Shown in pieces: positions 1-64,000 of a stretch of 64,000 bases of DNA. Source of the DNA: Chloranthus sessilifolius (taxonomy: Eukaryota; Streptophyta; Magnoliopsida; Chloranthales; Chloranthaceae); the NCBI GenBank assembly GCA_021018995.1, contig CM037590.1:68109597-68173596 (forward strand), in the 5' to 3' direction. Made by a program: the position numbers and the translations under genes. Position 1 is the stretch's first letter; each line of letters starts with the position of its first letter. A model generated the notes under the pieces. That model was not told the origin of the DNA and ran no database searches. It saw nothing but the letters and a program-made list of their open reading frames with translations.

Positions 1-123
1 GGAATACTACGAGACCCGGAGGTATTCGTTATATTTTGTAAATTTCATTGTTTAGTTTAATTCCCATTTAATTTAAAAAATTCAATCATATCATTCACGT
101 AGTTTAAGTGCGAATCTGCGTCA
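1..123 (+). repeat. 3' end of chromovirus 5' LTR
   Basis: Matches 5676-5802 with near identity over the first 74 bases. A five-base indel and a few substitutions follow. It ends in TGCGTCA just before the primer site, the usual CA terminus. Confidence 0.88.
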
Positions 124-127
124 GTTT

Positions 128-140
128 TGGTATCAAAGCC
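128..140 (+). other. Primer binding site, tRNA-Met initiator type
   Basis: TGGTATCAAAGCC differs by one base from TGGTATCAGAGCC, the usual plant retroelement site complementary to the 3' end of initiator tRNA-Met. It starts four bases after the LTR end. Confidence 0.85.
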
Positions 141-274
141 CTAGGTTCTAGGTTAGGGCATACTGTGTGACATTGCATTGATTGCACTTTATTTTCATCA
201 CATATTATTTCAGTTTGGCCAAAGTGTTCATCTTGCATTCCATTCTAGAGCCCACAAGAGTAAATCGTATCACC

Positions 275-1076
275 ATGGACATGAGTGGGATTACGAAAGC
301 TCTTAACGACACTGAGGCTGACCTAAAATCGATCAACGATCGAATGACTATAGAGGCAGCCAAAGGACTCTCGAAACATCAATGAGAGATTGTTAGACCG
401 AGCCAATCGGTTAGACGAGGGTGATGAGTACTTTGAACCACACCGTGAGCGTAATGGTCCACGTTTTGAACGAAATGGCTACCAACATAATCGGAGCCGG
501 AATCATAGGTTTGATCATCATGGAGATGACTACGACCCGGAAGGGAGGCTCCTCAAAAATGTCCGAGTTGAGTTCCCGACTTTCGATGGAAGGCTAGATC
601 CTCAAGTCTTCCTTGTCTGGTTATCCGATATGGACCAACACTTTGAGTGGTTTGGCATGAGCGATGAGAGGTGTGTTAGACTTGCTAAGATGAAGCTCAT
701 AGGCCAAGCCCGACTCTTTTGGGTCAACGTTGAACGCATCAGAACGAATGCGGGTTGTGCTCCCATTACCCATTGGGAGGACATGAAGGAGCGACTTACA
801 GAGAAGTACGTTCCTTCTTCATACTACCATCGTCTCCTTGACCAATGGCAAAATCTGCGCCAAGGTAGTATGCCCGTATCGGATTACATTGGCAAATTTG
901 AAGAGTTCATGATGAGAGCCAAGGTATCCAAAGACCCCCAAGTCACTCTATCCAGATTTCATACCGGATTGAGGTTTGACTTGCAGAAAGAGTTAGTCTC
1001 CCACCCTGTTGAGACTCTCGCCGAGTGTTACACCGTCGTTCAAGACCTTGAACGATATTTGAAAATGAATGACTAG
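275..1076 (+). pseudogene. Chromovirus gag (capsid part)
   Basis: Retrotransposon gag domain that forms the particle shell. The likely native start is ATG 275 (MDMSGITKAL), but that frame stops at about 383. The capsid frame is open from 390 to 1076, so there is a frameshift near 384-390. The core, with motifs such as ARLFWVNVE, ITHWEDMKERLTEKY and LDQWQNLRQGSMPVSDYIGKF, is typical of the Retrotrans_gag family. A stop at 1074-1076 separates it from the zinc-knuckle region, which lies in another frame; intact relatives have one continuous gag-pol. Confidence 0.85.
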
Positions 1077-1172
1077 GCGATCTGATTTTCACACTAGTCA
1101 ATTCCGTCTTGGCGAAGTGAAATCTAGTCTTGGAAACCCTTTGCCAAATCCACGCAACCCACATCTACCAAT

Positions 1173-2126
1173 GTGAGGTTTGACAAAGGTAAGGGTGTAG
1201 CCGGAGAATCGTCGAAGAGTGGGTCTCATGTCAAATGCTATAAATGTCAAGGGTTGGGACACTTTGCCGCCCAATGCCCTACGAGAGACCCACAAAGGAA
1301 TCTCTTCATTGACGGGGAAGGAGAAGAGAGTGAAGGAGTTTATGAGGAAGAGGTCTTTGAGCCGAATGCCACACCTAGTGACGAGGAAGGTGATAGCATG
1401 GGTCGCGCTCTAGTAGTGAGGTGTGCCTTTGCGCAACCTCAACGGGATGAAAAGGAGGATTGGCGAAGGGAGAACATCTTCCACACCTTTGCCACATGTG
1501 GGACAAAGAGTTGTAGGGTAATCGTGGATAGCGGAAGCTGCACCAATGTGGTGTCAGAACATACCGTCACCCGCTTAGGGCTTACACCTGAAGCCCATCC
1601 GAGACCTTACAAAGTCGCATGGGTTGACTCTTCATCCATTCCCGTATCTCAGAGGTGTCGTGTACCCATACAGTTGGGTTCATACACTGACACCCTATGG
1701 TGCGATGTGGTACCAATGGATGTGGGCCACATTATCTTAGGGAGGCCATGGCTCTATGATTTGAACGTGACTATTTTTGGGCGATCTAACATTTGTACGT
1801 TCAATTACAAGGGCAAGAAAATCACTCTTAACCCTTTGGCTCCCAAAGCACCATCAGTCAACAGAGTTGAGAAGAAGGGAGGTCAATCCAAGGCCATCAA
1901 TATTGTGACCCCTTCAGAGTTTGAAAGAGCATCAAAAGATGAGAGTGTTGTGTATGTCGTTGTTACTGTTGAGAGTGCTTCTGAGTCGGTCTGTGAGTAC
2001 CCCAAGGAGGTAGAGCCCATCCTGAATGAATTTGCGGATGTCTTCCCCAAAGACTTACCTAGTGAGCTCCCTCCCATGCGTGACATTCAACACGTAATTG
2101 ACTTAGTTCCCGGATCGACATTCTAA
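1173..2126 (+). pseudogene. Chromovirus zinc knuckle, aspartic protease, start of RT
   Basis: An open stretch of about 317 codons. Near residue 22 is a CCHC knuckle (CYKCQGLGHFAAQC, CX2CX4HX4C), which binds RNA. Near residue 117 is the protease active site (VIVDSGSCTNVV), with the family's second motif IILGRPWLYD near residue 188. The end (LNEFADVFPKDLPSELPP) is the linker that opens reverse transcriptase. A stop after VPGSTF at 2124-2126 interrupts the polyprotein. Confidence 0.85.
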
Positions 2127-3435
2127 CTGCCCCACTACGTTTGAATCCGGTTGAGCATGCCGAGTTGACTTTCGGCAAGTCGCTGAGCTCCTACAAAGGG
2201 GTTCATAAAGAGAGTTCTGAGCGTGCTGTACTCAAGCATTACTCACGCCTAAGAAAGATGGTACATGGCGCATGTGTGTGGATAGCCGAGCGATTAATAA
2301 GATCACTGTTAAATATCGGTTTCCCATACCGCGGCTCGATGACATGCTTGACATGATGGTTGGAGCCACTATCTTTTCCAAGATAGACCTTAAAAGTGGC
2401 TACCATCAGGTGCGTATTCGCCCTGGCGATGAATGGAAAACCGCCTTCAAGACCAAAGACGGTCTTTATGAGTGGATGGTCATGCCTTTTGGGCTTTCCA
2501 ATGCCCCGAGCACATTTATGAGGCTCATGACCCAAGTGTTGAGGCCATTCCTTGGCAAATTCCTTGCCGTATACTTTGATGACATCCTGATTCTGACCGG
2601 ACAAGGAGCAACACATCATCCACCTAAGGTTGGTTTGCGAAACCTTGAGGGGAGAGAAGTTATACGCGAATCTCAAGAAGTGTACCTTCATGCAGCATTC
2701 TGTTGTATTCTTGGGATTCATTGTCTCGGTAGACGGGATGGTTGCGGACCCTACGAAGGTTAAGGCCATTGTGGAGTGGCCCGAACCTCGGAATATTCAT
2801 GAAGTCCTAGCTTCCACGGTGTGGCCACATTTTACCGTCGCTTCATCCGAAATTTTAGCAGCATCATGGCTCCCATTACCGATTGCATGAGAAAAGGGGA
2901 GTTCCTATGGAGCAAAGCCGCGACGAGGGCCTTTTAGATAAAAGAAAATAGTTCTTGCACGTCATGCGCCTACCGGACTTTTCTAAAGTCTTGAGTAGCA
3001 TGTGACGACGGGTGTGTAGGCATAAGTGATCTTGAGCTAAGAAGGCCACCACTGGCCTATTTTAGTGAGAAACTCAATGAGGCAAAGCAGAAATACTCCA
3101 CCTATGACAAGGAGTTTTATGCGGTCGTTCGATCTCTGTGGTATTGGAAACATTACCTGAGACCGCAAGAATTTGTGTTGTTTTCTGACCACGAAGCCTT
3201 ACGTTTCCTTGCTTCCCAGAAAAAGTTGAACCCGAGGCACGCGAAGTGGGTCGAGTACCTTCAAGGGTTCACATTTGTTTTGAAGCATAAGTGGTCGAGA
3301 ACAAGGTCAAACGCGCTTAGTCGTCGAGTCATGACTTTGCAGTCTATGAGCACCGAGGTCATCGGATTTGAGCAGTTGAAGCAAGACTATCCTGATTGCC
3401 CAGATTTCGGGGCAAAATACACTGCTTTTTTTTGA
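2127..3435 (+). pseudogene. Chromovirus reverse transcriptase and RNase H
   Basis: RT fingers and palm are clearest at 2272-2610: [20 protein letters not shown], then [15 protein letters not shown] (first catalytic Asp), [12 protein letters not shown], and the active site AVYFDDILI, with both aspartates present but Phe in place of the usual Val. Frame changes follow at about 2630 and 2890. RNase H is recognisable from about 3000 to 3320 (YSTYDKEFYAVVRSLWYW, FVLFSDHEALRFL). Stops near 2124, 2763, 2890 and 3435 show the gene is dead. Confidence 0.85.
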
Positions 3436-3439
3436 AAAT

Positions 3440-4953
3440 TCGAACAACAATAACTCCGAATATACCCTGCTGGATGGGTATTTGTTCAAAGGGAATCGTT
3501 TGTGCATCCCTCGCACTTCATTGCGTGACTTCCTCATCTGGGAGTTACATGTCGGAGGGATTGCCGGACATTTTGGGCGCGATAAAACCAGTGCGCTTGT
3601 TGAGGATAGGTTCTATTGGCCTAGCCTTGTGAGAGATGTCTCTAGGGTCGTAAAACAATGTTGTATATGCCAAGTTGCAAAGCATATAAAACAAAATACG
3701 GGCTTGTACACCCCTTTGCCCGTGCCACACACCCCGTGGCAAGACATCTCCATGGATTTCGTGCTAGGACTTCCAAAGACTCAACGAAAGCACGATTCCA
3801 TTTTTGTGGTAGTGGACCGCTTTTCTAAGATGGCCCACTTCATACCTTGCTCCAAAACCTCCGATGCGGCTCACATAGCCTAACTATTTTTCGGGGAGGT
3901 TGTGCGTCTACATGGTTTACCCCAGATGATTGTGTCGGATCGAGATGTGAGATTTACCAGTTACTTCTGGAAAACTTTATGGCACATGATGGGTACCATG
4001 CTCCAATTTTCTTCGGCCTATCATCCTCAAACAGATGGCCAAACGGAGTCCACCAATAGGAGCTTAGGTAATCTTCTCCGTTGTCTTGTTGGTGATCACC
4101 CTAGGACTTGGGATTCTATTTTGCCTTTAGCCGAGTTTGCATATAACAATTCAGCCAATAGGTCCCTAGGTATGAGTCCTTTTGAGGTCGTCCTTGGTCA
4201 TAGGCCTAGAATACCAATTGATCTAATTCCCATGTCTGCATCTCATCGAGTTTCTGAGTCAGCCGATTCATTTGCACAGCATATACATGAATTGCATGCC
4301 GAAATTAGAAAAAGAATTAATGCTAGCAATGAACAATACAAAATATCTGCGGATGCGCACAGGCGCTTCAAGGAATTCCAGGTTGGAGATTACGTCATGG
4401 TTCGGGTTAGGCCTGAGCGGTTCCCATTGGGAGCCGCAAAGAAACTTCAAGCCCGTGGCGCTGGGCCTTTTAGAATTGTGGCAAGGAGCGGCCCTAATGC
4501 ATATGTTCTCGAGCTTCCACGATATAGATTGACTCTACATTCAATGTGGAGGACTGGTTCCCTCAGAGCCCCACCCCTCACAACCCCTTCCACGCAGCCT
4601 CGAGCCCACATTCCAGCCCCACCCTACAACCCCTACCCTTCCCTTCCCCACACAAGCAACGCAGAGAGGAGATCGAAGGAATACTAGATGATATGGCGAT
4701 ATCCACCCATGATGGTGGAATTCAAAAGTACTTGGTCAAGTGGTTTGGAAAGCCGGACTCCGAGAACTCATGGGTCGTTGAAGACGAAGTTCGACATTTG
4801 AACCCCGACATACTCGAGCACTATCACGACGCCGCTTCATCGGTGATGAAGCCTTTTCGGCCCGGGAGAATTGACGGGGACGCCGACATTGTAGACATCG
4901 GATATGGACCTTTTCGCGTGTACCGACGTCGGAAGAAGAGGAATGGAAATTAA
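3440..4953 (+). pseudogene. Chromovirus integrase with C-terminal chromodomain
   Basis: N-terminal HHCC zinc domain ([16 protein letters not shown] and CCICQVAKH, 3545-3690). The DDE core has [20 protein letters not shown] (first Asp), MIVSDRDVRF (second) and DGQTESTNRSL (Glu). A stop at 3881-3883 interrupts the core between the first two catalytic residues. The conserved C-terminal segment VGDYVMVRVRPERFPLGAAKK lies near 4384. A chromodomain, which in this group targets integration to modified chromatin, is read in a second frame at about 4680-4830 (YLVKWFGKPDSENSWVVEDE). Confidence 0.88.
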
Positions 4954-5010
4954 AACTAGGCGAGAGAGGACATTCTGGAAACCGCAAGGAGAAGTGCCGC
5001 AGCAAGCCCT

Positions 5011-5111
5011 CGCTCGAGCGGTTATAACCCTCGCTCGAGCGGGACCTCGCTCGAGCGGCCACTTAAGCTCGCTCGAGCGAGCCCTCGCCAGCGGTTATAA
5101 TCCTCGCTGGC
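5011..5111 (+). repeat. CGCTCGAGCG palindrome cluster in LTR U3
   Basis: Four exact copies of the perfect 10-bp palindrome CGCTCGAGCG at 5011, 5032, 5048 and 5070, then a mutually inverted pair CGCCAGCG (5085) and CGCTGGCG (5104). They lie 100-200 bp upstream of the TATA box. Confidence 0.85.
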
Positions 5112-5212
5112 GGGCCCAAGGTAAAAATTTTCTTTTATTTATTTTTTTTAGTCTTTTATTATTTTAGAACTCTTTTAGTGCGAGTTTTATTTCGTTTAGG
5201 GTTTTCTTAGCC

Positions 5213-5220
5213 TATATAAA
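5213..5220 (+). promoter_or_regulatory. LTR TATA box
   Basis: TATATAAA followed about 30 bp later by the probable start region. It is the only strong TATA element in this LTR. Confidence 0.7.
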
Positions 5221-5802
5221 GGCCTTGTAAACACTCTATTAAGGAGATTGATTATGAATGAAAAGAGCTTTTGCTTATGTGTGCTTGAGATGAGCCTCTA
5301 CGAAGAGTGAATCTTCTTCCCGAGAAGGGTTTGGTGCGAAGCCAAGGGTGTGAAGCCTACAATTCTATCTACCTCTTTTATCTTTGTTTGCGTGATTCTA
5401 CAACCCTAAATCGACCATCTTCTTGTGAAATCCTAAACCCTAAACTTCTCTAAATCCTTGAATCGATCCGATTCAACAACCGTGAAAGCCCATGAGAGTT
5501 ATTAAACCTTCCGCTTTTGATATTCGAGGAAAAATCAGTGATCCCATCATTGAATCGTGAGTACCCTAATCTGGAAAGAAACCTAGAGTTCTATCTCTAG
5601 GATCGATCTGCGCTGCAGCCTAACGGATCTAGCGCCTGGACTGAACCCTGCCTGAATTATACGTGATTCTCCCAAGGAATACTACGAGACCCGGAGGTAT
5701 TCGTTATATTTTGTAAATTTCATTGTTTAGTTTAATTCCCATTTAATTTCGGCAAAAATTCAATCATATCATTCACGTAGTTTAGGGTACCGTCCTGCGT
5801 CA

Positions 5803-6325
5803 GGGGTTCAATAACACGAATATGAAGCATTCCAGATGCCGAGCCCTACTTTTTGTTGGTTCATGTCTGATCCTTATTTCAAGTTGAAAATAATCTTACA
5901 CAGCTGGGACATATTGTATGATTTAGAAAATTTATATACAATACATACATGGCATACCTGATACATGTGGACATAGTTTCAGGATGGAAATTAGTTTATT
6001 ATGTATATTAGTTTACCTATTAGTATTCATTATTTATGTATCTCTAATGTACTTCTGGATGAGGACGCATTTTCTGATTTCTATATCTATATGAACTAAT
6101 CTTTATACAGCATTTCCTGATCCTGTGTCATATAATAAGTTGGAGACAACATTTTTCTAGAATTACCATATCTGACACTTTGATCTTTGTGTCCAACTTG
6201 CATTGAATTCGATAAATTGCTAGCGGTGTTCCGGCAACATTCTTGTAACATTCCTTGTGACATCTTTTCATTTCATGTTGATATGACATTTGTGCCATAT
6301 ATGTAACCATATTTTTCTCGTTCAG
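5803..6325 (+). other. Intron or flanking DNA upstream of the SEC14-like exon
   Basis: No coding signal. The last bases form a pyrimidine-rich splice acceptor (TTTTTCTCGTTCAG) ending at 6325. The upstream SEC14 exons are absent, so this is probably the 3' part of an intron into which the chromovirus inserted. Confidence 0.6.
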
Positions 6326-8230
6326 CATGAGGTAGCAAATGAGGGTGAAACTGGGAAAGTGTACAGAGCAAATTTTCATGATCTACATGGGAGGACGGTT
6401 CTTGTATTGAGACCAGGAAAGCAGGTTTGTTTTTGAGTTGTCAATAAGGCTGTCTGTGGATAGGTCGGCCTGTTACCTGACCTGCCTGAGCCAGGATCGA
6501 GCACATAAGTTTGTTGGGTCAGGCATGAAGCATCCGTTCTGACCTTCGGTGGGTCGGGCAAAAATCTGTCCGACTTGACCAGACCCGGTATTATATATAT
6601 GGGTAATGATCCTCTCATTCTAGTCATGTCATATAATCCCATGATTCAAGCTACCATTGTGGCTTAAAAAGTCAACCTGATGTGACATGCAGCCAATAGG
6701 AGCTCTAGTCATGAGCTTATGTCCTATGACTTGAGTTATATAATCATTTCCCTATATATAAATATATATAGGTTTAGGGATTTTGAACAGGGTCGCGGTC
6801 ACCTGATCCAGTTTTTGGGTCGGATCGGGCATATATCCTTTCCCCATTGGTCCAGATGCACCCAAGGGTTGAGTCGAGGGGCCAAAGGGTCTGGCAGAAC
6901 TAAATTTTGGCCCAATCCGACCTATTGGCACACTTGTAAAATGTTCTAGAAGTTTTGATAGGTGAGGGAAATGTACTTTTGGAAATTAACCCCATTTTGT
7001 AATGCAGAACACGTCATCACATGACAATCAACTCCGCCATTTGGTGTATCTCATAGAGAATGCCATCATTAACCTACCTGAGGATCAAGAGCAGATGGTC
7101 TGGTTGATAGATTTCAGTGGATGGTCATTGATGAACTCAGTACCAATCAAGACTGCGAGAGAAACTGCAAATATTTTGCAAAGTCACTATCCAGAGAGGC
7201 TGGGCTTGGCATTTCTCTACAATCCTCCCAGGATCTTTGAAACATTTTGGAAGGTTTGAGTTCTCTCTTTTACATGCATTTGGGTTCTTTCATGAAAGTG
7301 AATTATGCAGACCCACGACCAAGGTGCCAGTATCCGCCTATCTTGGACTGATACGTATCAGCCGATACAGATACGGTCAGCGGATTTATATCATTTTTAG
7401 AAAAAAACTAAAGATAAAATAAAAACTGCTTGTATCTGTCAGTTTCGGTCGATACCGAGACAGTATCGGCCGATACTGACCAGTATCGGTCCGATACCGA
7501 TACCTCCTTGATACCTGTATCAGGGTGGTATCGGTATTGGTTCTAGACGAAACTGATACGTATCTGTATCAGGCAAGTTTTGACATCATGCCCTTGACCA
7601 TACACATCTTTATTTATTTCAGTGGCATTATTCCCACTAAAAAGCTTGCTCTTGTTTGGAAAAATGGTTGCTTCATTTTGCTATTAGATTGTTGCATGAG
7701 ATCACTCTGGAATTCTTCGCCTTTTTTATGGAACATTTAGTGTAGCACTGTAGTGTTTATGGAAAATCATAAAAGTTATTGTATTCTGACACCATCCGAT
7801 CATATGGTTTGGGTGTTGTTTGGTTTATTCATTAGATAAAGTTCTTTTCAGATAGACCTGTCCCCATTTTCTGAGCGTTCATCTCACATCCTCATCATGA
7901 AATAACTCGCTCTACCCTCTATCCATGCAGATCGTCAAATACTTTCTGGACCCAAAAACATTTCAGAAAGTCAAATTCATTTACCCGAAGAATGCAGAGA
8001 GTGCAGAGCTCATGAGACAAAACTTTGACGTTGAGATCCTCCCGACTGAGCTTGGGGGAAAAGATGGATCTCAGTATAACCATGAGGAGTTCTCAAGATT
8101 AATGGCTAGCGATGACGTGAAAACCGCTAGTGTGTGGGGATTGGACGGTAAGCCCAACCACATTAGTAACGGCTACTCGGCAGCGGAGGTGGCTCCTGAA
8201 CTGGCGCTCATTGGCCCCAAAGTTAGCTGA
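6326..8230 (+). CDS. SEC14-like CRAL-TRIO domain protein, last three exons
   Basis: Phosphatidylinositol/lipid-transfer type protein of the plant SEC14 cytosolic family (CRAL-TRIO lipid-binding fold). Three phase-0 coding exons with GT-AG borders: 6326-6424 (33 codons, opening HEVANEGETGKVYRANFHD), 7008-7253 (82 codons, containing YLIENAIINLPEDQEQM and LAFLYNPPRIFETFWK) and 7931-8230 (99 codons plus TGA, containing VKFIYPKNAES and LPTELGGKDG). Together they encode 214 residues with no internal stop. Relatives have about 290-300 residues, so about 80 N-terminal residues (CRAL-TRIO N region) lie on exons left of the window, beyond the chromovirus. The C-tail after VWGLDGK is family-variable. 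Whether transcription crosses the 5.8-kb insertion is unknown. Confidence 0.88.
6425..7007 (+). other. SEC14-like gene intron between exons 6326-6424 and 7008-7253
   Basis: GT donor at 6425 and AATGCAG acceptor ending at 7007. About 6440-6590 and 6780-6930 hold a decayed repeat rich in GGTCGGGC/CCGACC words in both orientations. A related sequence lies at about 9450-9680. Confidence 0.7.
7318..7570. repeat. GTATCGG/CCGATAC repeat in the last SEC14-like intron
   Basis: Lies in the intron 7254-7930. Many copies of ATCGGCCGAT, GATACGTATC and CAGTATCGG occur in both orientations, so most of the segment can fold on itself. This resembles a decayed foldback or MITE-like insertion; I see no clear terminal repeat or target duplication. 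Confidence 0.6.
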
Positions 8231-8640
8231 ACAATTCCTAAGTTCTGTAACAGACATTGATAGGTAATACAACCTATATTTTTAGAGGAAACTGAAGAGA
8301 GTTATTATAGCAGAAGCTGGAACTGTGGTTCCATTTTAGTGTTGGTCACTAACATTTTATAATTGTGTATTAAGTCTTTCTCCTGTGCCATGATGGGATT
8401 TCTTGCTTTCTAATATCTTGGCGTTGAAATAGGCTACACGGAGGTGTATGAAAGTGTATGCTCTCCTTAATCTAACTGGGATTTGCCTGGTACAAGAGAA
8501 CCCATCTTTTATTTGATGTTTCTGAAATACTCTTTGTTCACATAAGAATGTTAAGCTGATTTGGACAAGTTCTTCATTTGCTTATATCAGGTAATGATGA
8601 TTTAAAGTCTGTTTGATGAGTGCATTGGGACGTCAAAACC
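8231..8640 (+). other. 3' flank of the SEC14-like gene
   Basis: AT-rich sequence after the stop codon, presumably the 3' UTR and downstream flank. No strong polyadenylation signal could be assigned and no other feature seen. Confidence 0.4.
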
Positions 8641-9145
8641 GTAGCTGATTTGAACTGTTTGATCCACAATTCAATCGTGATGGTCTGGTCATACTTGTAA
8701 TCAGGTTCTATCAATTGGAATAATCTGATCATGCTAGTTGGTCATGATCATTTGATTGTGGTTGCTCGGACATAAACATTCGATCATGAGTATTCAAGCA
8801 TTATAATCCGATCGAAGATTGTTTAATTGCGACTGTTATATCATGATTGTTCAACCATGCTCAATCATGGTCATACATTGATGATTGTTTTTTCGTGATT
8901 ATCAGGTCGTAATTGCCCAATTTTACTTGACGATCATGATCATTCGACCTGACTGTTTAGTAATGTCTATTTGATCATCAATTAATCAATAATAGCCAGC
9001 TGATGAGAATCATTTAAGGATTGTTTTACTAAAACGTGTGTTTGATCGCCATCATGAACATTTGATCGTCGCCACCAAATTGTCTGCTTGATCATGATCA
9101 TACAATTTTAACTCCTTGATCATGATCACTTCATTCTAGACTTTT
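8640..9145. repeat. Degenerate TGATCATGATCA array
   Basis: About 500 bp with many copies and variants of the palindrome TGATCATGATCA (exact or nearly so near 8742, 8934, 9090 and 9118) separated by about 25-40 bp of dissimilar sequence. No coding content. Confidence 0.65.
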
Positions 9146-10615
9146 TTGATGACTTGGTAACAAGAGGCCCTCGGGTTAGGTTGCAATGCATGGAGGTGTC
9201 AGCCGAGATTTTTTTTATTTTTTAAACCTTTTTTGATGATTGTCAGCCAAGATATATGTTAAACAGTCGCACGATTTGCTTAGCTTGGCGTGTGGCACGC
9301 GAGGATGGTCAGAGATCTTGGTGTGGGCATGCCAAGGCTGACACGTGGGCATGTGATGGGCTTGCGAGGGGGATTGGCTGAACCATTAGAGGATGTAGTA
9401 TAACTCGTAATCATATGCCACTTGGCATTTGATCTACTTGGACATCAACTACAGGTAAGGCTGCCAATTGGTTGAGTCGGGCAAAAATTGGGCAGGTAAA
9501 GGGCATATGATTCTAAATTAAAAAACCCTTATTTTCCTTGAATTTACATATAAACCGACTCGGTTTTTGCCTGACCCAACCTTTTGAGCCAAGCCAGCCT
9601 GACCCAGGTCGGGATACATGCTTTATGCCCTACCCGAGTCAACAAAAACCAAGATCGCGCCGGACAGGTATCGTGTCAACCCGTTTCAAGTATGGCCTTA
9701 TCAGTTAAGCGTGTGCTTAAACAGTATTATTAGGATGAGTCACCTGTTGAGAAGTCTTCATTGGAAACATAATTATTTTTTTTTGGGCTAGGTGGGCCAT
9801 AGTAGCCTTAGCCTAACTTGAGCCCTACATGCAGGGACGTAGCCGGATTGTTATCAGTGTTCTATATACAATTTTTTTTTTTTGTAGTGCAGTTAATAAA
9901 TGAGAACTTATTGCAAACAATAAATCGTATGAAACCGGTCAACTGGTTGTAAATCAAATTTATGGTTTGAAGCTTCAGATACCAGATATTGATTTGGGGA
10001 TTTCACTCATTACAAATTTTTTACTGCTTGCAAGGAACCTGGGATTTGTGCACTGGATATAGTTGCTGGGAAAGGGCCGGTTTTTCGACCTGGCAAGGCC
10101 GGCGGCCAAACTAGATGACTCATAGGTAGCCTAAACTCAAAGCGATTACTCTATCGAATCACAATAAACACTGGAAAAAAAATACAAAGGGTCCAAAGTG
10201 AAATCCCAAGAGAAGAAAACCTGATAAGTCGGATAGCGATTTTTGAATCGATTGAAGAGCTTAGAGATCTTGTGGGTTTAAGATGGAAACAGTGAGTAAA
10301 CAGTTATAGAAGGGAACTGTAAACAAAACTCATGTATTAGAAACCTCCAATTTTATCCTAAATCGAGTGAACATAAAGACTAAGTACTTGAAAAATCTGT
10401 ATTTATGAAGAAAAGTGGGGGTTTCAATCTAGTTCATGCTATTTCATGAGAAAGAAGAAAGCCAGTGGCTTTCGATTTGTATTTAAAAAGTGAAGTGAAT
10501 GAGAGAGAGAGTTCCATGTTTTTTTGGATAATTTTCCTTCTACTTCTTCGTTGGCTTTCTTTTTCATTATTTTGGCTTCAGAATGTGAGGGTGAGAGATA
10601 GTTAGAGAGAGATGG
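9146..10615. other. Noncoding, unclassified
   Basis: No gene recognised. About 9450-9680 holds the decayed GGTCGGG/CCCGACC repeat also found in the SEC14-like intron. The rest is AT-rich with short homopolymers. Confidence 0.4.
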
Positions 10616-10899
10616 TGTAATGATCCGAAATTTCTAAGCCGGAAGATATAGAAATATCGGGTTACTAGATTATAATTCACAATCTAAACACATAATTTCT
10701 TTGGTAACAATAAAATCAAGTTGCTGTAAACTGAAACATATACTTCAATGTTCGTAAATGAAATATTAAACCAAACTATACCATCGGTGATGGCCGTTTA
10801 TCACACAAACAATGATATTTACATCAAGTACATGAAACATAATAATCAAAGGTTCTAAAGTAAATTCCCAAGTTCGTACCCAACCAAATCCGCAAAGTT

Positions 10900-10995
10900 C
10901 TAAGGATAGTAATCTTCTGGTGGAAGACCTTCCTCGTCTTTCGGTACAAATTCAGGGTCCTCGTTAGCTTCAGTACCTGTAACAAATAGTGTCGA
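10900..10995 (-). other. Acidic micro-exon in Tekay-like LTR
   Basis: An open - strand stretch after a TTACAG acceptor-like site. It encodes an acidic peptide ending in EEGLPPEDYYP and a TAG at 10902-10900. It has no ATG of its own. A second LTR (21181-23714) has the same arrangement with the ending EPPPEDFF, so the reading frame appears conserved between families. Confidence 0.45.
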
Positions 10996-11426
10996 GGTGA
11001 GCTAAAAGTCTATATGCTTAGTAGGGAGAAACCAATAACCATTCATACTATAACCATCTAACACATAGTTCTTACTGATTCTAATAGGAGTCATTATAAT
11101 TCACATTCTAAGATGATTATTTCTAAGTACAAAATTAAATTAATAATACACTTCTCGGTAGATTTCATATGTCATGCTCAGAGAGTTCAAATGTAAATTT
11201 CATGCACATGCTCCGATACATTACCTTATGTTGCTGTTTCATTGATTTCTTATGCCATTTCTTATATTCATGCATGACTGAATTATATAACTTAAAAATC
11301 TCTAAACACAGATATAACGCTAGAGCTGATGGGGATCCTAGCCATCGTCATTCAAAAATAATTTTCAATGTGCCCAAGCTCATGCCTTGTGAGGAATACT
11401 TGTGTGGTTCGATGGGCTGTCGTCAC

Positions 11427-11540
11427 GGCTCAATGTGTGCTGAAGCACGATTCACATACAAATATACCGCCATAATGGTTCAATGTGTGCTGAAACATGG
11501 TTCACATACGGATATACCGCCGTAATGGTTCAATGTGTGC
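11427..11540. repeat. 50-bp tandem repeat, about 2.3 copies
   Basis: Units begin at 11427, 11477 and 11527 (opening GGYTCAATGTGTGC) and differ at a few positions. It lies inside the Tekay-like LTR. Confidence 0.85.
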
Positions 11541-12294
11541 CATCGCACAAAATCCTTTTCAATGGAATCGCTTTAAATCACATACACATGCTAAATATAT
11601 TATTGAGATCATATTTCATAGATAATTCAGAGTTCAAAGTTTAATGAAGGTTCAATGAGTTCGATGTTCGATATTCAATTGATATTCAACTAGTTTTCAA
11701 TATTCCATGAGTTCAATGTTCAAACACCAATGATATTGAATACCACATCATATTTTCATATTCAATATGATTATACCATATGCCTTCTTTCGAAAAATTC
11801 AGAGTTCAAAGTGAGTTTCTGGGTATTCAATGCAGTTTATATCATGTATCATTTCCTAAGCAAATTTCGAATTCAAAAGTATTTCTAAAGTTTAGTAAGA
11901 TCTATATATATTTTCATACATCATAATGCAAAGATCTAATATTTTTCCTACTTAGTGTTCAAGTATCTCACAATAACTAGGTAAGTAAATCATGTGTCTT
12001 AACTAATAGCAACAATATTAAGTTTATTCCTTAAATCAAATAACAACTATGGATCAGATGTATACAATACAAATAAATCATTGAAATTTTCCTAGCTTGG
12101 GTTCTAGCGTTGCAAGAAGGAAGTAAGATGATGCCTATAATGGTAGCCGACTCCTCCTTCTACATTGCACACAATAGTGATCTATCAATGGTCGATTCAA
12201 AATAAATAACTGGGTCAATGGACTCTGCCCGAAATCGATCGGTCGAGGGAGGAAGTTCTCCTTTTCCTTTTGTATTAACAACTCGCTATCATTA

Positions 12295-12605
12295 GGTGGC
12301 AGCGAGTTGTGGTTGTTTTCACAGCTCGTTGCTGTATAGTGACATCGAGTTGTAGCTGTAATCTTTCCCAAAGAAAGTTCACCATTTTTTCTTCTCACAG
12401 CTCGCTGCGGTATTGTGACAGCGAGCTGTGTATATTTATTCCTTTTTCTGTTTGCTTCCACAATGATGTTGGTTTTCTCTCTGTGACAGCGAGTTGTGGG
12501 TATTTCCACAGCGAGTTGTCATTTATGACAACGAGCTGTGGTATTACCAAATTGAGCGACAATTGATGGCAGCGAGTTGTGGTGTTACCACGTCGAGCTG
12601 TCATT
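12295..12605. repeat. CAGCGAGYTGTG quasi-palindrome array
   Basis: About ten copies of a 12-14 bp word, CAGCGAGTTGTG or its inverse CACAGCTCGTTG, in both orientations. The half-sites CACAGC and GCTGTG flank a CGA/TCG core. Spacing is irregular, about 15-60 bp. It lies downstream of the LTR TATA box in transcript order, so it would be transcribed. Confidence 0.8.
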
Positions 12606-13080
12606 GTCGTCTTCAGAATCGAGTTCTTTCTACGTTTTCGAGTTCAAAAGTAAGGTCTGACAACAACCACAACAATTCTAAGATTTCATTTAAGGTCTGA
12701 ATTAGATCTAAGTGATTATATGATTCGAATTTATGATTTGAAAGCAATATCGATGATGGGTGTTTACCTCTCGAAGCGTGGTCGGTGATTTTACAGTGAT
12801 CTAGGCTTGAGGAGGTCGATGATCAACGCTATTGTCCATCTAATGTTCTTATCTTCTCTCTCCTTGATCTCAATGGTGGAAAAGGTCGTGATGACTCTTG
12901 TGGTGAAACACCCAAAATTTTGGGTGAAGCGAAGAAGAAGATTGAGGACACAGAGTGGTGACGACTAGGGTTTTCTTTAGAAGAAGAAAGAAGGGAAGAG
13001 ACGACGAAGGTTTTCTCATGACCCTATTCTTAAAAAGAATTCTAAAGAGATTATAATTTAAGGTTCTCCGTAAGACCTCT

Positions 13081-13087
13081 TTTTATA
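13081..13087 (-). promoter_or_regulatory. TATA box of the Tekay-like LTR
   Basis: Reads TATAAAA on the - strand, about 515 bp from the LTR start, followed by a leader with an AACCCTAG motif typical of plant LTR leaders. Confidence 0.6.
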
Positions 13088-13601
13088 ACTTATTGGGAAT
13101 CATCCTGTGTTAAGTTGACATACTAATGATAGGTGTATAGGCTTTTACACCAAAACCTAAAATAAAGGTTTTAAAATCTACCTACCAAGGTTTGATCTTT
13201 AAATCTCTTGTCTATAACTCAACCCTTCGGCCAGCATGCTATCACATAACTTGTGTGATTAGTGGCAAAATTAAATATAAGGGTCATTTAAAACCAATGC
13301 ATGTGGTGTATCTCTCATTAAGCACATATAACTAATTCCGGAATATCAAGTACGCGAAAATGCGAATAGTTACATTCTCCCCTCAATAATTTTTGCCCTT
13401 GAAAATTTACGTACCCAATAATTCAAAGATTGATTCAGATTTCATACTTATCCACAGTCCCTAAATAATGGTGGGTCCAACAGTTACATCTAATGGGTCA
13501 ATGATTCGATCAAAGTTATACTCAAACAAAAGTCAAAATTTTCTCAAAATTTTTCTCACACGTCAACGATTCAATGTTTGCCAAAAATCCGGATCATTAC
13601 A

Positions 13602-13617
13602 TTCTCCCCTCCTTTTA
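13602..13617 (-). other. Polypurine tract next to the LTR
   Basis: On the - strand TAAAAGGAGGGGAGAA directly precedes the LTR start TGTAATGATCC. It primes plus-strand DNA synthesis in Ty3/gypsy elements and fixes the LTR boundary and orientation. A similar purine run (ATTGAGGGGAGAA) ends at 13375, inside the LTR. Confidence 0.8.
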
Positions 13618-15065
13618 AAATTTTCGTCCTAAAAAATTTGGTATGTGAGAACTCATCAAATTAAAAAAAAATTAATTGTCAAACCAAATACTTAATTCAT
13701 TGAAATTTCTTTGACCATTTACTGAACCAAGATGTGATTCTCCCCTCTTTATAGGAGAAGTCGAATTAACTTCGTCGATCTATAAGATCATATTCTTCAT
13801 TACAAATTTATGCTAATCAATTGTATACCCAACTTTTATTGAATATCAACGTGATTTATTTTCAGTTTATTCGAAAATGTCAAACTTATCATGAATTTAT
13901 CAAATTTGTCTAATTAAAATGAACTAATACCACATCAAATAATTGATAAGTTGAATTTTTGTCATGATGGTCTCACCCGACAACAAACATCACTCAAGAA
14001 GTAAAATCTTGGATCAAGTGTTCAATCAAATGGGTACGTAGGAATCAAAACTAATGTTTGTTTCTCACAAGTTTTCATTATTTTATTCCTTGTGATTCAT
14101 CAATCCTTAATGAATAATTTCGAGATTCAGTCCTTTAAGTCTCAAATTAATTGTTATTCTTAGTCATCCTTAAGCACTCGATATTTCAATTGTCACCCTT
14201 AGTCTAAATCTTTAGTCAAAATTTTTTGACCGATATACTAAATTTCTTAATTCTTAAAATCATTTGTTTAATTAAAGTTTTAACATTCGGTCCTCAATGA
14301 TTAATTCTTCTTATAACCATTCTATCTTCAATAGTTGTTCTCTAGGAAATCCTTAATCTCCTATCTGTAGGATGCTATTCTACACTTTATAATTCATAAC
14401 TTTTCAAAAATTAGTCTCATAGTCGTTTAAATAATTTTGTTTGCAATTTACTATCATTCTCAACATCGAAAGTCCTCAAAACTCCGTTGAAGGTTACCCA
14501 CATCATTTCATCTTGCTGGCCATAGACTATTTCAGTATCATCTAAGGTTACTGGTAAAATTTTGGTTTTCAATCTGAAATAGCTTCTGATGAAGTACATC
14601 TTATAATCAATATTTCAAATAATAATCTAATTATAAATTATCATCTCATTCAGGGTTTATCTTTTCTAATTGCCCTTTAACCTAAGAAGTCCTCTTCTAG
14701 CTACTACCCAATTCTTAAGAACCATTTCTATGATTTCTCTTACATGTTTCGCTTAAATAAGTTCTTCCTCAACCAAATCCTTAAATCCTTAATTTAACCG
14801 TCAAATCTTATGCTATTGATCATCATAACTTCTTAAAATATTCTAATCCTCAAATTGTTCTACAATGCCAAAGTAATAGTAAGATGCCAAGTAAAATGCC
14901 AAAGTAAAATGCCAAGGTAGTCACTAATTGCACTCACAGGTCGTAAAGGACACTTCATAAAATATTCACTCAATTTATTTAATTAATAGCAGTTGACATA
15001 CAACTGGTTTATTGAGAGACAATTTTCATCTTAAACTTTCAACCTAATCTATCACTGAAACTACC
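13618..15065. other. AT-rich sequence, probably decayed retroelement interior
   Basis: No protein domain recognised in any frame. Its position just inside the polypurine tract suggests it descends from the internal part of the Tekay-like element or from later insertions. Confidence 0.35.
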
Positions 15066-15357
15066 CTACTCATCATCTGAGATACCTATTATATCAACTT
15101 CAACTGGGTTATAGTTCTCCATTTCCTTCGTTTCCTCGTCATATGAAGGGGCAACGAATTCTTTTAGCTACTTGTCTTCAGGAGGAGCAGATATTTCTTC
15201 CGAGTCATGTTTATATGTCTATTATGGTTCCTTTGGTTCTGATTCTTCCTCCACCTCATCATCGTCAAATAGTACGATATAATCAGACGGTGTGTAGACA
15301 GGTTCTCCTTGAATGTGTTCCTCATATGAGATTTCTTCCTCCTCTAGCGGTTCTCAA
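15066..15357 (-). pseudogene. Degenerate acidic open frame
   Basis: One - strand frame reads Glu/Asp-rich sequence (for example EEEEISYEEHIQGEPVY, LFDDDEVEEESEPKEP, DIIGISDDE) interrupted by three TAA/TAG codons and ending at TAG 15066. The frame is kept over about 95 codons despite the stops, so it was probably coding once. I do not recognise the family. It ends exactly where the tandem array begins. Confidence 0.35.
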
Positions 15358-15688
15358 TATTTGTTTTACTTGATTTCTTTGGTGCGAAATATTGGAAAAA
15401 AAATGATCCCCATCATCAGATTTAAAGCAATCAAATACTATTTAAAATTAAAAGCTACCATGTAAATCTAGAATACTATTAATTCTAGATGGCATTTGAC
15501 ATTTCGAATTAGATAATGAAGATTGTCCTTTCATCCAATCTTTTGCACTATTCATCTAAAGATTAAGGAAGTCAATTCAAACAAAACACATAATGTCACA
15601 TTACACACGACCCAAAATGTGATCCGAGCATTACGAGTATCATAGATCTGGTAAAGTAACTAATATCAATCCAAAGTTGAAGGAATTT

Positions 15689-15910
15689 TTATTTTATTTA
15701 TTATTATTTTTTTTACGATGTCATATTGTATAGACACCCCAGATGTAGTGCCTGTAGAAACTAGCATGCAAAGAGGATTTATTTTTAACACAACACTTTG
15801 GGATGAGGACCAGCTGGCACACAGGGCTGGAGCAGGTGTGGGGTTTAAAATCTATGACTTGCTGCTTCCACAAGGAAAAGGGATACCAATTGAGCTATTT
15901 TTCAACTGAT
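15689..15910 (-). mobile_element. tRNA-derived SINE, copy in unit 1
   Basis: On the - strand a tRNA-like head has an A box (TAGCTCAACTGGT-like) and, about 40 bases later, a decayed B box (GGATTTTAAACCC). A body and an AT-rich tail follow (15689-15715). It is bounded by the 16-bp target duplication AAACTTGAAGGAATTT at 15673-15688 (one mismatch) and 15911-15926. Confidence 0.82.
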
Positions 15911-16540
15911 AAACTTGAAGGAATTTGGGTAACACATTTTGTGCTTAATTTTTAAAGAAAAATATTATTAAAAAACCTTAAAAGTTTAGGTTGGGGGTTT
16001 ACCTAGTTGATATTACTTATCTACAATGTAATTTACATGGTATGGGCATCTTTTCAATGGCATTGTGGACCACATGGCGCTAAAATGGTGCCTCTTATAG
16101 GGCACGTTCGTTTCGTTGTAAAGGGATGATATTACAAGCATTCTTGTGTTTTTCACGCCAACGGTCGTGTGTTTTTCACGACAACTGTCGAAAAAAATGC
16201 GACGTATGTTGTTTGATTGGAAGTAAAATTGCCGTGTAAAGCACTGTTACTTTTTGCAGGTAATTTTTTTGCCTTATAAGGCCCTTGCCTAGGAAGTCAA
16301 TTATTTTACAAGCAAAAACCCCAACGGCTAGAAAACAGTGTGATTTTTTACTGGCATCTTCAGACTTGTTCTCCCATAAACTGTAGCTTTTTCCAAATCT
16401 TATTCATCCTCGTTAAATCACCCTTCTTCTCTACCACCCCCAAATATCTTTTAAAAATCCCAAATATAAGGGTTTTGTAAGATAGATGAAGAGATAGCAG
16501 AGAAATGTGGGTTTCGATTTTTTCTCCTTCTCCAGAATCG

Positions 16541-16703
16541 GGCATTGCAATGGGAAACACATCTCAAAATCAAATTTCCTCTCCACAGAAGACCTAGAAA
16601 ATGAAAGTGAACGCAAGCAACCTTTGAAGAGCTCCGTTAATGGCGGAACCGAAATCCGAGCAAAAATCACTAGCAACAAAAAACAAAGATAGAGATTTGA
16701 GAG
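16541..16703 (+). pseudogene. Promoter-proximal exon-like segment, one per unit
   Basis: In unit 1 an ATG at 16640 opens MAEPKSEQKSLATKN and runs without a stop through a donor-like GAG/GTAATT. In the other complete units the same frame ends at TAG at that point (for example 20360-20400, 23925-23965). An upstream ATGGGAAACC start with a short frame is also conserved. The surrounding sequence resembles a 5' UTR with first exon, which suggests the unit captured the start of a gene. I do not recognise the protein. Confidence 0.3.
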
Positions 16704-17691
16704 AGGTAATTGCCCCTTTCTTCCTATTTTACAGTCTCAGCCCCGTCCTCCACTTTATTTCTCAAAGAAATCGCCGGCAGAGATGAATCTGACCATGATT
16801 TTAAATTAATTTGAGCTGCAATTAACCTCGAGATTGTATAGAAGAATTTTTTTATTTTAGTTACAGTTTATATGGGATATTAAGCTAGTACGTCATTGAA
16901 ACTGTACTACTCATTTTCTTTGTACATGTGCTTCTCATTGTATCCAATCTTTATGATGATCTCGTGAATGACTATCATGATGTGTCCGAATAAATGAATA
17001 GGGCTCTCTACTATTATTCTTCTTTTTTAATGGCTAACATTGGTGATCTTTGATCAGGGTGGTATATAATTGAATTACAGGTGTGATTCTTTTAAGTGAG
17101 ATATGTTCCAATTATGAGCAACCATTTAGACTATTTAAATTGTCACATTGTATAACAGTGGAGTACTCTTTAATGGTGTAAGATGAAAGAATTATTTTAA
17201 TGAGGCAAGATCATTTAAATGGTTGTTTTAGTTCCCGCCGTATCAGCGAGACATCTCTGTCGTTCCCCCAGTATCAGATCTTCCATTTTGGCCGTTTTCA
17301 TCAACCACGTTTTTAAAAATTTGATGGTTTAAGATAATGTAAAATTTCATTAACATCAGCCTTGCACATCATGCCTAATAGAGTTGAAAACCAGCAATGG
17401 TTAATGGCGAATGTCAAATTGTTACATGGTTTCAAAAATATTATAGAAGTTTTTTATGGTGTAATATGAAAAAGCAGCAAAAAGTAGATTTTACAATGAG
17501 ATATTGTGGTGAAAAGAACAAGTATATTACACCAAAATTTTACATGCAATATGAATTTCGCATGTAATCCAGTCATAAAAAAAATGCATGCAAATTTTAT
17601 ATTACGAGGCAAAAAATTTTGTAAAACAAACATGCCCATTTTCAGTCTGTTTCGATCAAAGCAGGGTCGCTTAGTTTCGGTTCACTGTCGG

Positions 17692-18991
17692 TAATATAAA
17701 TTTTTTTCTAGCAGTGTCACCCCGTGCGGCACCTAATGCCCACTGTGCTAAGTCAGCCATCTTTGATACCAACGATCACGGGGGCGCCCTTCGACGCGCC
17801 ATCAACCCGCGCGGGGCCTCGCTACTGCATGCAGTGAAGGCAACCAATCTTCTCATCAGCTCTGATACCACCCGCCTAGAGGACATGAACTCCCCCTCAT
17901 GGTTACCTCTGTTTCTCGGCCTACCACCTAATGTATCGTGCCGCTTACAGCATGCTCATTTGCACCACTGTTCCATACTTGGTCTGCTCAAGCTTCACCC
18001 TGTGCACTGCACTAGTACCTCGCTTCACAACAAAATTGGCATGCAGCTTCCCATGCCGTCATGTCTTGCTCGCATACCGAACCAAGCCCATAGTCACATG
18101 CCTACCTCATGCTACCGTGCTCAACGGAGTCCCACGTAGTCCTTATGCTGTTGTGCTCTACTGAGTCCCATGCAGCGCTCAAGTGCTCTCGCGAGGTTGC
18201 CCAACCGTATGCACCGCGACGTGTAGTCCGGGGCCATACTTCAACCTCGCATTGGGTGCCACACGACATCACAGCGTCGACGTCTTAGGCCCACTCTTTC
18301 AGGACTAGGAGACACTTGCGCCCCCTTTGGCAACGCAAGGCCCTGTGTGTGAGAGAATAGCTTTCAAGCTCCCTTTCCCTATATAAGGGTAAAATAGTAA
18401 TTCAGCTAAAATAGCAGGAGAACCTCAAATCCCTTGGTTTGACATACTTTACTGTTCACACCGCAACTCCCCAGATAGCTAGCCTACCTGACCATGTCGT
18501 GTCCGTGTCATAACCCCCATGCGACTGTGTCGCGTCTTCGCAGCGCGACCACATCGCGAGGCCCTCCTGGCACCACATGTCGTGCCGTTCTGACACCAAG
18601 ATGTCGCGTATCCTCTTGACACCACATCGCGTGTTTCAGGCACCATGCTGCAAGCTTGAGTGTTGACCTCGTCACATCCTCCACCACTCCATAATTTCAA
18701 CGTCCTCATTGACACATTATCACAGTGAACTAACCCCGCCAACTCCTCCCAGCCTGTTAGCATCTCATATCTAGCCCTGAGGTTTGGTACCTCCCTGCTA
18801 GCTCACTTCCGATCTAGTTCTTAGGTCCACACCTTCCCACTAGCTCCCCAACGTTACCCCTGTCGGGTCAACCTGGTTCCGCAGTCACAAGGCCCTCACC
18901 TGTTAACTAGCTCAGGGATGTCGCGTGCTCTCTTGACACAACATTGTGTGCCCAGCTGGCACCAATTAACTCATTAGTATCATCCCTTCTT
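17692..18991 (-). mobile_element. GC-rich retroelement fragment inserted in the array
   Basis: Much richer in GC than its surroundings and absent from other units. On the - strand TGGTATCAGAGC (17870-17859), the initiator tRNA-Met primer site, is followed by a second near-copy at 17773. A TATA-like CTTATATAGGG lies near 18385. This fits LTR, primer site and leader of an LTR retrotransposon, but no coding domain or second LTR is present. Confidence 0.5.
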
Positions 18992-19378
18992 TATAACTAA
19001 CAGGAGTGAAGCCAGGATTTTCGTCATGAAGGAATAAGTGATGGTCAACAAAATTTGTCAATAATTGTTATACTTGATTTCTTTGGTGCCAAAGATATGA
19101 ATAAAAATGATCCCCATCATCAAATTTAAAGCAATCAAATACTATTTAACCATGTAAATCTAGAATACCATTAATTTTAGATGGCATTTGACCTTTTGAA
19201 TTAGATAATGAAGTTTGTCTTTTCATTTGATCTTTTGCACTATTCATATAAAGATTAAGGATGTCAAATCAAATAGAACACATGAAGATTTCACATCACA
19301 CACATCCCAAAATGTGATCCAAGCATTCAAGTATCATATTTCCGGTTAGGTAACTAATATCAATCCAAACTTGAAGGA

Positions 19379-19382
<4 letters not shown>

Positions 19383-19448
<66 letters not shown>

Positions 19449-19639
19449 GGATGTCCTATTGTATAGATAGCCCAGATGTAGTGCGCGTGGAAACTTCCAT
19501 GCATAGAGAATTTATTTTTATCACAACACTCTGGGATGGGGACCAGCACACAGGGTGGGAGCAGGCGTGGGGTTTAAAATTCATGACTTGTTGCTTCCAC
19601 AAGGGAAAATGATACCAGTTGAGCTATTGTTCAACCGAT
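19383..19639 (-). mobile_element. SINE, copy in unit 2, with expanded (TA)n tail
   Basis: Same SINE and same target duplication (19367-19382 and 19640-19655). The tail has become a (TA)n microsatellite of about 60 bp (19382-19443). Confidence 0.82.
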
Positions 19640-20415
19640 AAACTTTAAGGAATTTGGGTAACACATTTCGTGCTTAATTTTTAAAGAAAAATATTAATAA
19701 AAAACCTTAAAAATTTAGGTTTGGAGTTTACCTAGTTGATATTACTTACCTACCATGTAATTTACACGGTAGAGGCGTCTTTTCAATGGCTTTGTGGACC
19801 ACATGGCACTAAAATGGTGCCCCTCATAGGGCACGTTCCAGTCGTTTTAAAGGGGAGATATTACAAGCATTCTTGTGTTTTTTACGCCAACTGTCGAAAA
19901 AAATGCGAAGTATGTTGTTTGGTTGGAAGTGAAGTTATCGTGTAAAGCACTGTTACTTTTTACAGGTATTTTTTTTGCCTTACAAGGCCCCTCTCCTCGT
20001 AAGCCGATTATTTTACAGGCAAAAACCCCAACGGCTAGAAAACAGTGTGATTTTTTACGAGCTTCTCCAGACTTGCTCTCTTAGAAACTATAGCTCTTTT
20101 CATATCTTCTTCATCCTCATTAACTCACCTTTCTTCTCTACCACACACAAATATCTTTTAAGAATTTCAAATATAAGGGTTTTGTAAGATAGATGAAGAG
20201 ATAGCAGAGAAATGTGGGTTTAGATTTCTTCTCCTTCCCTAGAATCGGGCTTTGCCATGGGAAACCTATCTCAAAGTCGGATATCCTCTCCAAAGAAGAC
20301 CTAGAAAAGGAAAACGAACTCAAGCAACCTTCGAAGAGTTCCGTTAATGGCGGAACCGAAATCCGAGCCAAAATCACTAGCAACAAAAAACAAAGATAAA
20401 GATTTGAGATAGGTA

Positions 20416-20461
20416 ATTGTCCCTTCTCTACCTATTATTTTATAGGTAGAGAAGGGACAAT
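20416..20461. repeat. Perfect inverted repeat at the unit 2/3 junction
   Basis: Two exact 20-bp arms (20416-20435 and 20442-20461) separated by TATTTT. The left arm is native unit sequence (compare about 23984 in unit 3). The right arm is its inverted copy, placed exactly where unit 2 breaks off and the unit 3 SINE tail starts. Confidence 0.9.
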
Positions 20462-20665
20462 ATATATTTTTTTGGGATGTCCTATTGTATAGATAGCCCA
20501 GATGTAGTGTGTGTGGAAACTTCCATGCATAGAGAATTTATTTTTATCACAACACTCTGGGATGGGGACCAGCACACAGGGTGGGAGCAGGCGTGGGGTT
20601 TAAAATCCATGACTTGTTGCTTCTACAAGGGAAAAGGATACCAGTTGAGCTATTGTTCAACCGAT
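20462..20665 (-). mobile_element. SINE, copy in unit 3, left flank lost
   Basis: Almost identical to the unit 2 copy. The right target duplication is at 20666-20681. The left one was removed by the rearrangement at 20416-20461. Confidence 0.8.
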
Positions 20666-21534
20666 AAACTTGAAGGAATTTGGGTAACACATTTCGTGCT
20701 TAATTTTTAAAGAAAAATATTAATAAAAAACCTTAAAAATTTAGGTTTGGAGTTTACCTAGTTGATATTACTTACCTACCATGTAATTTACATGGTAGAG
20801 GCGTCTTTTCAATGGCTTTGTCGACCACATGGCGCTAAAATGGTGCCCCTCATAGGGCACCTTCCTGCCGTTTTAAAGGGGAGATATTACAAGCATTCTT
20901 GTGTTTTTTACGCCAACTGTCGAAAAAAATGCGAAGTATGTTGTTTGGTTGGAAGTAAAGTTATCGTGTAAAGCACTGTTACTTTTTACAAGTATTTTTT
21001 TTGCCTTACAAGGCCCCTCTCCTCGTAAGCCGATTATTTTACAGGCAAAAACCCCAACGGCTAGAAAACAGTGTGATTTTTTATGAGCTTCTCCAGACTT
21101 GCTCTCTTAGAAACTATAGCTCTTTTCATATCTTCTTCATCCTCATTAACTCACCTTTCTTCTCTACCACGCACAAATATTGTGACAGCCCAGATTTCGA
21201 CACCCCGAAACCCGTGCCATCAGCACGATCATCTTGACCGTGCCCCTTAGCTAAGCACGGAACATTGGTATATCAAGCAACATGAAGTAGTAAATGAAAC
21301 TGCGAAATTTAAATCTATATAAAAGCATTTCTCAAAAGACAGTTCTACCCTCATGCCTCTGCATGAATGGAGAACCGATCCGAACCATCGATGATAGCAA
21401 TCATCACGGATGGTTCGCCCCAAAAGAATAATCCTAAAACCCAATATATACATTTTTCAACCAAAACAAGGCTTGACATACCAAGCCGTACAAATCTCTA
21501 TCAAAAAGCCCTCAAAGCGGCACAACGGAGTCCT

Positions 21535-21644
21535 CTAGAAGAAGTCCTCAGGAGGTGGCTCCAACTCTTCGCCGGCCGCAAGGTCCGACTCACCGGGGTC
21601 AGCGTCTCCTGAAGCCTCGGCAGCTGCTAGTAGTGGACCTGCAG
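21535..21644 (-). other. Acidic micro-exon in the solo LTR
   Basis: After a CTGCAG acceptor-like site the - strand frame reads an acidic peptide (GESDLAAGEELEPPPEDFF) ending in TAG at 21537-21535. It corresponds in position and C-terminal motif (PPED plus aromatic pair) to the micro-exon at 10900-10995. Confidence 0.45.
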
Positions 21645-22659
21645 CGTATAGTCTATAGGGTGAGCTACATCCTAGCTCAATAGGGAACAAAACACAGTTG
21701 AACATATAAATCATTACTCACATATATTCCATGATATGCCATGCATGATGTGTCTATGCAATTACTGATGAAAACAGTTAAAAAACATTGCATTTTTACT
21801 GGTAGTTACTTATGTCTTCATTTATTTATGAATGATGCTGAAAAGGCCTAAAGCAAAACTTAAACTTTCAACTTAAGTAATCCCTGAGCAATATAGCATC
21901 GAGCCCCGATGAGATACCCATCATCGTCATCTATATAGACACTTTTAACGTATTCCCTGGGAATACAATATAGTACCCAAGCCCCTTTCCCCTGGGGATT
22001 GGTGGCGGGGTTTCACTTGTCTCAAATCAACACCCCTGGGGTGTGCTTACTGTGTGCGGATAAGCCTTCGCACTGGCCTACGGTTTCACCGCCGTATCGG
22101 TCACGGATATCCTGTCGTGTCAGTCGTGGATATCCCGCTACATCGGTGGGGTACCCTATCAAACCTCAAATAACAAAAATATCGGTGCCTTACATATAGT
22201 TATTCACCGTGTAAGTGTGCTATCTTATATCAGTTAGGCCCTATCAAACATGATTCAATATTGGATACATCCCTGGGATGTATCCATTCACTTGCATCAC
22301 ACCTGATGCCCTTACCTCTTTATTTCCTCATCCCCTGGGGATGGTTCATTATGTTTACTCTTATGGATGTCACACACACACACTTTTCATAATTCTTAAG
22401 CAATAAAAGCAATTTGAATTGAATTCTATATCACTACATACATGCTCTTGTAAAATAAAGTATATGTTCAAGGTGTTTCCTACCTCAAGTCTTGTTTGAT
22501 CAATGCATCAAGGTCCCACGTGGCTCCTTGTGCACTAGTTCACACGTACCACCTATGGTACCACATAACATGTGAAATACATCACTAAAGATGTAATAAA
22601 GAAGGTCCAAGACCCTCTAAAAATCTTAAAGTCAAACTCAAAAGTCAACATAAATTAGC

Positions 22660-23130
22660 TCAGTCGATTAATCGAACTCTAAAATCGATTAATCGAATCT
22701 GATTCGATTAATCGATTTCCAAAATCGATGAATCGAAAGTCAATATCGATTAATCGATTCTCAAATCGATTAATCGAGATTCCCATTCGATTAATCGAAA
22801 CCCAATTCGATTAATCAAAATTCCCTACCTATCATGTCGATTCTCAATTCGAGTGATCGAATTTCCAAAATCGATTAATTGACCCCAAATCGATTAATCG
22901 AAATTCTAAATCGATTAATCGAATTCCCATTTCGATTAGTCGATTTCTCCAAACTATTTTCTTTCCTCCGGAGTTCATAGAGTTCGATGATTAATCGATA
23001 TTCAAATCGATTAATCGAAATCAAAAAGTCGATTAATCAAACTTCGATTCGATTAATCGAACTCGTTCCTTGACTTTTCAACTTCTTGGCGAATTTGATT
23101 AATCGAATCTCAATTTCGATTAATCGAAAT
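22660..23130. repeat. TCGATTAATCGA palindrome array
   Basis: At least eleven exact copies of CGATTAATCG and about eight one- or two-base variants within 470 bp, usually 20-40 bp apart, with unrelated spacers. It lies inside the solo LTR. Confidence 0.9.
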
Positions 23131-24148
23131 CGCTGATCAAATTTCTTTGAGTTTCTTCCCAACCTTTTTCCACTCTTTTTCCTCTATTTTTCTAAACCAT
23201 TATCCTATAATTTAAACCATTTTTAACTACAATTTACCCTCTACAACCTATGCATTTTATTCACAAAAATTTACCTTTAATAAATCTCAAATTGATTAAA
23301 TCAAGTGGTTGGAAGGCTAGGGTTTCCAGCTTTGGCTTGAACGGATTCTTTGCGTTGAATCGACCTCTTTAATGCTTGAATCCCCCTTCCAATCACCCAC
23401 AATAACTCCTTGCTTAATCACCCTCTTTACTCCTCTCTCTCTCTCTTCTTTAGTTCTCTCTCAACAACCAAATATCTATTTTAGGGTTATTAAACCCTTT
23501 TATTTCCCCTCTAGCTTGTGTGTTGAGCACATGCACCGCGATAGGTGTATGCGACTTCAGATTTACAACACACACCACATAGACATTCAATTTATCACAT
23601 CTCATCCGTTCATCACACCCCATGCTAACTATTGGACTTCTATTTGGTCAAACCTATGACCGATCGGGTACGGATCCCGAGGTCACAGTTTAGCATGATT
23701 TTTCGGCTATTACAAATATCTTTTAAAAATTTCAAATATAAGGGTTTTGTAAGATAGATGAAGAGATAGCAGAGAAATGTGGGTTTAGATTTCTTCTCCT
23801 TCCCTAGAATCGGGCTTTGCCATGAGAAACCTATCTCAAAATCGGATATCCTCTCCAAAGAAGACCTAGAAAAGGAAAACGAACTCAAGCAACCTTCGAA
23901 GAGTTCCGTTAATGGCGGAACCGAAATCCGAGCCAAAATCACTAGCAACAAAAAACAAAGATAAAGATTTGAGATAGGTAATTGTCCCTTCTCTACCTAT
24001 TATTTTAAAGTCTCAGCCCCGCCCTCCACTTATTTTTCTCGAAGAAATCGCCGGCAGAGATGAATCTGACCATGATTTTAAATTAATTTGAGATGCATTT
24101 AACCTTGAGATTGTATAGAAGAATTTTTTTATTTTAGTTATAGTTTAT

Positions 24149-24534
24149 ATGGGATGTTAGGCTAGTGCATCATTGAAAGTCTGCTACTCATTATCTTTGT
24201 ACATGTGTTTCTCATCGTATCCAATCTTTATATGATCTCGTGAATGACTATCATGATGTGTCCAAATCTATGAGTTGTGCTCTCCACTATTATTCTTTCT
24301 TTTTCATGGCTAACATCGGAGATCTTTGATCGGGGCGGTATATGGGATGTTAGGTTAGTGCATCATTGAAAGTCTACTACTCATTATCTTTGTACATGTG
24401 TTTCTCATCGTATCCAATCTTTATATGATCTCGTGAATGACTATCATGATGTGTCCAAATCTATGAGTTGTGCTCTCCACTATTATTCTTTCTTTTTCAT
24501 GGCTAACATCGGAGATCTTTGATCGGGGCGGTAT
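24149..24534. repeat. 193-bp tandem duplication inside unit 3
   Basis: 24149-24341 and 24342-24534 are nearly identical. Other units have the segment once, so the duplication is recent. Confidence 0.88.
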
Positions 24535-25655
24535 ATAATTGAATTGCAGGTGTGAATCTTTTAAGTGAGATATGTTCCAATTATGGACAACCACTTGGAT
24601 TGTTTAAATTGCCACATAATATAACAGTGCATTACTCTTTAACAGTGTAAGATGAAACAACTATTTTAATGAGGCAAGATCATTTAAAAGTTTTTTTTAG
24701 TTCACGTCGTAATGCCAAGACGACTCCGTCGTTTCCCCAGTATCGAATCTTCCATTTTGGCCGTTTTGATCAACCACTTTTTTCAAAATTTGATGGTTTA
24801 AGATTATGTAAACTAGTTGGGGCCTCAATGACAGTATGACACGTAAAATTTCGTTAACTTTAGTCTCGCACATCATCCCTAATAGAGTTGAAAACTAACA
24901 ACCATTAATGGCGAATGTCAAATTTTTACAAGGTTTCAAAAATATTATAGAAGTTGTTCTTTTCGGTGTAATATAAAAAAGTAGCAAAAAGTAGATTTTA
25001 CAATGAGATATTTCAGTGAAAAGAACAAGCATTTTACACCTAAATTTTGCATGTAATCCAGTCTTCAAAAAAATGCATGCAAAGTTTATATTACGAGGCA
25101 TAAAATGTTGTGAAACAAACGTCCCCATTTAAAGTTGGTTTCGATCCGAACTGGGTCGCATCGGTTCGGTTCAGTGTTGGTTTTCAGTCGGTTTCTATCT
25201 GATTCAGGCCTGTTTGGGAGGCCTGATTTTTGATTTTAATTTACAACACTAATTATAACTAACAGGAGTGAAGCCAAGATTTTCATCATGGAGGAATAAG
25301 TGACGGCCAACAAAAGTTGTCAATAATTGTTTTACTTGATTTCTTTGGTGCGAAAGATTCGAATAAAAAATGATCCCCGTCATCAGATTTAAAGCAATCA
25401 AATACTATTTAAAATTAATAGCTACCATGTAAATCTAGAATACCATTAATTCTAGATGGCATTTGACCATTTGAATTAGATAATGAAGATTGTCTTTTCA
25501 TGCAATCTTTTGCACTATTCATCTAAAGATTAAGGATGTCAAATCAAACAAAACACATGATCTCGCATTACACACATCCCAAAATGTGATCCGACCATTA
25601 CGACTATCATAGATCCGATCAGGTAACTAATATCAATCTAAACTTGAAGGAATTT

Positions 25656-25869
25656 TTATTTATTATTTATCATTTATTTTTTTAGGATGTCATACTGTAT
25701 AGACAACCCAGATGTAGTGCTTGAGAAAACTATCATGCAAAGAGAATTTATTTTTAACACAACACTCTGGGATGGGGACCGGCACATAATGCATGCGTGG
25801 GGTTTAAAATCCACGACTTGTTGCTTCCACAAGGGAAAAGGATACCAGTTGAGCTATTGTTCAACCGAT
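25656..25869 (-). mobile_element. SINE, copy in unit 4
   Basis: Same SINE with exact target duplications at 25640-25655 and 25870-25885. A short deletion affects the middle. Confidence 0.82.
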
Positions 25870-26331
25870 AAACTTGAAGGAATTTCGGTAACATATTTCG
25901 TGCTTAATTTTTTAAGAGAAATATTAATAAAAAACTTTAAAAGTTTAGGTTGCAGGCATACTGAGTTGATATTACTTACCTACCAAGTAATTTACTTGGT
26001 AGATGCGTCTTTTCAATGGCTTTGTGGACCACATGGTGCTAAAATGGGGCCACTTATAGATAATGTTTGCTTGTTGTAAAGGGCTGATTACAAGCATTCT
26101 TGTGTTTCTTACGCCAACAGTCGAAAAAAATGCGAAGTATGTTGTTTGGTTGGAAGTAAAGTTGCCATGTAAAGCCTTGTTACTTTTTGCAGGTAATTTT
26201 TTAGCCTTACAAGGCCCTTGCCTCGGAATCCAAGTATTTTACAGTCAAAAGCACCAACGGCTAGAAAATAGTCTGATTTTTTACTGCCATCTCCAGACTT
26301 GTTCTCCCAGAAATTGTAGCTCTTTTCATAT

Positions 26332-26592
26332 AGGGCACTTTAGAAAAACAACCTTAAATAAAAAATGTTTTAGCAAAAAATCCAGAACTTAAATGTTTTA
26401 AAAAAAAAAATGATTTCATGGTTTTTTGAAGTACTAAGATCCGTGAAAGCATTGTTTTTTAATGAGGATATGAGATCTCACGGATCTCAAAACTTCAAAA
26501 AATCATGTAAGCATTGTTTTTTTTTAAATGTTTAAGTTCTGGATTTTTTGCTAAAGCGTTTGTTTTTTAAGGTTGTTTTTCTAATTTTCCCT
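26332..26592. mobile_element. Foldback MITE in unit 4
   Basis: A 261-bp insert absent from the other units. The ends are inverted over about 70 bp (AGGGCACTTTAGAAAAACAACC against AGGGAAAATTAGAAAAACAACC). The interior also pairs (ATCCGTGA/TCACGGAT), so almost the whole element forms one hairpin. It is flanked by TTCATAT and TCCATAT. The superfamily is uncertain. Confidence 0.8.
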
Positions 26593-28175
26593 TCCATATA
26601 TTCTTCATCCTTATTAACTCACCTTTCTTCTCTACCACCCACAAATATCTTTTAAAAATACCAAATATAAGGGTTTTGTAAGATAGATGAAGAGATAGCA
26701 AAGAAATGTGGGTATCGATTTCTTTTGCTTCTCCAGAATCGGGCTTTGTTATGGGAAACCCATCTCAAAATCGGATATCCTCTCCACAGAAGACCTAGAA
26801 AATTAAAGCGAGCTCGAGCAACCTTCGAAGATCTCTGTTAATGGCGGAACCGAAATCTGAGCGAAAATCTCTAGCAACAAAAAACAAAGATAAATATTTG
26901 AGATAGGAAATTGTCAGTTTTCTTCCTATTTTACAGTCTCAGCCTTGCCCTCCACTTATGTTTCTCGAAGAAATCACCGGAAGAGACGAATCCGACCATG
27001 ATTTTAAATTAATTTGAGATGCATTTAACCTTGAGATTGTATGGAAGAATTTTTTTATTTTAGTTATAGTTTATATGGGATATTAGGCTAGTACATCATT
27101 GAAAGTGTACTACTCATTGTCTTTGTACATGTGTTTCTCATCGTATCCAATCTTTATGATGATCTCGTGAATGACTATCATGATGTGTCCAAATCTAAGA
27201 ACTGTGCTCTCTACTATTCTTCTTCTTTTTTAATGGCTAACATTGGAGATCTTTGATTGGGGTGGTATATAATTGAATTGCAGGTGTGATTCTTTTAAGT
27301 GAGATATGTTCCAATTATGAGCAACCACTTGGACTGTTTAAATTGTCACATGGTATAACAGTGGAGTACTCTTTAATGGTGTAAGATGAAAGAACTATTT
27401 TAATGAGGCAAGATCATTTAAAAGGTTGTTTTAGTTCCTGCCGTATCGCCGAGACGTCTCCGTTGTTCCCCCAGTATCGGATCTTCCATTTTGGCCATTT
27501 TCATCAACCACATTTTTCAAAATTTGATGGTTTAAGAATATGTAAACTAGTTGGGGCCTCAATGACAATACGACACATAAAATTTCGTTAACATCAGCCT
27601 TGCACATCATGCCTGATAGAGTTGAAAACAAGCAAGGGTTAATGGAAAATGCCAAATTTTTAAAAGGTTTCAAAAATATTATAGAAGTTGTTCTTTTTTG
27701 TGTATTATGAAAATGTAGCTAAAAGTAGATTTTACAATGCGATATTGCGGTGAAAAGAACAAGCATTTTACACCAAAATTTTACATGCAATATGAATTTT
27801 GCATGTAATCCAGTCATAAAAAAAAAAAAATGCAAGGTTTATATTACGAGGTGCTCGTTTCCAGTTGGTTTCGATCCAAGCTGTGTCGCATAAGTTCGGT
27901 TCAATGTCAATTTTAATTTGGTTTCGATCTGATTCGGGCCAGCTCGGGTTGTCTGATTTTTGATTTTAATTTACAACCCTAATTATAACTAACAGGGTGA
28001 AGCTAGGATTTTCGTCATGTAGAAATAAGTGACGGTCAACAGAAATTGTTGACAATTTTTTTACTTGATTTCTTTTGTTGAAAGATTGGAATAAAAAATG
28101 AACCCTATCATCAGATATGGAGCAATCAAATACTATTTAAAATTAATAGCTACCATTTAAATCTAGAATACCATT

Positions 28176-29110
28176 CGCCATCGATTATATAAAAAAATAA
28201 AAAAAAAAAATAAAATTATGTAATCGATGACGATCAGATCGAGTCGATGACGAGTCAAGTCATTATCGATAAAAAAAAAAAAAATTAAATATTTTTTTAT
28301 TTATTTTTATTATTATTATTATTTTTTTTTTATGTAATCGATGACGATTAAAGATGTAGCCATCGATTTCTAATGTAATCGCCATCGATTACATAAAAAA
28401 AAATAAAAAAATTTCGATGATTTACTCAAGATAGAAGTGCATCGACTTGCATGTAATCGTCATCGATTACATAATTTTTATTTATTATTATTATTATTAT
28501 TTTTTTATATAATCGATATGATCTGAGTGATGACGACTTTTGTATGTAGCTGATGACGACTCTTAAAATGATCGCATCGATTATGTATGTAGTCGATATC
28601 GATCAGGTAATAGAGTCGATCGCCTTTTTCTCATATCTATCTTTGAACTATCGATTTTAAATTCAAATCGCATTTAGATTTGGGTTTATCCAAATAGCAG
28701 CTCATAATAGTTTGGATCGGAATAAATCTCATTTCACATTGCGTAAACATAGAAAAATGCAAATATTTAAAATTTTAAATTATATAGGTGTATCATCTTC
28801 TTCCTTATTCTAATCTGCTACAGTCTTTGACGAAAAAGGTGTATTTGGGTGGATCCAAATAGCAGATCGGAATAGTTTGGATTGAGGAGAAGACGCCGTC
28901 ACCTTTGCCACCTCTAACTTTTAAAAACTGTACCAGATTAAAATGAGGAAGAAGATGATGTTTTTGTGCGTTAAAGAAAGGGGGTAATTTGGGCATTTTG
29001 CTAACCTAAGGGTCGGCTAGGCTTGGAGCTGGTTGGTTTGGGTAAAGGTGAAACTACAGGGCTTCTGACGTAAAAGGCGTATCTGACAGGGCCGATCAGG
29101 TAAATTTCCC
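28176..29110. repeat. AT-rich insert in unit 5 with ATCGATTACAT array
   Basis: Breaks unit 5 and replaces about 20 bp of it. Its first 450 bp contain repeated ATGTAATCGATGACGA and the inverse ATCGTCATCGATTACAT between A- and T-rich runs. The rest includes two related copies of a segment beginning GGGT..ATCCAAATAGCAG. No coding sequence. Confidence 0.6.
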
Positions 29111-29300
29111 TTTTGAATTAGATAATGAAGATTGTCTTTAAATCCAATCTTTTGCACTATTCATCTAAAGAATAAAGATGTCAAATCAAATAGGACACAT
29201 GATGATTTCAGATTACACATATCCCAAAATGTGATATGAGCAGTAAGAGTATTATAGATCCGACTTGGTAACTAATATCAATCCAAACTTGAAGGAATTT

Positions 29301-29506
29301 TAATTTTAATTTATTATTATTATTATTATTATTTTAATTATAAGTAGCCCAAATGTAGTGCCTGTAGAAACTTACATGCAAAGAGAATATATTTTTAACA
29401 CAACACTCTGGGATGGGGACTGACAAACAAGGCGGGAGCAGGCGTGGGGTTTAAAATCCACGACTAGTTGCTTCCGCAAGGGAAGTTGAGCTATTGTTCA
29501 TCCGAT
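29301..29506 (-). mobile_element. SINE, copy in unit 5
   Basis: Same SINE with target duplications at 29285-29300 and 29507-29522 (one mismatch). The tail is rich in ATT repeats. Confidence 0.8.
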
Positions 29507-31487
29507 ATACTTGAAGGAATTTGGGTAACACATTTCGTGCTTAATTTTTTAAGAAAAGTATTAATAAAAAACCTCAAAAGTTTAGGTTGGGGGTTTACTT
29601 GGTTGATATTACTTCCCTACCATGTCATTTACATGGTAGAGGCGTCTTTTCAGTGTCTTTTCAGTGTATTTGTTGTAAAGGGCTGATATTTCAAGCATTC
29701 TTGTATTTTTTAGGCCAACTGTAAAAAAAAAAAAAATGCAAAGTATGGTATTTGGTTGGAAGTAAAGTTACCGTGTAAAGCGTTGTTACTTTTTTAAGGT
29801 AAGTTTTTTTGCCTTACAAGGCTCTTGCCTCAGAAGTTGATTATTTTACAGGAAAAACCCCAACGGCTATAAAACAGTGTGATTTTTTACTTGCATCTCC
29901 AGACTCTCTCTCCCCAAAATTGTAGCCCTTTTCATATCTTCTTCTTCCTCGTTAACTATCCTTTCTTCTCTAGCACCCACAAATTATCTTTTAAAAATCC
30001 CAAATATAAGGGTTGTGTGAGATGCAGAGATAGCAGAGAAATGTGGGTTTCGATTTCTTCTCCTTCTCCAGAATCAGGCTTTGCCATGGGAAACCCATCT
30101 CAAAATCAAATATCCTCTCCACAGAGGACCTAGAAAATGAAAACGAACTCGAGCGACCTTCGAAGAGCTCCGTTAATGGCGGATCCGAAATCTGAGCCAA
30201 AACCACTAGCAACAAATAATGAAGATAAAGATTTGAGATAGGTAATTGTCCCTTTTCTTCCTATTTTACAGTCTCAGCACCGCCCTCCACTTATTTTACT
30301 CGAAGAAATTGCCGGCAGAGACGAATCCGACCATGATTTTAAATTAATTTGAGATGCATTTAACCTTGAGATTGTATAGAAGAATTTTTTTATTTTAGTT
30401 ATGGTTTGTATGGGATGTTAGACTAGTACATCATAAAGTGTACTACTCATTATCTTTGTAAATGTGTTTCTCATCGTATCCAATCATTATGATGATCTCG
30501 TGAATGACTATCATGATGTGTCCAAATCTATGAATTGTGCACTCTACTATTCTTCTTTTTTAATGGCTAACATTGGAGATCTTTGATCGGGGTGTTATAT
30601 AATTGAATTACAGGTGCGATTCTTTTACGTGAGATATGTTCCAATCATGGACAATCACTTGGATTGTTTATATTGCCACATGGTATAACAGTGCAGTACT
30701 CTTTATTGCTGTAAGATGAAACAACTATTTTAATGAGGCAAGATCATTTAAAAGGTTGTTTTAGTTCATGTTGTATCGCCGAGACATCTCCGCCGTTCCC
30801 CCAGTATCGGATCTTCCATTTTGGTTGTTTTCATCAATCACGTTTTTTAAAATTTGATGGTCTAAGATTACGCGAACTAGTTGGGGCCTTGATGAAATGC
30901 GACACGTAAAATTTCGTTAACATTAGAGTTGCACATCATGACTAATAGAGTTGAAAATTAGAACCGGTTAATGGCGAATGTCAAAATTTTTACAACGTTT
31001 CAAAAATATTATTGAAGTTGTTTTTTTAGGTGTAATATGAAAAAGTTGCAAAAAGTAGATTTTACAATGAGATATTGCGGTGAAAAGAACAAGCATTTTA
31101 CACCAAAATTTTACATGCAATCGGAGTTTTGCAAGTAATCCAGTCATCAAAAAAATGCATGCAAAGTTTATATTACGAGGTAGAAAATGCTGTGAAACGA
31201 ACGTGCCGGTTTTTAGTCGGTTTTGATTTGAGCTGGGTCGCATAGGTTCGGTTCAGTGTCGGTTTTCAATCAGTTTCTATCTGATTTGGGCCAGTTTGGG
31301 AGGCCTGGTTTTCGATTTTAATTTTCAACCCTAATTATAACTAACAAGAGTGAAGCAAGGATTTTCGTCATGGAGGAATAAGTGACGGTCAACAAAAATT
31401 GGCAATAATTGTTTTACTTGATTCGAGCATTACGAGTATCATAGATCCGATCAGGTAACTAATATCAATCCAAACTTGAACGAATTT

Positions 31488-31711
31488 TAATATTTATTTA
31501 TTATTAATGATTTCTTTTTTTGGATGTCATACTGTATAGACAACTCAGATGTAGTGCCTGTGAAACTTGCATGCAAAGAGAATTTATTTTTAACACAACT
31601 CTCTGGGATGGGGACTGGGACACAAGGTGGGAGCAGGCGTGGGATTTAAATTCCACGACTTGTTGCTTCCACAAGGGAAAATGATACTAGATGAGCTATT
31701 GTTCAACCCAT
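31488..31711 (-). mobile_element. SINE, copy in unit 6
   Basis: Same SINE with target duplications at 31472-31487 (one mismatch) and 31712-31727. Confidence 0.8.
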
Positions 31712-32014
31712 AAACTTGAAGGAATTTGGGTAACACATTTCGTGCTTAATTTTTTAAGAAAAATATTAATAAAAAACCTTAAAAGTTTAGGTTAGGGGTT
31801 TACCTAGTTTATATTACTTACCTACCATGTAATTTATATGGCAGAGGTGTCTTTTCGATGGCTTTGTGAACCACGTGGCCCTAAAATGGTGCCACTTATA
31901 AGGCACGCCAACTGTCGAAAAAATGCAAAGTATGTTGTTTGGTTGGAAGTAAAGTTGCTGTGTAAAGCACTACAATTTTTGGCATGTAATTTTTTGCCTT
32001 ACAAGGCCCTTGCT

Positions 32015-32789
32015 GTTGTGATTTTAATTGAGTTTTACTCGCAAGCATATGAATCGAGGAGTAATCAGTGGGTGCAGAGTACGAGATTGTTCCCATAAGA
32101 ATTAAAGAGAAAATTAAATGGAGGAAACAACAATTAATCACAAGAATAACCATAGATTGAAAGCAATATTTATCTAGTTTATTGATTTTTGAGAGAGTGA
32201 AATTTTTTTGGGACTAGGCAATGAAATGGAATTTAACAGATATTAAAGAGTGATGATTAGGACACTAATTCCTCCCATCATTGATTTATTATTTACAAAA
32301 TACAGATCTACTGGTTGAGATGTAATATTATCGCAAGATGCACCACACATAAATACTGAACCCAATCATATATTTACGGAGGATTTAAAACAATTAATCC
32401 ACTAAATCCTCCCATATGCTCTTCCTACAACCGCAAAATAGATGGAGTCAAATATTTAGCGTAAAAGGGATCTCTAATGACGGTAAATTAAAGCTACAAA
32501 TGCAAGCAATGAAGATCCTAGTGTAAATTCCACACTGTGGATCTAAAGATCATGGGGATGCATGATTAGCACCCATATCTTAGATAACAATCAGAATTCC
32601 TAACATCGGCAAGAGTATTACAAAAGGAACCCAGAGTAAAATCACCATTGCAGATCTAAGATCATGGGGATGCATGATTAGTACCCATGAATGCATGATT
32701 AGCACCCATATCTTAGATAGCAATCGAATTTTATAACATCGATAATGAAATATTACAATCATAGATCTATATTATTTTAAATGAATACT
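32015..32789 (+). mobile_element. Truncated copy of an unclassified 1.25-kb element
   Basis: Begins GTTGTGATTTTAATTGAG and is related along its length to the reverse complement of 46811-48064. It is cut off by the Tat/Ogre LTR at 32790, so it predates that insertion. It includes a partial internal duplication (about 32531-32620 against 32650-32740). Confidence 0.7.
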
Positions 32790-33507
32790 TGTGCAACCGT
32801 GAAATTTTTGACGATCCCGTCGCGATGATGCGCTCTCTAATAAACATTTAGAGTTACCACCAGAGGCTTTTGGTGTCCCGGGAAACCTAGATCAATTTTA
32901 TAAGCACCGAAGTACCATAAATATGACTCTGAATCCGGTTTACGCTAAAGGCTCTTGGGTAGGGGCTTCAATTATCGATTAGGAAGGTGTTAGGCACCCG
33001 ATCGACCCGCTTAATGCGGTCTCTACTTATGACTAAAATAAAAATAATATAAAAGAAAAGAAAAGTCCTTCCTCTTGCCCAAAGGGACTTAAAATCCTAT
33101 TTGTGCCCCTCCGTTCCTACCGAAAATTCGGCGGCGTAACGACATAAATGAGTGGATGGAGGAAGGATCGAGAAGGTAGAGGAATAGAGGGGAGAGCTGG
33201 AGCTCCCGGGCCCTTGTTGCACCGTTGTGGAGCCTTGCGTGGGCTTGCTTCGGTGAGCTTTTGAAGGCTTGTATGGTGAGAAATGGAGTTCTAACTCCTA
33301 AGGCTTGATAACTAAGAGGTAGAGAGGGAAGGCTATGGGGTAACACACACCTAACTTAGAGCTTTTTGGTGAAATGCTAAGGTCTAAGGAAGTTTTAAAG
33401 TTCTGAAATTTGTATGAGAATGGTGCACTAGAGGAGAGAGAGAAGGGATTCCTTAATCTCTTAATTGTAAATTTTTTTAAGCCTTTGTAAAAGGAGGGGT
33501 GCCTCTC

Positions 33508-33517
33508 TATTTATAGG
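33508..33517 (-). promoter_or_regulatory. Tat/Ogre LTR TATA box, left copy
   Basis: Reads CTATAAATAG on the - strand and is conserved at 55501-55510 in the right copy. It would drive the genomic RNA toward the primer site. Confidence 0.65.
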
Positions 33518-33796
33518 AGAAAGAGAGGTTATGAGGGTGCTTAGAGGCTAATTTGGATTAACAATTAGGTAATGGGCAATCTAAGGCTTCCTAGGGTGTT
33601 TGGAGCCTTAAAAAGTGTGAAGAGTTGCTCCAATGGTGGATGATAAGGTAGGGCTTTAAACCACTTAAGAAGTTACATATAGATAGAAAATGGGTACAAC
33701 AAAACTATCAAATATACCCCAAACGTCAAGATGGTCAACAAGTCTAGCCTCAATCTCGAAATTTGAGGCAAAGAACCAAGGTTACTATTCATAAGC

Positions 33797-33919
33797 CTGG
33801 CACAACTAATAGTTGCGCCAGACTTAGAAATAGTAAAACAATGTTCCTACAGTGCCTGGAAGTTGGCTCGTTGAGGTGAGGTCCACCTTTATAATTGGCA
33901 CAATTATTAGTTACGCCAA
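33797..33919. promoter_or_regulatory. Palindrome pair upstream of LTR promoter, left
   Basis: Two 25-bp near-palindromes (33797-33821 and 33895-33919; arms CTGGCRCAACTA and TAGTTGCGCCAG around one central base), centres 98 bp apart, 280-400 bp upstream of the - strand TATA box. Confidence 0.85.
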
Positions 33920-35824
33920 AACCCTAGGGGGGCTCAACAATATTTATCATTTTGCCCTTCGATTTCGGAATGCGATATCTTCTCGCACACAACTCCGATT
34001 GGGGTGATTCTTGGCTTGTTGGAAAGCTGAGGACTTCTACTTTTTAATGGTATGAGATTTGATTATAGTAAAAAGTCACAGCTAGTCCTAGTGCATCACT
34101 CTTCATCCATTACTCGGAAAAGGGCAGGGATGGGTTTCTAAGGGTTTGAGAAGGTTCCTAAGGGATTTAGGGTGATTCCTAAGGGTTTTGAATGGATCCT
34201 AAGGTTTCAGAAAAGTTCCTAAGGGTTCCATACATGCTATCAAAAGCTCGGAGATGCGCCTCTCTCGAAATGTGTCTCGATCGGGCCTTGGGCCAAATTT
34301 GGGTGTCTATAGATGCCCCTCTTTGGTATCTGATCACTAATGATCGAGTGCCAAAGAGACATCCAAAGAGGCCCAAGGCATTATTGATGGGTCTGCTGCA
34401 TTCAGAACGACCTTCATATCAGATGAGTAACAAAAGCCCAGTATGTCGGGAAAAATGGTCGTTTCTTAAGGTAATCGGTCCCCAAGCGCTTAGCGACATT
34501 ACAAGACAAGGGGTTAGCGACATTACTGGACATAATCGAGTTGAAAAATGAGTTGCGAAAGCTCAATAGCTAGAAAAAATGGTCGCCTCTCGAGATGTTT
34601 TGAAGGAGTTTGATGTTCAAGATTCATTCTGAATACAACAACTTCGTAACTTAGGAGGGTGATCGACCCACATTCAAAGATAGGCGTAAAACAAGTATAC
34701 AAGGTTCCACAATTTGTGTCCAATCATTTGAGGCATTGACCGCCTCATCTGACTGGTCACAGGTGTCCTTGCTTGAAGCAGAGTTCGAGGTCTTTGGGCG
34801 AACCCATTGATCCTGAAGTTTATTTTAGCACGACTACTCGAGTAGAGCGAACATATGTCACAACTCTTTTTGAGAGTATGTGCTACTTTTCCAATGTGCC
34901 CCGGATCATCATGACCCAGAGTATCCAACCTCAAATGACACAGAATAGATCCGGCCAAAATCAGGTACCCCCCGAAGGGGACACCTAATCTTGGTCTCTG
35001 CCGATAATGGTCCTATAAATCATTTAATTATGCATAAACATTCACTCATTAGGGGCGATAAGCAACAAAGGTGATAAAAGTCTCAACCTAGATCCCGTCT
35101 GGGTATGATTTACGAGAATAAATGACCATCTTACGGATACCCAGATGCATGGCGTACACTTTACAGGGATATCGTGCCAATACAGGTTTTAAGATTGTGA
35201 AAATAAGGGAAATGAACCCTTCTGCATGCATGTTTATACATAGTTTGATTGACATGTAGTTTCATTTTTAATAGGTTGGTTTCAACCAATGATTGACCTT
35301 TTTCATAATGGAGTTTCCCGGACCTCAAACCCCGTAGGGCGCACGCCTGGATAGTGCAAACCAAAAGTCCACACCTCCAAAATAGCTCGTGATGAATATG
35401 AAGTTAGACACTCATGTTCCTATGAATCCAAAGACAGAGCGCTTAGCTCAAAAATTTAGCAGTGGAGTCGACCCTGGCCGAAATATTGATCGTCTGACCG
35501 AGATTGACATCGTTGCCTCTACTTCGAAGTAGGATCCAAAAATCTAAGGCGAACCTTAGACTTAGGGCATTCATATAGCACAACTGTATTCCCGATAAAA
35601 TATTGACATTTAACCGCATCGGAACACGTATCTGCATAGCTGTGCATCCAATCATACGAGGCATAGACCGCCTCATTTAATTGGTCACGGGTGTCCCTGC
35701 TTGAAGTAGGGTTTGAGGTGTATGGGCGAACCCATTGATCCCGAAACTTATTTAGCATGATTACCCGAGTGGAGCGAATAGATGTTGCAACACTTTTTGG
35801 GAGTACGTGCGGCCTTTTTAAAAC

Positions 35825-36215
35825 ATACATTTTTATAATTTTATGTGAAATTTTTTTACCTTTTTGTTTTTGATCATTTTATGTGATTTTTTGGATTTTA
35901 AGTTATCATTTTATGTAATTTTTTTTTATTTGAAGTCATCATTTCATGTGATTTTATCACTTTATTATTTCTATTATTTTGTACGAATTTCTTTTGGGAT
36001 TTTCTTTACCTTTTTTGTGGATTTTTTTTTAGATTTTTAAGTTATCATTTTATATGATTTTTATTTTTATTTTTTAAAGCTATCATTTTATGGGATTTTT
36101 TGGTTTTTTCAAAACTATCATTTTATGTGAATTATTTTATCATTTTATGTGAATCATTCTATCATTTTATGTGAATAATTTTTAGCTTTTTATGTGAGAT
36201 TTTTTCATCATTTGT
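35825..36215. repeat. ATCATTTTATGTGA degenerate repeats, left copy
   Basis: About a dozen copies of ATCATTTTATGTGA with T-rich spacers of 10-25 bp. Present also at 57785-58200. Confidence 0.75.
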
Positions 36216-36423
36216 TAAACTTTTTCACATTTTTCTGTGTAGGATCGGGATGCCTATTGATCTTGATCCATTTTATTCTAGCACGGCTTCTCGGATAAGT
36301 CGAATGAGGATCGACACACCGTTTGGGAGTACGTGCATCGGCTGAGAGTAATAAGACAAAGAGAGGGGGGGACCGGGTTATGCAGGCGATCCGTACCAGG
36401 CCCAAAACTCGACTTATAAGTGG

Positions 36424-36496
36424 CTGACATAACTATTAGTGGCGCCAAGCCAAAAGATGGCTCAAAATAGCTTGACGCAACTATTAGTTGCGCTAA
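36424..36496. promoter_or_regulatory. Palindrome pair upstream of PMD gene, left
   Basis: Near-palindromes at 36424-36448 and 36472-36496, centres 48 bp apart, just upstream of the weak TATA-like AAATTTAAG (36512) and the inferred leader of the PMD gene. Confidence 0.85.
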
Positions 36497-36883
36497 GCAT
36501 GACTGGGGAACAAATTTAAGCAGCCCGAGTTCGGGTAGCCATCATGTGTTTTCAAAATTGCTCACTTCCCCCTCTCTAAGCCAAAAAACAGAGCCTCCCT
36601 AGGGTTCCTTTACATCGCCTCTACATGTGCCTCATTGTCGACATTCGCTCACGCCGATTGATCGTTCATATCGCGCTAGATCAAAGACCCTATTTTCTCC
36701 AAAAGGTAACCATTCAAAATCCATTTTCTTTGATTTCTCTTGGTTTTTCTTGCAAATATGATAATGATTTTGTATTCTTAGATTATAAATGATTTATTTT
36801 TATTGTAAACAAGTTCAATGATGATTTTTGTGAAAATGCCCTCTCTTTGTTGTTTTATGGATTTTATTGATGCCTAATATGTA

Positions 36884-36905
36884 TATATATATATATATAT
36901 ATATA
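36884..36905. repeat. (TA)n microsatellite in the PMD gene first intron
   Basis: Pure TA run. The right copy has a longer one at 58858-58897. Confidence 0.9.
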
Positions 36906-39583
36906 CTCTTTTTTGTGTTGTTTTTATTTGTACAGATAAGAAAGGGGTTTTTATTCTTGTTTTTTTGGTTTTGTTTTTTTAATTTGAACATAAAGCAAGG
37001 TTTTTTGGTTTTTTTGTTTTTTGAAAATTAATTAGAAAAAGGGATTTGTGGTTTCTATTTTTTGAAAATTAATTAAGGAAAATGATTTTTTTTATATTTC
37101 TATATATATTTTTTGAAAATTAACTAAGGGAAATGATTTTTGAGTTCTCTTGAAATTAATTAAGGAAATGGCTTTTATTGATTGAAAACTAACTAAGGCA
37201 TTGATTTATTATTATTATCTATTTTTTTTGTGTTGGCTTTTTGATTTTATGGGCATAATAAAAAAAAAAAGGGGGTTCCCTTTTTTGTGTTTTTTGTTGG
37301 AGTTTTCTTGTTTTCATAAGCATAAAAGAAGGGCCCTTTTTTTGGGGGGGTTTTGATTGTTAGAAGCATGAAGGAATGATTTTTTTTTACTTTTGTTTTT
37401 CTAAACATAAAAGAAGGATATTTCAGAAGCATAAAGGAATGATTTTTTTTGCTTTTCTAGACATAAAAGAAGGATTTTTTTTATTTTAGAAGCATAAAGA
37501 GCTGATTTTTTTATTTTAACTAGCTTCTTTTTCAAGGATAGAAAGGGGAAATTTGTTTTATTATTTTTTTTGTATTTATTTTTGAAGGTAAAAAGGAAGG
37601 GATTTTTTTTTTTCATTTTTATTCTAAAAGGATTTGTTTTGTTTATGTATGTGTGTATCTTTGTTTCTGAAAATAATTGAAAAATGGTGAGTATACTTAC
37701 CTTCCCTTGGCCTATAGCAAAAAATGTTCTTTATCACTGATATGCTCTGATGTGATTATTTTCTGTTGCCCCAGAATGTTCGACGACGAAGAGTACGTGC
37801 CTGAGGAGGGGCCCGATGTAGTCTATCGTCCGCGGGGGGAGCAGTTCTTTGTGATAGAGCGTAAGGCTGGTCCCTGGCTTGAGATGCAAGGCGAGGCCGC
37901 CCGAGTTTGCCTTCTTCATCAGCAATACATCCATATCTCTAACTTTGGCATAGCGGGCAAGGTAAAAGGTAAGTTCATTTCTTCCTTTTGTGTAACTTTA
38001 CTTTATTTCCATGAACTGATGCATTTTTCTCTTTTGACGCAAGCTTTGCCCCCTATTGTGTTCTGCGGGGGGTTGGTTGGACTTTCACGATTTTGACCGC
38101 TACGTTCCCCCTGTGGTGAAGTATTTGCTGGAGCAGGTGGGTTTTGGGGAGTTCCTATCCTACCCCCCACGAGGGCCGATGCCGCATACCCGAAGGCCCT
38201 GATAGAGCGGTTACGCCTAGAGACCATGACCTTCCACATGGCCTATGCTGGGATGACACTAACGCCCATATATTGGGCGATGATTACTGGCATCAGGGTA
38301 GGGGGCGTACCGATAGCCAGTCTTACGGTGCCTAGCAGGGAGGACATTGTTAGATTCATAGGGGATTATCTCCCTCGTGACAAGATGACCTGGTTATCTG
38401 GGGCTTTATGGGACCAGCGAGTTGGTAGATCTGGGCCAGCCAAATCTAGAGCTTTATATTGAGCCCGCACGGGAGATCGTCTTGGCCCGCGTCACTCTTC
38501 TGCCCCTCTTAGGCAAGCCCCTCTTTACCAACGCGAGCAGTGGACGAGTCAGCTTGGCATTACTACGCATTATGGATAACTGGTTCGATATCCAAAGGTA
38601 TGACTGGGGCGGGGCCGAATATGCGGCATTGATATATGGCATAGCCCGAGTGTCTATCGGGGAGGCCAAGTCTGTGGTTGGTTTTTGGCCGGCATTGGAG
38701 GTAATCTCTAACTCTTTCGCTTTCATCAGTTTTACTTGGATGGTCTTTGTATGCTACTGACTTATTTTTCTTGTGCACTGCTCTCCTTAGGCATGGGGGT
38801 GCCTCCACTTTCAGCTTGGGCGCCCGCTTCTCCACTCTGAGGTATTCACCTACCCTCTCTTGAGCAATTAGAACCAATCCCGACACCATGACGTGGGCAT
38901 GAAGCACCTAGAGATGGGCTTGAGGTCCCAACTGGATTTGATGGTCCCTGAGCAGGTAAGGCCTTTTCACCTTTGTCTATTTCAGTTTGGCAATTCTCTT
39001 TTGTAATTATGCTACATGTTTTGACTGATTGGCCGCCTCTTGACTTGGACAGATTCTCTATGACCCGTACCTTACCTCCATTTTATGGGACCGGGCTGTC
39101 GTAGGTCCATCACGCTTATTCAACAACCGCCACGTGGTCTTCTTCTACGGGGTGTGGGCCAGGGCTTACTTTCTGGGGGAGCGGGTAGTGCACCAGTATC
39201 AGGGCAATCCCACCATACCTATGGACCCTCCTACCGATGTTTTGGATCCTGTCAGTAGCATCGAGGAGCTCAGTGCGGCTTTCCTTCATAATGGGATCCC
39301 CATTAATGCCCTTCTCATCCCCGGAGACTATCAGCTATGGCATGAGTCTCAGCTGTATCGGTTCCTTCTGCCGCGCTTTGTCTCTAGCGGCAACTTCCTT
39401 GCTTTTGGTGGCCCGCGCACTCAAGTAATACTCCTTTCGCTTTCAAATTAGTCCCCTTTTTGGTTTCAATTCAGCTTTGGTTCCTACTGAGCAATTCTCT
39501 ATTTTGTTCACAGTTTTTCCAAGGAGACGACTCGGGTGATGAAGGTAGGGTGGCGGCGCGTACTGCTGATACTTCAGGGGCGG

Positions 39584-39675
39584 GTGCTGGCCCTTCCGGT
39601 GCGGGTCCCTCAAGTGTGGGTCCTTCAGGTGTGGGTCCCTCAGGTGAGGGTTCTTCAAGTGCTGGTCCGTCGAGT
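39584..39675 (+). repeat. Minisatellite encoding Gly/Ser/Pro repeats
   Basis: Repeats of about 15 bp (GGTCCNTCAGGTGTG-like) encode GPSGVGPSGEG-type sequence in the PMD gene. The corresponding stretch at 61560-61640 has a different copy number. Confidence 0.7.
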
Positions 39676-39968
39676 ACTTCTCATGTGGGTGCCCTTGGTG
39701 GTGTTTCGCCCGTGGTCCATGGGACCTTCAGACGCCTCGACGATAGCTTTCTCCCCGGTCTATGCACTGATGTGGATAGGCAGGCTCACATCTCAATTGA
39801 GGCGGCTCGGGTCCCTCCTCCTGACGTGGTTCAGGGGGTAAGCCTTCTTACGATCATTCTTTCTTTGTTTTGGCTCCTTTGATAGATGCATGTGTTTGTT
39901 ACCAGTCCCTGCAACAGACATCCTTTCCCTCTGAATGTAGAATTTCGACTCGGCCATGGAACACGCTT

Positions 39969-40016
39969 CATATTATTGCAACCTTGCTGAGCCCTCAGCA
40001 AGGTTGCAATAATATG
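39969..40016. repeat. Perfect 22-bp inverted repeat in the PMD gene
   Basis: Arms 39969-39990 and 39995-40016 with loop GCCC. The left arm is native (compare 61944-61965, one difference). The right arm replaces about 110 bp that the right copy keeps (61966-62075: the end of one exon, an intron and an acceptor). Confidence 0.9.
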
Positions 40017-40430
40017 TGGCGTGCACACGCCAATGAGTCACACTCTTTGCTCAGCCGGATTTCGTAGGCGTGGTTTCGGGTAGGAGATATTCAGACCTTC
40101 CAGAGCTCCTCACGTCAGCGGAAGAAGTCGAAGGGCGCTAACAAGGATTAGGCCTTAGTTTATGCTTCTTGAACAATTTTAAAGATTTTGGGATAATTTT
40201 TAATGAGATTTCGCAAAGTTTGTAACAGATATTTGTAGCACTTTTTGGATGATTTTCTGTTTGGACATGCTTAGTGCTTTTCTTTGATTGTATGTTAGTC
40301 GACTGCTTGCAGGATGGTCTTGATGATTGCCCTTAAAAGTGGCCTCGAGGTCGCATGCCTTGGTGCGGGTTTCTCCTACAAAAAAATCCCCAAAAAGGTC
40401 CCAAAATGGCATAGAAGGGGGGGATTTGTG

Positions 40431-40502
40431 CTGGCGCAACTATTAGTTGCGCCAGGCTTAACCTGGGGAAATTTATACTGGCACAACTAATAGTTGCGCC
40501 AG
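40431..40502. promoter_or_regulatory. Palindrome pair upstream of DUF7745-like gene, left
   Basis: 40431-40455 is a perfect palindrome about a central T. 40478-40502 has one mismatch. Centres are 47 bp apart and the pair ends about 24 bp before a TATA-like CTTATATGC (40526-40534). Confidence 0.88.
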
Positions 40503-40525
40503 GTATAGCATGGGGGCAGTGGGCC

Positions 40526-40534
40526 CTTATATGC
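40526..40534 (+). promoter_or_regulatory. TATA-like element of the DUF7745-like gene
   Basis: CTTATATGC, conserved at 62704-62712, lies between the palindrome pair and the ATG at 40668. Confidence 0.45.
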
Positions 40535-40667
40535 CCAAGACAACCCAATTTTTCCTTCTTTTCCGCTTGACTTGGCCTTTCAGCTGATTTTTCTTCTCTT
40601 GCTTTCCCAAGGGTGAGTCCATCAACATACATTGAATTATATATTTTTAAAAGATCTTTGTACGTCC

Positions 40668-42187
40668 ATGGACCTGCTTTCCAACCTCCCTTACATAGAG
40701 GGCTTGGAACCATTTTTCTCCTTTCTTTGGGCTTAGGGCCCAATTTTCTAAAAAGTTGGCTTGAGAGCTTGAATGAGGGTGAGCTCGTTGACCTGGAGCG
40801 GCTTGGACTATCACGTCTTCCCTTCTCCCTTGAGGTTCCTTCACGGTGGGACCTATTTCACACGACAACCTCATTTTGGGATATAAATGCCCATGTGTTC
40901 CATTTTGGGAAGCGGGAGCTAACTCCCACTCTTGAGTAGCTATCCAATTTGTCCGGCTTGAAGCTCCACCAAAGTCTCACAAGAGTCATGCCGAAGTCGG
41001 GTTACTCTAAATCCGTTCACCTTACCCTAGGTTTGAAGAAATTGGAGTATGAGAAAAGTTTCATTGGGGGGTGTTCGAGCAAATTCCTCAAACAACTTTT
41101 CAGTGACGAAAGTCATCGAAAATTGCTGATTAGGACTCAGTCTCATTTCAGAAGTCCTTTTCTTCACTGGTCTTTGTGACGTTTTAACCAAGTTGGTAGA
41201 GGGCCGATCAATGATGCACCTGGTCCGTACTGAATTATACCGATGCGTTGGTGCATTTGCTCTGGGTAAGGTGGAGAGCCTCAAGGGATGTCGTTTGCTG
41301 CTTCAGGTCTAGTTATGTGAGCATATCGATATCTTGGGACCCATGCCACGCTTTTATATTGCTCGAGGTGAGGCGACTCGATGCTTTTTTGGTAGGTGTC
41401 ACTTGCTTTCGCAGGACGATTTGTCAGCTTTGAAGCTTTAGTTGATCAATGCAGAGCTGATATGGAGACTTCCTTGGTTGGATCAGACCTTCCCAGTAGT
41501 TCATTCCAGAGACCATGAGGGCATCACCCTCCTAGGATTGACTGGAAACACCTTTTATTTCCCATTTCGAGTGTTGCGTCAGTTCGGCTGCTCTTAGCAG
41601 GTGCCTTGCGAGGCAAAACCCCCTCTATGTGACTTGATCTTTTTTAAGGGGTCCTCTGGGGACATGGATCAGATTGCTGCTATTTGGGAGATGCATCAGT
41701 AGATGCTGATGTGTGATATAGAGCAGAGAGATTCAATTAGTCTTCCCCTAAGTATGAGGCTTGCCTATTGGCTGAGCAGCCTGCTGCTAATCATCTGGAT
41801 CAAACGGAGATCATTGATATGGGAGGCCCCTGGCCGAAGAAGGAGACGGCGCTTCGAGCTTGCATTGAGCTTTTAGTTGATGAGAAGAGGGTCCTGCAAG
41901 AGATTTTAGCACAAGAGAAAGTTAGAGCAAAGGTAGTAGAGGCCAGAGTTGGCGTAGCTGAGAGCGAGGTCCTTCGTCCGAAAGGATCCTTGAATGTTGC
42001 TCATGGGGCTACTGATGCTTCTCGGAAGAGGTACGCGAGCTTGCATGGATGTTGGTTGACCGAGCGGAATGTCTGGGAGGATGGTTTTATCGTTGAGATT
42101 AGTGCCTTGAAGCGGAGCTGGGCTGTTGATTCCTTCCTGCACATACATCTTTTTGCACAGATAAAATACACAGAAAAAGGGGCGTAA
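40668..42187 (+). pseudogene. DUF7745-like gene, antisense to pol, left copy
   Basis: ATG 40668 opens MDLLSN, but the conserved frame (FLKSWLESLNEGELVDLERL, TSFWDINAHVFHFGKRELTP) is offset by a frameshift. Hydrophobic segments follow (LPWLDQTFPVVHSRDHEG-like near 41475), then a predicted coiled coil (ELLVDEKRVLQEILAQEK, about 41865-41925) before the end near 42187. The FWD..HVFHFG..ELTPTLE pattern resembles the DUF7745/PMD-related proteins common in plant retrotransposons. At least four stops or frame changes break it. No intron is required. The assignment is from motif memory only. Confidence 0.55.
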
Positions 42188-43599
42188 GAAACCCCTTTAT
42201 AGATACACACTTTTTTGTATACATATTTTCTTTATGTTTTTATTTTTTTACTTTTGTAAAAAAGAAAGAGGGAAAGCTAGACATCACACCGACTATTTTT
42301 TGGGATGTGGTGTAAGTAGTTCAGTTGTAAATGGGAAAGGAAAATCTATTATATTTATAAAGACTTTCTCTTTTTTTTTTTAAATTTATTAATGGGTCCC
42401 TTTAACAAAGAGGGCTTTCCACCCTGTTCTTTATTCTCTTTTTGTTTGGTTTGATGCCTCAATCACAGGGTGAGATCTCGGGTCCCATTCTGAGCATGGT
42501 TGAACCCCCTTTAAGTGGTCGGATCTGGGTGAACGCCAGTAGCTCTACCAAGACTGGAATGTCAATCCCTTTTGATTGAGTCAAACCTTTCTCCTGACCT
42601 TGAGTCATACATTCAACGAAGCAGTTCCATAAAGACAATTCTAGTCGGGGCCCGATTTGAACTAATATGAGCGGCCCAGCCGAAAAAAAGGGGATCGGGG
42701 AGAGCAACCAAGAGGGCTCCTCCAACATCAATCTTATCAATCATTTCAAACCTTTCTTCCTAACTTATTTTCCTTTTTAATTCCTTTTTTACTCATAATG
42801 CCCAAGGTGGGTTCGACATGCCCGTTTTTGCCCTCTTTTTATTTGTGGCGCCCTTTCGGATTTTCACCACGTCCATAGGTTTAGCTCTCTTATCCCAAGT
42901 GCCCTTTCGAGTTTTCACCTGGTCCGCACAAACTCGTTGTTTTTACTGGTAGTGCCCTTTCGAGTTTTCATCACATCCATCTTACTTTGAGCTTTTATTT
43001 TTATTAATTATTATTATCTTTTTTATATCTTTTTTTTTTAAAAGCCATGACATAAACGTCAATTCCATCATAGCCGACTAGATGGGGTTCTAGTGTCGTC
43101 TTACAACTCAGCTTGTGTTGACTTAACAGATACTATGATCGCTTGTGAACCTAAAAAGAGGGTTTTCTTCAGGGTGTAGCTTGGCCATGGGTTAGGTTAG
43201 GATTTGAAGGTATGCTGGGCTAAAAAGGGTTTCCTTGATATGACTTCAATTTTTCATAACACACTTCTTCCTTGGGGGATTTTTACTGTACAAGCCCCTA
43301 CGATTCTTCTATTTTTCTTTTTCCTTTGTTTTATTTCAGGCAATCTCTTTTTGAGGTTTGGCTTTTTTGATTTTTTTAGATTTTTTATAGTAATTCTATC
43401 CTCTTTTTTATATGTACACATTTTTTTGAGGGAGGGGGTTTATTAAAAGAACGGCTTAGGTTCAAATGGGTTAGCAAAGGATATCATCTTTTTCAGGGAT
43501 GCTTTTGGCTACTGTGCTTGGAATGATAGCCCCTTTTGGGTGGTTCTTAAGTAGTTAGGTATCTGTTTCACGAATACTTACCTTATTGCGATAGACTAA
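42188..43599 (-). other. Noncoding 3' region between pol and the antisense genes
   Basis: Contains three copies of a motif reading GGTGAAAACTCGAAAGGGCAC or a variant on the - strand (near 42850, 42905 and 42955), plus T-rich runs. Such sequence is usual downstream of pol in Tat/Ogre elements. If the LTR were about 10 kb its inner end would lie here (for example CA near 42745 beside a purine-rich - strand run). Confidence 0.5.
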
Positions 43600-43907
43600 G
43601 CGTAAAACCGTCAGACGTATCCAGCGTTGATGGGCTTAGAAAGATGATCTCTGTCCATGGTGGCGAGGAGGATGGAGTATCCCGATAGCATTTCTCGGAC
43701 GACGTAAGGTCCCTCCCAGTTTGGGTTGAATTTCCCTCTCGGATTGGCATGGAGGGATCGAAAGATCTTCAGCATAGTGTCTCCTACCTTCAGATCTCGA
43801 CCGCAGACACGTTTATTATAAGCTCGTGTGATTCGCCCCTGGTAAACTTGAGTATGACACAAGGGTAAGAGTCTTTTCTCATCTAATAAGTTCAATTATT
43901 CAAAGCG

Positions 43908-43945
<38 letters not shown>

Positions 43946-44811
43946 TTCGAGTAAGCTTGATTCCATGAGGATTCAGAGCGAGGGCACTTCAACCTCTACC
44001 GATAGGATTGCCTCGGCTCCATACACAAGGGGGAATGGTGTTGCCCCTGTAACGGTACGGATCGACATTCTATAGGCCCATAAAGCAAATGGCAGTATTT
44101 TGCTCTAATCTCGATAAGTGACGACCATTTTCTCGAGGATGCGGACGACTGCCTTATTCGCAGCTTCCACAGCTCCATCAATTTGAGGCCGATAAGGTGA
44201 CGAGTGATGGTGCTTGATCTTGTATTACTCGCAGAAGGTTCGAATGTGCTTATTCTCAAAGTTTGTGCCGTTGTCTGTGATGATTCCTTGGGTACTCCAA
44301 ATTGGCACACAATATTATTCTTAAGAAACTTCTCGACGTGATTGGTCGTGATGTTGGCATATGACGCCGCTTATACCCACTTGGTAAAGTATTCAATGGC
44401 GACAAGGATGAACCAATGTCCATTTGATGCTTTCAGATTAATCATTCTGACGATGTCAAGACCCCAGGTAGCAAATGGCCAAGGAGTGGTCATGTAGTGA
44501 TGATCGATGGCAGGAGCATGTATCAAACTAGAGTGTTCCTGACACTTGTAGCATTTTTGAATATGTTTGCAGCAATTTGATTCCATAGTGGTTCAAAAGT
44601 ATTCATGCCGTAGAATTTTCTTAGCGAGTATGTGACCGCTGACGTGGGCACCGCATACTCCCTCGTGAATCTCCTTCATGATGTTGGTCGCTTCACTTTC
44701 AGTAAGGCACCTGAGTAAAATATTATTGTATGATCGCTTGTAAAAGCAATAACTGCAAATGACGTCGCCTATCGCTAAACGTTGAATGGTTCGTCGATCC
44801 GTCTTGGACAT
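43600..44811 (-). pseudogene. Tat/Ogre integrase
   Basis: HHCC zinc region (EIHEGVCGAHVSGHILAKK, then CYKCQ) near 44690-44530. The first core Asp is in WGLDIVRMI (about 44480). The second, in IITDNGTNFEN, is reached only after a one-base frameshift near 44285. Glu is in DGAVEAANKAV (about 44160). A stop follows KWV at 44371. The C-terminal part (FNPNWEGPYVVREMLSGYSI, LSKPINAGYV) is at 43895-43611. A (CT)n run at 43911-43943 separates core and tail. Confidence 0.85.
43911..43943. repeat. (CT)n microsatellite within integrase
   Basis: Uninterrupted TC repeats of about 33 bp inside the former coding sequence. Confidence 0.95.
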
Positions 44812-44869
44812 ACCCTCAGGGAAAGTTAGTGTCTCAAGGAAATTCTTGATATCTAAGAACTAAGGCGGC

Positions 44870-45545
44870 TCATCATCAGGCTTTGTAGGTTCCTCAATCT
44901 GGAGGAGAAGGCCGGCTCATTCCTTTACTCGATCATGATCGGCTTCATCTCAGTACCATACAGGGTTTCTATCATTGATGCCAATGTTGCTAGTGCGTCG
45001 GCAAAGCGATTCCTTATCCGGGGGACATATGAGAATGTCACGTCTTCAAAGCAAGCTATCAGATCCTTGAGGTGTTCATGGTAAGGGATCAGTTTCTCGT
45101 CTTTTATCTTCCAATCTCCATTCGTTTGGCATATGATCAACTGAGAATCACCGAATACTCGGAGGTGAGTTACGTTCAGATCGAGAGCCTCTTGTAAACT
45201 ACCGACACAAGCTTCATACTCGGCCATATTGTTAGTGCAAGGAAAGTTGAGCTTGATAGAGATTGGTATGTGAGATCCTTTTGGCAAAATTAGAATGGTG
45301 CCAACTCCCTAACCCTCAGCATTTGCTGTCCTGTCAAAGTGCATTACCCATGATTCCTTTGCTTCATCAGTATCATCTTCCGTCATGAACAGGATGTCCT
45401 TATCAGGGAATTCGATTCTCAAAGGCTCATAATCTGGTAAAGGATTGTTGAGAAGATGATCGGCGAGTGCCTGCCCCTTGATCGACTTCTGAGTGACGTA
45501 CTTGATGTCAAACTCATACCATAAAAGCTGCCACCATGCGGTTCG
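44870..45545 (-). pseudogene. Tat/Ogre second (archaeal-type) RNase H
   Basis: The additional RNase H that marks the Tat lineage. The four acidic residues are visible in order: FDRTAN, NNMAEYEACVGSLQEAL, FGDSQLIICQ and NRFADALATLAS. An in-frame TAG after NAEG (about 45310) and another near 45540 break the frame. Confidence 0.85.
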
Positions 45546-46810
45546 TCAAGTGTGGGCCGACTTCTCAAACAGATATTTCAACGGGTCCATTTGGCCCAGG
45601 AGTAGAATGGCTTGGGATAGCAAGTAATGGCGAAGCCTCTTAGTAGCCCATATAAGAGCCAGACATGCTTTCTCCAGATGAGAATAACGCATCTCATAAT
45701 CAGTAAACTTCTTGCTCAGATAGTAAATGGCCTGCTCTCTTCTTCCTGTCTCGTCATGCTGCCCTAAGAAGCATCCCATCGAGACTTCCGTCGTGGAGAG
45801 ATACATCAAAAGTGGTCTCCTCAACTCAGGTGGTACCAAAACAGGTGGATTGAGGAGGTAGCTTTTGATTTTATTGAACACTGCCTGGCAATCATCATTC
45901 CATTCAACGGGCGAGTTCTTCCTTAGTAGCTTGATGATCGGTGTACAGATTAGAGTTAGCTGTGTGATGAACCGATTGATATATTATATTCTACCCAAGA
46001 AGCCTCTAACTTCTTTCTCAATAGATGGTGGCGACATTTCTATGATAGCTTTAACTTTGACTGGGTCGACCTCGATTCCTCTCCTGCTGACGATGAATCC
46101 CAATAATTTTTTAGACATAGCGCCAAATGCACACTTCTGTGGGTTTAGACGTAACCTTTACTTTCTCAACCTCTCAAACAGCTGCTGAAGGTTTACCAGA
46201 TGATCACTTCGCTCCGGTGACTTGGCTAACATATCATTGACATACAATTCAATTTCTCGGTGCATCATGTCGTGAAATAGTGCGGTCATAGCTCTCTGGT
46301 ATGTTGCACCATCATTCTTTAGCCCAAACGGCATGACTTTGTAGCAAAAGATTCCTCAAGGAGTGATGAACGCAGTCTTCTCCCGATCTGCCTCTACCAT
46401 CTTTATCTGGTTGTACCCGGAGAATCCATCCATAAAAGAGAGCATCTTGTGCTTAGCGGTGTTATCGACCAAGATGTCGATGTGCGATAACGGGAAATCA
46501 TCCTTCGGGCTTGCCCTATTTAAATTGTAGAAATCGATACACATGCGACCTTTCCATCCTTTTTCTGCATAGGCACAATATTGGCTAGCCACTGCGGGTA
46601 TTTAGATACCATGAGAAACCCCTCATCATACTGCTTAATGACCTCGTCTTTGACTTTCAGCATCCACTCGGGTCTGAGACGTCTCAGTTTTTGCTTAACC
46701 GACTTCATATCAGGGTAGAGAGGTAACTCATGCTCGACCAAATCGGTGTCCAGACCAGGCATGTCCTCATACGACCACGTAAAAACATCTTCGAATGACC
46801 GAAGGAAGTT
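45546..46810 (-). pseudogene. Tat/Ogre reverse transcriptase and first RNase H
   Basis: Begins with WSYEDMPGLDTDLVEH near 46770. RT motifs are RMCIDFYNLNRASPKDDFPL, LSFMDGFSGYNQIKM (first Asp) and VMPFGLKNDGATYQRAM. The active-site box near 46240 reads YVND instead of YVDD, losing a catalytic aspartate. The tether continues to the first RNase H (QAIYYLSKKFTDYEMRYSHLE, 45881-45546), whose first catalytic Asp position is Ser. Stops near 46356 and 45985 and a frame change near 46560 also inactivate it. Confidence 0.87.
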
Positions 46811-48064
46811 GATGAGTAGTAAAATAGGTTAATATTTCACCCCTTTAAGCCTATATTTAGCCATCCGATGATGGCAATCTGACATATTAGTGAAGTTCTA
46901 ATTGTTTTAGGAATATTTGACCATTGGATATATTTAGAAACATACAAGAGCATAAGAACAACAAACGTTGGAACATTGGAGCAAAAGAGTTAATGGTCCT
47001 TGAAATTTAAAATTTAAATTTGATTTTTGAATTTCAAATCTGGAGTTGAGACTCTATTTAAGCAATCTAGAGAATTAATTTTGGGGACTTTTACATTAGC
47101 TTTTATTTTCTAAGAAGAATTTCTAGCTTTCTTCCAGTTCCTTCTTCCATTTTTCAAGTTTTGCTCTTGCATTTCTTAGTTCTAGTTTAGATTAGTTTTA
47201 ATTTTTGCAACTAAGGAAGATTGTACCTGCTTGGATTAAAGCTTTTGTGGATTTTATTAGAGCCATTTTATGGTATTTTAATGTTTATTTTAATTTTTCT
47301 TTCAATTATGTTGTTCATTTCTAGCATGAGTAGCTAAATCCTTTTGAGGATGGGGATCTAATAAACCCCATCCAAGGTTTTCATCTATGCTACTAAAGAT
47401 CTGTGGTTGGGATATTATGCTATCATAGATGCCTTGATATTTAATGCTTTATTATTCTTGTCGAATTAGTAAATTCCGACTGTCATCTAAGATAGGGGTG
47501 CTAGTCCCACTCCCATGATCTCGGATCTGCAATAAGGAATCTACTCCAGGTTCTTTGTTGATAATATTTGTGGCATTAATCTATCATCATTAGAAGTCCC
47601 TTTTAAGGTGAATGTTTTGCCTCATCTCTTTTACGGCAGTAGGAAGAGCATACACTTAGAGTTGGTTTTGTGGATTAAGTGAAATATTTTTCGTAAACAT
47701 TTGATTGAGTTCAATGTTTATGTGCATTGCATCTTGTGATGGTATCATATCTTAACCGTTAGATCTGTATTTCATAAATGGTAAACCAAGGATGGGAGGA
47801 GTTAGCATCCCGATCCTCTCTTTTATTCTTCATTTAATTCAATTTTACTGCCTAATCTTCATTTCTTATTAAAATCTCAGAAATCGGTAAACTAGTGTAG
47901 TATTGCTTTAGATCTATAGTTTCGTTCTTTGGATTAATTGTTATTTTCATTTCATTTCCTATAATTTTCTAACCAATCTTCGTGAGAACGATCTCGCACT
48001 CTATTAATCTATGCTACATCCGATTCGTGCGCTTGCGAGTTTAAAACAATATTAAAATCACAAC
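46811..48064 (-). mobile_element. Unclassified 1254-bp element inserted in pol
   Basis: Flanked by 5-bp AAGTT at 46806-46810 and 48065-48069. Removing it rejoins the pol frame (SFKNFLRSFEDVFTWSYEDM). On the - strand it starts GTTGTGATTTTAATATTG and ends ACTACTCATC. There is no coding domain. The copy at 32015-32789 has the same start. Confidence 0.8.
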
Positions 48065-48069
48065 AAGTT

Positions 48070-48762
48070 TTTGAATGACCTTACTTTGTAAGGTATGAAC
48101 TTTTAGAAGTTGATAATGCTTTTTCTTTCTTCGAGAGATAGCGACATTCCGATCTTGGTAATTCGGGGAATCTCCTCAATTTCCAGATTGATATCTTCTG
48201 TTTCTTCGACGATGGGGTACAAACCGGTCAAGGAGCTCATTGGAGAGCTCCTCCAAAGGGATATCCTCGTCCAGACTCGTAACACCTACCTCTTCTTGTA
48301 TTTCTACAGGAAAGGGGTCGATTTTACGTGGGACGGGTATTAAGGCATCTTTTTGTGGGATTTTATTTAGAATTTTAAATGACAATATTTTTGGACTTTA
48401 TATTTTTTCAATATTTTTGAAAATTTTATTTTCTTCGGAGATGGACCCTTGGCAGCGCGAATCTGCGTATATATAAGGTATTGCTTGCCAATGGCTTATC
48501 TCACTTTTTATAGGTTTTATTTTTGAGAAACGGGTGCCAAATGTTAGGCCACTCCCTGCTTCTAGGGTTTGGGGCAAAATGCCCAGTTGTGTACTTTAGA
48601 GGCCGCTCCTTTACCTATTTGGATGGAGGGTGTTGACTGATACGGCTCTTCGGAGTCAGCCTCCATCATGTTGATCCCCATTTCATTTGAGATGATATCC
48701 TCAAACGTTAACACAGTTTTGTGGTGATTCACCACAGGGAGAGTTTGTTCAAGTACAGACCG
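48070..48762 (-). pseudogene. Linker between protease and RT
   Basis: Decayed pol linker with EDIPLEELSNELLDRFVPHR (48385-48176) and EIPRITKIGMSLSLEERKSI (about 48200-48110), the usual lead-in to Tat RT. Frames change several times. Confidence 0.6.
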
Positions 48763-49800
48763 TCATTCCTCAAAGAGGGATAATGCAGCCAAGTCTATCT
48801 CCAGGCTGAAAAGGGTGATGTGGGGATTGGTGGGGTGAACCGGTGCAGTAGGCTTATGTGGGGTTAATTTGGTTACCCCATTCCGATCAATCTTCCCAAC
48901 CCTGGCACTCACGAATGAATTTATGATATGAGGCCTGGGACAGGGTTTCTCCTCTATGTGGATCCTCCTAGCTTTTATAGCTGCCGTTGCGCAGGCTTTC
49001 TCCTTAGCCTCTCGCACTTCTTCTTTCGTGGGCTTGTAATCTAGCCTAAATCTGACTTTTTGGCCCCCCTTAGCTGTGACGGGCTCCTTCCTACATTGCA
49101 GTCTCGACCCGAGTTCCTTTCCTTTTTGATAGCCCCACTTTTGGAGCATGGCTACTGCTGCTATTATTCCACCTCCGGTTCTTAAAATGATGCCCTCAAT
49201 GGGCTTCGGGAGTATCATCGACACCTCGTATTTGAAATTGTGGAGGTTGATGTCCTCATCGGTGTGCGGCACATCCAACACTTTGGGTTTTCCGACGCTG
49301 TTGGTGGCTTTTTCTTTCTCACTGTGCCCTTCACCAATGATTGTGATGATCTTATGCCCGGACGCAAACTTGAGCTTTTGGTGCAGTGTGGAGGGGATCG
49401 CTCTAACTTCATGCAACCATGGGAGCCCCAATAGTAGATTGAACGAGGATTTGATGTCCATCACTTAAAATAGTATGGAGAAGGTCATTGGCCCAATTAA
49501 CAGCTCTAGGTCAACTTCTCCCATTATCTCTCATCGTGTGTTATCGAAGCCTCTAGCTTTAATTCTCGTGGGTCTCAGCATGCACGGATCCACAGCAAAC
49601 TTGGTGGCGGTTCTCAGTGGGCATATATTTAATGCAGACCCGTTATCGATTAAAACTAAGGGGATTATCATATTTCTAGACTCAACAGTTATATTAAGGG
49701 ATTTGGAGTGGCTGCTCCCTTCATCCGGTAAATCGGTATCCGAAAATGAAATGGCATTTGGAGCCATTACTTGACCAATTATTTGCCCGACTTCATCTGG
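48763..49800 (-). pseudogene. Tat/Ogre protease followed by G-patch
   Basis: Aspartic protease active site VLIDNGSALNICPL (about 49660), with Asn where most retroviral-type proteases have Thr or Ser. The flap-to-end motif MDIKSSFNLLLGLPWLHEV (49464-49400) leads to STLHQKLKF. A stop at about 49467 splits the domain. Downstream, MLQKWGYQKGKELGSRLQ (about 49150-49095) matches the G-patch often found after the protease in Ogre-type elements. Confidence 0.82.
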
Positions 49801-49806
49801 GCTAAC

Positions 49807-51825
49807 CTAAAGTGATACATGTGTATTTTTTAACGCCCTTATTAATGCGTGAAAATAGAGTGAGGACATCATTAACAGATCCCACACAGTGATATGGGTA
49901 GACATTCTTCTCAGTTGAGTCTCCAATATATCTTCTCGACTCATTTTTTCAAACGGATTAACAACACTATCTTTCTTTCCCTTTGGTTGGGCCTGTGCTG
50001 CTGCTGGTGCTTCTGACTTCTTTGAAATCTTCCTAGATTGGGTCACAAAGTCCACTGCCCCTTCTCTGTTGCCATCAACATTGATATCTGTTTGTTCATA
50101 ACTCAGTGAGACCTGATGAGGATCATAGGTAGGTCTCAAAATTTGGAATGATATAGCTGCTGGTATCAGATGTACTTGTACTGCAGACTCCAGAGGTGTG
50201 GGTAACACTTGATTCACTTTGGTGATAGCTAGTTGGGTGGCAAAATTGGGCCAGATGGGGGTGGTGAAGCTTGTGGGTGGTGGCACCGGGGGAAAAGGGG
50301 TAAGAGTAGGCTATTGGTGGCTGATCAGTGTTGGCGGGGGATTAAGGGCATGATGGGCTATTGGGTAATTGATAGGGGTGGTGGTGTATGGTTGATATGC
50401 ATTTATATACATATAATTAACAGGAGTGGGCGATGGGAAATAAGTCCTAAGATCTAAGGGTTCGATTCGTGATGCTGGGTTGGGAAAATAATCCGATAAA
50501 TTCAAGGGTTTAATCACCCTAATATTCCTTTCTTCATAATTTCTCGACAACGGTGCCACATATCTCTCCCGATCATTGATGTAATCCGACGAATCAAATT
50601 CAAATTCCTCCTCACACTCCTCTATCATCCCAATAGTGGGTCTGGGACCTGCTCCTCCGATAGGATGTGGGGGTAATGACACCTGATGAATATTCGCATG
50701 CTGGTTCACTTGAGAAGGTGCTGGTGGAATAATTTTTCCAACATCGATTAAATCTTGAATTGTGTGCTTCAATGGGAAGCAGCGATCAGTCGGGTGACCC
50801 GGACCCTGATGAAAGTTATAGTGAGTATTAGGGTCATTATTCTTTTGGATCGGGTGAGGAGGAGGTTGCGGTTAACGAACAGTAACTAATCCCTTTTCTA
50901 TTAGTAAAGGTAAAAGTACACTTAGAGATTACCCTAGGGGTGTAAACACTCGGTCATAGCAGGCTCTCCTCTGCTCCGGAGTCATCTGGATTCCTTGTCA
51001 ATTCCCTGCTCTCTGCATCTGCTTAGTTCTGACTGGCGCTGGCTGGGATGCTTGAAAATGGAATGGGGTTATATTATTATTGGGCCTGGTATTGGCAATG
51101 TTCTGGATATCGGCCCCTGTTATTTAATCGTTCCTCTATACTAAAAACCTTCTAACCCCACTGGCTCCACTTGGTATGTTCTTATTTAGGCGACCTTCCC
51201 TGATGGCATCTTCACAACGATTGGCGTTCCTCACCAGATCAGTAAAGCTGGATTACTACTGGTATACTAAAAAGTCTGAGATTACTGGTAGAGTATTCTT
51301 AGAAATCATTTCAATATGTTCATCATCAGGTATCCTGTTTCTAACCTGAACTTCCAATGCTCTCCAATGCCCCAAATAATCACTAAAGGTCTCATTCAGG
51401 TTCTGCTTCAAACGGGCCAAGTCTGACTTATGTGGTTCAATGTCTATATTGTAGACATATTATTCTTGAAACAAATGCGTCAAGTCTTTCCATGTTTTCA
51501 TCATAGATGGTTCCAAAGATGTAAACCATCTCAAAGCAGGATTGGTCAAACTTTTCTGAAAGACCTTTATCAATAGTCTTTTGTCCCCTCCATATTGGCA
51601 CATGTCCCCATAATAAGACTTGAGGTGTGCTATGGGATTGCCGGTGCTGTAGTACTTGTCAAAAGCTGGCATTTTAAATTTGGGAGGCAAGGGGACCTCA
51701 GTGAACAAACATAAATCTGTGAAGTCCGTGGCGTGGATTTCGGCAACACCCATTTTCAACAACTGTTTGTAAATTTTGTCCAACTGTTCTTTCAACTGTT
51801 CTGATTCTTTGGATATGGGGGCCAC
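49807..51825 (-). pseudogene. Tat/Ogre gag core and nucleocapsid-like region
   Basis: Capsid motifs at 51825-51460 (KFKMPAFDKYYSTGNPIAHL, YYGDMCQYGGDKRLLIKVF, ALRWFTSLEP). Near 50815 FHQGPGHPTDRCFPLKHTIQ is the degenerate zinc-knuckle motif of Tat gag. A low-complexity linker follows, then VVNPFEKMSREDIL and ITVWDLLMMSS (about 49950-49860), a conserved block before the protease. Several stops and frameshifts lie in between. Confidence 0.82.
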
Positions 51826-51957
51826 ATTCTCAGCAGTTGGTTGGACTTCACTCTGGGCTACAGGGGGTGGGCAATTATAGGAGGAGGGTTAAGGCTGGTT
51901 AATTCCCTAGCATAGGCTCCACTATTTCTAATATCATCCTCTTCATACTGCTGGTCT

Positions 51958-53505
51958 TTATAGAGTGCAGTGAGGGCGGGGTTCTCTTGCTGGTGCTGTA
52001 TGGACTGGATGAGAATGACATGAATGGGGGTTGGGTGAGCCTTTTGGGGATGAGAGAAAGTTTGTTGTATGATAGGAGGAGTGGAAGCCAGATTTTAGAG
52101 TGGGGCCTGATGAGGCCATTGGGCCTAGGGAAAGGCTTGAAACTGTCCTTGGGATGTTGGATATGGGTGAATTGGGGTTGATGTAAGGCATGGGTTTGAG
52201 CAAGGTATGAGGGTTGTGAGTGGGTAAAATTTTAGAGCAGTTGTGAAGGGTATGAGTGTGAGGCTCGAAGGTTTTGATGGGCTTAGGTTTGGGCCATGAA
52301 GCCTTGGGAGGGTTGGGCTATGAAGGTTTGGCCTATGCGTCCTTGGGAAGCTTGGGCCACAAAGCCTTGGTCATAATAGCTGTGTGCTAGGGGGCCTTGG
52401 TGGGTTTGGGTCATGGGCCATTGATGGGTTTGGGCCATGGGCCCTTGATGGGTTTGGGTCATGGGCCATTGGTGGGTATGGCCCATTGGACCTTTAGGGG
52501 TCTGGGCCATGGGCGGGGTCACGGGTTTTTGGGCTATGGGGCCTTGGGGTATGTGGGAAATGGGGGTTTGGGCCATTAGGCCTTGGGATATGTGGGAAAT
52601 GGGGGTTTGGATAGTGTGAATGATGGGGGGTTGATGGGGGTCATAGGGGAATGAGGCATGGAGGGTTGATAGGGTATGGGATGGATCCATAGGTGTGTGG
52701 TGTGGATGAGAGGGAATGTGTTGGGAGACCTTCCACCTATTGTAGGTTTGAAACATCTCCTCTATCATGGCCATGGTAGGGGGATCAGATGGAGATAGGT
52801 TATTTGATGGTTGGAGGGGTATGGATGGGGTGTGTGAAGAGGAAAAATTAGACATGACCCCTATAAAATCGGGCATGACCTGAGTAAGAGGTGGGATATG
52901 GGGTGGATTGGAGAAATGAGGTGGGGCATGGGTGGATGAATTAGGTATGTATGGGGCATGGAGGTGGAGAATGAGAGAGGAAAGTTGCTCATGTCTTCGG
53001 AAGGGATGAGCATGACTTGGGTAAATGGAGGGATGTGTGGGCGATTGGATGTGGTATGAATGGATGTGGGTGAATCGAGTTGGGCGGATGAAAAATAGGG
53101 TATGTTGGTTAAGGTAGAGGGTGGGTTTTGAACGAGTGTGAGAGGAAGGTGAGATGGGTTGGGGATGGCCATGGATGAAGGCATGGCTTGGGAAAATAAA
53201 GGAAAATTTAGATTTTGGTTATTTTGGGAAAGGTGGAAGGAAAAATAGGGGCACCGAACGGGCCGATTATGGTGAGGGTTGATTGGGCAAGGGGGGTGGA
53301 AGTAAAGACTTTTTTGGTATGGGAATGAGTTGGAGAATGTGGTGGGGATGAGTCGGGATCGGCATAAGCCGGGGTCCACAGCCCATGACATATCTTGGTA
53401 TCGGGTTGGGTACGGGTGCCTCGGATGGGGCCCGTAAAGCTTCCTCCTTTCTCCTCTAAGGGATGATGGAGGGTACGATGATGCCGTTGTGCCGGTACCA
53501 ATCAA
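51958..53505 (-). pseudogene. Pro/Gln/His-rich ORF upstream of gag core
   Basis: Open stretches 53505-52861 (214 codons) and 52876-52283 (197 codons) in different frames, then 52203-51958. They encode proline-, serine- and histidine-rich sequence without a known fold and include a short helix (TMAMIEEMFQTYNRWK) near 52770. The end is built from an 8-residue repeat (HQGPMAQT). This is either an N-terminal gag extension or the extra ORF1 of Ogre elements; I cannot decide which. Confidence 0.6.
52290..52620 (-). repeat. 24-bp coding minisatellite
   Basis: Degenerate 24-bp units (GGGCCATGGGCCCTTGATGG and variants) encoding QGPMAQTH/QWPMTQTH. They are cleanest at 52400-52490. Confidence 0.8.
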
Positions 53506-53882
53506 GACTCTATTTTTAGGTTTTTATTTTTAATTAATTTTTAAAAAAATTTTATGAATGAAATGAAATGAGGATTTCGGGGCCCTTTGAATTCCCTTCT
53601 CGGGTGACTCTCGCACCCTAAATATGTCCCGCGATAAAGGTTTTGAAGCGCTTTGAAAGGATCAAAGGGAAACCTTTTGATCTATTAAAGGCACGGAAAC
53701 TAATGCAAACAACTCAATCCCCTGAAATGAATTAAAATGAAGTCACCTTCTTTTGACTGGCGAGGGCGTATTGGGTGTCGAAAGTTTCGGGGCCTAAACA
53801 GAGGCACCAAAAATATTGATCGGGGAGTCCGGGATGTGAAGCAGGCATCCAGATTCAGGCTGTTGCTGTGTACCATTTTATG

Positions 53883-53954
53883 CTAGCGCAACTAATAGAT
53901 GCTCCAGTGTAAATTTGAGGATTTTTGGCTTGGTGCAACTATTAGTGGCGCCAG
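53883..53954. promoter_or_regulatory. Palindrome pair in leader, upstream of gag-side ORF
   Basis: Near-palindromes at 53883-53907 and 53930-53954, centres 47 bp apart, more decayed than the others. About 380 bp before the - strand ORF start at 53505. Confidence 0.75.
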
Positions 53955-54462
53955 GCAAAAACTGGGTTCCAGTTTGTTTGACAACAATAGTTCTAGTCCG
54001 AAATGAGTCTCCTAATTGATTTTTTCTGAAAGTTGGGCTTCCGGAGACTGACTGTTCTAATGATACGGCTCTTTCCTCACCGATCCTAAGGGTTTAGAGG
54101 CCAAATTGGGTTCACTATCGCCCTTTTTTTTCTCGGGTTTTAAGCTTGGTAACGAGAAGGTTACCCACCCGATATACCTCAAGCGCAAGCACTTTTCTCA
54201 GGTACTAGGTGGGCTGGGACTTTTCCAGATCATCACCACTAGGGGCTGCCGCCGTACTAAGACCCGAGAGTTTGTATGTGTGCCTAAATAACCCAACCCT
54301 TGAAAATCTACCCCGCAAAGATCAATTTAAATATCCTTTGTTGGTTTAATTTTATTTTTCACTTTCAAGGGAATTTTCTTAAGTTCAAAGACCGGGGGTG
54401 ATGATCCCGTGCCGCCTCTTTGGGCCGGCATTCACTAGCGGAATATGTTTACGGAATTAAAC

Positions 54463-54645
54463 GCGCAAGAAGGCTCGCCAAAAGGCTAAGGCACTTGAAA
54501 TGGCAGAAATGTAAAGAAATTAAATGACAATGCACAAGTAGACCCACCAATCGGCTACGGTGCTTGAAATGACGGAAATGTAAAGAAATTGAATGATGGT
54601 GCGCAAGTAGGCCCGCCAAACAACTAAGGCTCATAAATGACGTAA
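54463..54645. repeat. 69-bp tandem repeat, about 2.6 copies
   Basis: Units start at 54463, 54532 and 54601 (GCGCAAGNAGGCYCGCCAA). Confidence 0.85.
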
Positions 54646-54767
54646 AAGTAGGGATAAGTAAAATGACATAATCGGAGGGATGAGTAAAAAGATAAAATAG
54701 TAGCAATAAAAGGGTTAGTAAATAAAAAATGAAGAGGCAAAATTCAAGGGGAAGATCTACTAGCTAG

Positions 54768-54785
54768 TCCCCAGCGGAGTCGCCA
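54768..54785 (-). other. Primer binding site, tRNA-Arg type
   Basis: TGGCGACTCCGCTGGGGA on the - strand, two bases from the LTR end at 54788. This is the form found in Ogre-type elements, where the primer is tRNA-Arg. Confidence 0.8.
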
Positions 54786-55500
54786 TTTGTACAACCGTGA
54801 GATTTTTGATGATCCCGTCGTGATGACTCGCTAATAAAAATTTAAAGTTGCCACCTAGAGCTTTTGGTATCTCGAGAAATCTAGATCAATTTTATAAGCA
54901 CCGAAGTGCCATAAATATGACCCTGAATCCGGTCTACGCCAAAGGTCTTAGGTAGGGGCTTCGATTATCCATTGGGAAGGTGTTAGGCACCCAATCAACC
55001 CACTTAATGCGGTCTCTACTTATGGTGAAAACAAAAATAATATAAAAGAAAAGAAAAAGCCTTTCTCTTATCTAAAGGATCTTAAAATCCTATTTGTGCC
55101 CCTCCGTTCATACCAAAAATTTAACGGCGTAATGGCACAAATGAGTGGATGGAGGAAGGATTGAGAAGGTAGAGGAACAGAGGGGAGAGACGGAGCTCTC
55201 AGGCCCTTGTTGCATCGCTGTGGAGTCTTGCGTTGGCTTGCTTCGGTGAGCTTTTGAAGGCTTGTATGGTGAGAAATGAGGTTCTAACTCCTAAGGCTTG
55301 ATAGCTAAGAGATAGAGAGGGAAGGCTAGGAGGTAACACACACCTAACCTAGAGCTTTTGGGTGAAATTCTAAGGTCTAAGGGAAGCTTTAAAGTTTTGG
55401 AATTTGTATGAGAATGGTGCACTAGAGGAGAGAGAGAAGGGATTCCTTAATCTCTTAATTGCAAAAATTTTCAAGCCTTTGTAAAGGGAGGGGTGCCTCT

Positions 55501-55510
55501 CTATTTATAG
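55501..55510 (-). promoter_or_regulatory. Tat/Ogre LTR TATA box, right copy
   Basis: CTATAAATAG on the - strand, identical to the left copy. Confidence 0.65.
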
Positions 55511-55791
55511 GAAAAAGAGAGGTTAGGAAGGTGCTTAAAAGCTAATTTGGATTAGCAATTAGGTAATGGGCAATCTACGGTTTCCTATGGTTTTTGGATC
55601 CTTGAAAAGTGTGAAGAGTTGCTCCAACGGTGGATGTTAGGGTAGAGCTTTAAACTACTTAAGAAGTTGCACATAGATAGTAAATGGGTGCAACAGAACT
55701 ATCAAAATATACCCCAAAGGTCAAGATGGTCAATAAGTCAAACCCTAATCTCTAAATTTGAGGTAAAGAACCAGGGTTACTATTCATAATC

Positions 55792-55914
55792 CTGGCGCAA
55801 CTAATAGTTACGCCAGGCTTAGGAATAGTAAAATAGTATTCCTACAGTGCCTGGAAGTTGGCTTCCCGAGGTGGGGTCCACTTTTATAACTGGTGCAACT
55901 ATTAGTTGCGCTAA
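55792..55914. promoter_or_regulatory. Palindrome pair upstream of LTR promoter, right
   Basis: 55792-55816 and 55890-55914, centres 98 bp apart exactly as in the left copy. Confidence 0.85.
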
Positions 55915-57784
55915 AACCCTAGGGGTTCCACAATATTTACCATTTTGCCCTTCAATTTCAGAATGCGATATCTTCTCGCACACAGCTCCGATTGGGGTGA
56001 TTCTTGGCTCATTGGAAAGCTGGGGACTTCTACTTTTCAATGATATAAGATTTGATTATAGTTGAAGGTCATAGCTAGTCTTGATACACCACTCATCATC
56101 CATTTCTTGGGAAAGCTAGGTTTAGGTCCGGAATGAGTTCTAAGGGTCGGGATGGGTTTCTAAGGATTCGGAAAGGTTCCTAAGGGATCTTGGGTAATTC
56201 TTAAGGGTTTGGAATGGCTCCTAAGGTTTCAGGAAGGTTCTTAAGGGTTCCATACATGCCATCAAAAACTCGAAAATGCGCCTCTCTCAAAATGTGTCTT
56301 GATCGGGCCTTGGGCCAAATTTGGCTGTCTACAGATGCCCCTCTTTGGTATCTGATCACTGATGATCGAATGTCAAAGAAAAGAGACATCTAAAGAGGCC
56401 CAAGGCATTACTAACGAGTCTATTACATTCAGAATGAACTTTAAATATCAGATGAGTAACATGGTGAGAAAATGAAAGCCCAGTTTGTCGGGAAAAATGG
56501 TCGTTTCTCAAGATAATCGGTCCCCAAGCGCTTAGCGATATTAGTGGGCATAACGAAAGTGGAAATGAGTTACGAAAGCCCAATAGCTTGGAAAAACATT
56601 TGCTTCTTGAGATGTTTTGAAGGAGTTTGATATTCAAGATTCATTCTGAATATAACAGCTTCGTAAGTAAGGAGGGTGATTGACCCACATTCAAAGATAG
56701 GCCCAAAATAAGTACGTAAGGTTCCAAAGTTTACGTCCAATCATATGAGACATTGACCGCCTCATCACACTGGTCATAGGTGCCCCTGCTTGAAGCAGAG
56801 TTTGAGGTCTTTGGGCAAACCCATTGATCCCAAAGTTTATTTTAGTACGACTACCCGAGCGGAGCGAACAGATATCACAACGCTTTTTGGGAGTATGTGC
56901 TGCTTTTCCAATGTGCCCCGGATCATCATGACCTAGAGTACCCAACCTCAAATGACATAAAATAGATTTGACCAAAATTGGGTGCCCCCCGAAAGGGACA
57001 CCTAATCCTAGTCTCTGCCGATAATGATTCTATAAATTATTTAACTATGCATAAACATGCACCCATTAGGGGTGATAAGCAACAAAGGCGATGGAAGTCT
57101 CAACCCAGATCCTGTTTGGGTATAATTTACGAGAACAAATGACCATCCTACGAATACCTAGACGTATGGCGTACACTTTAAGCCTGCGGAAATAAGGGGA
57201 ATGAACCCTTCTGCATGCATGTTTACATGTAGTTTAATTTATATGTAGTTTCATTTTTAACAAGTTAGTTTCTATTAATGATTGACCTTTTTCATAATGG
57301 AGTTACCCATACCTCAAACCCCGTAGGGCCCACGCCCGGACAGTGCAGACCAAGAGTCCACACCTCTGAAATAGCTCGCGATCAATATGAAGTTAGACAC
57401 TCACGTTCCTATGAATCCAAAGACAAAGTGCTTAGCTCAAAAATTTAGTAGTGGAGTCGACCCTGGCCGAAATATTGACCGTCTAATCGGGATTGACACC
57501 GTTGCTCCTACTTCGAAGTAGGATCCAAAAATCTAAGCCGAACCTTAGACTTAGGACATTCATATACCGCATCGAAACCCGCATGTGCGTAGTTGTGCGT
57601 CCAATCATACAAGGCATAGACTGCCTCATTTAACTGGTCATGGGTGTCCCCGCTTGAAGCAGGGTTCGAGGTCTTTGGGCGAACCCGTTGATCCCGATAC
57701 TTATTTAGCATGATTACTCGATCAGAGTGAATAGATGTCGCAATGCTTTTTGGGAATACGTGCAGCATTTTTGAAACATACATT

Positions 57785-58200
57785 TTTATTATTTTATGTG
57801 GAAAATTTTGACCTTTTTTGTGTTTATCATTTTATGTGATTTTAGATTTTGAGTTATCATTTTATGTGATTTTTTTTTTATTTGAAGTCATCATCTCATA
57901 TGATTTTATCACTTTATCACTTCTGTTATTTTATGCGAATTTCTTTTGGGATTTTATTTACCTTTTTTGTGGATTTTTTTTTTAGATTTTTAAGTTATCA
58001 TTTTATGTGATTTCTTTTGGTCTTTTAAAGCTATCATTTTATGGGATTTTTTAGTTTTTTCAAGACTATCATTTTACGTGAATTATTTTATCATTTTATG
58101 TGAATTATTCAATCATTTTATGTGAATCATTCTATCATTTTATGTGAATCATTTTTGACTTTTTATGTGAGATTTTTTCATCATTTTTTAGACTTTTTCA
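57785..58200. repeat. ATCATTTTATGTGA degenerate repeats, right copy
   Basis: Same block as 35825-36215 with different unit losses and gains. Confidence 0.75.
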
Positions 58201-58396
58201 TATTTTTCTATATAGGATCGGGATGCCTATTGATCTCGATCCATTTTATTCTAGCATGGCTTCCCGGGCAAGTCGAATGAGGATCGACACGCTGTTTGGG
58301 AGTACGTACATCGGTCGGGAGTAACAAAACGTAGAGAGGGGGGGACTGGGTTATGCAGGCGACCCATACCAGGCCCAAAACTTGACTTATAAGTGG

Positions 58397-58469
58397 CTGG
58401 AGCAACTATTAGTTGCGCCAAGCCAAAAGAGGGCTCAAAATAGCCTGGCGCAACTATTAGTTGCACCAA
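58397..58469. promoter_or_regulatory. Palindrome pair upstream of PMD gene, right
   Basis: 58397-58421 and 58445-58469, centres 48 bp apart, followed by the TATA-like AAATTTAAG at 58487. Confidence 0.85.
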
Positions 58470-58537
58470 GCATGGCTGGGGAACAAATTTAAGCAGCCCG
58501 AGTTTGGGCAGCCATCGTGTGTTTTCAAAATTGCTCT

Positions 58538-58857
58538 CTTCCCCCTCTCTAAACCAAAAAAAGAGCCTCCCTAGGGTTCCTTTACATCGCCTCTATGCGT
58601 CCCTCATTGCTGGCATTCGCTCATGCCGATTGATCGTTCGTATCGCACTAGATCAAAGACCCTATTTTCTCCAAAAGGTAACCATTTAATATCCATTTTC
58701 TTTGATTTCTCTTAGTTTTTCTTGCAAATATGATCATGATCTTGTATTCTTAGATGATAAATGATTTATTTTTATTGTAAACAAGTTTATTAATGATGTG
58801 TTGATGATTTTTGTGAATAATGCCCTCTTTTTGTTGTTTTATGGATTTTATTGATGC

Positions 58858-58903
<46 letters not shown>

Positions 58904-61900
58904 CTCTTTTTTGTGTTGTTTTTATTGGTACATATAAGATAGGGGTTTTTATTCTTGTTTTTTTATTTTGAACATAAAGCAAGGTTTTTTTGGTTTTTTA
59001 GTTTTTTGAAAATTAATTAAGGAAAATGATTTTTTTTTTTTGATTTCTACATATTTTTTTTGAAAATTAACTAAGGGAAATGATTTTTGATTTCTCTTAA
59101 AATTAATTAAGGAAATGGATTTTATTGTTTGAAAACTAACTAAGGCATTGATTTATTATTATTATCTATTTTTTTGTGTTGGCTTTTTGATTTTATGGGC
59201 ATAATAAAAAAAAAAAAGGGGGTTCCCTTTTTTGTCTTTTTTGTTGGAGTTTTTGTTTTTTGTTTTTATAAACATAAAAGAAGGGCCCTTTTTTTGGGGG
59301 GTTTTGATTTTTAGAAGTATGAAGGAATGATTTCTTTTTACTTTTGTTTTTCTAAACATAAAAGAAAGATATTTTAGAAGCATAAAGGAATTATGTTTTT
59401 TTGCTTTTCTAAACATAAAAGAAGGATTTTTTTATTATTTTAGAAGCATAAAGAACTGATTTTTTGATTTTAACTCGCTTCATTTTCAAGGATAGAAAGG
59501 GGAAATTTGTTTTATTATTTTTTTTGTATTTATTTTTTAAGATAAAAAGAAAGGGATTTTGTTTTGCATTTTTATTCTAAAAGGATTTTTTTTGTTTATG
59601 TATGGGTGTGTCTTTGTTTTTGAAAATAATAGAAAAAGGGTGAGCATACTTACCTTTCCTTGGCTTGTAGCAAAAAATGGTTCTTTATCACTGATCTGCT
59701 CTGATGTGATTATTTTCTGTTGCCCCAGAATGTCTGACGACGAAGAGTACGTGCCTGAGGAGGGGCTCGATGTAGTCTATGGCCCGCGGGGGGAGTAGTT
59801 CTTTGTGATAGAGCGTAAGGCGGGTCCTGGCTTGAGATGTAGGGCGAGGCCGCCCGAGTTGGCCTTCTTCATTAGCAATACATCCATATCTCTAACTTCT
59901 GCATAGCGGGCAAGGTAAAAGATAAGTTCATTTCTTCCTTTTGTGCAACTTTACTTTATTTCCATGATCTGATGCATTTTTCTCTTTTGACGCAGGCTTT
60001 GCCCCCTATTGTGTTCTGCGGGGGTTGGTTGGACTTTCACGATTTAAATCACTAGTTCCCCTTGTTGTGAAGTATTTGCTGAAACAGGCAGGTTTTGGGG
60101 AGTTCCTATCCTACCCCCCCATGAGGGCCGATGCTGCGTACCTGAAGGCCCTGATAGAGCGATTTCGTTCGGAGACGAAGACCTTCCACATGGCCTATGC
60201 CGAGATGACACTAACACCCGTAGATTGGGCGATGATTACCGACATCAGGGTAGGGGGCATACCGATAGCCAGTCTTACGGTGCCTAGCAGAGAGGTCATT
60301 GTTAGATTGATAGGGGATTATCTCCCTCGTGGGCAGATGCACGGTACCGAGGTCAAGATGACCTGATTATCTGGGCTTTATGGGACCGACGAGTTGGTAG
60401 ATCTGGGCCAGCCATATCTAGAGCTTTATATTGAGCCCGCACGGGCGATCGTCCTGGCCCACATCACTCTTCTACTCCTGTTAGGCAAGACCCTCTTTAC
60501 CAAAGAGAGTGGTGGACGAGTCAGCTTGCTGAGCATTATGGATAACTGGCTCAATATCCAAAGGTATGACTGGGGAGGGGCCGGATATGTGGCATTGATG
60601 TGTGACATAGCTCGAGTGTCTACCGGGGAGGCCAGGTCTGTGGTTTGTTTTTGGCCAACATTGGAGGTAATCTCTAACTATTTCGCTTTCATTAGTTTTA
60701 CTTGGATGGTCTTTCTATGCTACTGACTTATTTTTCTTGTGCATTGCTCTCCTTAGGCATGGGGCTACCTCCACTTTCAGCCTAGGCGCTCGCTTCTCTA
60801 CTCTGAGGTATACACCTACCCTCTCCTGAGCAATTGAAACCAATCCTAGCGCCGCGACATGGGCATGAAGCACCGAGAGATGGGCCTGAGGTCCCAACTG
60901 GATCTGATGGTCCCTGAGCAGGTAAGTTCTTTCCACCTCTGTCTATTTCAGTTTGGCAATTCTCCTCTGTTATTATGCTGCATGTTTTGACTGATTGGCC
61001 ACCTCTTGACTTGGACAGATTCTCTATGACCCCTACCTTACCTCCATTTTCTAGGATCGGGCTGTCGTAGGTCCATTGCGCTTATTCAACAACCACCGCG
61101 TGGTATTCTTCTATGGGGCGTGGGCCAGGGCTTACTATCTGGGGGAGTGGGTAGTGCACCAGTATCAGAGCTATCCTGCCATACCTATGGACCCTCCTAC
61201 CGATGTTTTGGATCCTGCTGGTAGCATCGAGGAGCTCAATGCGGCTTTCCTTCATAATAGGATCCCCATTAATGCCCTTCACGTGCCCGGATACTATCAA
61301 CTATGGTATGAGTCTCTGCCGTATAGGTTCCTTCTGCTGCGCTTTGTCTCTAGCATCAACTTCCTTGCTTTCGGTGGTCTGCGCACTCAGGTAATACTCC
61401 TTTCTCTTTCAGATTAGTTCGCTTTTTGTTTTCAATTCAACTTTGGTTCCTATTGAGCGAATCTCTATTTTGTTCACAATTTTTCCAAGGAGATGACTCG
61501 GGTGATGAAGGTAGGGCGGCGGCGGGTACTGCTGATACTTTAGGGGTGGGTCCCTAAAGAGCTAGCCCTTCTAGTGTGGGTCCCTCAGGTGAGGGTCCTT
61601 TAGGTGTGGGTCCCTCAGGTGAGGATTCTTCAGGTGCTGGTCTATCGGGTACTTCTCATGTGGGTGCCCTTGGTGGTGTTCCGCCCGTGGTCTATGGGAC
61701 CTTCAGACGCCTCGGCAATAACTTTCTCTCTGGTCTATGCATCGACGTGGATAGGTAGGCTCGCATCTCAGCTGAGGCAGCTCAGGTCCCTCCTCCTGAG
61801 GTGGTTCAGGGGGTAAGCCTTCTTACGATTGTTCTTTCTTTATTTTGGCTCCTTTGATAGATGCATGTGTTTGTTATCAATCCCTGCAACTGACATCCTT

Positions 61901-62207
61901 TCCCTCTAAATGTAGAATTTTGACTCGGCCATGGAACACCTTACATATTATCGCAACCTTGCTGAGCTCCAAGACATGGAGGGGGTGAGTATTCTGCAGA
62001 CCCGCTGTTCTCACTGGTTTACTATCTTTTGTTCCTCAATTGATCCTGATTTTTTATTTTGACTGTGACTGGCAGCATGCACACGCCAAGGAGTCGTGCT
62101 CTTTGCTCAGCCAACTTTCGCAGGCGTGGTTGTGGGTAGGAGATATTCGAACCTTCCAGAGCTCCTTGTGTCGGCGGAAGAAGTCGAAGGGCGCCAACAA
62201 GGATTAA
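58538..62207 (+). pseudogene. PMD gene with introns, antisense to pol, right copy
   Basis: Same structure as the left copy: leader exon to 58677, then coding exons 59729-59914 (ATG 59730), 59996-60666, 60757-60921, 61019-61390, about 61480-61812, 61916-61984 and 62076-62207 (stop TAA 62205-62207). Exons 60757-60921 and 61019-61390 equal their left counterparts in length. The PMD core is FHMAYAEMTLTPVDWAMITD near 60187. This copy keeps the penultimate exon and intron lost on the left. Damage: TAG for Gln at about 59797, stops near 60053 and 60835, TAG for Trp near 61052, and an acceptor changed from CAG to CAA at 61477-61479. Many of these are transitions, as expected from methylated cytosine. 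Confidence 0.75.
58858..58897. repeat. (TA)n microsatellite in PMD gene first intron, right copy
   Basis: Longer version of the run at 36884-36905. Confidence 0.9.
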
Positions 62208-62608
62208 GCCTTAGTTTATGCTTTTTGAACAATTTTAAACATTTTGGGGTAATTTTTATTAGAATTTTGTAAAGTTTGTAACAGATATTTGTGGCACTTT
62301 TTGGATATTTTTTGTTTGGACATGCTTAGTGCTTTTCTTTGATTGCATGTTATCTCTCCCTTACATATATCCGACTGCTTGCAGGATGGTCTTGATGATT
62401 GCCCATAAAAGTGGCCCTCGAGGTCGCATGCCTTGGTGCGGGTTTCTCCTACACAAAAAATCAAATTATTTCAATGTTAGGTGCCCTTTTAATTTTCATG
62501 TTTGAATGTCTTCATAGTATAAAGCAGGTGAATCAGGCTAACTGGCTGAGGGGGCTAGCAAGGGCCCACAAAAATCCCAAAAAGGTCCCAAAATGGCATA
62601 GAAGGGGG

Positions 62609-62680
62609 GATTTGTGACTATTAGTTGTGCCAGGCTTAACCTGGGGAAATTTATATTGGTGCAACTAATAGTTGTGCCAG
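62609..62680. promoter_or_regulatory. Palindrome pair upstream of DUF7745-like gene, right
   Basis: The first site has lost its left arm (right arm TAGTTGTGCCAG at 62622-62633). The second is at 62656-62680. Centres are 47 bp apart as on the left. Confidence 0.75.
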
Positions 62681-62846
62681 GTATAACATAGGGGCAGTGG
62701 GCCCTTATATGCCCGAGACAGTCTAATTTTTCCTTCTTTTCTGTTTGACTTGGCCTTTTCAGCTGATTTTTCTTCTCCTTGCTTTCCCAAGGGTGGGTCC
62801 GTTGACATACATTGAATTTTATATTTTGAAAGATCTTTGTACGTCC

Positions 62847-64000
62847 ATGGACCCGCTTTCCAACCCTCCCTTACACGGAGGGCTTGGAACCAATTTACTC
62901 ATTTCTTTGAGCTTGGGGCCCAATTTTCTAAAAAGTTGGCTTGGGAGCTTGAATGAGGGCGAGCTCATTGAACTGGAGCGGCTTGGACTATCACATCTTC
63001 CCTTCTTCCTCGAGGTTCCTCCACGGTGGGACCTACTTCACGTGGCAACCTCGTTTTGGGATACAAATGCCCACGTGTTTCATTTTGGGAAGCGGGAGCT
63101 AACTCCCACTCTTGAGTAGCTATCCAATTTGTCCGGCTTGAAGCTCCACCGAAGTCTCGCAATTGTCACGCCGAAGTTGGGTTACTCTAAATCCGTTCAC
63201 TTCACCCTAGGTTTGAAGAAATTCTAGTATGAGATAAGTCTCATTGGGGGGCCCACAAGGTGTTCGATCCAATTCCTCAAAGAACTTTTCGGTGACGAAA
63301 ATCTTCAAAAATTGCCGGTTAGGAATATCTTCAATGTGAAAGCGTTTGCTCTCAGTTTCATTTCGAAAATCCTTTTCTTCATTGGGGGAGAGTGCTTCTC
63401 TTTAGCTCTTTGTAACGTTTTGACCGAGTTGGTAGAAGGCCGATCAGTGATGCACTTGGTCCTTACTGAATTATACTGATACCTTGATGCATTTTCTCTG
63501 GGTAAGGTGGAGAGCCTCAGGGGATGTCATTTGCTGCTTCAGGTCTGGTTAGGTGAGCATCTCGCGATCTTGGGACTCATGCCACACTTTTATATCGCTC
63601 GAGGTGAGGCAGCTTGATGCTTTTTGGGTAGGTGTCACTTGCTTCCGCAGGGCGATTTATCAGCATTGAAGCTTTGGTTGACCGATGTAGAGCTGATATG
63701 GAGACTTCCTTGGTTGGATCGGACCTTCCCAATAATTCATTCCAGAGACCATGAGGGCATCACCCTCCTAGGATTGATTTGCAGCACCTTTTATTTCCCA
63801 TTTCAGGTGTTACGTCAGTTTAAATGCTCTCAGCAGGTGCCTTACTAGGTAAAACCCCCTCTATGTGACTTGATCTTTTCTAGGGAGTCCTTTGGGGATG
63901 TGGATCGGATTGCTACTCTTTGGGAGATGCGTTAGTCGACGTTGATGTGTGATATGGAGTAGGGAGATTTAGTTTAGTCGTCCCCTGAGTACGAGGCTTG
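62847..64000 (+). pseudogene. DUF7745-like gene, antisense to pol, right copy, cut by window end
   Basis: ATG 62847 (MDPLSN). The conserved block FLKSWLGSLNEGELIELERL, then TSFWDTNAHVFHFGKRELTP, ends at TAG 63117-63119. The homologous frame resumes with ELVEGRSVMHLVLTELY (about 63425), HFYIARGEAA, LKLWLTDVELIWRLPWLDR (63665) and GITLLGLICSTFYFPFQVL (63755). It continues past the window; the left copy shows that a coiled coil should follow. Confidence 0.55.

What the first reader, a model, noticed from the sequence alone, without database searches (positions are those of the whole stretch)
33797..62680. Paired 25-bp palindromes in front of every transcription unit of the Tat/Ogre element
I find 14 sites made of arms CTGGCGCAACTA and TAGTTGCGCCAG around one central base, in seven pairs centred at 33809/33907, 36436/36484, 40443/40490, 53895/53942, 55804/55902, 58409/58457 and 62621/62668. 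Spacings are 98, 48, 47, 47, 98, 48 and 47 bp, conserved between copies that have otherwise diverged by 10-15%. The pairs lie upstream of the LTR TATA box, the antisense PMD gene, the antisense DUF7745-like gene and the gag-side ORF. Constant spacing near whole or half helical turns suggests dimeric protein binding. Arabidopsis VANDAL transposons encode VANC proteins that recognise short motifs in their own noncoding DNA and counter silencing. My inference is an analogous circuit, with the PMD or DUF7745-like product as a candidate binder.
Basis: partly seen in the sequence, partly recalled or inferred. Interest (0 to 1): 0.88.

Follow-up and report, generated by a model that had tools for sequence, protein, structure and literature searches.

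The report
Paired palindromes at a retrotransposon's promoters
A long plant jumping gene carries the same pair of 25-letter mirror-image DNA sites in front of each of its recognisable genes, probably docking sites for a two-part regulatory protein that switches its genes together; similar boxes are known in another family of jumping genes, and which protein binds these is unknown.

Summary
All 14 sites exist at the stated centres and spacings: 13 full palindromes (0-5 mismatches) and one (62609-62633) that lost 8 bp of its left arm. None is expected by chance. They lie in an Ogre/Tat-type Ty3/gypsy element on the minus strand (LTRs 32790-34311, 54788-56333) with two antisense PMD-class genes. 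Three of the seven pairs are a second copy, so there are four independent positions: LTR U3, ORF1 leader, PMD gene 1, PMD gene 2. The three internal modules look like one duplicated 72-73 bp cassette in the same gene-ward orientation. Boxes stayed nearly identical while spacers diverged, which argues for function while the family was active; between the two decayed copies, however, boxes change at the neutral rate. Best reading: a shared cis-regulatory module for a dimeric factor. The closest precedent is the Sirevirus palindromic RM boxes (LTR and upstream of env), not VANC. A PMD protein as binder is possible but untested: no usable structure model, no DUF1985, only a loose parallel with the MAIN/MAIL1 'DOWN' motif. 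Genome-wide and cross-species tests could not be run; the genome search did not complete 19 times.

The parts
33797..33821 (-). palindrome, 3' LTR U3 (gene-ward second)
   Evidence: 1 mismatch
33895..33919 (-). palindrome, 3' LTR U3 (gene-ward first), 98 bp from partner
   Evidence: 5 mismatches, all C/T or G/A type
36424..36448 (+). palindrome 1 upstream of PMD gene 1
   Evidence: 5 mismatches
36472..36496 (+). palindrome 2 upstream of PMD gene 1, 48 bp from partner
   Evidence: 4 mismatches
40431..40455 (+). palindrome 1 upstream of PMD gene 2; the one perfect copy
   Evidence: 0 mismatches
40478..40502 (+). palindrome 2 upstream of PMD gene 2, 47 bp from partner
   Evidence: 1 mismatch
53883..53907 (-). 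palindrome downstream of PBS, upstream of ORF1 (gene-ward second)
   Evidence: 3 mismatches
53930..53954 (-). palindrome upstream of ORF1 (gene-ward first), 47 bp from partner
   Evidence: 3 mismatches
55792..55816 (-). palindrome, 5' LTR U3 (copy B of 33797)
   Evidence: 1 mismatch
55890..55914 (-). palindrome, 5' LTR U3 (copy B of 33895)
   Evidence: 3 mismatches
58397..58421 (+). palindrome upstream of second-copy PMD gene 1
   Evidence: 2 mismatches
58445..58469 (+). palindrome upstream of second-copy PMD gene 1
   Evidence: 2 mismatches
62609..62633 (+). decayed site: 8 bp of the left arm deleted, right half-site kept
   Evidence: 8 mismatches ungapped; 8-bp deletion relative to 40431-40455
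62656..62680 (+). palindrome upstream of second-copy PMD gene 2
   Evidence: 3 mismatches
32790..34311 (-). 3' LTR (about 1.52 kb)
   Evidence: homologous block; ends read by eye in the sequence
54788..56333 (-). 5' LTR (about 1.55 kb), shared with a second, partial element to its right
   Evidence: ends TGTAGACA..TGTACA read by eye in the sequence
54768..54785 (-). primer binding site TGGCGACTCCGCTGGGGA
   Evidence: read in the sequence 2 bp below the LTR end; tRNA-Arg assignment recalled
37760..40150 (+). antisense PMD gene 1 (decayed, several exons)
   Evidence: PMD 5.8e-4 in 38097-38459, under the curated cut-off; copy B 59701-62200 PMD 4.4e-11, over it
40560..42200 (+). antisense PMD gene 2 (PMD/DUF7745-like, decayed)
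   Evidence: copy A PMD 6.7e-5, under the cut-off; copy B 62703-63998 PMD 3.1e-12, over it, DUF7745 6.2e-5, under it
52283..53523 (-). ORF1 region, proline-rich, no Pfam match
43600..51900 (-). gag-pol region, decayed; gag (51463-51888) and G-patch (48766-49464) only weak, under the cut-off; RNase H strong at 45549-45983 and 44928-45308

Best explanation
The pairs are a shared cis-regulatory module of an Ogre/Tat-type retrotransposon. Each module is two copies of a 25-bp dyad-symmetric box (12-bp half-sites around one A/T), 47-48 bp apart at the three internal positions and 98 bp apart in the LTR U3. Each box is most likely bound by a protein dimer, and two boxes allow cooperative binding at or near a promoter. 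One factor could thus switch the genomic RNA and the two antisense PMD genes together, as one regulon. Shown here: the boxes, pairing, positions, cassette-like duplication with the same gene-ward orientation, and conservation of the boxes over their spacers. Inferred: dimer binding, promoter or enhancer function, co-regulation. Undecided: whether the binder is a host transcription factor (slightly favoured) or a PMD protein of the element.
For: 14 sites, all in pairs, 0 expected. All four module positions lie in non-coding DNA on the 5' side of a recognised unit and none in gag-pol. Spacers of the ORF1 and PMD modules are related in the same gene-ward sense (ORF1 vs PMD1 16-17 of 24, p 4e-4 to 8e-4; ORF1 vs PMD2 13 of 22, p 6e-4 to 1e-3; 5000 letter shuffles each, not corrected for the ten comparisons); the same ORF1 comparisons with one spacer reversed give p 0.066-0.22. 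Of 12 outer 40-bp flank comparisons, 11 have p above 0.05, so the cassette ends at the palindromes. Taking either copy's base, the six two-copy palindromes differ from consensus at 0, 1, 1, 1, 0, 0 of 25 positions, while spacers between the internal positions are only about 48-71% alike: constraint before the copies died. TATA-like motifs lie at +25 (PMD2), +18 (PMD1), +1 (ORF1) and +281/282 (LTR) from the module edge; the PMD1, PMD2 and LTR ones are in both copies (chosen among several TATA-like matches per position). Precedent: Sirevirus palindromic RM boxes upstream of the LTR TATA and of the internal env gene (PMC2829016, section 9).
Against: No expression, binding or chromatin data. Between the two copies the palindromes diverge as fast as context predicts (24 seen, 19.7 expected; P(simulated at or below observed) 0.90); without the half-deleted site it is 21 of 125 positions. 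The LTR module has a different 73-bp spacer with no detectable relation to the others (16 comparisons, lowest p 0.06) and no hidden middle site, so module geometry is not uniform. PMD1 versus PMD2 spacers are only marginally alike (p 0.07-0.10). TATA-to-module distances differ widely, and other TATA-like matches exist. Only one element family was available, and the either-copy comparison favours the consensus.
Confidence: 0.66

Rival explanations
1. Element-encoded circuit: one of the two PMD-class proteins, as a dimer, binds the boxes and activates or de-silences the whole element; works like VANC but with another protein class.
For: Both antisense genes are PMD-class. A long C-terminal helix, coiled-coil-like, is among the better-modelled parts of two intact relatives. 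Arabidopsis PMD proteins MAIN and MAIL1 are needed for genes carrying a promoter motif ('DOWN') (PMC7156037, PMC9899485, passages). [quoted passage not shown]
Against: No DNA-binding fold shown; models unusable as a whole (mean pLDDT 51.0 and 44.9). Dimer formation by the window's own genes was not tested. The DOWN motif as given for MORC1 (CATGCAGTTT) is not this palindrome. Those papers themselves leave open whether PMD proteins touch DNA. No test of covariation between box and PMD sequence was possible.
Confidence: 0.25
2. Host factor: the boxes are sites for a host transcription factor dimer (for instance stress-related) used by the element, as with Tnt1 BII boxes; no element protein is needed.
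For: Tnt1 LTR BII boxes bind defence-induced factors (PMC3316501, passages); Sirevirus RM boxes mainly recovered stress-related factor sites (PMC2829016, section 9). Explains modules at several promoters without new biochemistry.
Against: I recognised no known plant factor site in the 25-mer (from recall; no motif library was searched). No box with fewer than 8 mismatches in the 32.7 kb left of the element, though host genes at large were not searched.
Confidence: 0.42
3. No function: a short repeat cassette duplicated by chance within the element, carried along.
For: Spacers show the internal cassettes are related copies. Two-copy divergence of the boxes is neutral. About half of recently active Retand (Tat) elements carry tandem-repeat arrays (PMC11963269, abstract).
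Against: Boxes stayed near-identical while spacers diverged to about 48-71%; placement 5' of all four recognised units and not in gag-pol; both arms kept.
Confidence: 0.15
4. RNA-level role: each pair folds into hairpins in the genomic RNA (packaging, dimerisation) or feeds small RNAs.
For: The two boxes of a pair can also pair with each other (25-nt arms, 96%, PMD2 pair). All four positions, U3 of the 3' LTR included, would lie in a full-length genomic RNA.
Against: No Rfam match at the gathering threshold. It does not explain why the pairs sit on the 5' side of the antisense genes as well as of ORF1. Not tested further.
Confidence: 0.06

Closest known systems
Sirevirus repeated-motif (RM) boxes (Ty1/copia), PMC2829016
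   Same: Dyad-symmetric palindromes repeated in the LTR upstream of the TATA box, and again upstream of an internal extra gene (env); RM clusters start 200-400 bp into the LTR, here the pair lies about 392-541 bp in; internal promoter proposed.
   Different: Ty1/copia, many short copies (8-32 per element), mostly with a CGG-CCG core, with CpG islands. Here Ty3/gypsy, exactly two 25-bp boxes per position, GCGC flanks with a CTAWTAG centre, four positions, two of them at antisense genes.
VANC/VANDAL anti-silencing (PMC5735166, PMC10398659)
   Same: Short motif repeated in non-coding DNA next to the element's genes; element carries accessory genes.
   Different: VANDAL DNA transposons; VANC has DUF1985; 9-bp YAGTATTAY arrays in one orientation, not palindromic pairs.
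Antisense accessory genes of Tat elements (Grande gene23, Retand TRP28 ORFs; PMC7264820, PMC11963269)
   Same: [quoted passage not shown] a regulatory role has been proposed.
   Different: The passages I saw name no PMD and no paired palindromes at promoters.
MAIN/MAIL1 PMD proteins and the DOWN motif (PMC7156037, PMC9899485)
   Same: PMD-class proteins tied to a promoter motif.
   Different: Host genes (PMD-C clade); the motif given for MORC1 (CATGCAGTTT) is unlike this box; direct DNA contact unproven.
Tnt1 BII boxes (PMC3316501)
   Same: Boxes in the LTR that bind nuclear factors.
   Different: LTR only, as far as the two passages show; host defence-induced factors; Ty1/copia (recalled).

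Membership tests
Ogre/Tat Ty3/gypsy | PMD-class extra gene (57% of Ogre elements, PMC6317226, one passage) | tested here: met
Ogre/Tat Ty3/gypsy | dual RNase H | tested here: met
   RT_RNaseH 45549-45983 and RVT_3 44928-45308; feature as told in PMC9289625 (passages)
Ogre/Tat Ty3/gypsy | PBS complementary to tRNA-Arg | tested here: inconclusive
   TGGCGACTCCGCTGGGGA at the right place; the tRNA match is recalled, not aligned
Ogre/Tat Ty3/gypsy | reverse transcriptase tree position | not tested
   no tree was built; the RT region seems broken by an insertion near 46.8-48.1 kb
VANC/VANDAL system | DUF1985-containing VANC protein | tested here: not met
   no DUF1985 listed in the gene pieces and frames scanned or in five relatives
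VANC/VANDAL system | same-orientation short-motif arrays at high density | tested here: not met
   two palindromes per module
VANC/VANDAL system | loss of DNA methylation when the protein is expressed | not testable with these tools
   no methylation data
Sirevirus RM boxes | palindromic boxes in LTR upstream of TATA | tested here: met
Sirevirus RM boxes | further boxes upstream of an internal extra gene | tested here: met
   modules upstream of PMD1, PMD2, ORF1
Sirevirus RM boxes | CGG-CCG core (all but one of 13 elements) | tested here: not met
   consensus CTGGCGCAACTAWTAGTTGCGCCAG
Sirevirus RM boxes | Ty1/copia host element | tested here: not met
   RNase H and PMD content point to Ty3/gypsy Tat

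The most novel reading that the evidence does not exclude
The two Gypsy-type PMD proteins are sequence-specific dimeric regulators (perhaps a heterodimer) that recognise the paired 25-bp palindromes and switch on or de-silence every promoter of their own element: a retrotransposon regulon with self-encoded activators, which would give a DNA target for PMD proteins and an LTR-retrotransposon counterpart of VANC.
Probability: 0.2. Interest if true: 0.88.

Novelty: new variant of a known kind. Interest (0 to 1): 0.52.

Why it matters
In one survey PMD was the most frequent atypical domain of plant LTR retrotransposons (PMC9289625, passages), and MAIN/MAIL1 show that host PMD proteins control genes and transposons, yet in the passages I saw no DNA target of a PMD protein is established. 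A discrete box repeated at all recognised units of a PMD-carrying element offers a ready probe for that question and makes 'what do antisense accessory genes of Tat elements do' directly testable.

Tried and rejected
Hidden middle site in the 98-bp LTR pair, which would make it a three-unit array: rejected, best match 14-15 mismatches, p 0.83 and 0.99. Other palindrome families: an inverted-repeat search of 32.78-42.3 kb and 48.1-54.8 kb (the rest of the element was not searched this way) listed the PMD2 pair, a 30-bp hairpin at 39962-40023, an AT microsatellite and four other short or AT-rich imperfect palindromes; it did not itself list the other box pairs, which have more mismatches. Known RNA families in 32.7-64 kb: none at the gathering threshold. 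Solved structures matching a DUF7745 relative (P0001): none. Two AlphaFold models of relatives (P0001, in an alignment of 22 of the 27 found proteins plus the window's own fragment; P0012, in an alignment of 18 of the 27) were too poor to search (mean pLDDT 51.0 and 44.9), so no fold search was run. A third homology search with the alignment brought no new proteins. Virus collection: box pattern 0, pair pattern 0, and of 17 stretches matching a pol pattern none was confirmed. Prokaryote genome collection: box, 0. Neither collection is expected to hold plant elements. Papers: the 13-letter cores were in 0 papers; a search on Ogre, palindrome, promoter listed 13 papers, whose titles and abstract starts did not describe such boxes; a search on autoregulation listed one meeting report. 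I saw no report of this box, within those searches only. The helical-phasing argument was set aside: 4.5 and 9.3 turns do not agree. An earlier thought that U3 and antisense positions exclude an RNA role was dropped: they too lie in the genomic RNA.
Full report
What is there. The palindrome CTGGCGCAACTA-W-TAGTTGCGCCAG occurs at all 14 stated places. Ten sites have at most 3 mismatches, against none in 100 shuffles. Thirteen have at most 5; the fourteenth (62609-62633) has 8, because 8 bp of its left arm are missing relative to the left-hand copy. Every site is in a pair with the spacings given. Of 26 half-site matches in the window, 25 fall inside these sites. The one other hit at 8 mismatches (6891) is single.

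The setting. Self-comparison shows two homologous stretches, 32789-41763 and 54787-64000, in three blocks of 85-86% identity. Reading the ends by eye gives LTRs of about 1.5 kb on the minus strand at 32790-34311 and 54788-56333, with a primer binding site just inside the right-hand one. The right-hand stretch goes on past that LTR into a second set of 3' genes, so the window holds one element of about 23.5 kb plus part of another sharing an LTR. On the minus strand two RNase H domains are clear and a gag match is weak. On the plus strand, between pol and the 3' LTR, lie two antisense genes. The first matches PMD (5.8e-4 in copy A, under the curated cut-off; 4.4e-11 in copy B, over it). The second matches PMD better than DUF7745 (3.1e-12 against 6.2e-5 in copy B), though its intact relatives from Hibiscus, Gossypium and Pterospermum match DUF7745 better. 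PMD in Ogre elements is known (57%, PMC6317226, one passage), and Gypsy elements have their own PMD clades A1 and A2 (PMC5418596, passages). The element is therefore of a known kind. I did not build a reverse transcriptase tree.

How many independent cases. Because the right-hand stretch is a copy of the left, the seven pairs stand for four module positions: LTR U3, ORF1 leader, PMD gene 1 and PMD gene 2. The three internal modules are 72-73 bp long (the right-hand PMD2 copy has the 8-bp deletion). Their spacers are related in gene-ward orientation: ORF1 with PMD1 16-17 of 24 identical, p 4e-4 to 8e-4; ORF1 with PMD2 13 of 22, p 6e-4 to 1e-3; PMD1 with PMD2 only p 0.07-0.10. With one spacer reversed the ORF1 comparisons gave p 0.066-0.22 and the PMD1-PMD2 ones 0.25-0.42; the two copies of the PMD1 spacer compared in reverse gave 0.02. 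Of 12 comparisons of outer 40-bp flanks, one (ORF1 with LTR, upstream) reached p 0.04 and the rest did not reach 0.05 (all; letter shuffles, no correction for multiple tests). The LTR spacer is 73 bp, holds no middle site and shows no detectable relation to the others in 16 comparisons (lowest p 0.06). The picture is one cassette, ending at the outer edges of the palindromes, copied to three internal positions, with a wider version of the pair in U3.

Evidence for and against selection. Between the two copies the six comparable palindromes differ at 24 of 145 aligned positions (16.6%) against 10.2% overall; 22 of the 24 are transitions. Three of the 24 fall in the half-deleted site, where the alignment is ambiguous; without it the count is 21 of 125. 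Allowing for cytosine context, 19.7 changes are expected for the 24 seen, so there is no sign of constraint since these copies parted. That is the result for decayed copies and goes against any claim of present function. The other comparison is between positions: taking whichever copy keeps the consensus base, the six palindromes differ from the consensus at 0, 1, 1, 1, 0 and 0 of 25 positions, while spacers between the internal positions are about 48-71% identical. This comparison favours the consensus by design, but the gap is wide, and it is best explained by constraint on the boxes while the family was active. The single ORF1 copy has 3 mismatches in each box.

Position. TATA-like motifs lie 25 bp after the PMD2 module and 18 bp after the PMD1 module in both copies, 1 bp after the ORF1 module (one copy only), and 281-282 bp after the LTR module. 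There are others: PMD1 has TATAAG just upstream of its module and the LTR has TATAAA inside its module, both in both copies, and several more occur further downstream. These are consensus matches, not mapped starts.

Mechanism. I judge a shared promoter module for a dimeric regulator most likely (0.66). Odd-length dyads with 12-bp half-sites and two boxes per position suit cooperative binding by dimers; that is inference. The binder is undecided. A host factor is slightly favoured because the one plant LTR box with named binding factors that I saw uses host factors (Tnt1 BII boxes, PMC3316501, passages). The element's PMD proteins are the more interesting candidate. Both antisense genes are PMD-class, relatives have a long C-terminal helix that is among the better-modelled parts, and host PMD proteins MAIN and MAIL1 are needed for genes with a promoter motif called DOWN (PMC7156037 and PMC9899485, passages). 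The DOWN motif as printed for MORC1 is not this box, and those authors leave open whether PMD proteins contact DNA.

Compared with what is known. The nearest precedent is the Sirevirus repeated motif: palindromic boxes upstream of the LTR TATA and again upstream of the internal env gene, with an internal promoter proposed (PMC2829016, passages and section 9). The element here does the same kind of thing in another superfamily, with few long paired boxes and with antisense PMD genes. It fails the Sirevirus features of CGG-CCG core and Ty1/copia host. The VANC comparison holds only in outline: no DUF1985 was listed, and VANC21 motifs are short, in one orientation and dense (PMC5735166, passages). 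Antisense genes with their own promoter are known in Grande (PMC7264820, passages). I found no report of this box, within the searches.

Limits. The source genome could not be searched, so specificity, age dependence and covariation with PMD are untested. The virus and prokaryote collections returned no locus and were not expected to. The verdict rests on one window.

Noticed in passing
56334-64000: A second, partial element (3' part with both antisense PMD genes) shares the LTR at 54788-56333 with the full element: a tandem LTR-internal-LTR-internal arrangement.
   Followed up: partly
39962-40023: 30-bp hairpin (93% complementary arms) in the left copy near the end of PMD gene 1, where the alignment with the right copy breaks.
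   Followed up: no
46830-48080: Probable nested insertion interrupting the pol region (by eye); 47450-48065 is 71% similar in inverted orientation to 32014-32620 just outside the element.
   Followed up: no
15350-32013: Block of many 0.1-2.2 kb direct repeats, about 77-99% alike, including a 722-bp pair at 97.5% and a 193-bp tandem pair at 98-99%.
   Followed up: no
22664-23127: Minisatellite whose unit contains the palindrome TCGATTAATCGA, an unrelated palindromic repeat.
   Followed up: no
36705-37786 and 40613-40668: Both antisense PMD genes seem to have a splice donor within about 110-210 bp downstream of the palindrome module, and gene 1 an acceptor just before its first ATG, suggesting a 5' leader intron (read by eye, untested).
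   Followed up: no
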